Assembly: GCA_015956445.1 (NCBI GenBank)
Contig: WIUZ02000007.1
Coordinates: 1,426,001-1,490,000 of the forward strand
Direction of reading: 5' to 3'
DNA from: Thelephora terrestris
Taxonomy: Eukaryota; Basidiomycota; Agaricomycetes; Thelephorales; Thelephoraceae
DNA: 64,000 nt
Each line of letters begins with the position of its first letter. The first letter of the stretch is position 1. The notes under the pieces were generated by a model. It saw only the letters and a list, made by a program, of their open reading frames with translations, was not told the origin of the DNA and ran no database searches. The position numbers and the translations under genes were made by a program. Shown piece after piece: positions 1 to 64,000 of the stretch.

Positions 1-325
1 TGATTACACGACAGAGGATCTGACCAAGGTCTTCGTTCGTGACGAAAGTGCTGCATGAAGTTCCATGACAAGGCAGAACGGTTCTGCTCCCGGAGGGTGG
101 TCTTCGAATAAGTCCTGTACGCAACGCCACACTCTCGATATGCCAATGGGTGACAGAGCATGGTGCTCAGTGATGCTGGGAATCGTTGACCTCACCTTTG
201 AGATTGCCTAGGAGCCGTTGTGTCCCCCGCATAATCCTGTCCCTGCTGGGAGGATCGGACGGTACCCAACTTCTCCCACCTCACGTGCTGCGTACTGGTC
301 ACAAGCTAAAGGAAGTAAACCGGTG

Positions 326-643
326 TCATGAGCGCACACGGTTCGAGACCCCCAAGGATGACCTCGGCTTCTTCTGAGCAAGTGAGGAGCGAGTCGCCGT
401 CCCCGGAAGCCTCCAAATGATGGGCGTTCGGATGCGAATCACCGTGTGGTCCGAAAGATCTATGTAGTACGGTATGTGAGCAGATTGTTCAGGATACCAG
501 AAGGTTCCAGACGGCGGTGACTCTCCAATGACGATTGTGTTCTCCCCGACCAGGAGGGTAACAAATCGTCGTATCTCCTGTTTGGTCTTCGGCTTCCTTG
601 ACGTTGCGACCGCAGTCGATAGCACCACCAAGATCCGGGCCAT
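326..643 (-). CDS. Possible hypothetical protein exon (105 aa)
   Basis: An ATG-started minus-strand frame of 105 codons, beginning MARILVVLSTAVATSR and containing a basic stretch (RKPKTKQEIRR). A second open minus-strand stretch lies nearer the left edge (about 4-195), so this could be an exon of a gene that runs out of the window. I recognise no family and no motif. The frame may also be chance. Nothing else between 1 and 1240 could be supported. Confidence 0.25.
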   Translation of the reverse strand: MARILVVLSTAVATSRKPKTKQEIRRFVTLLVGENTIVIGESPPSGTFWYPEQSAHIPYYIDLSDHTVIRIRTPIIWRLPGTATRSSLAQKKPRSSLGVSNRVRS

Positions 644-1243
644 TGTTGTGGGACGTTTGAGCGACTCAAGTGACAGCGCGCGTGGCGAGAGTGAGCCCCC
701 CACGTCTTCTCAGGGAATTGTAGTGGCCACGTGATGAGTGGGTGCCGGAGAATTTCAATTTGGAAGCGACCGCAAAGTATTGCCGAATGGAAAGATAACG
801 ACCCCACCGGTGGGAAAGCGAGGAAGGGATTGAACTAAAAGATGTGTGACGGTGGAATTGGGTTCAAGCCTGCTGATCACGTACGTTTTTTTGAAGGCTA
901 ATAAAGCCTGCAATGATCTCCACGATCACCAATAAAAGCTAGGCGGTGTTTTATTAAACGCCCTATCGAAGCAGGAAAAACCTTGTGACCTCCCGAACGT
1001 GGTCCAGGCGAGCGGCGTAGATAGAGACTGGCGAGTGATATCTGTGCACCCGTCGTTGAAGGTTTGTGGCCAAAGTTCGCGATATCGAAAGAGCGGTTGA
1101 GAAAAGACCTCGGAACGCTTCCGGGCATAGCGTTGTGCGCGGCTGGACACCCAGCGGCGAAAGCATCTCGGCTTTCGCTGGAAGTGGCCGCTGGGCTAGC
1201 CGTAATGGAACGAAGGCATCCGCATCCGAGTCAGCCACTGATC

Positions 1244-1320
1244 ACAATGGAACGGAAAAAAATCTTTTTACAATGGAACGGAGTAAAATCTTTTACAATG
1301 GAGCGGAGTAAAATCTTTTT
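1244..1320 (+). repeat. Three tandem 25-26 bp repeats upstream of the metallothionein-like gene
   Basis: The motif ACAATGGAACGGAGTAAAAT begins at about 1244, 1270 and 1295 with small changes; each copy ends in a T-rich ATCTTTT. The block ends about 110 bp before the TATA box of the small Cys-rich gene, on the same strand. Position and repetition suggest a cluster of transcription-factor sites, possibly metal-responsive, but the motif is not one I recognise. Confidence 0.6.
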
Positions 1321-1431
1321 CAGAGGCAGTGTGAACTCGGGGTCCGTCCCTGAGCCACCCTAGGCGCCACCATTCATTCCTTCGGCCACCGCCTGCCACC
1401 GCTAGGCGTGGAAAACCAGAGCAGCGAAGGC

Positions 1432-1438
1432 TATAAAA
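1432..1438 (+). promoter_or_regulatory. TATA box (TATAAAA)
   Basis: A perfect TATAAAA lies 158 bp before the ATG of the metallothionein-like gene. The pyrimidine-rich sequence between them (about 1465-1590) fits a 5' leader. It supports a real, strongly expressed small gene rather than a chance Cys-rich frame. Confidence 0.7.
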
Positions 1439-1595
1439 GCTCACCAGAAACCCTCCAAGGGTTCCTCAGTTCCCCACTGCTTCTACTTTTCACCCAACCT
1501 TCTAACAACGGTCTGCACATCCGCGTATCTGCACGGCTTATCATTCTGATCTCCCTTCTCCTTACCAGCAAACCACCTCATCCTCATTATATAAC

Positions 1596-1750
1596 ATGGC
1601 CGGCTGCGTCTGCGAATGTTCCTGCACCGGAACCTGCGAATGCGTAAAGAAGTTCGCCACACCCCTCGTTGTGCTCGCCGTGTGGGATTTATACTGACCC
1701 GCGTCCACAGCTGCGTGTGCAAGCCTGGTCAAACCGTGTGCCATTGCTAA
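1596..1750 (+). CDS. Metallothionein-like Cys-rich peptide, 2 exons
   Basis: Two exons, 1596-1651 and 1711-1750, give a 31-residue peptide with 10 cysteines, nearly all in C-x-C pairs: exon 1 starts MAGCVCECSCTGTCEC and exon 2 ends CVCKPGQTVCHC. Small size and C-x-C spacing fit fungal copper/zinc-binding metallothioneins, cytosolic metal chelators. The intron (59 nt) ends ATACTGACC...CCACAG, a good branch site and acceptor. The donor is ambiguous: GTTCGC at 1652 keeps the Cys-rich frame, while the better-looking GTAAAG eight bases earlier (1644) would throw exon 2 out of frame. I chose the first because exon 2 reads C-x-C up to its stop only in that frame. Promoter: TATA at 1432 and repeats at 1244-1320. 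Function is inferred from composition. Confidence 0.7.
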
Positions 1751-2312
1751 GCGCTGAGCGTGTGCGCCCCCGCCGTGCTACGAATCGTCTTGTTGTTACA
1801 TTCTCCTGTACCCGCCCGTGATGGCTAAGCTGTAAACGTGAAAATCGAAAACCCATACAATTTGCTTCTCATTATCTTGTTTGATCGTCCAGGTCCCGTA
1901 TACATTCTGGTGGTTATAAAAGGTACGACGCGTGATGATTCCACCGGCAGTGTCGTGTCCTTGTTATCACTGGCAGTGAGCTCGGAGATATCTGTGGCTG
2001 AACAGGTAGCGCTCGACGTTACACTATTGAAGACTCGAGCCCTCTCCGATTTAGTGAAGGTCCACTCGAGCGGCTGGCGATCTTCAGATTATACGTCCAA
2101 AATGTCCTACCATCATATTTCTACTCCTTATCGGTGCTCGTCACTCGTATACGCTGTATGCCTGAGGAGACTGGGGTCATGATCGTTTCTCCTTCGTACT
2201 ATAGATGAGGTTGTTCCCACGCGGCTAAATCCAGTGGGCTTACCCTCATCAGCGGTCCTCTTTCTCCTTTTCGAGCGGCGACAAATTGTCTTCAGCCACC
2301 ATCGTCGATACT
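1751..2312. other. Intergenic region between metallothionein-like gene and BTB gene
   Basis: No gene seen. It should hold the 3' end of the small Cys-rich gene and the promoter of the BTB gene. A GGTTATAAAAGG stretch at about 1912 is a possible TATA box but lies some 400 bp from the BTB start codon. Confidence 0.5.
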
Positions 2313-4557
2313 ATGGCTTCCTGCACGCTCCCCTTGCAAGAGGCCCTAAACGACTCAATCTCTTCCGGCCTGTTCGCGGATACGAAAATCATCTTATATT
2401 CGCGAAGAGATGGCGCTTCCGGGACCATCATTAAGCCCAAGACGTTGTATGCAAACGGACACGTGTTGAAATCAGTGCCGTATTTCGGCAACCGTGAGTA
2501 TTGACTTTTCCGCTTCCTCGCGGACCAGGCGATTGAAAAGGTCCCCCTATAGAAAAACTCGCAGAATCAGAGCCAAAGGATTTCTCCGAGCCCATTGACG
2601 AGGATGAGCAGGCCAAGAAGTACGGATACTGCTCCGACAGTGATCTCGAGGATGAGGAGGATGCGGTGGACGTGGGAAGGGCTGTGCCCCCTTACGGAGA
2701 GTCGAACGAATCTTCTGGGAAAGGAGCGGTCATTAAGATTCACGATATCGCCCTCATCACGTGCGTCTCAGAAGCTAGATATCACCACATCGCTAATGCC
2801 TTTCCAGGTTTCAGGCCTTTTTGATGTATCTGTACACCGGTCATATCGAGTTTGCGCCTTATGGATCGAAGGAGAACCGGAGGTCAAGGAGTAAGGAGAT
2901 CGTTTCCCTGTCAGAGGATTCGATACCTCGACCGTCACCAAAATCGATCTATCGGCTCGCGGATAAAGTATCTCCCTTAGTTTCCACGGTGAACTCCGGC
3001 TGTCAATTTATCGAGTACGACATCCCTCCTCTAAAACGGCTCGCCTTGGACAACATCAGGGATGGACTGGAGCGATGTGATATCGTAGAAGAAGTGTTCA
3101 ACAAGTATTCCTCAAGGTGAGTTGTAGATTCTGGCCGGGGCTAGGGGCAGCGCACTGACGGACGGACATGAACAGCCATGAGGAAGTCCGGACCATATAT
3201 GCTACCCACCTGGCATCGGTTTTGTCTCGTGCGGAAGAGAAGTCCGTCCAGGGGCTTTGGGTCAAAGTTGACGAAAAGATCGGCCGTTATATCAACGGAA
3301 ACTTGGACCATGCAGTGGACGCGACCACCCTCCTCTGGAAACTTTCCAAAGGGAATGTGAACTGCCCCCCAGTTACTCCCGCTGCGGAAGCTCCGTGAGC
3401 TCCATAACTTCATCTTCTGCTCCCAGAGATTGGACGAGCGTTGACGTCGCGTTGATAAAATCGATCCGCAAAGGCGTACTTTTTGACAGAAAGTATTGGG
3501 CGAGACGCTCGACAACTTCGAGGGTTTTACGCCCCATCTACATATCGAGTATCGTGGCTCGTGACAAACTCAAACGCATGGACAGCCGTGAGTGACGGTG
3601 AATTTGCTGATCCTAGCGTTCCGTGCTCACTGGTGGGCAGTCGCGAAACTGCACCCGGGGGACGAGTGCTTCGACATGGATGACGCATCCGAGGACGAAA
3701 ATCAGGAGAGCAGTTCAGTACATGCTAATGAGGCTGCACCGGAAGAACAGGCAGAGAGGAAGGAAAAAATCAATCAAGAGCCAGTTCTCACCATGGATCC
3801 ATTCTCCGGGTAGCCTATCGCGCTGTGGTGTCCGTGCTGGAGTTGCTGACGTGTTCGACAGCTGGAAATCTTTGTTCTTTTATTCGTGCACTAACGTGAT
3901 AAATTTTGCACCCCTCAAATCTCAAGGTGTCGAGGTGCGCGCACAGCACGGCGTGGGATATTCACCAAGGGTCATCTACTCTCTTGCAACCGCGGTAAGT
4001 TCTCACCCCCATGTGTGTTGCCCTTTCCCGTGACCTCTTTCAGCTAGAGATCGAACCTCTTCGAGATCTCGCGTTAAACGACATACGGTCCAAAATCACC
4101 TCCACGAACCTGATCCCAGAACTCTTCTCCAGTTTCGCCTCTCGGTGTGTGTCATTGGTAATCCGAGGTGTCGCCGTCCAATAACACGTGAATCGGCAAT
4201 AGATACGAAGACATTGCGAAGATGGAATGCGAACTAATGTACGACGAGTATAACGATGAAAACACCACCGCTGAAGGGATCAAATTCATCGAAAGCGTCC
4301 CAGGCGGTAATCTAGCACATCGTGCCGGGGCGTTGAAGATTGTACTCAAAGAGGGCCTTCTCAATCGCGTCTTCCTGCGCTGTCCCAACCTTGGCTGCAG
4401 TATGCACAACAATACTGCTCCTTATCGTTCGTTTGGACAGGTCACAACTTGCCCACATCATCCGGCAAGACCCTATCTGGAGTGTGCCGGTTGTGAGTTT
4501 TCCCGAATCAGCTGGTGTCATACGTCTTACCAAGGTTGCAAGAAACCGTTCAAATAG
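2313..4557 (+). CDS. Tandem double-BTB protein with Cys-rich C-terminus, 10 exons
   Basis: Ten exons fit together in phase: 2313-2493, 2553 (or 2565)-2760, 2808-2967, 3016-3116, 3176-3394, 3427-3587, 3617-3809, 3862-3994, 4044-4144, 4203-4557, giving about 603 aa. Introns are 29-59 nt with GT-AG ends. BTB/POZ domain 1 is split by an acidic insert (LFADTKIILYSRR, then FQAFLMYLYTGHIEFAPYGS and IYRLADKYDIPPLKRLAL). A second, degenerate copy of the same fold follows (SIRKGVLFDRKYW, then LFFYSCTNVINFAPLKSQ and LEIEPLRDLALNDI). The last 60 residues carry a Cys/His cluster (CPNLGC, CPHHP, CAGC, QGC) that may bind zinc. BTB domains mediate protein-protein contacts, often as ubiquitin-ligase adaptors or transcription factors; the role here is unknown. 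A homologous gene lies tail-to-tail at 5252-7610. The start is the first ATG before the conserved LPLQEALNDSISSGLF. Confidence 0.8.
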
Positions 4558-4699
4558 ACCATCGCCCCTCCGATCTTCGTCACTGCGAAGTTCCTCCTGG
4601 CTTTCGACCGGCTGTAGTTGATGATTCGTTGCACAAATATGTTCGTAGACGAGTGCGCCGGTGTAAATTATGCACAGAGTTTGTCCAGTCAGTCTGTGT

Positions 4700-5120
4700 G
4701 CATCGTTGACGTCATGTTCAAGCAAGCCCGAGCTTCCTCACTCGATCCTTCGCGACCAAGAAGACCTCCCCAACCGCTCTCTCCAACTCTTTCAACCACC
4801 CTTCCCCACCAAACTCGACCTTCACCACAGCCGGCGAACTCTCTCCGCCTTCTCCCTCCAATTCGGGCCCCTGAGCCTTCTCAACACCTACTGCCGCATC
4901 CACGAATGTCATGAGCGAAGGGCATCATGATCCTACGTCCATCCATGGCTAAAAGCTGGCCTCATCGACATGCACCTTTCACATTCTACACCGGTCTCAT
5001 CGGCGAGTCTACTACAATGTCCTTCTTTCATCTCGGATCGACGAACAGAACCCTCAGTAGCTCACGGCTTCTACAGCGTTTGAACAGGCGAGGCAGGGCT
5101 CTCGTGATCGTGACAGCATG
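4700..5120 (+). pseudogene. Degenerate coding-like stretch between the two BTB genes
   Basis: One plus-strand frame reads PNRSLQLFQPPFPTKLDLHH, then FGPLSLLNTYCRIHECHERR, and after a stop continues with plausible sequence (HPWLKAGLIDMHLSHSTPVS) up to about 5090. Continued sense-like composition across a stop suggests an old gene fragment. I do not recognise the family, and chance cannot be excluded. The rest of 4558-5251 holds nothing I can name. Confidence 0.3.
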
Positions 5121-5251
5121 AAATCGACGGGGAAAATGATTTCTGGAGTAATCTACATTGTTACATGTGCACGGACAGGCTTGCGCAATGAAACACACCA
5201 TTCGAGTGGTAGAGTTGGCCTCGACAGCAAGGAGTGAGGGGCGATGATAAC

Positions 5252-7610
5252 CTACTTGAACCATTTCCCGCAGCCTTGGCAAATGTAATCTGAATAGCCT
5301 CGATGAACCCCACAACCAGCGCACTCCAGACGCGCAGCTCTATGACAGGATCGTGGGCACACTACATTCGACCCAAGCGAAAGATGGGATTGGGGGTTGG
5401 TGTGCAAATCGCAGTTTGAACGGGAACAGCGCAGGAAGACAGTGCCCGAAAGTCCTCTTCTGAGTCCCAGTTTCAGAGCCCCCGAGCGATGTGCTGAGTT
5501 CCCATCAATCATGCCTTCGATGAGTTCTACCCCTTTAGCGGTGTTGGCCTCGTTGATGAATTCATCGTATAGTAGTTTACATCCCATCTTTACAATGTCG
5601 GGTTTCCTGTTGTCAAGCGAGATTCTCGTTAGCATAGCCGCCGAGGCGAATCAATGGGGACATTTACCGAGAGGCATAACCAGAGAAGAGCTCAGTGACC
5701 ACATTCGCGTCGGTGACCTTCGACCGTATGTCGTCGAGCGCAAGATCGCGGAGAGCCGGAATCCAAAGCTAAATATGAGGTGTTGAGTTACCCGGGACCG
5801 CAATGCATATGTCATCAAAACTCACAGCTGATGCGAGGGAGTAGATTGCCTTGGGTGAACAAGGAGGGGGCTTGTCCGGCATTGTCCGCTCTTCTACGTC
5901 TCGTGAGCGCACATCAAGGCCTTGAGATTTCAGGTGCGCGAACTGTATAACGTCCGTGCACATGTAAAAAAACAAGGATCTCCAGCTGCCAAAAAAAAGT
6001 CAAAAACCCAAGCCCTGTCGCGGTTTTGTGTATACCTTGCAAACGACCCCACTGTAAGAAGGGGGAGGGGCTCAAGCTCTTTCGCTTCCGTTTCATTGAC
6101 TTGCGCTTCTGGTGAAGGCGCACTAGTGGGCTCTGGAATTCCCTCGCAGTCGCTGTCCTCGGATCCGTCGCCCGCGCATGTATCACCTTCCCGATACATT
6201 TTCACTACTGCCTGATCATCAGCACAGAGGTCCAGAATTATTCAAAGAATGTCACCCACAGCGACGGGATGACCGCGGGGTTTCACCAAGCACAGTGCTC
6301 GAGATGTAGATAGGCCTTAAGACACTCATGGTCTTCGAGTGCCTCGTCCAATACTTTCTGTCGAAAAAGATGCCTTTGCGGATTGATTCGATCAATGCGA
6401 CCTTGATTTGCTTCCAATTTGCTGGACTGGGAGTGGGTGGGGTCTGAGGACTGACAGGAGGCACCTCATCCGGGGGAACCGGAGGAGAACCCTCATTCGA
6501 GTTCGAAAGTTTCCACAACTGGGTGATCGCATCCGCTGCATGGTCCAGTTCTCTGTTAGCATAGCGGTCGATCTTGTGGTCAATTTTCTCGTACAAGGGC
6601 CCCGCGGAACCTTTAGCCGCGCGGGACAAAGTCGATGCCAGATGGTTAACATGCATGTTCCGGACGCCTTCATATCTGTTCGTGCTCGCCCATTAGTGTA
6701 TGATTCCGGTCGTGAACCTTCATCCGCACTTACTTTGACGAGAATTCACTGAACACTTCTTCCACAGTGTCACATTGCTCAACCCCATTGCTGATGCTGA
6801 TCAAAGCCAGCTGTTGTAGAGCAGGAATATCATACTTGGACAAATGTCAGCCCAACGTCACCTCGCCGGCAAGTGACGGGTATACCATGTGCGCGAGTCG
6901 GTAGATAGACTTTGGTGAGGGCCGTGGAACAGAATCTTCCGACGTGGAGACGATCTCGACGCTCCTTGACCTGCGGTTCTCTTCTGATCCATAAGGCGCG
7001 AACTCGATCTGACCGGTGTAGAGGTACAGTAAAAAGGCCTGAAATCTGCAAAGTTGTTTAGGCTGCGGCCGATACGCATTTCAGACGGCTCACGTGATCA
7101 GAGCAATATCGCAGATCTTTATGATTGTCCCCTTCCCAGAGGATTCGTTCCATTCCCTGTATGCAGGTTTTTCGTCTTCGAAAAAAAAGGGACGGGGCTC
7201 GGGGGAGTTTATCTTCGGGGTGGCTGCCTTCTTCGGGGCTTTCACCGTGGCGTGAACGGCGTCGTCGTCGTCCTCGAGATCACTATCAGAGTAATGCCCA
7301 TAGTTCTCTGCCTGCTCATCCTCGTCGATAGGTTCGGAAAAATCCTTCGGTTCTGTCTCTGAATATACCCCAGACAACACTTTTGGGGTGTTCTTCAACT
7401 GCCCCTATAACAAGAGAGAAAAGCGGGCTCACGATTGCTGAAATATGGCACAGATTTCAACACGTGGCTGTTTGCGTACAACGCCTTGGGTCTAGTGATG
7501 GCCCCGGACGAGGCTCTCCGTGAATATAAGATGATCTTCGTGTCAATGAACCGTCCAGAGGAGATGGAGTCGTTCAGAGCCTCTCGCAAGGGAAGCGTGC
7601 AAGCGGGCAT
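5252..7610 (-). CDS. Second tandem double-BTB protein, inverted paralogue
   Basis: Minus-strand homologue of the gene at 2313-4557, starting at ATG 7610 (MPACTLPLREALNDSISSG) and ending in the same Cys-rich tail (FLRCSRSNCDLH, CAGC, CQGCGKWFK, stop at 5252). Exon order matches: BTB half 1 about 7433-7610, acidic insert about 7090-7356, then FLLYLYTGQIEFAPYGS at about 7000-7050, KYDIPALQQLAL at about 6830, the second-domain start SIRKGIFFDRKYW at about 6350, an acidic block (about 6060-6200), CTDVIQFAHLKSQG at about 5940 and the C-terminal exon 5252-5635. The second-exon acceptor that keeps frame is near 7355. I did not place every intron, so an inactivating change could be hidden. The two genes converge with about 700 bp between their stops, as after an inverted duplication. 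Confidence 0.7.
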
Positions 7611-7639
7611 AGTATCGATGGTGGCATGCGCCGGTCCCC

Positions 7640-8253
7640 GAATCTGGGTCTTTTATATGTGCTCGACGTTGCAATTCGACCCGCGTGGATTGTGTGGCTG
7701 GTCATACGGTTTGAATGATATCGATAAGGCATAGTGCGCGGTAAATGAGAAAGAGTAGTCACTCGTATCACGCCATCTGTTGTGACCTGTTGTAACGGGA
7801 GCGGACTGCCAAATTTCTCCACCCAATTAGGGAAGACCTTGCCCCGAGATGCTCTTTCCGCCTCTCCCACCACACAGTAGGAATTTGTTAAAGATTCAAG
7901 GTCTCTCCAAAAATTTTCACAACACCCTATGCATGAGCCGTGCAGACCTCGAATCTTTAACCAATTATCGTCCGGGTCAAACCCCTACCACTAATGGGTC
8001 CCGGTTACCGCAATCCTCATCCTCTCTCAGACCGCTGTCGGAGTAATATCCCTGATCACTGGCGGATCGGCTCTCATTGAGGCCTGCAGATGGTGTTCCT
8101 CCTGGTAGCTTTCTAAGGTTTGCCCACAACGGATAAATGCTTCCAGGGCTGTCGGCGGGGCTAACATGGCGTTCATTGGTGTAAATTTTGCAAATGTCTT
8201 GTGAGTAGCATTCTCGCTTCAAGTTTGCTGAAGTCTTGAGATCCTGGGGGGTC
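7640..8253 (-). pseudogene. Probable relic of a further BTB-like gene
   Basis: The minus strand holds an open stretch that includes GYYSDSGLREDED, resembling the acidic insert of the BTB genes (GYCSDSDLEDEED, GHYSDSDLEDDDD). Nothing else aligns clearly. The piece ends at the target duplication of the copia element (8254-8258), so it may be the far side of the broken BTB copy at 14.7-15.2 kb or a separate remnant. It also covers the upstream region of the intact minus-strand BTB gene. Confidence 0.35.
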
Positions 8254-8258
8254 ATAGG

Positions 8259-8613
8259 TGTTGAACCGAAGGTCTGTGCCCGGCAACGGGTCAAACCGGC
8301 TCCACCGCTTCGTGCGAGAGCCGATGCCGGAGAAGCGCTGAATAAGCGACCCGAAGGGACGGTGTCACATCAGTGACCCGATCGATTGGTATGACGCGCG
8401 CGTGCCTTAAGCCGCCGCACGGACCATGCATCAGTCACACTGTATAGATGTGACGTTAATAGAGTAGATAGTATATATACCCCTCATGTGTCCATAGATC
8501 AATCAATCGCTTCTCTCTCTCTCTCTCCCACTTGCACTACTATATCTTCCCCTCTCAGGTAAGAACTAGAGTACGCCATGTAGTAGTATAGAATATACTC
8601 TACCTGCTCAACA
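8259..8613 (+). repeat. 5' LTR of the copia element
   Basis: 355 bp, starting TGTTGAACC and ending CTCAACA. It contains a TATA-like GTATATATACC at about 8468 and a CT microsatellite at about 8513. The same sequence recurs at 13982-14319, at 19382-19735, and inverted at 28175-28528. Confidence 0.93.
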
Positions 8614-8625
8614 GGTTATGAGCCC
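8614..8625 (+). promoter_or_regulatory. Primer-binding site matching the anticodon arm of initiator tRNA-Met
   Basis: The bases next to the 5' LTR read GGTTATGAGCCC. The reverse complement GGGCTCATAACC is the anticodon stem-loop of initiator tRNA-Met. Priming from an internal half of this tRNA is known for Drosophila copia and yeast Ty5, so this site fits half-tRNA priming rather than use of the tRNA 3' end. Confidence 0.75.
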
Positions 8626-11600
8626 GGGCTACGCCCTGTGTTCCAAGCTGTGCCTCTGTGGCTGCGCTGTGAATAGGCTCTAATCTTACCTTAGTGCACC
8701 CTCTGTGGCTGCCACTGCACTATCCACTGCGCAGGAAGGGGACTTAGAACAAAAAAGTCAAAACCCCAAAAGGGGATGAAACAGTGATTGGCTAAGCTGA
8801 GCACAACACACATTCGTAGACCCCATAAGGGGAGGGTAGTCGATTAACATCTGCCGACAGTGTGGACTGAGGCAACATGCAATAAACCTCTCACTAAAGT
8901 AATCCTTAAAAGGGAAAGGCTAATTCTTCCCTCTTTCATTGCATTTGGCATAGAAGCGTTCATTAACTGATGACTCTTATTTTTGGGCATAGGCACTTCC
9001 ACCCCCCAAAAACCAAAGAAACATGTCGTCTCAGCTTACCTCTCTCGTCCCCGTCCTTGAAGGTCCCAACTATCAGCGATGGGCCCCTGCCGTCAGAAGC
9101 TTCTTGATGGCACAAGGACAGTGGAGACTGATGAAGAAGGGAAAGCCCACCAAAACAGTACGACCATATGTAGCAGCTGTCCCTGCCACCGATGATGCTG
9201 AAGAAATTCCGGCACAGGAGGGCAGTGAAGACATTGACGAAGACGCGCTCGAAGCGTGGGAGGAAAACAACTCCAAAGCCCTCGGAAATATATTCCTGAG
9301 GCTAAGCCCTGACATCCAGGCAAAACACAAGTCCGAAGAGGACGCTTGGGCCTTGTATCAGGCAATCGATGCGGAATATGGGAAACCCGGTGTAATGGGG
9401 ATCTATTCAGAGTTCAAAAGTGCTCTGGACGTACAGATCCCCGGAAATGCGGACCCCATCCCGGCGATAGATAAAATCATGGCCCATTTTGGTCGACTTG
9501 CTGAAGCCAATGCAGCAGTCCCAGATTTCATCAAAGCCATGATGATACTCTCCCGGATGCCCCCTGCCTACGATTACCTTGCCCAGATCCTCTGCCAGGC
9601 CGATGATATCGGTAAAGTCCAGATCGATGAGCTGAGGAAAATGGTCAAACTGGCCTGGGAGCAGAAGTCCAGCTCCCGTCGCTCTGGACAACAAGCACAA
9701 AAGTTGTCCAACGTACAGCGCGCCCCTGGGAACCCAAATTTCCAGCAGCAGCAGCAGCAGCACGATGGGAGCCAGCCCCAGGGCCAAGGCCGAGGACGAA
9801 ACCGTCGAGGACAAAGAGGAGGTCGAGGAAGATTCCAGCAACAGGCTCAGCAAACTGACGAGTCTCAAATGCCACCTCCCCCTCCACAACCTCCGGCTCT
9901 AACATCTCGGTCTCGGATTATGGTTTTGCCTCCATGGCGGCTTTTCCCATACGCCATCCCCCCGTCCATCGTCAAGGCACAGGGGCCCCTTCCTTCTACC
10001 CCTCCGTACAGGAGGCTAGGGACCTTGCAGCACGCATAAGCGTGAAACCTTCGATTGAGACCCTAAAAAGGCTGGAACGCTCTTATGAGCAGACAATCGA
10101 TCCTCGCCCCCGCAAAAAGGCGCGTACCCCGCCAGGCGAGGATGAAGTAAGCCTGGGATGGTCGGATGATGAGATGGATGTTGTCTCCCCTGCGTCGGTT
10201 GCCGGTCCGTCTGGCCTTGGTGGAAGGTATGAAAGAAATTTAGTGTTGAGTAACGAAACTAACGACTCCACAGCACCTGAAGATAAGTCTAGGTCTTCAG
10301 TAGTAGCTTCCAAATATATTTGTTTTACCTTGTCTACCCCGAGTGAAACTGAAGCTGTGTGGATGCTCGATTCTGGAGCATCCCGGCACTTTACTTTTGA
10401 CATAAACGACTTCGTGGAGTACGAGGCTATTGAGTCCATTCCTTTAAGAACAGCGACCAGCTTCACGACGATTATTGGTAAAGGAACAGTGGTCCTCCAC
10501 ATAAACGAAAAGGCCGTTCAACTAAGTCCTGTCTATCATGTCCCAGACATCTCCCATAGGCTGCTGTCCCTTGGTCAGTTCCTCAAAAGCGGACTCCTCT
10601 CGAGGGGGAGTGCTCGCGAAATCTCACTCTATGAGGAAGAAACAGAATTTCTTACCTTCCACCCTCGAACCGAGGATGACAGTATTTACGTCATCAAAAC
10701 CCTCCTCGGAGCGCAACTTACTGCTGCTAAAATTGAGACCATTTATAGTGCTGATTTTGAAATCATGCACCGCCGACTGGCTCACCCCTCAAAAGAAGTG
10801 ATCCAAAAGGCCAGGAAACATATCAAGGATTTTCCTCATGTCGAAATCCCAAAAGAGCACCTCTGCACTGGATGTGCGCAAGGGAAAATGACAAATAAAA
10901 CCTTTCCCCCATCCAACACCAGAGCAAGCGCCCCTTTCGAGCTGATCCATTCGGATCTAAAAAACTTCCCCATTGAATCCTATCGCAAGTACAAGTACTC
11001 AATCGTCTTCTATGACGACTATACCTCACACACCTGGACCATGAATTTGCGCACTAAGGACGCTGCACTTATGGCTACCAGACACTTCCTGGCTATGGTT
11101 GAAACCAAGTACCAGAAGAGAGTACGTCGATGGATGTCCGATGCCGGGGGGGAGTAGACGTCCCTAACATTTACGACGATGCTCAAGGAAAAAGGGATTG
11201 AGATCCTCCAATCTATTCCGCATGCACACCAACAAAATGGTTGCGCGGAAAGGATCATTCGAACATTGATGGATAAGGCAGAATCCATGAGATTACAGGC
11301 TTGCCTCCCTCAGTCTTGGTGGGAATTCGCCCTTGACCACGCAACTCACGTTTACAATTGAACGCCGAACCGTCGCCTAAATTGGCAGACTCCATCCCAA
11401 CTATTAAATGGAAGTAAGCCTTCAATTGATCACCTTCGGGTCTTCGGCTGCGGAGCCTACGTCTTCATCCCGGAAGAAGTACGGATAAACAAACTCGCAC
11501 CCCGATCAGAATTGATGACCTACCTGGGTACTCACCCGGGAGGAAAAGGATGGATCTTTATGCGCGGACCTAACAACATCATTTTCTCCGCTGCTCAGGC

Positions 11601-13981
11601 CACCTTCGATGAGTTGCACTTTCCAAAGTGCCCAACTGCCAGTGTGCGGCGAAACACACGGCTGCAATCTACTGCGCCACCCCTACCCAGTCATCACTGT
11701 CACAAAGACGGTGACTGCCAGTGTCCCCTTCCAGGAGGACAAGAGGAAGATGACGCAGCACCCTCAGCGCGTCCCAAACCTACCCCCAAGCCTTCCTCAA
11801 AAGGCAAGGAACGTGCTATTGAGCCAGCACCACGGCCGCAGACGCCGGTGCAATCTAGAGCGCCCAGTTCAGAGCCGCCGAGATCGCCTACACCCAGCTC
11901 TAGCTCTGATTCCGGCCCTGAGGATGCACCACCCGCCCCGCCAACGATTATGCCTCCGTCACCTGTTAAGACTCGGAGGCCTCAGCGTGAGTGGAAAGTA
12001 CCGGCCAAGCCCGGCAATGTTTACGGTAGTAAGCATCTGGTAGAGATAATTAAGTCTACCCGGCGTATGAAGGATTGGAAGAAGGTTGTCGGAGATTTTT
12101 CCATAGCACCTAGGCGCGGGCGAAGTTCAGGAGCAGTTCCCGGACCTAGCGCGCAGCCACTTCCTGAGAGAGAATCCTCCGCTGAGGAAGAGACTGAAGC
12201 GGCGTCAGAGTCCGAAGATGAGGTTGAGAAATCCGTTGAACCATCCGGATTCACCACCCCCGAGGAAGACACTGACGCCCTTCTAGCTAGGCTATGCCGG
12301 GAAGGGGGAGTAGAACTCCAAAACCTCTTAATTTCGAAAGCCGTCTCACCAACCGCCAACGAAAAAACTCCAAAAGAATGGAAATACCAAGACATCGCCA
12401 CACTACCACAGGCAGAGCTCGAGGAATGGAGGACAGCCTGCAACGAAGAGTCGGAAGCTCTTCGCAGGCACAAAGTATACGACCTGGTAGAGCGCCCTCG
12501 AGGCCGCAAGGTTATCAAAAACCGCTGGGTATTCAACCAGAAACCAGATGGTCGCAAGAAAGCCCGCTTAGTAGCAAAAGGCTTCTCACAGGTTGAGGGA
12601 ATGGACTACGATGCCGTGTTCTCCCCCGTTGTCCGATTCGAGACAGTGCGCCTAATATTTGCAATGGCCGCCCTCGGAGGATGGGCCCTCAAAGGACTTG
12701 ATGTTCGAAACACGTACCTATACGGCGAACTCAACAAGGAAATATACATGGAACAACCAGAGGGATTCGTAGCTCCAGGAAAAGAGACTTATGTTCTCCG
12801 CTTAAAGCGTGCCCTCTACGGACTGAAACAAGCCGGGCTCGCATGGTGGCGAGCCCTGAAACGGTCCATGGAAAAGCTCGGATTCAAATCCTTGAGCTCA
12901 GATGCTGGGATCTTCATCTACCAGGATAAAGATGGAAGATTCGTAATTGCGTTAATCTACGTAGACGATGCCATCTTTACCGGACCCCACACAGCGCTTA
13001 CGGAGCAGCTCAAGGGGGAGTTTATGAAGATATGGGAAACCAGGGATTTAGGGGACCTAACCGATTTCCTCCGCATGAGGATTACCTGACATGGCAGCAA
13101 AATCTCCATAGATCAATGCGCCTACCTTCAAACGGTCCTTGAGCGATGTGGGATGCAAAATGCTAAAGTCGCAGCAACCCCTCTCCCGGCCGGGTATGTG
13201 CCGACTCCGTCGACAGAGGTAGCATGCCCGGAAAGACGAAGCAGGTTCCAAACCATAATTGGTTCCTTACTATACCTCATGCTGGGTACCTGACCAGATA
13301 TCGCCTTTGCGGTTACCAAACTTGCACAATATGCTGCAAACCCATCAAAAGAGCACGTTGAGAAAGCGCTGTATATCTGCCGCTATTTAATTGGGACTTC
13401 CAAATATCGATTAACCTACGACGGAGATTCACGGGAAGGTATTTCAGCCTGTACCGACTCAGACTGGGCTTCAGACCCCACTCAGAGACAATCCCAAAGT
13501 GGATACTTTGTCCGAATGGCAAAAGGACTCATCTCATGGACCTCAAGAGTGCAGAAAACCATTGCGCTGTTGTCCACTGAGGCTGAATACATGGCGCTCT
13601 CCGATTGTAGCCGCCAAGTAGTCTGGATGCATACCCTTCTGGGGGAGCTCGGCTATGACCTTAAAGCCATCCCAATCTGCGGAGATAACCAAGGCTCGAT
13701 CTTTATCGCCTCAAACCCGGTTACTGAAAAGAGGTCTAAACACATCGACATCCGCTATCATTACATTTGTGAGGTCATCAATGATGGACGCGTGGTAGTG
13801 TATTTCATTCCCGGAGATGACAATCCCGCGGATCTCCTGACGAAGAACCTTGGAGTCGTCAAACTCAGAAAATTTAGAGATGCCTTAGGCCTTGAATTCT
13901 TCTGAGCACATACCTCCAACTTACTACAGTCCAGTTCCCACCAATGAAGTTATACAGGGAGCTATACTTAGTAAGGGGGAG

Positions 13982-14319
13982 TGTTGAACCGAAGGTCTGT
14001 GCCCGGCAACGGGTCAAACCGGCTCCACCGCTTCGTGCGAGAGCCGATGCCGGAGAAGCGCTGAATAAGCGACCCGAAGGGATGGTGTCACATCAGTGAC
14101 CCGATCGATCGGTATGACGCGCGCGTGCCTTAAGCCGCCGCACGGACCATGCATCAGTCACACTGTATAGATGTGACGTTAATAGAGTAGATAGTATATA
14201 TACCCCTCATGTGTCCATAGATCAATCAATCGCTTCTCTCTCTCTCTATATCTTCCCCTCTCAGGTGAGAACTAGAGTACACCATGTAGTAGTATAGAAT
14301 ATACTCTACCTGCTCAACA
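13982..14319 (+). repeat. 3' LTR of the copia element
   Basis: 338 bp, nearly identical to the 5' LTR; the length difference is a 17-bp loss in the CT-rich microsatellite. It is preceded by the purine run AGTAAGGGGGAG, a typical polypurine tract. Confidence 0.93.
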
Positions 14320-14689
14320 ATAGGAACATTTTCGAATGGCTATCGTGACATTTTTTCTATGATTGTGAATGCAGGATTGCTCCTACTGCACTTGGCTATC
14401 ATTTCTCTGGGATCTATTGAATTCCTCACCGGCGGTGTTACTGAATTCTGGTAGAGGACCTCGCCAATGAAAACTAGTGTGTGGCATTGATGGTATTGTA
14501 CCCACCGTTCTGTCTGGCCGTTTATTCATTTGACACAAATCCCATAACTCCGGACGCAGGCTACCTCGGAAGAAAAAGCAACATCAATTCCAGAAAATAA
14601 CTGACACAGTCTTTCGTTGTGAACCCGTGCGACCCCAACCCAACGACATTCACCGTCGAATTTTCTTCTTCTTCACGGAGAGCGGTGAC

Positions 14690-15235
14690 TGCTCAAAGCA
14701 CTCGATAATTGGGGAGGAGGGGGGACTGTGCGAGAAAAGCCTTTTCTCAGCCCATACTTCAATGCGCTGCCGTGATGAGCACGGGTACCGTCCGCAATGC
14801 TCTTGATGAGGTCGACTGCGGAGGCGTTTGTGTCCTGATTATTGAACTTATCTCTCAGAAGCTCATATTGCATTTTCATGACTTCCGTCAACCTGCGTGG
14901 TTTTATCAGCGTTATTCGGGTGATCTTCCCATCAGAGAAGAAGACGCTCACCGTGACATAGGGCCCGCAAAAAACTCATTGACGACATTTGTGGAGGTTA
15001 TCCTGGACCGGATTTCCTTCAAGGCAAGGTCTCGGAGAGGTCTGATATCGAGCTATTTGTACGGGAATTAGAAACTACAAACTGGGATATGGGTATGAAT
15101 GCAACAGGAACTTACAGTGACCGCAAGTGAGTAGATGACCTTGGGTGAACACGGGGGAGGTACGTGCGGGTGTCTGTCCGCTTCTTCCTGGATGTGACGA
15201 GCTCATGTGTGTAAACCTTGAGACTTGACACTAGA
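14690..15235 (-). pseudogene. Broken third copy of the double-BTB gene (C-terminal half)
   Basis: Minus-strand pieces align in order with the intact paralogues: KSQG at about 15215, PPPCSPKVIYSLA at about 15150, a block like LRDLALKEIRSRITSTNVV at about 15000, then KMQYELLRDKFNNQ and HHGSALKYGLRKGFSRTV at 14.75-14.87 kb. The Cys-rich tail is lost after the last of these, and upstream sequence is cut off at 15236, where the dispersed repeat R begins. From 14325 to 14690 nothing coding is seen. The copia element lies directly downstream. Confidence 0.65.
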
Positions 15236-15660
15236 GGTAACTAACTTTTACTGAGTAATTCATGATAAGTAGCTCATTTTCATACTCATAGTTATCATGA
15301 TAACTTAATCCATACTCACTCATACTCACCCTGCCACCCAGCCACCAGCAACACCGCTCTTTTGGTATTTGATTGGATTAGTGTGTGCCTGTTGTCGTGT
15401 GCAGCACTCCTGCCGTTGGGGCGGGAGTTGCAACCGTGGGAATTGGGCTTGGGATCATCAATCCCGACCCTTCCCCTTTGGTCCATACCCGCCTTCCTCC
15501 CTCCCTTGACCGTTCATCCCGCCACACGCTCCCGCCTTGATTCCGGGTCGTCAGGAACCATCGAATTTGTGGGAAACCCGACCAGCTTCTGTTCCCAGCA
15601 CTCCTGCCTCCTGATCACCACTCGTCATCGCAGGACCCAGGAAACCTCTTCCCCCCCTTT
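15236..15660 (+). repeat. Dispersed repeat R, copy 1 (uninterrupted)
   Basis: Begins GGTAACTAACTTTTACTGAG and continues for at least 420 bp. An inverted copy, itself interrupted by two insertions, lies at about 44990-48347. The two diverge beyond about 15660. The sequence carries an inverted repeat (AGTTATCATGATAACT) at about 15291. No coding signature is convincing and the class is unknown. Because copy 1 is uninterrupted, it serves as an empty-site reference for the insertions in copy 2. Confidence 0.7.
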
Positions 15661-17313
15661 CCCCTTCCTTATCCACCCACCATCCTGCCACGGTTTTAGG
15701 TGCCAGGAATCGTCAGAATTGTGTGAAGCCCACCCGATTGCTGTTCTCAGCACTCCCACCTCCTGATCGCTACCCGCCCACTGCTCGTTCGCCTCCTGCT
15801 CTATTCTCCTTTCTCACCTACCCCACATCACTCTACTTTCAATACGTGGCATTCAAGGTATCGCTGGCATCAATTTTGAGCTCCTCGACAGTCTCAATCC
15901 ACCCCGATAACCATTAGAAACCGAGCTGATCAGGTATGTGTTCATCTTCAGTTTGGGATTTAATTTATCTTTTTCATAGATATTGACACCTTCCCACAGT
16001 ATTCTCCTAAATTTTCTGCATCCGAAGAGCCCAGAATGCTGAAGGATCGCTCCAGCTGGCCTCCACCTCACCCTCAACGGTTACTAGTTCCACAGCTCCA
16101 GGTCGCCTTTCCTATCCCCCATCCAATGTGCCAACATTCAGCAAATGTTGGCGCCACCCCTCAATTCGCACGTCTAACAGAATAACCAACCGGACTGTCC
16201 ACGATGGCTCAAGATGCCTGCCCTCATACCACATGATTTCTGCAAATTTTAGGTCTGCCAACTCGGTACGTATATTTTACTGCGCCCAAACCCTCTCGCG
16301 AGCTGATCCAGTACGGTTTGTTTAGCTAGCTGCTCGTTTCTTTGTGGACCAAGAAGTTTTTTACTTGATCACCCGCTTCACCCGCAATCCAAATTTCACA
16401 CCTTCAGGGCAACGTTCCGGCACCTCTCACACATCTCCACAGTTCTCAACAGCACCACCCATTCACTTCCTCAAGCACTTGACATGTTTCGCACCCAGGA
16501 TTCCATCTCTCACCTTGGCTACGTTTACCCTCTCCACCCAATTTCCCCTCCTCCAGCCAAACTGCTCCACTACTTACCAGCCGCACAACCTCACCTGGAA
16601 CCAACACATCTCAGCTCATCCTGCGCAGTGTCTCCTCCACACTGTATCACTTCCACACCCGGGAGCTCATCGCCCAATCGTCCCTACTCGGCTGCCTCTA
16701 GCTACGTCCCCCTTTGGTGCGCCCGTTCAATAACTCCCCTAGTAGGTCGTGCAGTACTAATTTAATCACCTTAGCATACACCGCTGGCAGCGACAGCAAA
16801 ATTCTCGTCCCCAGCTCCACGCCTCTACCCATTGAATGCACTCCCTGGGCCCCCATCCTTTCAGCCGCCCCACCCCCACTAACACCTGTCACCCTTCACT
16901 CCTCCGAAGCACCGAGACTGCCACCTGTGGTTGACACTGCAAACGTCCCCCCGCACCAAAAAAGGTTCCTTCAGTTCTATATGTTACGAGAACACTCTGA
17001 AATGGTCAGCGCTCCCCTTCCTTTGACTTCGTATTGTATTGCACTAATTTACCCCTTTTCCTTTACACCAGGGGTCGTCGTTGCAGGGATCCAATGGCCC
17101 TCGGCCTCGCATCTGCCACACAATCGGGATTTTACACACCTGCAGCACCCGCATGTGTCTAGTTTGCAACACGTGCCTCAGACCTTGTAGTTTTCACTTT
17201 GTCTCGTACAGGATCGTATTTGCACGACGAAAATATATTGAATGACCACCACAACTATGTTTTAAACTCAAAATGCGACATAGTAGTTAAGTAAAAAAAG
17301 AGAGGGATGAGTT
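15661..17313. other. Non-coding region, no gene recognised
   Basis: C-rich on the plus strand with many short open frames of low-complexity, proline/serine-rich composition and no recognisable domain. It may be the remaining part of the repeat that contains R, or flanking sequence of the KDZ transposon, whose coding part ends at 17314. I found no terminal inverted repeats here. Confidence 0.4.
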
Positions 17314-19381
17314 CTACTCCGCGAAACTACTGGAGGACTCATAACCAGAACCATCATCTTCTGGTGAAGTTTCATCGGAGTCACCATCAGAGACATGGGC
17401 GTCATGATGGATTTTTTCGGGAGCAGTTGACAGCGGTGGAATTTCGGGGGATGTGGTGATTGGGGGTGGAAACACGGTGTGAGCACGAACGGCAGGGGGA
17501 TCTTCAGGCCGTTTGCGTTTCTTGAAGTCTGGATTGTTGAGTAGTTCCTTGTGCTCTTCTAAGAATTTAGTGGCCCAGGTGTGAGGGAGGGAAAGAGACA
17601 CAAGTGCTGAGCGCCAGCGTTGAGAAAACCGAACGGCAAGGTTGTGGAAGACAGATCCTTGTTTTTTTGCATACGCCGAGAGTCCAGCAAGGACCACGGG
17701 TGTGACAGTACCTGTCCTCAAGCTCGCTTTCATAGACCAGTCGTTTGACTGCCACTCCAAAAACTCCACCACCCGCCTCATCTCCTCTCGCAGAAGAATC
17801 ACCTCTTCCTCCCAACGGTCTGCACGAGCCACACACTGGGCCCACTCCACATGCATATCTTCATTGACCTTGTCAGGGGAGACAGTGGTGGTGCTTGAGC
17901 GCCAAATCCAGGAGGGGGAATATTGGCCATCAGAACCCGACACCTCCTCCAACTCTTTTCCCAGTCCTCAGTTGTTGGCTTCGGTGAGAGGGAGATAAAG
18001 CTCCTGCCAGTCCGTACGCGAATCCAAGGAAAGAAGTGCATCACGAGCTACATTGTAGCGCCTGACAGACTTGGCAATGCGATCTTGAAGAGTCTGCATG
18101 ACTGCTCGAGATTTTGTCTGAGTCCTTTGTCCTTCACCGGCGAGCTGGACCTTGTGGAAGGTGACAAGACCTCGACGAACTCGACGCGCCCGACGGAGAT
18201 CATTGAGGGAGTCTTTGAGCTGTGCAAACCGAAGCTCCTTCTTGCTCTTAACAACTCCCCCCCAAACAGATCGAGTCCCGGTCTTCAGTATCCAATTGGG
18301 AGGGCAGCCATAGTTTGATGGACTTGGCTTTCACCCTTTTTGAGGATTCTGGGTCAGAGGTACTGGTGTTGAGCGCTCCAGGCATATACACCACTTGTAG
18401 TTGGCGCCACTTCTCGATTTGATGCAGGAGAACGCCTCGTCTCTCAAAGAGAGTTGCTTTCTGGTTGTTGGACCGTGTTTTTCCAGTTGATGTAGATAGC
18501 AAGCTGTATCTTGTATTCAAGCATTAGATGATGGGAACGGAGTTGAAGCACAGAGACTCACTGTTGGTCTTCAAGCTCAAGACCCATTCGGATGAAAACC
18601 GAGACGGAAACCTTGTGTGGTGCAGGTCGACCACGTTCCATGCCAGAAACCTCTTCCTGGGTAAGCCGCAGTCGAGCTTCAGAAACCTTGGATGCTGGAA
18701 AAGTAGATGTCAGATACAACAACTATTTGCCTCTGGGAGGTAGACACACCCCACTCGTTCGAAGCATATGGGTTGGGGCTCAAGTGGTCTGCTTGCCATT
18801 CCTTGACCATGTGCCTCCATTGCTGCACTGTCCTATAGGGAAACATTGCACTAAACTCATCAGCCACCTTGCACTGTCGTAGCGCTGCTTCCACTGCTTT
18901 CACAAGGTTTGTTTCGAGCAAGGAACCTATGTATAGTTAGCATATGAACATCTGATGGCCACTGATGCTGCACTCACCCAATCCAAGGATCTTTTTCCAA
19001 TTCCAGCCGCCCCAGCTATCGTCTAATGCAGAATGGCGTGCGCCAGGACCCATCTCCCGTGTAAACAAGGCCGCAAGATTAATATAGGCCCACTCTTGCT
19101 CGACAGTCTCACCATGGGTGCGTCCCACACCGTGGGTATAGTTGAATGAGTACTGGACTTGACATTTTGGGCCATGTGCGGGTAGGTGGAACTTAGGCAC
19201 AACATGCGTGAGGGAGAACCTTGATAAATCGATGTTTTCGTGGGAGGTTTCGAATCGGGTGTGGAGATTGATCGACCACTTGCAGGCAATGTCGTATGAG
19301 ATTTTGACGTCGTGCACTTGACAACGGTTGAGGTACATGGCAACAATATAATCAGTGTTGATGCAGCTAAAACAAGATCAG

Positions 19382-19735
19382 TGTTGAACCGGAGGTCTAT
19401 GCCCGGCAACGGGTCAACCGGCTCCACCGCTTCAAGCGAGAGCCGATGCCGGAGAGCGCTGATCAAGCGACCCGAAGGGACGGTATCACATCAGTGATCC
19501 GATCGATCAGTATGACGCGCGCGTGCCTTAAGCCGCCACACGGACCCTGCATCAGTCACACTGTATAGATGTGACACCAATAGAGTAGATAGATATATAT
19601 ACCCCTCATGTGTAGATAGATCAATCAATCGCTTCTCTCTCTCTCTCCCCCACTAGCAACTATAAACCTCTCCCCTTCAGGTAAGGATTAGAGTATCCAT
19701 GTAGTAGTATAGTATTATACTCTACCTGCTCAACA
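19382..19735 (+). mobile_element. Solo copia LTR inside the KDZ gene
   Basis: 354 bp of the same LTR family as the 8.3-14.3 kb element (TGTTGAACC...CTCAACA), flanked by a perfect 5-bp target duplication ATCAG (19377-19381 and 19736-19740). A solo LTR is the usual product of recombination between the two LTRs of an inserted element. It splits the KDZ coding region between the DLQRGER and YDIACKW motifs. Confidence 0.93.
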
Positions 19736-19921
19736 ATCAGGGTTTTTGCTCGTGCGTTGGGAATGGCCCCTTACCGTTCTCCGCGCTGCAGATCACCAAC
19801 GGTGTTCGGGAGAACAAAACAGTGGCACGCGCAGACTGCTTTAACTACACCACTAGCAATATAATCTTTGCCCCCTCGTGAGTTGGCTTGGTTGACGGTG
19901 TGAAATTCGCTGCCGCAACTC

Positions 19922-20380
19922 GTGACATAGTAGCCAAGATCACACAAGTAATTCAAGACATTGGTCTTATTCGCAGAAGTAAAAGTACAAAGACGGCCAA
20001 CAGAAACTACAAACTTAAACAAGGACAAAAGGGTCCACATCACATGCACAGTCCTGATCAAACGGACAACGATGAGCAAAGTGGTGAGGATTATGTACGC
20101 TCTGAGGACAGTACGAATATACTCACGTTACCGGATCCTGCCAACACTGTCACGAACGCGTGACATAATGGCCAAGATCACACAGATAGTCAAAGACATT
20201 GGTCTCATTCAAAGTAATAAAAGTACAAAGGCGACCAGTAAAAACTACAGATTCAAACAAGAACAAACGGATCCACGTCACAAGCACGGTCCTGAGCAAA
20301 CGGACAACGGTGAGTGAAGTGATGAGGATTATGGACGCTTTGAGGGCAGTACGAATATGCCCGAGTCACCGGGTCAACCC
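19922..20380. repeat. Diverged tandem duplication, unit about 235 bp
   Basis: The sequence starting CGTGACATAGTAGCCAAGAT at about 19920 recurs at about 20159 as CGTGACATAATGGCCAAGAT and stays alignable to about 20380 with roughly 80-85% identity by eye. Both copies share TCACACA, GACATTGGTCT and AACGGACAACG blocks. The second copy runs on into the minus-strand gene of unit G1, so the duplication probably belongs to the inserted block and not to KDZ. Confidence 0.65.
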
Positions 20381-20399
20381 AGCACTCTCGGCACCCCAA

Positions 20400-21156
20400 T
20401 ACATCATGATACAAACTCTCATGCATCTCTCGCTTTACGTCCGACAAGGCTGCGCTCACTAATGCGAACCCATACCAGTCTTGGAGACCCACCACTTCCA
20501 CCTTCAACTTCATCCGAACCTGACGTGACTTGTCGGAGGGACGACAACGTTGACCAGAACGAGTCATCGGATTCTTGCGGTTCTTCTTCTTCTGGGACCT
20601 CTCCACCATCTGGCGAACTGGGGCAGGACTCCAGGGAGGGGATGGAGGGAGAGAAACACCCTGATCCTGGTGGCGGCGAAGGGATGACTGGGGACTTGCA
20701 AGGGGGGTCGGTGCAATAAGCCCCGTGACACTGGTGTCCGAAATATCAGAAGAGAGATGCCTGGAAAGGTCCCCAATGTTCCAGAGCAAAGTGAGAGAAG
20801 TCATCATTCAAACTATTCATGATGACGTACATGAGATTCACACGCTTCTCCAGTTTCGCAATCCTATCCTCCCTCTCCCTTTCCATGGCGTCCAGCAAAA
20901 GGACGGCTCCAGGATGACCAGCTTGAACTCAAGGCCCGGAAATCCTGGGGTCTTCGTACCCAGCTTGTTCCCAGAACTCGGCGGGGGCATTATGAGCGGT
21001 GAGGAAGTCAACGGCAACCCTGTTGTCGTGGACAATGTTGGCGGGCGAGTCATATAGATGCTGCTCCACGTTGTAGGGGGCATCCGTCTCAAAGGATGGA
21101 GTAAAGGGGGTGGCGGCAGCGCTGAGTACGGCGTTGTTGGCGACGAAAGCAGACAT
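20400..21156 (-). pseudogene. Unit G1 minus-strand gene, older copy
   Basis: Homologue of the minus-strand gene of unit G2 (25955-26686). It begins at ATG 21156 with MSAFVANNAVLSAAATPF and keeps VEQHLYDSPANIVHDNRVAV and HNAPAEFWEQAGYEDP. The downstream part (VEVVGLQDWYGFALVSAALS, HDVLGCREC) is in another frame, so it is either spliced or broken. I recognise no family. The shared promoter with a TTATATA at 21245-21251 lies upstream. Confidence 0.45.
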
Positions 21157-21471
21157 AGTAGTAGCAGATGTTTTAAGAGAAGAGTAGTGGATTGTGGGAA
21201 GGGAAAAGAGACGATGGGAGGAAAAGACCAATAATCCCCCTGGATTATATACGACTGACTCAATAGGATGCCGAAAGGAGAAGACAATGAACCATTATCC
21301 ATGAACATCCCAAATAGGATAAACGAACCCTGAACCCCAATCGCAATCCCATCAAATCCAGAGAAATCCCCATCGATCATGAGAAATCCCCACCTGTCTT
21401 CTACTGCTACCTTGAAACGAGGGAAATCCCCACCCGTCTTCTATTACTACCATGAAACGAGAGAAATCCCC
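21157..21471. promoter_or_regulatory. Divergent promoter of unit G1, truncated by palindrome A
   Basis: Aligns with 26687-26959 of unit G2 (shared CCCCAATCGCAATCCCATCA and repeated GAAATCCCCA blocks). The minus-strand gene keeps a TATA-like element at 21245-21251. The half that would serve the plus-strand gene, about 200 bp matching 26960-27161 of unit G2, is absent, and palindrome A sits at exactly that point. Confidence 0.55.
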
Positions 21472-22524
21472 CAGTAGTCCTTATTAAAAACATTAATGTT
21501 TTAGGAGTTTTTGTCGCAAATTTGAATGATTTTTCTCATGAGTTTTTGAATGGCCTGAGGGGGGATATTTTACTCATAAAGTTTTAATGGAAATTATGGG
21601 GGGGACTGGGACCCAGCTTACTGGGCACTGGTGCTCCCAATTAGGCAGGTGCCGACAGTGTGGGTGGCCCGGGGGAGTGGATTGCTTATATAATAAAAAT
21701 TGAAAAATTCAGGGAAATTCCAGAAAATTCTGAAAAAATTCTGAAAATTATTAGAAAATTCCCACGGGTGTCAGGGAGGGCAGAAAATGAAAAATGGACT
21801 GTGGGAATTTCCGATCAAAATTTCCCAAAAAGGAAATTTTTGATGGCTTACATAAGCAACTCAAAAATGATTTTGATATTGAATTTCCTTTTTGGGAAAT
21901 TTTGATGGCTGACATAAGCAGGTCATGTGACTGAAAAAAGTGGGTGTTGCTCATGTAATCAGGTCATGTGACCGACCAAAAAAGGAAAGTTTTGATGGCT
22001 TACATAAGCGTCTCAAAAATGCTTTTGGAGGGGTCTTTCCTAAAAGAGAAATTCCTTTTTAGGAAATATTTGATGGATTACTCAAAAAGGAAATTTTGAT
22101 GGCTTACATAAGCAACTCAAAAATTATTTTGGCAAAAATTTCCTAAAAAGGAAATTATATGCTAAAAAATTCGGAAAAATGCCAGAAAAAATCCTAAAAA
22201 ATACTGAAAAAATTCCCACACGTCTAGAAAGTGCCCAAAATGGTAAATTATTCCCAGGAATATTCAAAAAATCGTTTTTCTGGCTGGAAAAATCAGGAAA
22301 AAATTCAAAAAAAATTCAAAAAATTCCAGAGTATAGATAAATATTTTATAAAAATTATTTCAATTTTTTTGGTCCATTGAATAGCCCATAATTTCAATAT
22401 TAATATATTTTTTGCCCAAAAAATTCAGAAAAATCCCAAAAAAATTGATAAAAATAGGAAAATACAAATTTATCTGTAATATTCATTATATCATGAAGTA
22501 CAGACCAGTTTGTGGTCATAAACT

Positions 22525-22790
22525 AGCCCTAAACCTAGTCCTGGACCTAACCTAACCTAACCTAGCCTAACCCTAACCCTAACCCTAACCCTAACCTAGA
22601 CCTAAACCTACACCTAACCTAAACCTACACCTAACCTAAACCTAAACCTAACCTAACCTAACCTAACCTAACCCCAAACCTAACCTGCCCTAAACCCAGC
22701 CTGCCCCAAACCTATTCTAGCACCAAACCTAAACCTAAACCTAAACCTAAACCTAACCTGCCCTAAACCTAACTCTGACCTGGCCTAGTT
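22525..22790 (+). repeat. Telomere-like CCTAA/CCCTAA tract, left arm of palindrome A
   Basis: Degenerate tandem CCTAA, ACCTAA and four consecutive CCCTAA units (about 22569-22593). The basidiomycete telomere repeat is TTAGGG/CCCTAA, so this is an interstitial telomere-like tract. A TTATC pentamer run follows at about 22797-22825. The mirror image is at 23850-24110. Confidence 0.75.
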
Positions 22791-23849
22791 CAGCCTTATC
22801 TTATCTTATCTTATCTTATCTATCTTATTCTGTCTTACCTACCCTAGACCCAACCTAACCTGACATCTTAACCTGGTCCACCACAGATCACCCAACCTAA
22901 CCTAAAGTGGTCTACCTGACCTAGACTGATGCAACTTGAGTTTATTCTTCTAATCAGCTGTTATCTTATCTGGCCTTAATCTAAATACCGTAGCTAACCA
23001 ACATCTAACCCAACTTCACCTGGCTCACCAGCAAGTAACTGGGCTACAGGAACACACTGTGAGCTGCACTATCCCATATCCTGTATCCAACTGTCACTCA
23101 AACACAAGAACTGTGGTGGACCTACAAGTTAGTGGACCCATAAGCCCACAGACCCACAAGTATAGGCTGTTCACTCAGTGGAAACATCTGTTATCCATCC
23201 TCACTCACGTACCACCCTCACCCTGTGTTCTGTGCCAGACTGCAACTTCACCACGGCTCATGTTCAGCCACCTAGCTAAACCCATGTACAATCAGGTCTA
23301 CAAATCCATGGATCCATAACCAGTAGTCTATCACCCTGACTTGCAGGTTCAGCTAGGTGGCTGAACATGAGCCGTGGTGAAGTTGCAGTCTGGCACAGAA
23401 CACAGGGTGAGGGTGGTACGTGAGTGAGGATGGATAACAGATGTTTCCACTGAGTGAACAGCCTATACTTGTGGGTCTGTGGGCTTATGGGTCCACTAAC
23501 TTGTAGGTCCACCACAGTTCTTGTGTTTGAGTGACAGTTGGATACAGGATATGGGATAGTGCAGCTCACAGTGTGTTCCTGTAGCCCAGTTACTTGCTGG
23601 TGAGCCAGGTGAAGTTGGGTTAGATGTTGGTTAGCTACGGTATTTAGATTAAGGCCAGATAAGATAACAGCTGATTAGAAGAATAAACTCAAGTTGCATC
23701 AGTCTAGGTCAGGTAGACCACTTTAGGTTAGGTTGGGTGATCTGTGGTGGACCAGGTTAAGATGTCAGGTTAGGTTGGGTCTAGGGTAGGTAAGACAGAA
23801 TAAGATAGATAAGATAAGATAAGATAAGATAAGGCTGAACTAGGCCAGG

Positions 23850-24110
23850 TCAGAGTTAGGTTTAGGGCAGGTTAGGTTTAGGTTTAGGTTTAGGTTTAGG
23901 TTTGGTGCTAGAATAGGTTTGGGGCAGGCTGGGTTTAGGGCAGGTTAGGTTTGGGGTTAGGTTAGGTTAGGTTAGGTTAGGTTTAGGTTTAGGTTAGGTG
24001 TAGGTTTAGGTTAGGTGTAGGTTTAGGTCTAGGTTAGGGTTAGGGTTAGGGTTAGGGTTAGGCTAGGTTAGGTTAGGTTAGGTCCAGGACTAGGTTTAGG
24101 GCTAGTTTAT
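23850..24110 (-). repeat. Telomere-like tract, right arm of palindrome A
   Basis: Inverted copy of the left-arm tract, reading TTAGG/TTAGGG on the plus strand, preceded by a GATAA run at 23808-23832. Confidence 0.75.
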
Positions 24111-25272
24111 GACCACAAACTGGTCTGTACTTCATGATATAATGAATATTACAGATAAATTTGTATTTTCCTATTTTTATCAATTTTTTTGGGATTTTTC
24201 TGAATTTTTTGGGCAAAAAATATATTAATATTGAAATTATGGGCTATTCAATGGACCAAAAAAATTGAAATAATTTTTATAAAATATTTATCTATACTCT
24301 GGAATTTTTTGAATTTTTTTTGAATTTTTTCCTGATTTTTCCAGCCAGAAAAACGATTTTTTTGAATATTCCTGGGAATAATTTACCATTTTGGGCACTT
24401 TCTAGACGTGTGGGAATTTTTTCAGTATTTTTTAGGATTTTTCTGGCATTTTTCCGAATTTTTTAGCATATAATTTCCTTTTTAGGAAATTTTTGCCAAA
24501 ATAATTTTTGAGTTGCTTATGTAAGCCATCAAAATTTCCTTTTTGAGTAATCCATCAAATATTTCCTAAAAAGGAATTTCTCTTTTAGGAAAGACCCCTC
24601 CAAAAGCATTTTTGAGACGCTTATGTAAGCCATCAAAACTTTCCTTTTTTGGTCGGTCACATGACCTGATTACATGAGCAACACCCACTTTTTTCAGTCA
24701 CATGACCTGCTTATGTCAGCCATCAAAATTTCCCAAAAAGGAAATTCAATATCAAAATCATTTTGAGTTGCTTATGTAAGCCATCAAAAATTTCCTTTTG
24801 GGAAATTTTGATCGGAAATTCCCACAGTCCATTTTTCATTTTCTGCCCTCCCTGACACCCATGGGAATTTTCTAATAATTTTCAGAATTTTTTCAGAATT
24901 TTCTGGAATTTCCCTGAATTTTTCAATTTTTATTATATAAGCAATCCACTCCCCCGGGCCACCCACACTGTCGGCACCTGCCTAATTGGGAGCACCAGTG
25001 CCCAGTAAGCTGGGTCCCAGTCCCCCCCATAATTTCCATTAAAACTTTATGAGTAAAATATCCCCCCTCAGGCCATTCAAAAACTCATGAGAAAAATCAT
25101 TCAAATTTGCGACAAAAACTCCTAAAACATTAATGTTTTTAATAAGGACTACTGATTCTCAATCTCTTCTGTACTCCTCCACTCACAACTTGAATAAACA
25201 AAGTAAGCTGAGGAATTCTCCTCACACCTTACTATTTCTGACTCATTCTAGCAGGAATTCTCCTGCCAGTGT

Positions 25273-25896
25273 ATGTTCAGTGCCCCAAACCCCTTTCCCT
25301 CCACCAGTCCAGTCCAACGTCCGATCGTCCCTGACGCCAGGAGATCTATCTGGGAGTATAAACTTATCAGAAGTCTCCAAGTAAACCGAACAGCCAGTTT
25401 ACTCACCCACTTCCCTTACTATCGTCCCTTTGCAGCTCTCGACGCCGGAGTCACCACTCCCCCTTTCCTCCTAGGAGCAGATCATCAGTTCCTTTGGAAC
25501 TCAGATCTTACTGAGAGCGTCCTAGCGACTGTCTACTTCAGTATAAGTCCCGCCTTCTATTTTCCAACTCCACGCGTTCATCTTACCACTAATATCCACA
25601 CCCACTCCCCTGCTATTATCGTTCTTTGGTGGGAAATACCAGCTGAATTACCTTATTCGGTTATAGAATACCTCGTCAATTTCGAACGTCTTAGTGACCA
25701 AGACTTCGAGCCTTTTGTCCAGCAACTGAATCAGTTCTGTCAAGACTACCACTCAGCGGTCCACCCTTATCAAACAGAGTCACCGCTCTCCCTCGATATC
25801 CCTCCTCCTCTCATTTCTACACCCGGAACCCCCTTTAAAGTTCGACCTGACACTCCTCACCCATCTGCTAATCCTCTAGCGTCCCACAAACAGTAA
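25273..25896 (+). CDS. Unit G1 plus-strand gene, unknown 207-aa protein
   Basis: An ATG-started frame of 207 aa (MFSAPNPFPSTSPVQRP to NPLASHKQ), rich in proline, aromatic residues and beta-type hydrophobic stretches (LLTHFPYYRPFAALDAGV, PAIIVLWWEIPAELPYSV). No family recognised. The second copy at 27239-27862 has the same length and differs at about 30 residues, mostly conservative (I/V, S/T, D/E), with no frame change, as expected if the protein was kept under selection for a time. Palindrome A has removed its promoter, so this copy is probably silent. Confidence 0.6.
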   Translation: MFSAPNPFPSTSPVQRPIVPDARRSIWEYKLIRSLQVNRTASLLTHFPYYRPFAALDAGVTTPPFLLGADHQFLWNSDLTESVLATVYFSISPAFYFPTPRVHLTTNIHTHSPAIIVLWWEIPAELPYSVIEYLVNFERLSDQDFEPFVQQLNQFCQDYHSAVHPYQTESPLSLDIPPPLISTPGTPFKVRPDTPHPSANPLASHKQ

Positions 25897-25954
25897 GCAG
25901 GCCCACAACCCTGACAAACACTCCCGACACCCCAATACATCATGAAACAAGCTA

Positions 25955-26686
25955 TCATGCATCTCCCGCTTCACGTCCGTCAACGCCGCGCTCACTAATG
26001 CAAACCCATAGCGGTCCTGGAGACCCGCTACCTCCACTTTCAGCTTCATTCGAACCTGACGTGACTTGTTGGAGGGACGACAGCGTTGACCAGTACAAGT
26101 CATCAGATTCTTGCGCTCTTTCTTCTTCTGGGTCCTCACCACCATCTGACGGCTCAGAACAGGACTCCAAGGAGGGGACTGAGGAAGAGGGACCCCCTGA
26201 TCCTGGAGACGGCGGAGGGACGACGGGGGAGTGAGGAGCTGCGTCAAGGCAGTACGCTCCATGGCATTGATGACCGAAGTACCTGAGGAGAGATTCCTGG
26301 AAAGGTTTCCAGTGTTCCAAAGCAAAGTGAGAGAAGTTTTCATTAAGACTGTTGACCACGACATACATGACGTCCATCCTCTTCTCCAACTTCAAAATCC
26401 TGTCCTCCCTCTCTTGCTCCATCGCATCCTGCATGGGAGTAACTCCGGGAGCCCACCTTTGAGTCCTGTTAGGATCTTCATACCCAGCTTGCTCCCAAAA
26501 CTCGGCAGGGGCATTGTGAGCAGTCAAGAAGTCAACTGCGACCTCGTTGTCATGAGCAATGTTGGCGGGGGAGTCATAAAGATGTTGCTCCACGTTGAAG
26601 GGAGCATCCGTCTCAAAAGACGGGGAGAGATCGAAGGGAGTAGCCGCAGCGTTGAGCAAGGCGTTGTTGGCAGTGTAAGCAGACAT
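25955..26686 (-). CDS. Unit G2 minus-strand gene, unknown 243-aa protein
   Basis: ATG at 26686. The protein starts MSAYTANNALLNAAATPF, continues with VEQHLYDSPANIAHDNEVAV and HNAPAEFWEQAGYEDP, then a heptad-like stretch (DRILKLEKRMDVMYVVVNSL), then a Pro/Ser/Glu-rich tail. A second open frame on the same strand (25876-26364) overlaps its second half and is also conserved in unit G1 (GFALVSAALTDVKREMHDSL, HDVLGCREC), so the real transcript may be spliced into that frame. It converges with the plus-strand gene of unit G1 and diverges from that of unit G2. Function unknown. Confidence 0.5.
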   Translation of the reverse strand: MSAYTANNALLNAAATPFDLSPSFETDAPFNVEQHLYDSPANIAHDNEVAVDFLTAHNAPAEFWEQAGYEDPNRTQRWAPGVTPMQDAMEQEREDRILKLEKRMDVMYVVVNSLNENFSHFALEHWKPFQESLLRYFGHQCHGAYCLDAAPHSPVVPPPSPGSGGPSSSVPSLESCSEPSDGGEDPEEERAQESDDLYWSTLSSLQQVTSGSNEAESGGSGSPGPLWVCISERGVDGREAGDA

Positions 26687-27238
26687 TTAGCAGAGGGTGA
26701 TGAGAAGGAAGAGTAGTGGTTTGGTGGGAGTGGAAAAGAGACGATGAGGGGAACGATCATTAATCCCCCTGACTTAAATACATCCTGACTCAAAGAAAAC
26801 TGAAAGGGGAAAACAATAACCTATTATCCATTAACGTCTCCATTAGGATGAACGAACCCTCAACCCCAATCGCAATCCCATCAAATCCAAGAAATCCCCA
26901 TCGATCATGGGAAATCCCCACTAACCTTCTATTACTACCATCGATCATGAGAAATCCCCATAGTACCCCTAACAACTCATTCGCCATTGTTCCCCTATTT
27001 CATCTCGTCATTTGTCGCTCCGAAGTCCCACTTCTCTAACTCATCTACCCTGCCCTAAACTACGCACAGACCATGTTGATCCCTGTTTGACTCGTTGTAG
27101 AATAATGACTCCTGTAGAGGATTGGGTATATAAGGAAGAGCGTTCGCTCCTTTCTTTCCCCATTCTCAATCTCTTCTGTACTCCTCTATCAAAGAACTCC
27201 AATAAACAAAGTAAGCTGAGGAATCCTCCTGCTAGTGT
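26687..27238. promoter_or_regulatory. Bidirectional promoter of unit G2
   Basis: Separates the minus-strand gene (ATG 26686) from the plus-strand gene (ATG 27239). TATATAA at 27127-27133 faces right. A weaker TTAAATA at about 26775-26781 faces left. Repeated GAAATCCCCA(T/C) words at about 26890-26960 may be shared factor sites; they are also present in unit G1. Confidence 0.5.
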
Positions 27239-27862
27239 ATGTTCAGAGCCCCTAACCCATTCCCCTCTACAAGTCCCGTTCAACGTCCGGTCATACCAGA
27301 CGCCAGAAGATCTGTCTGGGAGTATAAACTCATCAGAAGTCTTCAAGTAAACCGAACCGCCGGTTTACTTACTCATTTCCCCTACTATCGCCCCTTCGCA
27401 GCACTCGACTCTGGAGTCACCACTCCTCCGTTCTTATTAGGAGCAGACCACCAATTCCTTTGGAATTCCGACATTACTGAAAGTGTCTTAGCGACCGTCT
27501 ACTTCAGTATAAGTCCTGCCTTCTACTTCCCAAACCCTCGTATTCATCTTACCACTAACGTTCACACCCACTCCCCTGCTATCATCGTCTTGTGGTGGGA
27601 AGTCCCAACTGAATTGCCTTATTCTGTTCTAGAATATCTCGTGAGCTTTGAACACCTTAGTGATCACAACTTCGATCCGTTCATTCAGCAGCTAAGCCAG
27701 TTCTGCCAAGACTATCACTCCCCCTTCCATCCTTATCAATCCGAGTCACCACTCACACTTGATATTCCTCCCCCTCTCGCCCCTACTCCCGGAACCCCTT
27801 TCAAAGTTCGTCCAGATACCCCCTACCCGACTTCTAATCCTCTAGCGTCCCCCAAACAGTAA
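27239..27862 (+). CDS. Unit G2 plus-strand gene, unknown 207-aa protein
   Basis: ATG-started frame of 207 aa (MFRAPNPFPSTSPVQRP to NPLASPKQ), about 85% identical to the copy at 25273-25896 with mostly conservative changes. It has its TATA box (27127-27133) about 110 bp upstream. Twenty bases after its stop the unit ends in CCCTGACA (27875-27882), after which KDZ sequence resumes. The same CCCTGACA follows the first copy (ends 25918). This word matches the terminal TGTCAGGG of the element family described at 34.6-60.1 kb, so units G1 and G2 may belong to related mobile DNA. No domain recognised. Confidence 0.6.
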   Translation: MFRAPNPFPSTSPVQRPVIPDARRSVWEYKLIRSLQVNRTAGLLTHFPYYRPFAALDSGVTTPPFLLGADHQFLWNSDITESVLATVYFSISPAFYFPNPRIHLTTNVHTHSPAIIVLWWEVPTELPYSVLEYLVSFEHLSDHNFDPFIQQLSQFCQDYHSPFHPYQSESPLTLDIPPPLAPTPGTPFKVRPDTPYPTSNPLASPKQ

Positions 27863-28174
27863 GCAGGCCCACAACCCTGACACCTGGTACCGATGTTAAA
27901 TAGACTCTCGGTTGCTTGAAACATAACATGCCTCTTTATCGTGCTGGTTGGTGGCAACATGGCGGGTGTATGCTGAGTTTTCAACGAAATAGGACCACCC
28001 TGATCCAAGCTCTGGGTCATTGATTTGACAATTTCTTAGCTTGAGCTTAAAGTTGGCGTCAACAGCGATGAACTGCACGTGTACCCATCTAAAAGATATA
28101 TTCAGAGGTATGTACCATACACCCGATATGAAAAACACTCACTTGTCATCATTAGAGGTGGCGTCCCAATCATC

Positions 28175-28528
28175 TGTTGAGCAGGTAGAGTATAATACTA
28201 TACTACTACATGGGTACTCTAAGTCTTACCTGTAGGGGAGATGCTTATAGTTGCTAGTGGGGGAGAGAGAGAGAGAAGCGATTGATTGATCTATCTACAC
28301 ATGAGGGGTATATATATCTATCTACTCTATTGTTGTCACATCTATACAGTGTGACTGATGCAGGGTCCGTGCGGCGGCTTAAGGCACGCACGCGTCATAC
28401 CAATCGATCGGATCACTGATGTGATACCGTCCCTTCGGGTCGCTTGATCAGCGCTCTCTGGCATCGGCTCTCGCTTGAAGCGGTGGAGCCGGTTGACCCG
28501 TTGCCGGGCATAGACCTCCAGTTCAACA
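28175..28528 (-). mobile_element. Solo copia LTR (inverted) inside the KDZ gene
   Basis: 354 bp inverted copy of the copia LTR (plus strand reads TGTTGAGCAGG...GTTCAACA), with a perfect 5-bp target duplication TCATC (28170-28174 and 28529-28533). It lies between the ECPACPHPGRNLP and VDANFKLK motifs of KDZ. Confidence 0.93.
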
Positions 28529-29770
28529 TCATCTGGAAGGTTTCGTCCAGGATGAGGACATGCAGGGCACTCGACCGCGAATGACCCAGGAGCTGTTGCC
28601 GAGAGAGCGTGCATCTGATGGGCACCACCCACATGTTTAACGCCCTTGAGATGCCTCCATTGGTGAGCGCAACGAGAGATCTCGTGATATCAATACTATT
28701 GGTGGGTGGTTGAGCGGAGTTTAGCGGCGGTGATTGCAAGTCCCTTACCATTGTCTTCAAACGCCCTTGGTTGTCGGTTTTCTGCATGATAGCGAGATAA
28801 AAGTCATATAGATTAAGTTTACCTTGAAGAGTGAGTTGTGGTAAGTTTCCAGTAGGTCGAAGGAGAAGGCTGTGCGAGGTCGGCTGAATGATGCTGGGTA
28901 CCATCGCATGCGGAGTAGTTGACGGTAACGTTCGTGCCATGGGGCACTCGCGTCGCAGGTACAGAACCCAACCCGTACTCTGTGCCAACCATTCATGTCG
29001 ATGACAGTGAGGTCACGGGACAGGGATTTTATGGGGCACGGATCACCATTGTGACCAAGGTGGCAGACAAGTCCGAGCAAATGGAGGGAGGATCTGTTGA
29101 AGAACCCATTCTCCCAATACTTGGGGGCAACGTCAATAATATGGTAACAGCACGCCAAAGAAATGAAGGCACCTCCAAGCGATGCAAAGGTAGCAACCAG
29201 TGTAGCTTGATAATACACCCGCCACAATAAAGCAATGAGTGAGAGCACTCGAGGCAGCGATACAGGAGACCAGGTAGATGGCCCAAACACAAGCCACAAA
29301 GGTTGAGGGGAAGGTTGCCGGGGCCATCGAGACCAACCATCTCGTCGAGTACGGTGGACCGCACATTAAGCCAGGAGTGCATCTTGGTCTGGAGGGACCT
29401 TAGTTACCCGGATAGGTTTAGAGGGTTGGGGACTTACGCTGGCGTTAGCCTTTTTCCGCCTCTTCGCTGGCACCGCAGGGATTATGTTCTCGGCGACAAC
29501 GTCCACAGCACTGTCCACATTTGTTTCCGGTGGGGCATGAGTGTTGATCCTCTCCATCTCAAATACTGGGATACTGGTCACAACGGCCCCCTCCGCCTTG
29601 CCAGATGTTCCGACACGTCTCTTCATCATTCGGGCGTACTCGTCTGTGGTTGCCGAAAGGGTGTCATCGTCATCAGATTCCAAGATGGGGATGGTACGTG
29701 ATCCCACTCCCCTGCGTTTCTTGACCTTGGTAACACGGATGCGAGTAGAGTCTCCTCCTCGTTTTGACAT

Positions 29771-30419
29771 GGGGGAGTGGGAAGAGGCAAGTATGGCAAA
29801 TTGATTGAGTGCGAAACACGCCCTTCACATGCACAAAATGGCGATACAATAGATCCTTGTAAATATTGTTTGTAAGCGCACAACGCACATGTACCAATAG
29901 GTTCACTATCAGCCTGGGATGGCAGCAGGAATTCAATCTAAGACGATGAGATTGTCGAGTGTGTCCCAACACAGGATTTGGCCGATTGTGGACTTACGAT
30001 AATCTTACCGTATGATCGTTCACTTGGATTCGAGCAATCTCGACCGCGTTCGTTTCTCACACACCAAGCCATCGAGTTGGGTCCGGATAAGACGGGATAG
30101 CAAGTTCATGTTACTTACTGCAAGCTGGACTTAATTTTTGTCTCAAAAATACACACAAATCAACAGATTTTTCAATGCCGCGTTTGTACTCAGCACTTGC
30201 GAGAGCGGGAATGATGTCATTCAACCCACCCCACCCTGAGTAAGGAGTGCTAATGACAGATCCCTCACCTCAGGCATTAAGTTTGGTGCGAACGAGCAAT
30301 CTATTTCCAGATATTTCGAAGGGTCTAGTATTAACGGGTAGAGACTAGTTGCATACACGAATAACAGAGTGTTTGTGTAGGCAGTTGGGTGAACACGGGA
30401 AGGTGGGCACCTGCCACCT
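29771..30419. other. Upstream flank of the KDZ gene, nothing recognised
   Basis: Should contain the KDZ promoter and transposon end. I found no terminal inverted repeat, target duplication or further gene. Confidence 0.4.
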
Positions 30420-31560
30420 GCATTATCGTGGTAGCCCCAGGGTTTGACTATATGGCTTGAGGCTAGACGTCAATGGCACTGAAAATCGGGTTATTGCAGC
30501 TCTTGCAGACTCCCAGGATGAAACCAAACCTCTGGGATGTGGGGATTGATGCGAATGGTCCGTGAGTAAGCATCTAAGGCATCTCTGTGCTAACCTAGAA
30601 GGCAGGGCACTGATTGAACACCAGGAAGTCGGTACTGATGCGGCAGGGAGCCGAGTACCTGTCGCCCATGTTGCCGCTGTATTCCTAGGGTCCAACTCTG
30701 TAGCCTAGGACTAGGTTTCAGTGGCATTGGAGATCTGGTTGTTGCAGCTCTTGTGCAGAACCCCAAGGTGAACCCAAACCTCTGAGATGTAGGGATTGAT
30801 GCGAATAGCCCGTGAGTAGGCGTCTAAGGCATCTCTAAACAAAACCCAGAAGTATAAGAGCGTCAGAAAGCGGATCTAATGCGGCGGGGAGCCAGACCCA
30901 TCGTGCGTACCGTGGGTGTAGGGTCTGGCACCAATGGTGTCAGGAATCCGGTTGCCGCACAGACTCCCGACGTCAAACCAAACTCTGGGGTCTAGGAATT
31001 GTCGTGAATGGCGCGTGAGTGGGTGTCAAAGGCATCTCCGTACTACTTAGAAGTACAGGACACGATCGAACCCAAGCGAGTCGGAATTGATGCGGCGGGG
31101 AGCCGAGTGCCCGTCGTCTGTGTTGTTGCTGTATTCCTAGGGTTCACCTCTGGCCTGGACTTGGTACACGTCAGTGTCGTCGGAAATCTGGTTATTGCGC
31201 GGACTCCCAACATCAAACCAAACTCTGAGATGTAGGGATTGATGCGAAATGCCCATGAGTAAGCGTCTAAGGCATCCATGTGCTAACCTAGAAGTGTAGG
31301 AGCATCAGAAATCAAGTCTGATGCGGCGAGGAGCAAGGTACCCGTCACGCGTAGTCGTTGTATTCCTAGGGTCTGACTTTGCGGCCTGAGGATGGGCGTC
31401 AACTGCATCGGAATTGCAGTTATGGCAGATCTCGTAGTCTTCACAGGTGAACCCAAACCTCCGGGATGTAGGGATTGATGCGAATGGCTCGCGAGTGAGC
31501 GTCCGAGGCATCTCTGTACTAACCTAGAAGTACAGGAATGATCGAACACCAGAAAGTTGG
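30420..31560 (-). pseudogene. Tandem array of about five decayed Cyc8/Ssn6-type TPR segments
   Basis: Five copies of a unit about 225-250 bp long, on the minus strand, with recurring words at about 30545, 30795, 31005, 31240 and 31475. Each unit read on the minus strand gives pieces of two adjacent TPR motifs of the Tup1 corepressor partner Cyc8/Ssn6: PTFWCSI, then DALDAYSWAFRINPYISE or DASDAHSRAIRINPYIPEVW, then a decayed YESCNNQISDAIDAYARA-like block and DPRNTA. Yeast Ssn6 has RNPTFWCSIGVLYY and DALDAYTRAIRLNPYISEVW in this part. Stops and frameshifts occur in every unit, and no N- or C-terminal part of the gene is present, so these are duplicated fragments and not a functional corepressor. 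Confidence 0.75.
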
Positions 31561-32495
31561 GCCGCCTCTATCACAATACACAGCCCGCTGACAGGTCTGT
31601 ATAATATTGTAGAGTGTGCGCTGTGTGCGATGTTTGTGTTCATGAGGAGTCTTTAAAGTACAAGGCCAGACGAAAACCTCACTCATCGACGAGGATCGCG
31701 GACAATGTACCACTGTTCTGGTGGCTCGTCCGTCTTGGGTGTGCTCATCGGGTGGGATCCGGTTGTTGGGGCTGGGAGGGAAAGGATCGGTGCCTGCGCT
31801 GGCATGATTTGAAAACAGTCGCAACGTACGACAGAGCTGGTCTCTGCCCTGCGACCTGTGACCCCGTGAGAGAGCGCCCAAAACTCTGGCAGGATTGGAA
31901 ACTCACTGCGCTTGCGCCTTCTTCCATGTCTGTTTCCTCATCAGACGAATTCCTGTTGCCATGTATGTCAGTTGTAATCCACGGCCATCTGTGAAACATG
32001 AATGATTCACCAAGAAGTTAAGAATGTTCTGGGCGAACTACCAAAGTATTTTGGTTCAAGTTTCGCTGCTTATAACTGCCAAGATTCCATGAAGACGACC
32101 TCTGTGGCAATGAGATTAGATGGTGAGCAGTACAAATGAATGGCTTGCGAACCTCAGCGGCATGCGAACCGCTTTGAAGATCGCGCGACTGATGGAGTAG
32201 CAATCAGTCATACAGGGGAGCGGAGAGTCAAACGAGGGCGCCACTCACGGGGAGGTGAATTTGCACTCGGTGTCGATAGGTGGCCTGGGATCCGTGACAG
32301 AGGGCAACGCCAGGAATGCTTGGCAGCTTCGGTCTGAAATAAAAGAGTGTTTGGGCTCGAAGATAAGTGCTCGTGCTCTCCCCATTCCCAGAAATCTCAT
32401 TCACCATTGTCACTCACGTTCTATATCCCTTCGATGCCGGTATGGTGCTATCTACTGTAATTGTTGGAGGACTTTCTTGACCCTCGTAATTCCAG
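31561..32495. other. Region without a recognised gene
   Basis: Open stretches exist on both strands (for example minus 31745-31999) but none carries a domain I recognise. The 5' exons of the orphan gene that starts to be recognisable at 32496 are probably within the last 300 bases but could not be placed. Confidence 0.35.
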
Positions 32496-33194
32496 GTATC
32501 AACGTGTCCCCCCGACCAGAAGGAGTGGCTCGTGGAGAAGTTCGAGCTCTACAAAGAGCACCATGATAAGAAGACCCTTGGCCAGTTCTTCCCCCCGCTC
32601 TACGAGGAGTACTTTGCCAGATGGCCGCCTACCCCCACGGACGAGGAACTTGAAGCCGCGGGTGGTAAGACCGCCACTGCGGTTGCTGGAGTTCGGACTC
32701 TTGAGGAGCATGTATGTGACCTTGCGTTGACCATCAAGTCCTGTTCTAATCAATGATTCGTCAGCGGGTTTACCGGTGGATGTTTAACCGCAGCCGGTCG
32801 AAGCATGGCTCAAGCGGGAAAGGCTCGTTGGTGAGCCTGAACCTTACCGCGGGTTCACCAAAGAAGAAGGCAGCGGTTCAGACGTATGTCAAGCACTTCT
32901 GGGAGGATAAGATCAAGCAGGAGGTTATCAGTAACTGGGCCCCGACAATGGAGACTGACCTCTTCGGTGAGATCGACATGGGTGAAGACCAGGTCGCGTG
33001 GGAAGAGATGACTCCCATGGAAAAAGAGCCCCTTCAGCTATCTTTTCTCCATGGGTCATGGACCATACATCGTGACAATTCTCCATGGGTCATGGGCCAT
33101 GCAACGTTGTACAACGCGTTGTACAACCCATGACCCATGGAGAAAAGATACCATTGTACAACCCATGACCCATGGGTAATGGAATAGTATACGT

Positions 33195-33845
33195 TGCCCA
33201 TGCCCCATGGGTTGTACAACACTATCCCTTCCCCATGCCTCATGGGTTGTACAATGCTATCCTTTCCCCATGGGGCATGGGTTGTACAACACTATCCAAT
33301 TTCCATGCCCCATGGGTTGTACAACGCTATCTGTTCCCCATGGGTCATGGGTTGTACAACGCTATCCTTTCTCCATGGGGCATGGGTTGTACAATGCTAT
33401 CCTTTCTCCATGGGGCACGGGTTGTACAACGCTATCCATTTCCCATGGGTCATGGGTTGTACAACGCTATCCATTTCCCATGCCCCATGGGTTGTACAAC
33501 GCTATCCAATTCCCATGCCTCATGGGTTGTACAACACTATCTGTTCCCCATGGGTCATGGGTTGTACAACACTATCCGTTCTCCATGGGGCATGGGTTGT
33601 ACAACGCTATCCGATTCTCATGCCCCATGGGTTGTACAACACTATCCATTCTCCATGGGGCATGGGTTGTACAACACTATCTATTTTCCATGCCCCATGG
33701 GTTGTACAATGCTATCCAATTCCCATGCCCCATGGGTTGTACATCACTATCCAATTCCCATGCACCATGGGTTGTACAACAGCATCTTGTGCCCATGGGG
33801 CATCAGTTGCAGAATGGTGTCCTTTCTCCATGTCCCATGGATTAT
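33195..33845 (+). repeat. 35-bp tandem array, left arm of palindrome B
   Basis: About 18 copies of a 35-bp unit with core GGGTTGTACAACACTATCC, alternating CCATGGGGCATG and CATGCCCCATG spacers. Each unit contains the palindromes TTGTACAA and CCATGG. The unit has no stop on the plus strand and 35 is not a multiple of 3, so all three frames stay open and give meaningless repeat peptides. Confidence 0.85.
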
Positions 33846-34004
33846 ATCACTATTCCAGGAAAGGAGATACTTTATAAATCAACCATTAGCTGTGTGAATT
33901 TGAAAAAATTAGACTCTGTTTGTATGCATGATAGACCATATATCAGTTTGTGGCTCTAACCTAATGGAAACTAAACTTAACCTGATAATAGCCACAACCT
34001 AATC

Positions 34005-34155
34005 CTCAATCTAACCTGAGCCAATGTAAACTTGACCCATGAACCTAAGCCTAACCTAATCCTAAACCTGGTCTAATCCCAAATCTAACCCTAACCTGAC
34101 CTGACCTAACCTAACCTAACCTAACCTAACCTAACCTATACCTAACCTAACCTGG
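34005..34155 (+). repeat. CCTAA tract, left arm of palindrome B
   Basis: Degenerate CCTAA pentamer tandem, the counterpart of the longer tract in palindrome A; the mirror copy is at about 41050-41240 on the other arm. Confidence 0.7.
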
Positions 34156-35421
34156 TATGGGCAAACCTAACCTACCTATCATGACCTGTTTCAGCCTAAT
34201 GTCATGTATGCCAGCCAAGACTAACTTCACCCAGTTGCAAACATATGACTTGGGTCACAGGACCGTAAAGCAAACTGCAGTCCCCTCACTCTGTGCCCAA
34301 CCATCCCATAAGCCCACAGACGCACATATATATCATCAGCAACCCAGCATCATGCTTATCACCCATGTTCAACCACAAACCACTCTCACCCTTTGTTCTG
34401 TGCTATCTCAAAGCCTAACCATAACTCTAGCTCACCCACCCATATTAATCCTTGTGTGGAATATGTTATAAGTCTATAAACCATATGTTTGTAGGCCACT
34501 TGCTTGTGGGCCCAAGGAGGTGGATGAACTTGAGTTGTGGTTTGTCTGTGAGATGGCACAGAACAAAGGGTGAGAGTGGTTTGTGGTTGAACATGGGTGA
34601 TAAGCATGTGTCAGGAACATGGTATTTTTAAACTTTTTATAACACGCTCTTTCTTCGAACTCTTCTTACCACTTCTTATGTTTTGAATGCTTCACATTCC
34701 TTATCCTTCACACCGATCATTCAAAACACACAAACGCGCATACATTCACGGCAATACGAAACAACCTGGCTATACAAATGCTTCTACAACGTCCTCAAAA
34801 GTCGACTCTATCCACGGCAGGCCTAAAGGTCATCAACTGTCCATCCCGGAGATCGTAGTGCTGGCCCCTCCTCGCTAGGACCTCCCCGAACATGGCGTCA
34901 CCATCTTCGGCACTCAGCTGAACGACTAGTTCAAGCCAATAGGAAGAGATACCTTCGAGCGGACCGATCAGCCTCCCAGATGTCACCGAACTGCTGAACA
35001 CCTGGTCCCACATCTCCATCACTGGGTGATTGTTCGGCAGCACTGTCGACGTAGTCGGCAAGCGACCCTCCGTCTCCCTCGTCGGACCCCTGGGCGGAAT
35101 CCTGTCTTGCGAGTCGAAGCTGGTGGCGAAGCTGGATCTCCGAGTCGACCTGTCGGTAGGGACGGTTGACCCGATAGCGGAACTCTCGTCCCCCACCTCG
35201 ACCAGACTGGTCACCATCCGACTCAACTGGACGAGGATAGGGATTAGCCGATGGAGCCATGTGATGAGCAGGACGGCGTCGAGAGCGTTTGCATCGTTGC
35301 CCCTTAGTCACCGGACGTACCTCGGCGACCCTCGGAGCATCTTCGGCTCGGTCAACCTCCATGACCTCATCCTCGGTCTTCGCCAACTGACGGATCGGCT
35401 GCAAGACGCAGCGCCCACAGT

Positions 35422-38356
35422 TGTCAGGGCCACTCTTCGCCCTTCAGGTACCAGTGCTGTTGGTGAGTCGCAACTCCAACCAACAAGAAACAATGGGGCA
35501 AAGGGGGAACGACTTCCCTATATCCACCCAAAGTCTACGTGGTCCAAAACGCGATGGACAAGCGTTCTCCGGTAGGTTGTCCGAATTCACAGCAGGAGTG
35601 CCGAGCCTCTATCAGGTAAATCCCTATCGTCTTCTGAGGGCAGATACAAGAGCCCGAGGATGGCGCCTCAAACAGATGACTTGATCCAAAGAGCAGTGCG
35701 GAACTCGATGTCGTGTCCGAGCTCGCTTCAAACACCGGTTAAGGATCAAGACTGAGTGAGAGAGGAGAGCGAACGGTTCAAGGAGTTACTCGATAAGCTC
35801 TTCAGTGGCCTACAGCAATTACACCGATGCTGCAAGGAGAAGAGGACTTCCCGAGATATCAAAGATGGGGAGTCCTCAGCTACTCTACTGGTACCTATAT
35901 AGGAGAGTGGCCGGGACATAGATAACCCTATCTAATAATAACTCGGAGCAAAGAAGGGCCGAGAGTAAGCTGGAACAGTAAGCGGCCCGGGATGTAGAAT
36001 AGAAATGATAAAGGAATGACTAAAGGGGTCAGGGTTCGTGAGAAAATAAGAAAGGGGGCCTGACGTCGTGTGGGAAAGGAAGGACAAAGGATAATATCAC
36101 ATGCAAGGGTGAACCAATGAGAGGATGACGCGTCAGCTCGTCCGATCGGGACAACAAAGGACCGAGTGGGGCTTGAATGTCGAGGGCGAATGTATAAGGA
36201 GTCTGGACCGGTGAAACGATGGGCCGAGCCAATGGCGAATAGGGCGCGAGCGCTGTCGAGGGTCGAATAAAGCGTAGTGCGAACCGGCCATTAGATCCAT
36301 CCACCTCCCTTCTTCCCAAGTCAACAATCCCACCAACCAACTACTCACCCACTATGCCCATGATCTCCGATCGTGTCTTCCGTGCTGAGAACAGCACCGC
36401 TACCATCGAGTCTGCGGATCCGCGTTCCGTACAGAACAAGAGTTACTTCCTTCCGAACGCCAACGTGGCGTACCCTAGTTATCGCGAGGTGCGACGTCAT
36501 GTGTCGCCGTTTGCTGGCAACAACTGACATCGCATCGTAGATCTTCGCGATTGCCGCCAAAGTGGATGCTCGACAGCTGGAGGCGACGATAGCCAAGCCT
36601 CCCAACTACTTGACCATAGACGACGAGCTGTGGTACCACAACTTGATCGACCACAAGTTGCAAGAGTCTATGCGCGGAGTCACGTTTGACACCGAGTTGC
36701 GTATGCCATGGGAGACTCCGGTGGCGTCATCGTTATGGGGTCTGCTGAAGATGGGAATCTACGATCTGGGAAACGGCGAAGGAAGGTGGCCGGGGGCGAC
36801 TCGTTCGCAACACTATACCGCAGCCGTTGGTCACCGTCTCTGGTTCCTTTTGAGGACAGAACAGAAAGCGGTGAGTCGGTCTGTGCATCCCGCTTGTGGG
36901 ATAACACTGACAGGCTTGTAGAATGAGCGGTTGAAGCGTGAAGTGAAGGAAGCGAAGGATGATGCCCGCAGGATGTACTCGGAAGCGTTGGAGATGAAGA
37001 AGACGCTGCTCCTGATGAACGATACGCTTCGCGTCACGTTTGAGAGCGAGATGCTGGCGATGCGTGAGGAACACAATCGGTTGATCGAGTCCTTGAAGGA
37101 ACGGGATGACACCATCCAACGGGACTTGATCGAGGTCGACCGACGGCTCAACCGTCATAGAAGGGCGCTGAACGAGCTCGACACCAAGGTCGGTGCGACT
37201 TCTCCTGGTCTTTGTCCAAGAGAGCTCATGCCATTCCTAGGTCGATACGTTGGACGACGCCTTGCCATTGTTGGGCGCTCGAGTCGAATCGATGAGCGAG
37301 CGGTTGTGTCACTGCCGCACTCGTTCAGTGGCTGCGGTCCGCGACGAGTCCGAGGACGAGTCGATACCAGATCGGATGGCTTCTCCCATAGGTGGGATGT
37401 CGGTTGACATATTTGGCTTGTCCACTGACATCCCTTCTTAGCTTCCGATGGGTCGTACCGCACACCTGCGCATACTGATGGCGGGGAGGAGGTCGTTCGC
37501 GAGACGTCCGAGGAGACGGCCGTGAATCCGGTTAGCAGTTCTCCCGAGTTGGAGTACGCGGGGGAGAACGAAGTGGCTGTTCCGATTCCGCCTCCGTCGA
37601 TCTCGCCGGTGCGTGGGCAACGTTCTATCCGTGCTCGTCGTTGGGTTCCTTATCGCGGGGCACTTCGTCCAGCGCACCGCATGCGTCCCAGTAATCCCAA
37701 CGTTGTCCGCCAGGGTGGAGACATCAAATCCACCGTCCTATTCCGATGCGACGATGCTACAGTGTCGCGTGGATCGCGGCGAGCTGATTCCGGTGGAGTC
37801 CGTCGACGTGAACGGCTTAACCGACCTTACGCTCTTGTCGGTCCAGCGTGCAGCGGAGGCCGTTCGCCTGGTGGCTCAACTGACCGAGAGGGTGGAGGGT
37901 TGGTCAGTCCAGAGGACTCTGGATCAGACTATGGTCGATTCAGCGAGGAACCGCCTTCACGCCGAGGTTCAGTTGGCCGTCGCTCATCGTCTGGAGGAAG
38001 CTCGGGTCGTCGAGATGGTCGACGAGGAAGTCGACGAGAATGCCTCGGAGGGGACGGAGGAGGAGGTTGCCAGTGCTGAGGAGTACTGGCAGACCAGGTC
38101 TTGACGACCAGGGTTCGTACGCCTTAGTCCTCGTCCATAGGGTCCGGGCAGATTCAACTTTGTCGGTTTGATAGTCTCGTGTCTTCGCTGCGCGCCTTGT
38201 GTAATATCATCAGTGTCCTTGTCTGTGTTCCTTGATGACGTGTGAGTCGTGATAAAGGAAATGATAAGATAAGAAAGGGGTATAGGTAAGGAAAGTGGGC
38301 GCAAGTTGGGTGTAAAAAAATGGTTCAAAAAGGGAATAAAATTCAGCACGCTGACA
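35422..38356 (+). mobile_element. TGTCAG-family element Cp, nested in C2
   Basis: Plus orientation, 2935 bp, starting TGTCAGGGCCACTC (same first 14 bases as C1 and C2) and ending GCACGCTGACA, with a perfect 5-bp target duplication ACAGT (35417-35421 and 38357-38361). Apart from the terminal words and the gene layout it is strongly diverged from C1 and C2, so it is a separate subfamily. A TATA-like CTATATAGG at about 35895 faces outward; the coiled-coil gene starts at 36354 in the other direction. No mobility enzyme seen. Confidence 0.8.
36354..38104 (+). CDS. Coiled-coil gene of element Cp, at least 5 exons
   Basis: Exons with good GT-AG borders: 36354-36488 (MPMISDRVFRAENSTATIES), 36541-36870 (LTIDDELWYHNLIDHKLQES, LWGLLKMGIYDLG), 36922-37188 (long charged helix, NERLKREVKEAKDDARRMYS to LNRHRRALNELDTK), 37241 to about 37391 (RVESMSERLCHCRTRS), then from 37441 an acidic and basic tail. 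Two tail frames stay open (stops at 38077-38079 and 38102-38104), so the last splice is uncertain. Order of parts matches the C2 gene: short N-terminus, a DDELW domain, coiled coil, CxC motif, charged tail. A structural or DNA/RNA-binding role is possible; no function can be assigned. Confidence 0.5.
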
Positions 38357-41300
38357 ACAGTTCTCCTTATCGGAAGCGGCCAGAGTGGAAGCCGGAGCCG
38401 GAGTCGGAACGGGAACCGAGTTCTCGATCGGAGGCGTCGCATAGGACGACGGGTTAGGCGATGGAAGTACCACCTCGTCGGCGTACTCCAACTCGAACGG
38501 AACATCAGCTGTCCCCTCACCAACCAATTTGGGACCCTCTTTACAGTTGCAGGTCTTGTCCTGCAAGGACTCAACCTGTGCTGTCAACACAGCCACCACG
38601 TTCTCGAGTTCTTCGGTCTAGGAAATGTCAGCTTCCATCATTCTAAGCAATGATGAAAGAGGCATTACCTTTTCATCCCTCCTGGCCAACGCCCCCTTAA
38701 TGTTGTTATCCCGAACCTTCAACCCTGCGATCAACTCTTGATGGTTGGCGACCATTGCCTCCAACGCCTCGTTCGTCCCTTGTTGGAAGGCTGCCAAGGT
38801 CTCCTTCATCTGAAGACCCTCCGCCGACAAACGAAGGACGTCTGCCTTCGCCTCCTTCACTTCACGCTCTAATCGTTCAACCTAGGCAGTCTGGTTAGTC
38901 GAGAGTCATACTCGAATATTCAGACAGAAAACCTACTCGGCTTTCTCCTTCTCGAACGAGCGACCACAAGAGACTAGTGGAAGCGGTAGCATGGCGGACG
39001 GCCCGAGGAACGGTCGCTCCGTGTTCCAACAAGTCTTGATCGTAGATTCCCCTCTGCAGGGTGTACCAGAGCTCCTTCTTGATCGGATGCTCCAGCTCCC
39101 CGAACCTACCCCTCATCTGGAAGGCCACCTTCTCCGCAATTATTGTACGGACCCAGAGCTCGTCGTCCCAGGTTAACCCCTTCAAATGAGGCATTGTCTC
39201 CCTGAGACGTTCGGCGTCCACTTCCGTGACGACCTCCAAGATCTAGAAGCCGTTAGCTGGACCTCAACGCCCCAAAGAACGTAACCTCTACCTAGAGGAA
39301 GGCGTTAGTGCGAACACACAAAGCTCTAGGTCTCCCCCATACCTGGTCATCCGTGGTATAGGGAGTCCCAGCCGCACAGGCATAGGTCTTGCGAGCGGCG
39401 GCACGACGGTCGATACGAGAGATGGTGGAGATACCATTGGCGACTTTGTAGGTATGGTTGTTGGGGAAGGACATGTTTTGGTAAGATGATGGGGAAGTTG
39501 CTGGTGTTGCTGATCAAGGATGGCTCCAAGAAGACGTCCTTCTTATAGCCTAGATCGGTGATCCTTCACGTGACCTACCTCGACGAACCTCATTGGTCCG
39601 GGTCACATCAACTTCCGCCCCTGTACCATCATCGTTGGCTTACTACATCAAGCTGACACCTCAGCCCGCGGGACGGCCTTGGAAGAACTTCGTTCCGGAA
39701 CGCCTAGAACGCGCGCGCATTAAAATAGGTCTCAAGACCCTGATGACCCCTTTATGACATCACGAACCCCTTTTCACGACCCCTCATGACTTTACGATTA
39801 CGAGCAACCCTGAACCCTGGAACACACACGTGGGCACGGGGTATCAACATTTGGACACTGTGCTTCTAATCGGATAGTAACCCTATCTGATCTAGTTGTG
39901 CTTTGGAAGCAGAGTAGGCCCGAGCCGAGAACGGCGGCCGAAGAATATAATCCCTGGTGCCACTTAGGAAGAACGATATTCCCAGGTGCTATGCCTAATC
40001 AAGACTGGGTCTGATCAAGCGATTACGGTTGCAACTCCCAGGTTACTGCCTGTCCGTTGGTATCATACCACCTACCGACAACAAGGGATGTGTAGAGTCC
40101 TCGATATCTCTGGCCAATCGCAGAAGCCACGAGACGGGTTCACCTGACCCTTGGGTGTGGTCTAGATTCAGGTACGAACTTTCATGACCCATGCCCCTAT
40201 TTCTTTTAGGACTAGTGTTATCTTTACCCCTATGTTTCATGCGGACATTTCTTATCTTTTATGCAATCCTTCACACGCTAGTAAGGCCCTTTGTCCTTTA
40301 TTCTCCCACGCGTCATATTTGTTCGCTTCCCTTACTTAGCGTTCTCACACTCCTTATCTCCCTTTGTTCTGGACTTGATAAGGGTATATTAGGGTATTGA
40401 CGTCATGGCCACTCCTTTAGTATAAGTAGCAACTGTGGCTGTATCGTAGTACCTTAGTTTTGTTACCTCAGGAAATCCTCTGCCCTTCTCAGCCCAGTTG
40501 CAGTTAAGGACAAGTCAGAGTTTCTTGTTTGATCCAAGACATCCCCATCTGCTCTCCCTCCCGCTCTGCACGTCAACTGCGCCTCGTAACTATAGACTCC
40601 CAGCAGTCATATTAGAACACCTCGAGCGTCCAGTCGATCAACTGGTGGAGTCATCAATCCTGCTGTAGGGATCAACCCTTGTTTGTTAAACCGAACGAAG
40701 TACGGTTTAGGTTGGGTTTCTCTTTAGGATTTCGACCTGACTTGTAGTGACCTCGGACAACCTACCGGAAGAATAGAGACGTGATCGTTCTCTCACAAGC
40801 TAGTTGGACTAGTGAGTACTCTGCGGAGTCGGCTCAGTGCACTGGTAGTTGTTGGGGTAGAGTGGCCCTGACAGCATGATGCTGGGTTGCTGATGATATA
40901 TATGTGCGTCTGTGGGCTTATGGGATGGTTGGGCACAGAGTGAGGGGACTGCAGTTTGCTTTATGGTCCTGTGACCCAAGTCATATGTTTGCAACTGGGT
41001 GAAGTTAGTCTTGGCTGGCATACATGACATTAGGCTGAAACAGGTCATGATAGGTAGGTTAGGTTTGCCCATACCAGGTTAGGTTAGGTATAGGTTAGGT
41101 TAGGTTAGGTTAGGTTAGGTTAGGTCAGGTCAGGTTAGGGTTAGATTTGGGATTAGACCAGGTTTAGGATTAGGTTAGGCTTAGGTTCATGGGTCAAGTT
41201 TACATTGGCTCAGGTTAGATTGAGGATTAGGTTGTGGCTATTATCAGGTTAAGTTTAGTTTCCATTAGGTTAGAGCCACAAACTGATATATGGTCTATCA

Positions 41301-41389
41301 TGCATACAAACAGAGTCTAATTTTTTCAAATTCACACAGCTAATGGTTGATTTATAAAGTATCTCCTTTCCTGGAATAGTGATATAATC

Positions 41390-41960
41390 CATGGGACATG
41401 GAGAAAGGACACCATTCTGCAACTGATGCCCCATGGGCACAAGATGCTGTTGTACAACCCATGGTGCATGGGAATTGGATAGTGATGTACAACCCATGGG
41501 GCATGGGAATTGGATAGCATTGTACAACCCATGGGGCATGGAAAATAGATAGTGTTGTACAACCCATGCACCATGGAGAATGGATAGTGTTGTACAACCC
41601 ATGGGGCATGGGAATCAGATAGTGTTGTACAACCCATGGGGCATGGAGAATGGGTAGTGTTGTACAACCCATGCCCCATGGGGAAAGGATAGTGTTGTAC
41701 AACCCATGGGGCATGGGAAATGGATAGCGTTGTACAACCCATGGGGCATGGAAATTGGATAGTGTTGTACAACCCATGACCCATGGAGAAAGGATAGCGT
41801 TGTACAACCCATGGGGCATGGAGAATGCATGGTGTTGTACAACCCATGACCCATGGGGAATGGATAGCGTTGTACAACCCATGGGGCATGGGCAACAGAT
41901 ACCATTGTACAACCCATGGGGCATGGGCAACGGATACTATTCCATTACCCATGGGTCATG
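41390..41960 (-). repeat. 35-bp tandem array, right arm of palindrome B
   Basis: Inverted counterpart of the array at 33195-33845, with fewer units and a different order of spacer variants, which suggests unequal exchange or slippage after the arms formed. Confidence 0.85.
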
Positions 41961-43984
41961 GGTTGTACAATGGTATCTTTTCTCCATGGGTCATGGGTTG
42001 TACAACGCGTTGTACAACGTTGCATGGCCCATGACCCATGGAGAATTGTCACGATGTATGGTCCATGACCCATGGAGAAAAGATAGCTGAACCCTGTGGG
42101 AAAAAAGTATCCCGCTGTGGTTCCGAATGGCGATCGGTCGCAAGCTTTATGAGGCGGAATCCGACGAAGTCAAAGCAGAAGTCGATTGGCTTCGCGAGCA
42201 AGGGAAGGAAGATGCTGTTGCGGCGCAAACCTCATCCAACACGTTCACGACTGACGAAGAAAGGCGTGAGGTTATGAAGAGGTTCAACGAGTGAGCATTT
42301 TATTCCTTGTGATTTCTAGCGGACGGCAGATTCACCTATCGTATTCCTCTAGCAACTTCACCAAGTTGAACACCTCGTTGGAAAACCTGTGCTTCAACAT
42401 AAAACGAGACTTCGGTTTTCACACCTCAATCATCGTTGGTGGTCCTTTGGTTCGGGATGATGGCCATCTAAGTGTTTTCATGTAAGCTTGCTCACCTATT
42501 CCATCGTTGGGCCCGAAATCTGACAGCCCCCGCAGCTATGAATCACATGGCTCGATTCACAAGCAACTAACGTTCTCCGAGTACATGGGGAAATCGTACG
42601 ACAACGAAGTGTCGGAAAAGTTCGTCGAATACCTTAAGCATTGCGTTCGTGAGTCACTCTCCCTTGTATTTGTCAATTCCCACTTATGTCCCTCTACAGC
42701 GAAGGAAGATCGTCAGCTTTACACGCTCAAGCCGATCTCGGCCACGGTAGCAACGCCTCCCCCAATCTCCAATGCACTTGTTCTGCCAGCCTCCAAACCT
42801 CCACCAGTGTCGCATGTTGTCGGTCCTGTCCGTACCCATCGCACGTCGATGCAAGCTCGGATGAGAACTAGTCCCACGACTCCCGCTCTAAAAGCCCAGA
42901 TCTTGGCAAATATGGCAATTTCCAAGGCAAACGCTACCCAGGCTAATGTAGCCCAGGTCATTGTTCCACCGACTGAAGCCGAGTCTGTCAAACTCACAGA
43001 GCCTGTACCACCCGTCCAATATACCCTTGACAGCAATCCACCAGGTGAACAGGATCCTCTTCTCAGCCCTCGGCCCCTTGAGATCGGCACCCAAGATGGT
43101 TTATCTCATGTTTCAATGCTCCCCGATGACCTCGATTTTAGTATGGACGATTGTCTCTTCCTCGAGAACGATCTCTCAGATACTTTGTCCTACACTTTAA
43201 CCCTCCCAGATGTCTTCGACGTTGGGATGGATGATTTGGCCCCACCCGCGACTGGGTCATGGACGATCATTGACCACTTCACCAGCGAAATCATCATTGA
43301 CGATGATGTCCCCCCTGCCGTCGCCGTCTCTGGCACGCTGTTCGACTCTGCGATTCAAGTTGAAGTTGTACCCGCCCTGGGTATCCCTACCCTTGTCCAG
43401 ACTCCGCCGCCGACTCTCCTCTTTGCGGACCAGGATGAACGCCCTGACTGGCTCCTAAAATCCACCAGTGATCACCTTCAGTACATGCCTTACTACACAT
43501 CTTTGAGCAGGGTCGTCGACCTTTTCTTCACTCAGGAAGCTTGGCTCGGCTACCCCACCAAGGCAAGCAAATTCCATTTTCCTCTGCACCTTCGCTTGCT
43601 AATGACCTGTTTTGGTACCAGTCTGCTCGCCTTGCTCTACCTTCTTGAAACCGCCCCTCTGAAGTTGCTGTATTTATGAAGTATGGCCGGGACTTTGCGC
43701 GTGGCAACAACGTTGACGCCGAGACATTCGGCAGAAAGGTCGTTGAGTGGTGGCTCACCATCCAACCAACCACCCGCAAGGCGTGGCCACCGACCTACAA
43801 GCCGCTCCCGGAGAATTTCTCATTCGACTACTTCAACTGTGGTGGGCCGAACGGTGTTTTTCTCATGATACTTTGTCTTTCGTGGTGGGCAAATGCACTC
43901 GGCACTGATGCAAACCACACAAGCTTTTTACTAGTCGCTCGCGATGTCCGTTGGGTGCTGGAGCAGATTGCTAGCCGCACTTGA

Positions 43985-44860
43985 TGTAACCCTTTGTCGC
44001 CGATGCCGTCTTCTCTCAATCTGTTTCCCTCTGCTCGCTATTACCCTCCTCTCTTTTATTTATATTTTTTTGTGTATGGCTTCCTTCTCGTCACTCATTT
44101 AGGTTGTTTACATGCCTTTATATATTCATTCTGGATGTCTTTCTTTACTCTAGAATGCGGGTATCACATTGTTGATTTCTGAAAGCGGTTGAATGCTTGT
44201 GATTCAAGATATCAAAACATTACTAAAGGTAATTCAAACAAGCTGATGTGGATAAATCTGGTACATAGACTACTGTCGCTAGTGACAGGGGATGTAAATA
44301 GTGTCCAGTTGGCAACACGGGCACTGCAGACATAGCCGTCGCAAAAGTCAACAGGAGAGCGGCAGAAGCAACTAGGAGTACTCTACATGTATATACCGGA
44401 GCCGGTCTAGTCTTCACGAAATTGGCAGGACTGGGACCAGCGAATTCCGTAGGTTTCTGAACCTTGACAACACAACCGGTGGTCCTTCTGGTCGTGATGG
44501 AGGAAGAGAGGGGCCCCTCTAATTCAGGAGTAGTGTGGTGAGGATTCCTAACCGTGATAAGGGCTTAAACACGTGTATCTGTGTACGAGGGTGATCGATC
44601 TGGTCGGTGGTGGATGGGGTGGGTTGTGGCCAAGGTATGTTTGGTGGAGAGGGGATGTTCAGCTGTGGACTTTGGGGGTGGTAAGTACAGGCAGCGCCGG
44701 GATAGCTGGAGTGGATGGCAGACCCGCAGCAAACAATTTGAACTGCCAGGTGGTGGGAACCGAGGAGTGAGGGGTCGAAGATCGGGCGATATTGACAAGA
44801 TCTGAGCAGTGACAAAGTAAAATCTGGATTAGATGGTTAGAATGAGTTGTCTCTTTGGAC
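43985..44860. other. Region without a recognised gene
   Basis: Contains the 3' flank of the orphan gene, then G-rich plus-strand sequence. Short open frames only; none starts with a convincing ATG and carries a recognisable domain. Confidence 0.4.
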
Positions 44861-45348
44861 CTTATGTGTGAATGGATAAAGAAGGGCTTACTGTACATTT
44901 ATATCCCTGCTTCCTAACGAGCGAACCAACCGCGGTCAATTGGGGGTGATCCTGACCACCAAATTCAGCAGGCCATTCTGTAATGATGCCTGCAACGCCA
45001 AGACAGAAGTTAGGGACCATCCCGATGGATGGATGAGGAATGGAGGGTAAGGAGCAAACAACGGGAGGAAAGGTGGTGATCAGGAGGCGGGAGTGCCGGG
45101 AACAGAAGCCGGTCGGGTTTCCCATGAATTCGATGGTTCCCGACGACCCGGAATCAAGGCGGGAGCGATGGCGGGAGCGCGTGGCGGGATGAAAGGTCAA
45201 GGGAGGGAGGAAGGCGGGTATGGACCAAAGGGGAAGGGTCGGGATTGATGATCCCAAGCCCAATTCCCACTGTTGCAACTCCCGCCCCGATGGCAGGAGT
45301 GCTGCACACGACGACAGGCACACACTGATCCAATCAAATACCAAAAGA

Positions 45349-45817
45349 CACTGGGGGCAAGGGCCCAAACACCCACTGGGCACATTGTGATTACATTGTG
45401 GTCACAGTCAAAAGGTGACTCCAATGTGCCCAGTGGGTATATTGTGAATACATTTTGAATGTACCCCATCATGTGAATCAAATTTCGCCACCACCAAACA
45501 TGTAGATCACATTCACAATGTATTCAACATGTGGAGGTACATTGTGAACACATTTTGAATGTCGTTGATTTTACAATGTGAATTGAATGTATTCAAAATA
45601 TGCCTGGGACATGCATTTTGGTGCATTATGGTCACATGACTGGGTACATTGTAAATGCGATCAGTATTTTCTCAGTGGTAATATTAAATTCACATTTTTG
45701 GGCACATTTTGAATGTACCTGATTTTTACCCACTGCGCACATTGGGATCACTTGTTGACTGTAACCACAATGTAATCACAATGTACCTGGTGGGTATTTG
45801 GGCCCTTGCCCCCAGTG
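45349..45817. mobile_element. Element E: short CACTGGGG-ended DNA element (MITE-like)
   Basis: 469 bp with inverted ends CACTGGGGGCAAGGGCCCAA, 3-bp target duplication AGA (45346-45348 and 45818-45820). The body is built of variants of ACATTGTGAATG/TTCACAATGT. CACT-starting inverted ends with 3-bp duplications fit the CACTA/EnSpm group, including the Agaricomycete Plavaka branch, so it is likely mobilised by a transposase coded elsewhere. No coding capacity. Confidence 0.8.
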
Positions 45818-45866
45818 AGAGCGGTATTGCTGGTGGCTGGGTGGCAGGGTGAGTATGAGTGAGTAT

Positions 45867-48268
45867 TGTCAGGCCGACGTGACCTCTACAGTTCAATAGC
45901 ACTCTTGCTATCCAAACCTATCGCACACAAGGATCAAACACACAGTTATAACCCTGTTGCAAACCCAGGGATATCGGAAGTCTCTTCACAGACTAGATTG
46001 GAGAAGAGGAGAAAGAAGGAGACAAGGGTCTTCAGGCACTCTTGCTCTAAGCACACAGCAGTAGAGGTCATGGAGAGTCTGATGATAACAAATCTAAGGA
46101 GTACAGGCTAAACTACTCTGAGTATATATACTACTTAGATTTGTGATGTGACTGTGACATGTAACTATCCTAAAGATACAAACACAGACAAACATGGTCC
46201 GTGCGCAGCACTGCATGGTCTGTGCGTTACGTGGTGACTAATGCTACAAATTATCAGCTGATAAACGAAAGTGTGGCGGCCAATAGCAATTTGAGAGCAT
46301 TACAAAGCAGTTACAAAGCATGACGTAGCCTGGGAATGTTCGGAAGGAATGTGGGTATGACTGACTAACAGCCAATGGCAAAAGGGGAGCATGTGACTAA
46401 GAAATAGGGGCATATGATGTCATGTGGGTCATGCGCAGTAAACAATAGAAATGATGACTCAACTCCTGAGTCGTGGAAGGGGCGTGGCATTTCGTTGACT
46501 GGGTCTCTCAACAAACCTCCCTTTGTTATACACACACACACTCAACATGCCTCGTGCTTCTACTCGTGTTCCCACCCGTCGCTCTTCCTCCTACTCTCCT
46601 GTTCAGGAGAACAACTTCAACATCAACCGCTTCTCCCATGCTCATCGTGATGCTTCCCGCCCTTATCCCACTTTGGGAAACGTCATGGACCGGACCGCCA
46701 CCGCCGACCCTAATGAGGGTTTTACCGATTTAGGTTCGGGATGCCGGTTGACATATTTAGCATGTCTGCTGATGTTCCGCTTTAGGATTTAGGGATTTCA
46801 TCCAGGCTTCTCGTAGGGTGTCTCGGCGCAAGTTGGCACGTATCGAGACAAACCCTTATGCGACCGAACTCCTTAACAGGGGTGTCGAGTTCGTCACTGA
46901 GACCAATGAGACCTTCAACTCTGTGTTGGAGGCCAGTGTTATCCATACGGGTAACGTTGGGTCCATGTTGATGGATGAGATTGCTCATGTCAATGAGCGA
47001 GTTGATGGTTGTCGAGAAGAGATCGAGAAGCTGGAGAAGGAGTTCCTCGGATGTCATGAGGGCATCTTGAAGATTGAAGATGAGCAGGAGCAGCACGGTA
47101 TGGCGATTGACAGGTTGAAGGTAAGAAAGTTTGGGTCAGGAGTAATTGACCTTTCTAACTCAAACTTTCTTCTAGGGAGAGGTGATCACATTGAAGGACC
47201 TGGTCCGGAGTCTTGTTGCGAAGACCGGGGAATTGGAAGACGATAAGGTACTGGGACTGGGATCGAAGATAGTTGTCATCTTCTAACCCTGTTCCTTTTA
47301 GGTCCGCCTTACTCGTCGTGTCTCTGAGTTGACCGGAGAAGTCCGGGATCTCCAGAGGAGGTGTAGCGAGCCGGAGGTCCAAATTGAAGAAGAGGAGCCG
47401 GAGGTTCCGTATCGGGCCAGGTCGCCGATCATCCCTAATCGGGCTGAGTCGCCGCCCGCTCGTTTGTTGGTCCGTCACGAGGACAGGTTGGTTCCCATCG
47501 ATGATGAGGTCATTGAGATCGGGAGCGACGAATTCTATCAGAACGTAGGAGTCGTCCGTAGGGACACTCCTCGTCCTGAGTTCGTTTCTACTCCTTGGGG
47601 TAGTCGTCGTCAATGGCCTGCTCTGGAGTATGATCCGTACGCCGAGTTCGTTCCCGATAGTGAACCAAACTCTGATACGGAGCTTCCAGATTACGATGAC
47701 TTGTCGGACGTGGACCCGAACGAGATCCGGGAACAGAACTGGTTGAATGAGGAGTTGGTGAGATCGGCATTGGAAGTAGTACAAAGGATCCAAAGAGATA
47801 TTGATTAGATAACTCTTTTGTACTGTTGACTTCTAATGAATCTTCTTTCTTGTCTATTGCGTGTGATCCATGAGTCGTAAAGCATAATGGTTTTCATAAG
47901 TCCAATCCAAGGGTCAGATTAATAAGCCGGTTGACTTCTGCGAGAGGTCAGCGCGCGACGCTTATTAATACATCCCTTGTTGTCGGTAGCCTGAATATCT
48001 ACTAATCGTCCAGGGGCAACGGAGGGCCAGGTAGGGGGGATCTTCATGTAAAGGTCCGCCGGTACATGTTCACGTATTATACCTTGGGTCTTCTGGGGTA
48101 TCTTGACTAATAGCACGTTCCACGTATTGGACTTTGAATCGTTAAGCATAGGGCATACTGCAGAATAAACAGTTTACCGCCGTGTTTAGGGCAGGGCACC
48201 AACTGACTTAGTGGTGATGAGGCGTTAAATAAAGGAAATAAAAGGGGGTAAACGGCGAAATCATCACA
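45867..48268 (+). mobile_element. TGTCAG-family element F
   Basis: 2402 bp starting TGTCAGGCCGACG and ending GAAATCATCACA, with a perfect 5-bp target duplication AGTAT (45862-45866 and 48269-48273). Repeat R copy 1 supplies the uninterrupted site. The right end is CA but not CTGACA, so only TG...CA is shared there. It carries one apparently intact spliced gene at 46547-47808. A TATA-like GTATATATACT at about 46120 faces outward to the 45867 end. The 3' part contains ACATCCCTTGTTGTCGGTAG (about 47970), also found in C1 and C2. No long terminal repeat, transposase or reverse transcriptase. Confidence 0.8.
46547..47808 (+). CDS. Coiled-coil gene of element F, 4 exons, 366 aa, looks intact
   Basis: Exons 46547-46733, 46786-47120, 47176-47247 and 47302-47808 fit in phase and give 366 aa. 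The N-terminus is basic and Ser/Arg-rich (MPRASTRVPTRRSSSYSPVQ). Exon 2 has LARIETNPYATELLNRGVEF and then a long helix (MDEIAHVNERVDGCREEIEK) that continues through exon 3 and the start of exon 4 (VRLTRRVSELTGEVRDLQRR) as a coiled coil. The C-terminal half is acidic and proline-rich (IEEEEPEVPYRARSP, SDTELPDYDDLSDVDPNEIR). This is the same order of parts as in C2 and Cp: basic start, helical domain, coiled coil, charged tail. The layout vaguely resembles a Gag-like or other self-assembling protein, but no Gag motif, zinc knuckle or enzyme is present. Function unknown. Confidence 0.65.
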
Positions 48269-48347
48269 AGTATGGATTAAGTTATCATGACAACTATGAG
48301 TGTGAAAATGAGCCACTTATCACACTTTACTGAGAAAACTAACTACC

Positions 48348-51300
48348 ACAGCTGGACAGACCAGTTATCCTCGCTGTCGACTCCTGCGCGAACGGCGTCG
48401 GGTACATTCTCTTCCAGATCGGAGAGAATGGGAAGCACTATCCCAGCAGGTTCGGTTCTATCACCTTCAACGATCGCGAGTCTCGCTACCCCCAGGCTAA
48501 GCTCGAGCTCTATGGCCTCTTCCATGCTCTCAAGCACACTCAGATCTTCACCATCGGTGTGCAGCAGCTGGTTGTAGAGATGGACATGAAGTTTGTCAAA
48601 GGAATGATCAACTCTCCCACCTTGCATCCTAACGACGCCGTGAACCGCTGGATATCTGCTATCCTCTTGTTTGACTTTGAGCTCATCCATGTTCCTGCAG
48701 AGAAGCACACTGGAGCTGATGGACTGTCCCAACGTCCTCGTGCTCCAGAGGATCCTCCTCGCGACGATGGTGACAAGCTCGAGAACTGGATTGACTCGAA
48801 CACTGGTTTCTATATACACTGGGGACAAACCCCAGTTTCCCGGCCCAGGACATCGTAAATACATTGTAAGGAAATGGAAAATGTGCCTGACAAAGACCCA
48901 CCTGGTACATCATAAATACATTCAAAATGTCCAGGCCAGTTTCCTTAGAGTGTTGCCAGCACAGGAAATGCTCAGTACATTCATGGTGTTCCTGGTCATG
49001 TGATCTCAGTGTTCCCATTAGGTAATCCTTGGGAACATCATGAATTTTCCCAAAGAAATACCCATGATGTCCCTGAGTGGCTCATTGAAAGAAAACCCTG
49101 AGTGAACCCACAGTTTCCCAGGTCATGTGACCTTGATGTCCTGATTAGGTAATCTGAGGGTACACCATGAATTTTCCCAAAGAAAGTAACCATGGTGTTC
49201 CTGAGTGGCTCATTCACAGTGTTCTTTCCAGTGTTCCCAGTGGTGCCATCATGGTGTTCCCAGTCAGTAAAATTCAAATTGAGCCTTAATGGTGCGCCGG
49301 AAGTGTACCAGTGTGGTATATCCTGAAAGTACTAAAGCCTTTGACCATGATGTACCAAAATTCGGCAAACCATCAGGAAACTGCGGGAACACTGAAAGGA
49401 AACTGAGAAATTGGGAACATTTTGAATGAGTTTATGATGTTCCCAGTGTCCCCAGTTTCCTTTCAGTGTTCCCACAGTTTCCTGATGGTTTGCTGAATTT
49501 TGGTACATCATGGTCAAAGGCTTTAGTACTTTCAGGATATACCACACTGGTACACTTCCGGCGCACCATTAAGGCTCAATTTGAATTTTACTGACTGGGA
49601 ACACCATGATGGCACCACTGGGAACACTGGAAAGAACACTGTGAATGAGCCACTCAGGAACACCATGGTTACTTTCTTTGGGAAAATTCATGGTGTACCC
49701 TCAGATTACCTAATCAGGACATCAAGGTCACATGACCTGGGAAACTGTGGGTTCACTCAGGGTTTTCTTTCAATGAGCCACTCAGGGACATCATGGGTAT
49801 TTCTTTGGGAAAATTCATGATGTTCCCAAGGATTACCTAATGGGAACACTGAGATCACATGACCAGGAACACCATGAATGTACTGAGCATTTCCTGTGCT
49901 GGCAACACTCTAAGGAAACTGGCCTGGACATTTTGAATGTATTTATGATGTACCAGGTGGGTCTTTGTCAGGCACATTTTCCATTTCCTTACAATGTATT
50001 TACGATGTCCTGGGCCGGGAAACTGGGGTTTGTCCCCAGTGATAGATCTTCACACTCCCTCTTTTCATGACCCTCTTCTTTCCATAGTGCATTCCTATGT
50101 TTCGGACTCCCCCACTATTCCTTCCTCTGTAGTTCCCGCTTTCATGCTTCCCTCTTGTTCTCCCACTTCACTTGTTTCTTCCTATTCCGCTTCACATGTT
50201 CCCTCCCCTTCTATTCGTTCTCCTTCTCCTCTATCTTCTTCCCCTCTCGAGATTCCTTGCTCAGTGAAGGCCCTTCGTCGCGATGACAGAGTTTCCCTTA
50301 TCCGCCAGTTTTTGACCGATCTTTCGCGACCTCCCAATCTTTCTGACGAGCAGTACAGACTCTTTATCCGACAAGCCACTGACTACTTTCTTCATGAAGG
50401 TAGCCTCTTTCGGAGGCGTCAGTCGAGATCCCCTCAGCTTGTCCCGAAGCCTAGTGAACGTCTCGAGCTTGTTCGCTATGCTCATGATGTTCTAGGACAC
50501 AAGGGTATCTTTGCGACGACTCAGTCTCTCTCAGTCCGATTCTGGTGGCCCGAGCTTGCCAAGGATGTCCGCTGGTATACTAGGACTTGCCACGAGTGTC
50601 AGGTGCGACAGACCAAGTACTTCCACATCCCTCCTATTGTCCCGCCTGTCCCCGCGCTCTTCCGCAAGGCTCACATGGATACCTTCCTCATGCCTCGCGT
50701 CGGGAACTATCGCTATGTGGTCCACGCCCGCTGCGCGATGAGTTCTTGGCCTAAGGGACGTGCTACTACTGCGGACTCTGCTAAGGTCATCTCTACCTTC
50801 ATCTTCCAGGATATCTTCTGCCGTTGGGGTGGTCTCGACGAGATTGTCACTGACAACGCTGCTCCCTACATTGCTGCTGTTGACATGCTTGGAGAACAGT
50901 ACAGGATCCGACACATTAGGATCTCGGGCTACAACTCTCAGGCTAATGGGATCGTTGAGTCGAAGCATTTCGACGTTTGCGAGGCTATCATGAAGACTTG
51001 TCAGGGCAACGAGGCCAAGTGGCGCGAGGTTCTCCCGCAGGTTTTCTGGGCTGAGCATGTTACTATCCGCAAGGCTACTGGCTACTCCCCCTACTTCCTG
51101 GCTCACGGTGTCCACCCACTCCTACCATTTGATATCACCGAAGCCACCTACCTAGCCCCCACCCAGGATTTTGGCATCACTACTGAGGAGTTAGTCGTGC
51201 TTCGTGCCCAGCAGCTCGCGAAGCGTCCCGAAGATCTTGAAGACATACGTCAGAGGGTTGTGAAGTCTCGTCGGAAGAATCTGGAGCAGTTCGAACTGCG

Positions 51301-51597
51301 CCATGGTTCCCGCATCGTTGATTTCGACTTCGAGTCCGGAGCTTTGGTTCTGGTGCGCAACACTCGCGTTGAGGAGTCCTTGAACAGGAAGACCAAGCCT
51401 CGCTACCTCGGTCCAATGGTTGTTGTGCGCAAGACAAAGGGGACATCATATATCGTGGCCGAACTCGATGGAGCACAGTCTCAGCTTCGCGTCGCAGGCT
51501 TCCGACTCATTCCCTACTTCCCGCGCACAGCTACCGATATCCCGCTGGTCTCTGATCTGGATGATGACAAGGATTTCACTTGGGATGATCCCGAGGA
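48348..51597 (+). mobile_element. Ty3/gypsy fossil, 5'-truncated, interrupted twice
   Basis: A remnant beginning inside the polymerase region: RNase H part at 48.35-48.76 kb (LAVDSCANGVGYILFQ, HTGADGLSQRP), integrase zinc-binding and core parts at about 50.45-51.1 kb ([31 protein letters not shown]), then a post-integrase part. RNase H before integrase gives the Ty3/gypsy order. Gag, protease and reverse transcriptase are missing on the left, where repeat R adjoins. It is interrupted by element D (48817-50041) and by the younger gypsy element (51598-63451), beyond which its sequence resumes at 63452. Older than both insertions. Confidence 0.85.
48817..50041. mobile_element. Element D: palindromic CACTGGGG-ended DNA element
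   Basis: 1225 bp with ends CACTGGGGACAAACCCCAGT and complement, 3-bp target duplication ATA (48814-48816 and 50042-50044). The two halves are inverted copies of each other almost to the centre (about 49430), and translations of 49038-49277 and 49581-49820 on opposite strands are identical. End sequence and 3-bp duplication match element E, so both probably belong to one CACTA-like group. No coding capacity. Confidence 0.85.
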
Positions 51598-51884
51598 TGT
51601 AAGCGAAGCGTCACGCGCCTCTCTAAGCGGTGACACCGGTCTGTAGTAGTTTAGCCACAAAGTTTATATTTCGTTCGAAACAGCAGGTCGTATACTAAAT
51701 ACCCAAAAGGTCTCATATTACATAACCTAGCAGACAGTATATAAAGTGTCTAGGTAGATTGGAAACGAGGACGCTTTCGACCAGTTCGCACCTGTGTGTT
51801 TACCTCTAAGTCTCAACTCGACTCGCGTGATTCGGAACTTCCCGACATCACTCCCGAGTCCCGATTCGAGCTCGAGGGTTCACA
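51598..51884 (+). repeat. 5' LTR of the chromovirus
   Basis: 287 bp, TGTAAGCG...GGTTCACA, with TATATAAAG at about 51738. I could not match the bases after it to a tRNA 3' end, so the primer is unknown; self-priming, as in some fungal gypsy elements, is possible. Confidence 0.9.
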
Positions 51885-54800
51885 TTTTTTTGAACTAAGA
51901 AGGATTCCTTGTCTACCAAGACAAACTCTCAACCCGACAAACTTTCTCTCTCTCTCTCTTTTCTCTATCTCTTTTATCTCTACGCTTCGAAAATTCAAGA
52001 AATCCCGCTCGGATTGATCACCCGAGCGTACCCAAAAACATATCAAGTTTCCCACGGTATTTTAATCTTTTATTATGACAAAATCTGATGGACGTCGATC
52101 TGCACAGGGCAATCGGCTAAAACCCAGCTTCGAGTATCAGCCTATCCCCAACGAAGAAGGTAAGCCTGGACAGTCTGAGAAGGACTTAGGCGCCAGGTGG
52201 GGATTAGGTGAACGAGCTGGGCCGCGCATGGCGCGAAAGAGGCTTCCCACTCCGGAACCACCGGGAGGCCTTGGAGCCGGGACAATCCCCGAGGGGATGG
52301 GATCCCGAAGAGCGAGCCTGGATCAACCCATTATGGGCAGTGATCGGCTGCTTAAACCTAGCCTGGATCAAGCCCTCAAGGCCAGTGATTGGCCGGTAGG
52401 CCTGGATCAATCGTTGAAAGATGACAGTGATTGGCCCAGAGGAAGCCTGGATCAATCCTGGGGAGGGGACAGTGATCAGCTCGAGAGTCAGCGAGACTCT
52501 GGCGAACGTCGCGACGGAGTCGCGGATGACGAGGTCAACCCGGACGGTGATAAGAAGAATCCAGGCGATAACTCGGAAGAGTTAGAGTACGCCGATTCTC
52601 AAGAAGACCAATTTGATGACGGTAACCGAGGTTCCGATGGCGACAGTAGTAGTTCTGATGAGGACAATACCATCGGCCCTAGTAAGGCTAAATACCCCTG
52701 GAAAAAGGTATTTCATAAGTCGTCTAAAAACGACGTGGGGTCAGACGGATCACGCGACGTCGAAAATCTATTGGACCGTCCAGACTCGAGGGACGGCAGT
52801 AAGTACTTCCCAAAGGATTTTCACGAAAGTGACGAGGAAGAACAGGATGAGCCTGAACCCGAGCACGAGGAGTCTGATTTCGACGCTCGTTTGAAAAGTG
52901 AACTAGCTAAGATACTAAAGAAGCGCGATAAGGATAAACTAAAGAAGAAACGGCGCAAGGGCAAGGAGCCGGTCCGCCCTAAAGGCTTTGATACCTTCAT
53001 GTCATCAATCAGTCAAGCGGGCGGAAGCGGCGCTCGGAACCCAGCAGCCGAAGCGCTGAGCAGCATTTCCGTGAGGCACGACGAGAGGAATGTCCCGTCG
53101 GGAGTGCACTTTAATAGAAAATCTATTTACCCTAACAACCGGTCTAAGACTAAGGAACCTGAGGAAAATCCCAAATCCTCGAAATCCGTTCAGAAGTCGA
53201 GAAAGAGGTCCCAATCGACGTCGTCGTCATCATCGTTGTCAACGTCCTCCTCGGATTCATCCTCGTCCTCGTCTTCTCCTGAGTCCTCCCCCAAAGGATC
53301 TTCGTCTTCCAGCCCGTCCTCCTCCTCGGCGTCAGAGTCGTCGTCGGACTCGACTTCTTCGACGTCGTCCCAAAATGGAGATGGAGCGGCTAAGAAGAAG
53401 AAGAAGAAGAAGAAGAAATCAGCAAATAAGAAAAGGCGTCCGCTCTTGAGAAGGGAGCGGGAGGAAAAGATGTTGAAACGAGTGAAGATTGACGCACCTA
53501 GTCAGTATAACGGCAAAGCCGACCTCGACGTATTTGACAGATGGGCCTTCGAAGTCAAAACCTGGAAAAGGTTGAACAGGCTGTCAGACGAGATCGCCAT
53601 CACTATGTTAAATAAGTATGTTACCGACAAGGCGGGGGTGTTCTACATGAAGTACGTTGCCGAGAAGGCTAAGATGTGGACAATGACGGCTATTTTCGAA
53701 GGATTATTCGATTATTGTTTCCCGAAGGATTTCAAATCGAACTTACGAAGGAAATTGATGGCTGCGACTCAGGGAAAATCCCGGATCACTGAGTTTATCC
53801 GAGATATTGAACTGATGGCAGACCGGTTTCCCGATGTCAACAGCCGGGGAATAATAGACATATTCTGGGGAGGTATGCATCAGGCAATACGAGTCGAAGT
53901 CCTTAAGATGGGAGCTCACCCGGAACGGTCCGACTTGACCACCATCGCTGATTGCGCAGCGAGAGCAGAAGACGGTTTATTGGAGGCCGAGTTACAAAAA
54001 CAGAAGGACGTACCGAAGGAGGGACGCAGTTGGGGAAGGTTCCCAAACCGAGTTAACGGCCCACGGCCCTATCGCCCGGCAAGGGACGACGGCGGGATGG
54101 ATCGCGTCAAGGGACGAGAGCAGGTCAGAGCCAACGCGATTACCCCTCAACCGAGGATGGACCCAAACCGAACGGATGGAGGGCGTAACCGCTGTGCACG
54201 AAAGGGAAGGCGAGTCAGTCGCGAGAAGCGAGATCAGCTCCGAGCTGAGGGAAAGTGCTTCCAGTGTGAACAGGTGGGACACTCTCAACGAGATTGCCCA
54301 GAGTTGAATACGATGAGACCGCCTGCCGTTAGGGCCAATAACGTCAACATCGCGAGGCTAGAACGGCTGGCAAAAACCAAAGGGAAAGCTGACTTACAAG
54401 TGGGTCACATCTCGATGGTGGTGGACGACAAAGTCGACGATTCGACTCCCGCGATGCATAGGGCGTACAAACGGTGTGCGGCGGCCTGGGGAGACGATAG
54501 GAAATGGTTAGACCCGACGACTCGGTACCAGAGCAAATACGGGATTTACCAGTACAAGACGCGTGCAGGGGACGTGATAGAGATAATTCTCTATGACGAA
54601 CCTGGGGTCCGACCGTTTGAGATAGACGTTAGTCACCTTATCGACCCGGAATTATGCCTTACCGACATGTTGGGCGCGAGAGCGAACACAACCCCGGCAT
54701 GTGTTCGGGAGGGCGGGTTCCGGGATGACGGAAAATATAATACCTGGAAATGGCCGGCCTTGGGATGGTTGAGGCAGCTGTTAACGGACCAACTTACACT

Positions 54801-56788
54801 CGAAGAAACCGGCGAGACGGTGTCAGTAAAACCCTCGTATGAGGGATACGGCCTACACCTCAACGGCACAGACGTATACTATGAGATCACTCACGCCGAA
54901 GTACTTGGGAGTGGCCTTCAAATCGGGCGCGTGCTAAACGCCATGCGCACGGCCAAGAAGACAATCCCATGGGAGCGATCCCCAATGTTCTGGGACAAGC
55001 GTATCACCAAAAGACAGAGTCTAATGGCCCTCGCGACAAGGCTAACTGCAGGGTCCGTCAGACATCGTAAGCAGGGAGCGGAGGGCGTGAACTCACTGGA
55101 GAAGACATCAATGCGGGTCAAGGACCAGACAAGAAAGGTCCCGGAGCCCATAGTCGTCCTAGCTTCAGTAAACGGTCACGAAGTCCGGGCCCTAATTGAT
55201 ACAGGGTCAATGGCCGACTTCATATCGACGACCGTCGTAGAACAACTAAAGTTACAGAAGGAGGTGTACACAAAACCCCTCTCTGTCCAGTTGGCGGTAC
55301 ACGGGTCGCGATCTAAGATAAACTGTGGCACTACCGTCAAGTTTAAATATCAATCCATAGATTGCGAACGAAGGTTTGACATAGCAAACCTGGACAACTA
55401 TGACGTGATATTGGGAACACCGTTCCTATATCAACACAAGGTGGTTATTGGGATCAACCCGCCATGTGTCGTGGTGGGATCTAATGAACCAAACAGGATG
55501 AGCGGCCCGGACGTAATCACGATAAGCTCTGCGGCTGTGGACTTACTCGATGATGGTCTTGAGGAGATCCGGAAACAGCTACGAACGGAGGCAAACGACC
55601 TATGTCCGGATACGTCTAGGACGGCGTTACCTCCCTTGAGAGCCGTGAATCACACAATCCCACTGATAGACCCTAAAAAGATTTACCGGTTCCGACCATC
55701 CAAGTGTCCGGAGGCCTTCAGGGAACAATGGAGAATGAAAAAGAGTGCATACCTCAACACGGGACGCTGGCGCACAGCGACGGGACATAATGCCATACCG
55801 TTGTTGATGATCCCTAAGCTGTCGCAAACAAACGACAAGCCAGCGCTACGGACCGTGTTCGACAAGAGAGAACAGAATGCGAATACGTACAAGTTGGCCT
55901 CACCACTACCCGACATTGAGGAAATATTGCGCGAGGTCTCGAAACATCGATACAAGAGTCTGATCGATGGTAAGGATGCCTACGAGCAAATCCGTGTCAT
56001 ACCGGAACACGTCAGCCGTACACTATTCACAACGCCGGACGGGACGATGGAAAGCTTGGTGATGCAACAAGGGGATTGCAACGCCGGAGCCACTTACCAA
56101 ACCCTGACGAATCACATATTCGCGCCTTATATCGGCGTCTTTATGTATGTTTATCTGGATGACATCATCATCTTCTCGGATTCGATCAAGGAACACATCA
56201 ATCATATCAAAGTAATATTCAACGTCCTAAGGCGAGAGAAATTATACCTGGGACCGAATAAAATGCAGTTCTTCGCGGAAGAGCTGAAGATACTTGGACA
56301 CATAATTGACGCGAAGGGGATCCGTATGGATCCTCATAAGGTTGATAAGGTTCTCAATTGGAAAACCCCTACCAACAAGGATTTATTGCGCAGTTTCATA
56401 GGCGCCGTGGGATTCTTGGCTCCCGATTGCAAGGGAATCAGAATTCCGATGGGACAACTGTCCTCGCTAACTGCGGAGTTAAGGCCTTGGCGATGGGATG
56501 CCACCGCGCAAAGGTCGTTTGAGGAAGTAAAGAAAATAGTAAACACTCATAGGGACGATAGACGGAAAGCCCTGGATTACTCAGAAGGGGCAGACCCGAT
56601 TTTCGTAACTACGGACGGATGCCTAACGGGAGGCGGAGGATTCGTTAGTCAAGGCAAAGACCCGAAAAAGGAGAACGTGGTGGCGTTCTGGTCCGGGAAG
56701 TGGAACAGCGCCCAACAGAATTATCCCGTACACGAGCAGGAACTGTTGGCGCTGGTCGAGACGTTGAAACATTTTCGAGGTGTCTTAC

Positions 56789-59700
56789 TGTCAGGGCCAC
56801 TCTACCCCAACAACTACCAGTTCACTGAGCCGACTCCGCAGAGTACTCACTAGTCCGACTAGCTTGTGAGAGAACGATCACGTCTCTATTCTTCCGGTAG
56901 GTTGTCCGAGGTCACTGCAAGTCAGGTCGAAATCCTAAAGAGAAACCCAACCTAAACCGTACTTCGTTCGGTTTAACAAACAAGGGTTGATCCCTACAAC
57001 AGGATTGATGACTCCACCAGTTGATCGACTGGACGCTCGAGGTGTTCTAATATGACTGCGGAGAGTCTATAGTTACGAGGCGCAGTTGACGCGCAGAGCG
57101 GGAGGGAGAGCAGATGGGGGATGTCTTGGATCAAACAAGAAACTCTGACTTGGCCTTAACTGCAACTGGGCTGAGAAGGGCAGAGGATTTCCTGAGGTAA
57201 CAAAACTAAGGTACTACGATACAGCCACAGTTGCTACTTATACTAAAGGAGTGGCCATGACGTCAATACCCTAATATACCCTTATCAAGTCCAGAACAAA
57301 GGGAGATAAGGAGTGTGTGAACGCTAAGTAAGGGAAGCGAACAAAGGTGACGCGTGGGAGAATAAAAGACAAAGGGCCTTACTAGCGTGTGAAGGATTGC
57401 ATAAAAGATAAGGAATGTCCGCATGAAACATAGGGGTAAAGATAACGCTAGTCCTAAAAAAAAAGGGGCATGGGGTCGTGAAAGTTCGTACCTGGGGATC
57501 TCACCCAAGGGCCAGGTGTCAATCTCCCTTTACATGGCCTCTGCCAGCTGGATTCGGGAGTAGAGACATTCAACATCCCTTGTTGTCTGTAGGCGGTAAC
57601 AGCATCACGGACAGGTGGCAACCTCAACGTACGTCCGAACATGAGGAGGTCGGGCCTAGACTCATGGGACATGAGGGATTACAGATTCGCCGGCGTTTCA
57701 CGCTAACGGCTGCTCCACATGCGCTGAGCTAACCAGAAGGTTCCTAAGGCGATGCTTCCGAATAGCGGCGAGTCCTTCCTCCGGTTAGGAGACTGTGATG
57801 TGACTGTCCACGTGTGTGATCAGGGTCCAGGGTTGATCGTAATCGTAAAGTCATGAGGGGTCGTAAAAAGGGGTTCGTGATGTCATAAAGGGGTCATCAG
57901 GGTCTTGAGACCTATTTTTAATGCGCGCGCGTTCTAGGCGTTCCGGAACGAAGTTCTTCCAAGGCCGTCCTGCGGGCCGAGGTGTCAGCTTGATGTAGTA
58001 AGCCAACGATGATGGTACAGGGGCGGAAGTTGATGTGACCCGGACCAATGAGGTTCGTCGAGGTAGGTCACGTGAAGGATCACCGATCTAGGCTATAAGA
58101 AGGACGTCTTCTTGGAGCCATCCTTGATCAGCAACACCAGCAACTTCCCCATCATCTTACCAAAACATGTCCTTCCCCAACAACCATACCTACAAAGTCG
58201 CCAATGGTATCTCCACCATCTCTCGCATCGACCGTCGTGCCGCCGCTCGCAAGACCTATGCCTGTGCAGCTGGGACTCCCTATACCACAGATGACCAGGT
58301 ATGGGGGAGACCTAGAGCTTCGTGTGTTTGCACTAACGCCTTCCTCTAGGTAGAGGAACGTTCTTTTGGTGTTTGCTGTCAAACTAACGGCTTCTAGATC
58401 TTGGAGGTTGTCACGGAAGTGGACGCCGAGCGTCTCAGGGCCTCATTTGAAGGGGTTAACCTGGGACGACGAGCTCTGGGTCCGTACGATTATTGCGGAG
58501 AAGGTGGCCTTCCAGATGAGGGGTAGGTTCGGAGAGTTGGAGCATCCGATCAAGAAGGAGCTCTGGTACACCCTTCAGAGGGGAATCTACAATCAGGACC
58601 TGTTGGAGCACGGAGCTACCGTTCCTCGGGCCGTCCGTCATGCTACCGCTTCCACTAGCCTTTTGTGGTCGCTCGTTCGGGAGGGGGAAAGCCGGGTAGG
58701 TTTTCCGTCTGAATATTCGAGTATGACTCTCGACTAATCAGACTGCCTAGGTGGAACGATTGGAGCGTGAGGTGAAAGAGGCGAAAGCAGACGTCCTTCG
58801 TTTATCAGCGGAGGGTCTTCAAATGAAGGAGACCTTGGCAGCCTTCCAACAGGGAACGAACGAGGCGTTAGAGGCAATGGTCGCCAATCATCAGGAGTTG
58901 ATCGCAGGGTTGAAGGTTCGGGACAACAACATTAAGGGGGTGTTGGCCAGGAGGGATGAAAAGGTAATGCCTCTTTCATCATTGCTTAGAATGATGGAAG
59001 CTGACATTTCCTAGACCGAAGAACTCGAGAACGTGGTGGCTGTGTTGACCGCGCAGGTCGAGTCCTTGCAGGACAAGACCTGTAATTGCAAGGAGGGTCC
59101 CAAATTGGTTGGTGAGGGGACAGCCGATGTTCCATTCGAGTTGGAGTACGCCGACGAGGTGGTACTCCCATCGCCTAACCCGTCGTCCTATGCGACGCCT
59201 CCGATCGAGAACTCTGTTCCCGTCCCGACTCCGGCTCCAGCTTCCACCTTGGCCGCTTCCGACAAGGAGAACTGTGGGCGCTGCGTCTTGCAGCCGATCC
59301 ATCAGTTGGTGAAGATCGAGGATGAGGTCATGGAGGTTGACCGAGCTGAAGATGCTCCGAGGGTCGCCGAGGTACGTCCGGTGACTAAGGGGCAACGTTG
59401 CAAACGCTCTCGACGCCGTCCTGCTCATCGCATGGCTCCATCGGCTTACCCATACCCGCGTCCAGTTGAGTCAGATGGTGACCAGTCTGGTCGAGATAGG
59501 GGACGAGAGTTCCGCTATCGGATCAACCGCCCCTACCGACAGGTCGAGTCGGAGATCCAGCTTCGCCACCAGCTTCGACTCGCAAGACAGGATTCCGCCC
59601 AGGGGTCCGACGAGGGAGACGGAGGGTCGCTTGCCGACTACGTCGATAGTGCTGTCGAGCAGTCACCCGGTGATGGAGATGTGGGACCAGGTGTTCCGCA

Positions 59701-60083
59701 GTTCGGTGACATCTGGGAGGCTGATCGGTCCGCTCGAAGGCATCTCTTCCTATCGGCTTGAACTGGTTGTTCAGCTGAGTGCCAAAGATGGTGACGCCAT
59801 GTTTGGGGAGGTCCTCGCAAGGAGGGGCCAGCACTTCGATCTCCGGGATGGAAGGGTGATGACCATGAGGCCTGCCGTAGATAGAGTCGACTTTTGAGGA
59901 CGTTGTATAAGCATTAGTATAGCCATGTTGTTCCGTATTGCCGTGAATGTATGCGCGTTTTGTGTGTTTTGAATGAATGGTGTGAAGGATAAGGAGTGTA
60001 AAGCATTCAAACATAAGAAGTGGTAAGAAGAGTTCGAAGAAAGAGCGTGTTATAAAAAGTTTAAAAATACCATGTTCCTGACA
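56789..60083 (+). mobile_element. TGTCAG-family element C1, inside the chromovirus
   Basis: 3295 bp, starts TGTCAGGGCCACTC and ends ATGTTCCTGACA, perfect 5-bp target duplication CTTAC (56784-56788 and 60084-60088). It is the same subfamily as C2 (34609-40873), with near-identical ends and gene. Being inside a young retrotransposon, it moved recently. The left 450 bp appear to be transcribed outward (TATA-like element near 57240 on the minus strand); the coiled-coil gene begins at 58167. It carries the word CATCCCTTGTTGTC at about 57570, shared with C2 and F. No mobility enzyme and no terminal repeats beyond TGTCAGG/CCTGACA. Confidence 0.85.
58167..59897 (+). pseudogene. Coiled-coil gene of element C1, probably broken
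   Basis: Begins MSFPNNHTYKVANGISTISR at ATG 58167 and shows the same exon order as the C2 gene: DDELW-type domain (58440-58700), coiled coil (58751-58965, VERLEREVKEAKADVLRLSA), CNC motif (59088), Pro-rich linker, then a basic patch (KRSRRRPAHR) and acidic tail (59280-59761). A second tail frame ends at 59897. Compared with C2 the frame is not maintained throughout, so this copy is probably not functional. The predicted product is a coiled-coil protein with a charged tail; no enzyme signature. Confidence 0.5.
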
Positions 60084-63000
60084 CTTACACGGCACCAAAT
60101 TCACGGTTAGAACCGACCATCGCGCTCTAATACATTTCATGAAACAGAGAAACCTATCGGCAAGACAACATCGATGGTTAGATGTATTAAGTGAGTTCGA
60201 CTTCGAGATAGAATACATACCGGGGGAAACCAACGGTTTCGCGGACGCCCTCTCGAGAATCTATAGTGACGAGGTCCCGGGCGTCGAACGAGCATCCAGT
60301 GAACTCGTTGAGGACCGAGACGAATTAAAAACATACCAATCGGTTAGAGTCTCACCCGTGTATGTCGAGACGTACCTACTCTCGCTGGTAAACGCAGAAT
60401 TCAGGCGATCGTCCCGACTGGCGAACAAATCGAGTCCCGACTATAGAGAGACTCGAGGCCGTAAGTCAAACAAAGGTCCCGATAACCTTAAGGGGGAGTC
60501 ACCGGAGGATGGCATGGCTGGACGTACCGGCAGGACAGTCGAGATCGTGCAATCGAGCCCTGAGACCGCCGGGACGCTAGTTTGGACGGGACAGAGGGAG
60601 GAACACTCTCATCTGTTGGAAGTGTCCAGTAGCGTTGGACAGTCGTTCCCGGGATGCATCCGAGGGAAGTATCAGGAAGATACATTCTTCGAGCAGATCC
60701 TAAGAAACCCGAGTGAATTCAGTAATTTCGCGGTGGAAGAGGGACTCATTTACTTCGTTTCTGAAGGCATAAAAGTCCTAGCGATCCCCGATGTGAAGAT
60801 TAACGGCCAAGGGGTTCGGGAACTCCTTATCCGGCAAGGACACTTGATTTTGGCTCACCTGGGTGCAGAGAAGACGGCGGCATATCTTCGAGACCAAGTC
60901 TGGTGGAAGACGATGGTCAGCGACATTGATAAATATTGCCGGTCGTGCCATACTTGCGCGACCAGCAAACCTCAAAGCGGTAAACCTCAAGGGAAGTTAA
61001 AGACAATGCCTGTGCCGTCGCGACCCTGGCAATACATCGGGATCGACTTTGTGGGTCCACTCCCTGAATCATCTAATCGGACGGGAAGTTACGATATGAT
61101 CTGTGTCATAATAGACATATTGACTTCGATGGTGCACCTGGTACCCTCGCTACAGACATACCGAGCAACGGACATCGCGGAATTAATATTTGATTTGGTG
61201 TACAAGTTGCACGGACTGCCTGAACGAATAATCAGCGACCGGGACTCTTTATTCACATCAAAGTTCTGGAGACGTCTACACAAGCTACTAAATACTGAGC
61301 TTCGTATGTCATCAGCATTTCATCCTCAAACAGACGGAGCCACGGAACGCGCGAACTGTACTATGACGCAAATGATCCGGCAATGCGTGGGACCCGATCA
61401 GAAGGATTGGGCAGTGAAGCTACCGGCCGTGGAATTCGCAATGAATTCGGCAAGGTCGAGCACCACAGGGTTTTCACCGTTCCAATTAAATTATGGTCAA
61501 AATCCGAGCTCCCTGATCTGGAAAGTGGAAGACGAATTTCCAGGAGTACAGGCATTCGCAGAACAAATGAAATTGGCTGTCATGAGAGCGCATGACGCGA
61601 TAATCTCAGCCAGAGTCGAAAACACTGTTCAGGCTAATAGGAAGCGGGCGAATGCTAATTATAAAGCAGGAGATCTCGTGTACTTATCGACGAGGAACAT
61701 ATCTCTACCTAAGGGATTAGCCCGAAAATTGGCACCTAAGTACCTGGGCCCCTTCAAGATCTCAGAGGTCCTAAAGGAGGGCGCGACTTACCGGCTTGAT
61801 CTAAGTGAGGAACTCACCAAAAGAGGGATCAACCCTGTGTTTCACACTTCGTTATTGAAACCGCACGTGCCTAATGATGACCGACGTTTTCCTGGACGTC
61901 TCCCGTCTCAGATTCCCGGATTCGGCAAGCGCCAAGACGAGTGGGTCGTCGAGGCGATAGTGGATCATCAAGGAAAGGGTATCAACAGTGAATTTCAAAT
62001 ACAGTGGAAAGCGGGGGATACGACGTGGGCACCCTATCGGGAAGTGGCTCACCTGATGGCGATGGAACGTTACTGCGAACTTATGGGTGTCGCAAGTCCA
62101 GATGACCTCCCCACTAAGCGAGATAGTGGGAAATCTGAGGTTCGCGAGGCAGTTATATATTCCGTGAGGCTATCGAATACAGGTTATAAGGAAGGGGTCG
62201 AGTCCAGAGGGGATCTCGACATCCCCAAGATGCCCCACGAACTCTCTCACCGCGAATTCATCGCTTGCTCTACCTATGCCCAGCGTCTCCGCGACGCTAA
62301 CCGAGGATTGTGTCCGCTCCCCAGTGGCCCACCCCCTCCGGGTTACGACGACTACATCGTCTTGGTGTCAAACCAGGGCTTCCCCTCCGACACTCGCGAC
62401 GTATCCTACTCGAGCAGTCGCGACCCCCCTTACTACAACACCCACCAGGCCAACGACCCGACCGGTGCAATCAGCATGCCACCGGCAGCTTTTACCCACT
62501 TGATCAACTCCCAGGTCCGCACGATGGAATTAGCGACCGGGTATCGACCCAGGTACAATCACGCGAAGTCTAACTTCGGATGTCACGAGTATCCCCGCGG
62601 TCGTGGTCGCGGATACTTTAGGGGCCACGGAGTTGTCAACAGAGGGACTCGCGGACGTCCCATCCCCGGTGGAGATGGCAGCAACAGAAGGGCTCGCCCC
62701 TCGGCACAGGAGGAAGAGGAGGTCGTCAGGGCCTGTGAATCCGTCCGTCCCGCTAGGCAGGCCCCCGTCCCTCCCGTTGCAGCAGATCCTGTCTCCTCGG
62801 CTCCCGGATTGGCAAGCGGATCACGTCACGTTACCGGTGACGATAGCGGAGAAGAGTCTACCTCTGACAGCATCGGCACCCTCGGCAGCTCGGCAAGTAC
62901 CTTCTTGAGGGTTAGGGATGTCCCGGCCGAAGAGATGGTGGACGCGCTGTCCTGGAGGATGAGTGTGTTGGAAGGACGCGCAGCCAGGGTCTCCCTCGAG

Positions 63001-63164
63001 GAGGACGACGATATGGCGGACGCGGAAGGCGAACCGGCTGACGCGGCGGAAGTTGTGAAGGAATAAGGGGGTGAACCCTATGTTATTTATTTTCACCCAA
63101 TTTTTTTTCTCTAAACTACCCTACGGTGACGTGCAGCAGTGCCGGGTACTGCTGGGAGGGCGAG

Positions 63165-63451
63165 TGTAAGCGAAGCGTCATGCGCCTCTCTAAGCGGTGA
63201 CACCGGTCTGTAGTAGTTTAGCCACAAAGTTTATATTTCGTTCGAAACAGCAGGTCGTATACTAAATACCCAAAAGGTCTCGTATTACATAACCTAGCAG
63301 ACAGTATATAAAGTGTCTAGGTAGATTGGAAACGAGGACGCTTTCAACCAGTTCGCACCTGTGTGTTTACCTCTAAGTCTCAACTCGACTCGCGTGATTC
63401 GGAACTTCCCGACATCACTCCCGAGTCCCGATTCGAGCTCGAGGGTTCACA
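63165..63451 (+). repeat. 3' LTR of the chromovirus
   Basis: 287 bp, three transitions away from the 5' LTR. The purine-rich GGGAGGGCGAG just before it is a plausible polypurine tract. Confidence 0.9.
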
Positions 63452-64000
63452 GAGGATGTCCGCTACCTTTCTTCCATTCCCAACAACCATTCCTATGTTT
63501 CCCTATCCCCTCCTTCCCTTTGATTAGCACATCCCATCCCTATGTTACGCTATTCCCCTTCCATCCATCCCGACTCACTGTTATGCCTTTATATCATCCA
63601 CTTCTACGTCCCGCCCATATTGTTCTTGTCCACGGACTATCCCTCATTGTTTCTTGCTCCATCTATTCGTTCACTCTTCCTATCTACACGATTTTACTCT
63701 TTCATTTGGACTTTACTATTGGACACTTTCTATATCCACAAAGCACCTCTTCTAGTTAGATTTCCTTTCGTTCCACACTCCCTCTATCCCGACTTTTCCC
63801 TATTTCTCGCTACCCCTTTCTCTTGGCTTCCCGAGTTTCTATCAGAAGTCCCAAGGAGACTCCTCTTGCGCCTCAAGACAACCGAGGACGGTTGCTCTCT
63901 GAAGTCCCAAGGAGATGTCGTGACCGTATTTCGGACACTATCCGGAATCGCGACCTTCTCTCAACTATCGACAACTGCTGCGTGAGGTCTGGATGACTTC
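63452..64000 (+). other. Continuation of the older Ty3/gypsy fossil and right edge
   Basis: Begins with the second copy of the GAGGA target duplication and continues the sequence interrupted at 51597. It becomes pyrimidine-rich with no recognisable domain. Near the edge the word GAAGTCCCAAGGAGA occurs twice (about 63847 and 63901). Where the fossil ends cannot be seen. Confidence 0.45.

What the first reader, a model, noticed from the sequence alone, without database searches (positions are those of the whole stretch)
34609..60083. A family of TG...CA elements with 5-bp target duplications, a spliced coiled-coil gene and no mobility enzyme
Four copies are delimited to the base by perfect 5-bp duplications: C2 34609-40873 (GCATG), Cp 35422-38356 (ACAGT), F 45867-48268 (AGTAT), C1 56789-60083 (CTTAC). 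All start TGTCAGG; C1, C2 and Cp also end CTGACA. Each holds one multi-exon gene with the same order of parts (basic start, helical domain, coiled coil, often CxC, charged tail) and, on the other side, a TATA-like promoter facing out through the TGTCAG end. There are no long terminal repeats, and no RT, integrase or transposase is visible. Target duplication and TG/CA ends are the mark of a retroviral-type integrase. They could be solo-LTR-like units of a retroelement whose LTR carries genes, cargo elements moved in trans, or a new class.
Basis: partly seen in the sequence, partly recalled or inferred. Interest (0 to 1): 0.88.

Follow-up and report, generated by a model that had tools for sequence, protein, structure and literature searches.

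The report
Fungal retroelements with genes in LTRs
These units are mostly leftover end-repeats (solo LTRs) of ordinary fungal Ty3/gypsy retrotransposons, but the repeats themselves carry a spliced, backward-facing gene that selection keeps intact, which is an unusual place for a retroelement to keep a gene.

Summary
In detail: all four elements have exact 5-bp duplications, TG...CA ends and an empty site. They are not enzyme-less transposons. The window lies in the basidiomycete Thelephora terrestris. C1/C2 and Cp are solo LTRs of chromodomain Ty3/gypsy elements; complete copies elsewhere have two such LTRs around about 6 kb of gag and pol. F looks the same, but no complete F element was found.

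The unexpected part is the LTR gene: wholly inside the LTR, antisense to gag-pol, with several introns. It is intact in 27 of 28 C1-type, 17 of 17 Cp-type (exons 1-4) and 4 of 4 F copies, a sample chosen by best match. It is constrained almost like pol. In C1 and Cp the C-terminal end appears dual-coding: keeping or splicing one intron gives a basic or an acidic tail. Copies recombine freely beyond about 300 bp.

Best reading: an LTR-encoded, oligomerising accessory regulator of the element. Its function is inferred; no transcript was examined.

The parts
34609..40873 (-). C2: C1-type solo LTR, interrupted by Cp; 5-bp duplications GCATG at 34604-34608 and 40874-40878; LTR gene on the minus strand, broken by Cp in its fourth exon
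35422..38356 (+). Cp: Cp-type solo LTR nested in C2; duplications ACAGT at 35417-35421 and 38357-38361
36354..38104 (+). Cp LTR gene: exons 36354-36488, 36541-36870, 36922-37188, 37241-37391, 37442 on; frame f1 ends at 38079, the alternatively spliced frame f2 ends at 38104
45867..48268 (+). F: F-type unit (solo LTR by anatomy); duplications AGTAT at 45862-45866 and 48269-48273
46547..47808 (+). F LTR gene, 366 aa: exons 46547-46733, 46786-47120, 47176-47247, 47302-47808
56789..60083 (+). C1: C1-type solo LTR inserted in the pol frame of another gypsy element; duplications CTTAC at 56784-56788 and 60084-60088
58167..59897 (+). C1 LTR gene: exons 58167-58298, 58398-58695 (8 bases shorter than in other copies), 58751-58963, 59015-59371; then either intron kept, frame f1 to 59761, or 59372-59465 spliced out, frame f2 59466-59897
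57237..57242 (-). C1 TATA-like motif facing out through the TGTCAG end, i.e. towards gag-pol in a complete element (candidate only)
58094..58099 (+). C1 TATA-like motif 73 bases upstream of the LTR-gene start codon (candidate only)

Best explanation
The units are LTRs, here solo, of chromodomain Ty3/gypsy retrotransposons of Thelephora terrestris. Shown: the LTR contains a complete spliced gene, antisense to gag-pol, under purifying selection almost as strong as on pol. In the C1 and Cp types two overlapping C-terminal frames are both open and both conserved. Inferred: solo copies arise by LTR-LTR recombination; the gene is read from its own promoter, divergent from the gag-pol promoter. Its product is an accessory protein that oligomerises through a long coiled coil. 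Keeping or removing one intron gives a basic, Arg-rich tail or an acidic tail, and mixed oligomers tune an activity on the element's own nucleic acid (transcription, RNA export or packaging). It would work like, without being related to, antisense or accessory regulators of retroviruses such as HBZ. Sitting in the LTR, the gene survives solo-LTR formation.
For: Complete elements have direct LTRs with matching outer 5-bp duplications in 5 of 5 examined: GATTA, CATCA, GATGG (C1 type), AACTG, ATGTC (Cp type). Between C1-type LTRs lie gag (681-codon frame with a CCHC knuckle) and pol (1322 codons) on the strand opposite to the LTR gene; Pfam finds protease, RT, RNase H, integrase and chromodomain in pol. 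Eight C1-type and three Cp-type pol loci (35 of 161 candidates scored). LTR pairs differ at 2 of 3301, 1 of 2932 and 2 of 2931 sites. LTR gene open in 27 of 28 C1, 17 of 17 Cp (exons 1-4) and 4 of 4 F copies. Rough dN/dS 0.06-0.21 in singly-coding exons; pol shows 241 synonymous and 31 nonsynonymous single-difference codons. f2 open in 28 of 28 C1 copies; C1 f1-only stretch 0.35 (p 0.003), C1 overlap 0.58 and 0.57 in f1 and f2 (p 0.02 each) with 0 stop-making variants in either frame against 7 in the third, f2-only tail 0.22 (p 2e-7). Database gene models carry f2 tails (481-aa clusters) and f1 tails (472 aa, P0001). f1 is kept at 47-57% identity in five unnamed-source proteins, two of them to the same stop; f2 at 81-97% in 15 unnamed-source proteins. 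Tail pI 9.6 against 5.4 (C1), 11.5 against 4.4 (Cp). One helix predicted over residues 124-242, block pLDDT 75-93 for residues 141-240.
Against: No transcript was examined. No Pfam, PHROG or PDB family passes its cut-off, so the function has no homology support. The AlphaFold model is poor outside the coiled coil (mean pLDDT 46.5). A protein acting in trans and made by hundreds of solo LTRs should relax selection on active copies, yet dN/dS is low; cis action or silencing of solo copies would be needed. Within-species variation in the Cp overlap does not separate the frames (0.60, 0.86 and, for the third frame, 0.71; 39 variants), one variant puts a stop in f1, and low variability already begins upstream of the overlap (0.118 and 0.091 per site). 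F shows no second frame that I noticed and has no known complete element. Two Cp copies (L062, L063, one complete element) have GC instead of GT at intron 1. All three Cp-type pol loci carry in-frame TGA. Copies were picked by best match: 2 of 2 taken from the wider list were fragments.
Confidence: 0.6

Rival explanations
1. The LTR gene is a passenger (captured host gene or cargo) with no role for the element, kept because it helps the fungus or only because copies are young.
For: No related protein with a known role was found; several hundred gene models exist in one genome (256 member sequences in 70 clusters by my sum, plus 61 Cp-type).
Against: Two LTR types share the gene at about 30% identity while their pols differ by 38-39%; dN/dS is low and third-position bias is seen also in singleton variants (64 of 103 in C1, 30 of 48 in Cp), so youth alone does not explain it. 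No host homologue was found outside these families (8000 candidates scored at most).
Confidence: 0.2
2. The LTR gene product restrains its own element (copy-number control), like Ty1 p22 (recalled), with solo LTRs supplying the brake.
For: Solo LTRs far outnumber complete elements (609 C1/Cp starts against 11 pol loci found) and keep the gene; antisense position resembles HBZ, which represses its LTR (PMC6950816, start of abstract).
Against: Self-restraint is hard to maintain by selection between copies at dN/dS near 0.1; nothing shows inhibition.
Confidence: 0.12
3. LTR-only units are themselves mobile: a linear one-LTR DNA is inserted in trans by the element's integrase, so the many 'solo LTRs' are primary insertions.
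For: 58 of 71 units have perfect duplications; young intact solo units outnumber complete copies; F has units and no complete element found.
Against: LTR-LTR recombination gives the same anatomy and is established for other elements (recalled); no one-LTR intermediate was seen; the two LTRs of complete elements are near identical as normal retrotransposition predicts.
Confidence: 0.06
4. One reading: a new class of cut-and-paste or trans-moved element without its own enzyme.
For: Nothing inside the units encodes an enzyme.
Against: Paired copies flank gag-pol in C1 and Cp types.
Confidence: 0.02

Closest known systems
Ty3/gypsy chromodomain retrotransposons (chromoviruses) and their solo LTRs
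   Same: gag with CCHC knuckle, pol with protease, RT, RNase H, integrase and chromodomain, TG..CA LTRs, 5-bp duplications
   Different: LTRs of 2.4-3.3 kb that hold a complete spliced gene antisense to gag-pol
Plant LTR elements with antisense additional ORFs: Grande, RIRE2, Retand (PMC7264820, passages seen)
   Same: Antisense extra gene of unknown function; own promoter and nuclear protein reported for Grande
   Different: There the gene lies between pol and the 3' LTR; here inside the LTR, spliced and, in C1 and Cp, dual-coding. Sequences were not compared directly
HTLV-1 HBZ (PMC3185765, PMC6950816; starts of abstracts in the listing)
   Same: Antisense gene whose transcript starts in an LTR; coiled-coil (bZIP) protein; represses its LTR
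   Different: No bZIP match passes the cut-off here (E 0.52); here the whole gene is in the LTR
MMTV superantigen gene (recalled, no call)
   Same: A protein gene within an LTR
   Different: Sense orientation, retrovirus of mice, unrelated protein (recalled)
Long gypsy elements Ogre and Burro (PMC6431247, passages seen)
   Same: Gypsy elements with extra genes; Ogre LTRs of 1.9-6.5 kb
   Different: In the passages seen the extra ORFs lie in the internal region

Membership tests
Ty3/gypsy chromodomain retrotransposon (C1 type) | Direct LTRs around gag and a pol with protease, RT, RNase H, integrase, chromodomain | tested here: met
Ty3/gypsy chromodomain retrotransposon (Cp type) | Direct LTRs around gag and pol | tested here: met
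   two complete elements; pol 61-62% identical to C1-type pol, with in-frame TGA in 3 of 3 loci
Ty3/gypsy chromodomain retrotransposon | TG...CA ends and 5-bp duplication outside the complete element | tested here: met
   5 of 5 complete elements examined
Ty3/gypsy chromodomain retrotransposon | Primer binding site next to the 5' LTR | not tested
   junctions were printed but no primer was assigned
Solo LTR (C1, C2, Cp) | Same sequence as LTRs of complete elements, flanked by its own duplication | tested here: met
Solo LTR (F) | A complete element with the same LTR exists | tested here: inconclusive
   22 of 24 F copies are solo by duplication; beside the other two no gag-pol frame was recognised by eye in about 1.1-1.4 kb of flank
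Plant antisense aORF elements | Antisense gene between pol and the 3' LTR | tested here: not met
   gene lies inside the LTR
HBZ / bZIP antisense factors | bZIP domain | tested here: not met
   E 0.52, 10.9 bits against a cut-off of 27.6
Any described protein family for the LTR gene | Profile match above the curated cut-off, or PDB sequence match | tested here: not met
   Pfam, PHROGs, PDB sequences; NCBIfam and PADLOC were not searched, no fold search was run

The most novel reading that the evidence does not exclude
A kind of retroelement accessory gene that my literature searches did not show: wholly inside the LTR, antisense, spliced, and overprinted so that the fate of one intron gives an acidic or a basic isoform on a shared coiled coil; kept alive in hundreds of solo LTRs and evolving in a freely recombining population of elements.
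Probability: 0.5. Interest if true: 0.8.

Novelty: new variant of a known kind. Interest (0 to 1): 0.68.

Why it matters
LTRs are usually taken as regulatory DNA, and a solo LTR as a dead scar. Here a solo LTR still carries a conserved gene, so the commonest remnant of the element could go on acting on the element or its host. It makes three questions testable in one fungus: why a retroelement would put a gene in the part that survives its own deletion; how one trans-acting gene stays under selection among hundreds of copies; and how fast retroelements recombine. It also warns annotators: several hundred 'hypothetical proteins' of this genome are LTR genes.

Tried and rejected
Left open.

Protein function: Pfam, PHROGs and PDB sequence searches gave nothing above cut-offs. 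The AlphaFold model was too poor outside the coiled coil for a fold search, which I did not run.

Test whether solo copies are dead: singleton variants in the LTR gene are third-position biased (22, 17, 64 in C1; 15, 3, 30 in Cp), but with 28 and 17 copies out of several hundred a singleton may be shared by unsampled copies, so this does not decide it. The Cp half used exon borders that were a few bases off; one search replaces it.

Introns vary less than third positions (30 shared variants in 170 intron sites against 148 in 336 third positions); unexplained.

One search's pol comparison with L069 is meaningless (L069 lies in the other orientation); only the L068, L070, L071 rows are used.

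Rows dropped: L058 and L065 from the Cp alignment (fetch offsets); L003, L034, L037, L040, L045, L046, L047 (C1) and L051, L063 (Cp) from the linkage test (near-identical partners and the small subfamily L045-L047). L021-L023 repeat L048-L050 and are counted once.

Literature: phrase searches for ORFs in LTRs gave no paper; the Moniliophthora element MpSaci was seen only as a title in a reference list.
Full report
What the window is. The four elements lie in a 40.6-Mb genome. Its contig lengths (for example 3455736, 2721652 and 4572093) equal those of the contigs that carry the best protein matches, all named Thelephora terrestris. The host is therefore this ectomycorrhizal basidiomycete, whose genome was first reported in PMC7550596 (passages seen).

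The observation. All four boundaries are exact, with 5-bp duplications, TG...CA ends and empty sites. Cp is nested in C2. C1 lies within the pol frame of another gypsy element (frames 52066-56853 and 60082-63066). Ends recur 609 times for C1/Cp and 218 times for F, against controls of 2 and 0. Of 71 copies whose ends were read, 58 have a perfect duplication.

What they are. A search with C1 found paired direct copies about 6 kb apart and a tandem of three. The stretch between holds gag (681 codons, CCHC knuckle) and pol (1322 codons) on the strand opposite to the LTR gene. Pfam finds aspartyl protease, RT, RNase H, integrase and a chromodomain in pol. Outer flanks of five complete elements show GATTA, CATCA, GATGG, AACTG and ATGTC on both sides. 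The two LTRs of an element differ at 1-2 sites. Cp has the same layout with a pol 61-62% identical to that of C1; all three Cp-type pol loci carry in-frame TGA. So C1, C2 and Cp are LTRs of two related chromodomain Ty3/gypsy lineages, and the copies in the window are solo. F has the same ends, duplications and inner anatomy, but I found no complete F element, so F as an LTR is an inference.

The gene in the LTR. In C1 the gene has ATG at LTR position 1379 and exons to 3109. Introns are GT..AG in 28 of 28 copies and the 465-codon frame is open in 27 of 28; the exception is the window's own copy, whose exon 2 is 8 bases short. In Cp, exons 1-4 are open and of constant length in 17 of 17; two copies have GC at intron 1. 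In F, a 366-codon, four-exon gene is open in 4 of 4. Variation piles up at third positions. Rough dN/dS is 0.06-0.21 in singly-coding exons; in pol, 241 single-difference codons are synonymous and 31 not. The sample is biased to the best matches: 2 of 2 copies taken from the wider list were fragments.

Two overlapping ends. In C1 the frame continues through a 94-base stretch that also looks like an intron (GTACGT...CAG). Removing it moves translation into a second frame, f2, open in 28 of 28 copies. Database models include both: many 481-aa models end in f2 and P0001 (472 aa) ends in f1. In C1 the intron-kept stretch has dN/dS 0.35 (p 0.003). The overlap has 0.58 and 0.57 in the two frames (p 0.02 each), with no stop-making variants in either and 7 in the third, and less variation than its surroundings (0.233 against 0.33-0.36 per site). 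The f2-only tail has 0.22 (p 2e-7). Cp gives weaker within-species evidence: the three frames score 0.60, 0.86 and 0.71, one variant stops f1, and low variation begins before the overlap. But five unnamed-source proteins, 47-57% identical over 107-157 residues, keep Cp f1, two of them to the same stop, and 15 unnamed-source proteins keep f2 at 81-97%. The f1 tails are basic (pI 9.6 and 11.5) and the f2 tails acidic (5.4 and 4.4) in both types.

The protein. It is an orphan: no profile or PDB sequence match passes a cut-off. At most 8000 candidates were scored per search, so remote relatives may be missed. The model shows one helix over residues 124-242 (block pLDDT 75-93 for 141-240) and little else.

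Population behaviour. Apart from near-identical pairs, C1 copies are about 95-96% identical to their nearest neighbour. Linkage between variants falls from r2 0.49 within 20 bp to 0.048 beyond 300 bp (shuffled 0.050) in 21 C1 copies, and from 0.39 to 0.073-0.081 (shuffled 0.071-0.075) in 15 Cp copies. It falls in both the coding and non-coding parts, with a lower bound of 108 recombination intervals, which recurrent mutation may inflate. Because the two LTRs of a complete element are almost identical (3 of 3 pairs), the mosaics must predate insertion; template switching during reverse transcription is the likeliest source (inference). Complete elements are as diverse as solo LTRs (internal DNA 95.8-96.9% identical).

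Mechanism. Inferred: an antisense accessory gene in U3, divergent from the gag-pol promoter, making a coiled-coil protein with a basic or an acidic tail according to one intron, acting on the element's own DNA or RNA. In C1 the two candidate TATA motifs point apart (57242 minus, 58094 plus); in Cp and F the outward motif is palindromic, so orientation there is not shown. A puzzle remains: hundreds of solo LTRs could supply such a protein in trans, which should relax selection on active copies. Low dN/dS suggests cis action, silenced solo copies, or selection on solo copies too.

Known or new. The element is an ordinary chromodomain Ty3/gypsy retrotransposon. Antisense extra genes are known between pol and the 3' LTR in plant elements (PMC7264820, passages), and HTLV-1 makes HBZ from an antisense transcript that starts in its 3' LTR (PMC3185765, start of abstract). 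I found no paper describing a spliced gene wholly inside an LTR and antisense (open-licence papers only). I therefore rate it a new variant of a known kind.

Noticed in passing
window 48817-49405 and 49453-50041: A 589-base inverted repeat, 100% complementary, with a 47-base spacer, inside a gypsy pol region.
   Followed up: no
window 33033-34356 and 40873-42091: Long inverted arms built of 35-bp tandem repeats; C2 is inserted beside one arm and the other arm supplies its empty site.
   Followed up: partly
window 51598-63451: Another Ty3/gypsy element with 287-bp direct repeats at its ends (99% identical) and a gag-pol frame split by C1.
   Followed up: partly
Cp LTR 1968-2007 and F LTR 865-906 (window about 37389-37428 and 46731-46772): A 42-bp stretch, 83% identical, shared by an intron of the Cp gene and one of the F gene although the exons are not alike.
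   Followed up: no
LTR alignments of C1 and Cp: Linkage between variants vanishes beyond about 300 bp, as in a freely recombining population.
   Followed up: partly
G000:C23:671349-674652 and 677291-680594: Two C1 LTRs 99.97% identical in opposite orientation with mirrored flanks, i.e. an inverted duplication.
   Followed up: no
window 30426-31530: Imperfect direct repeats of 83-176 bp.
   Followed up: no
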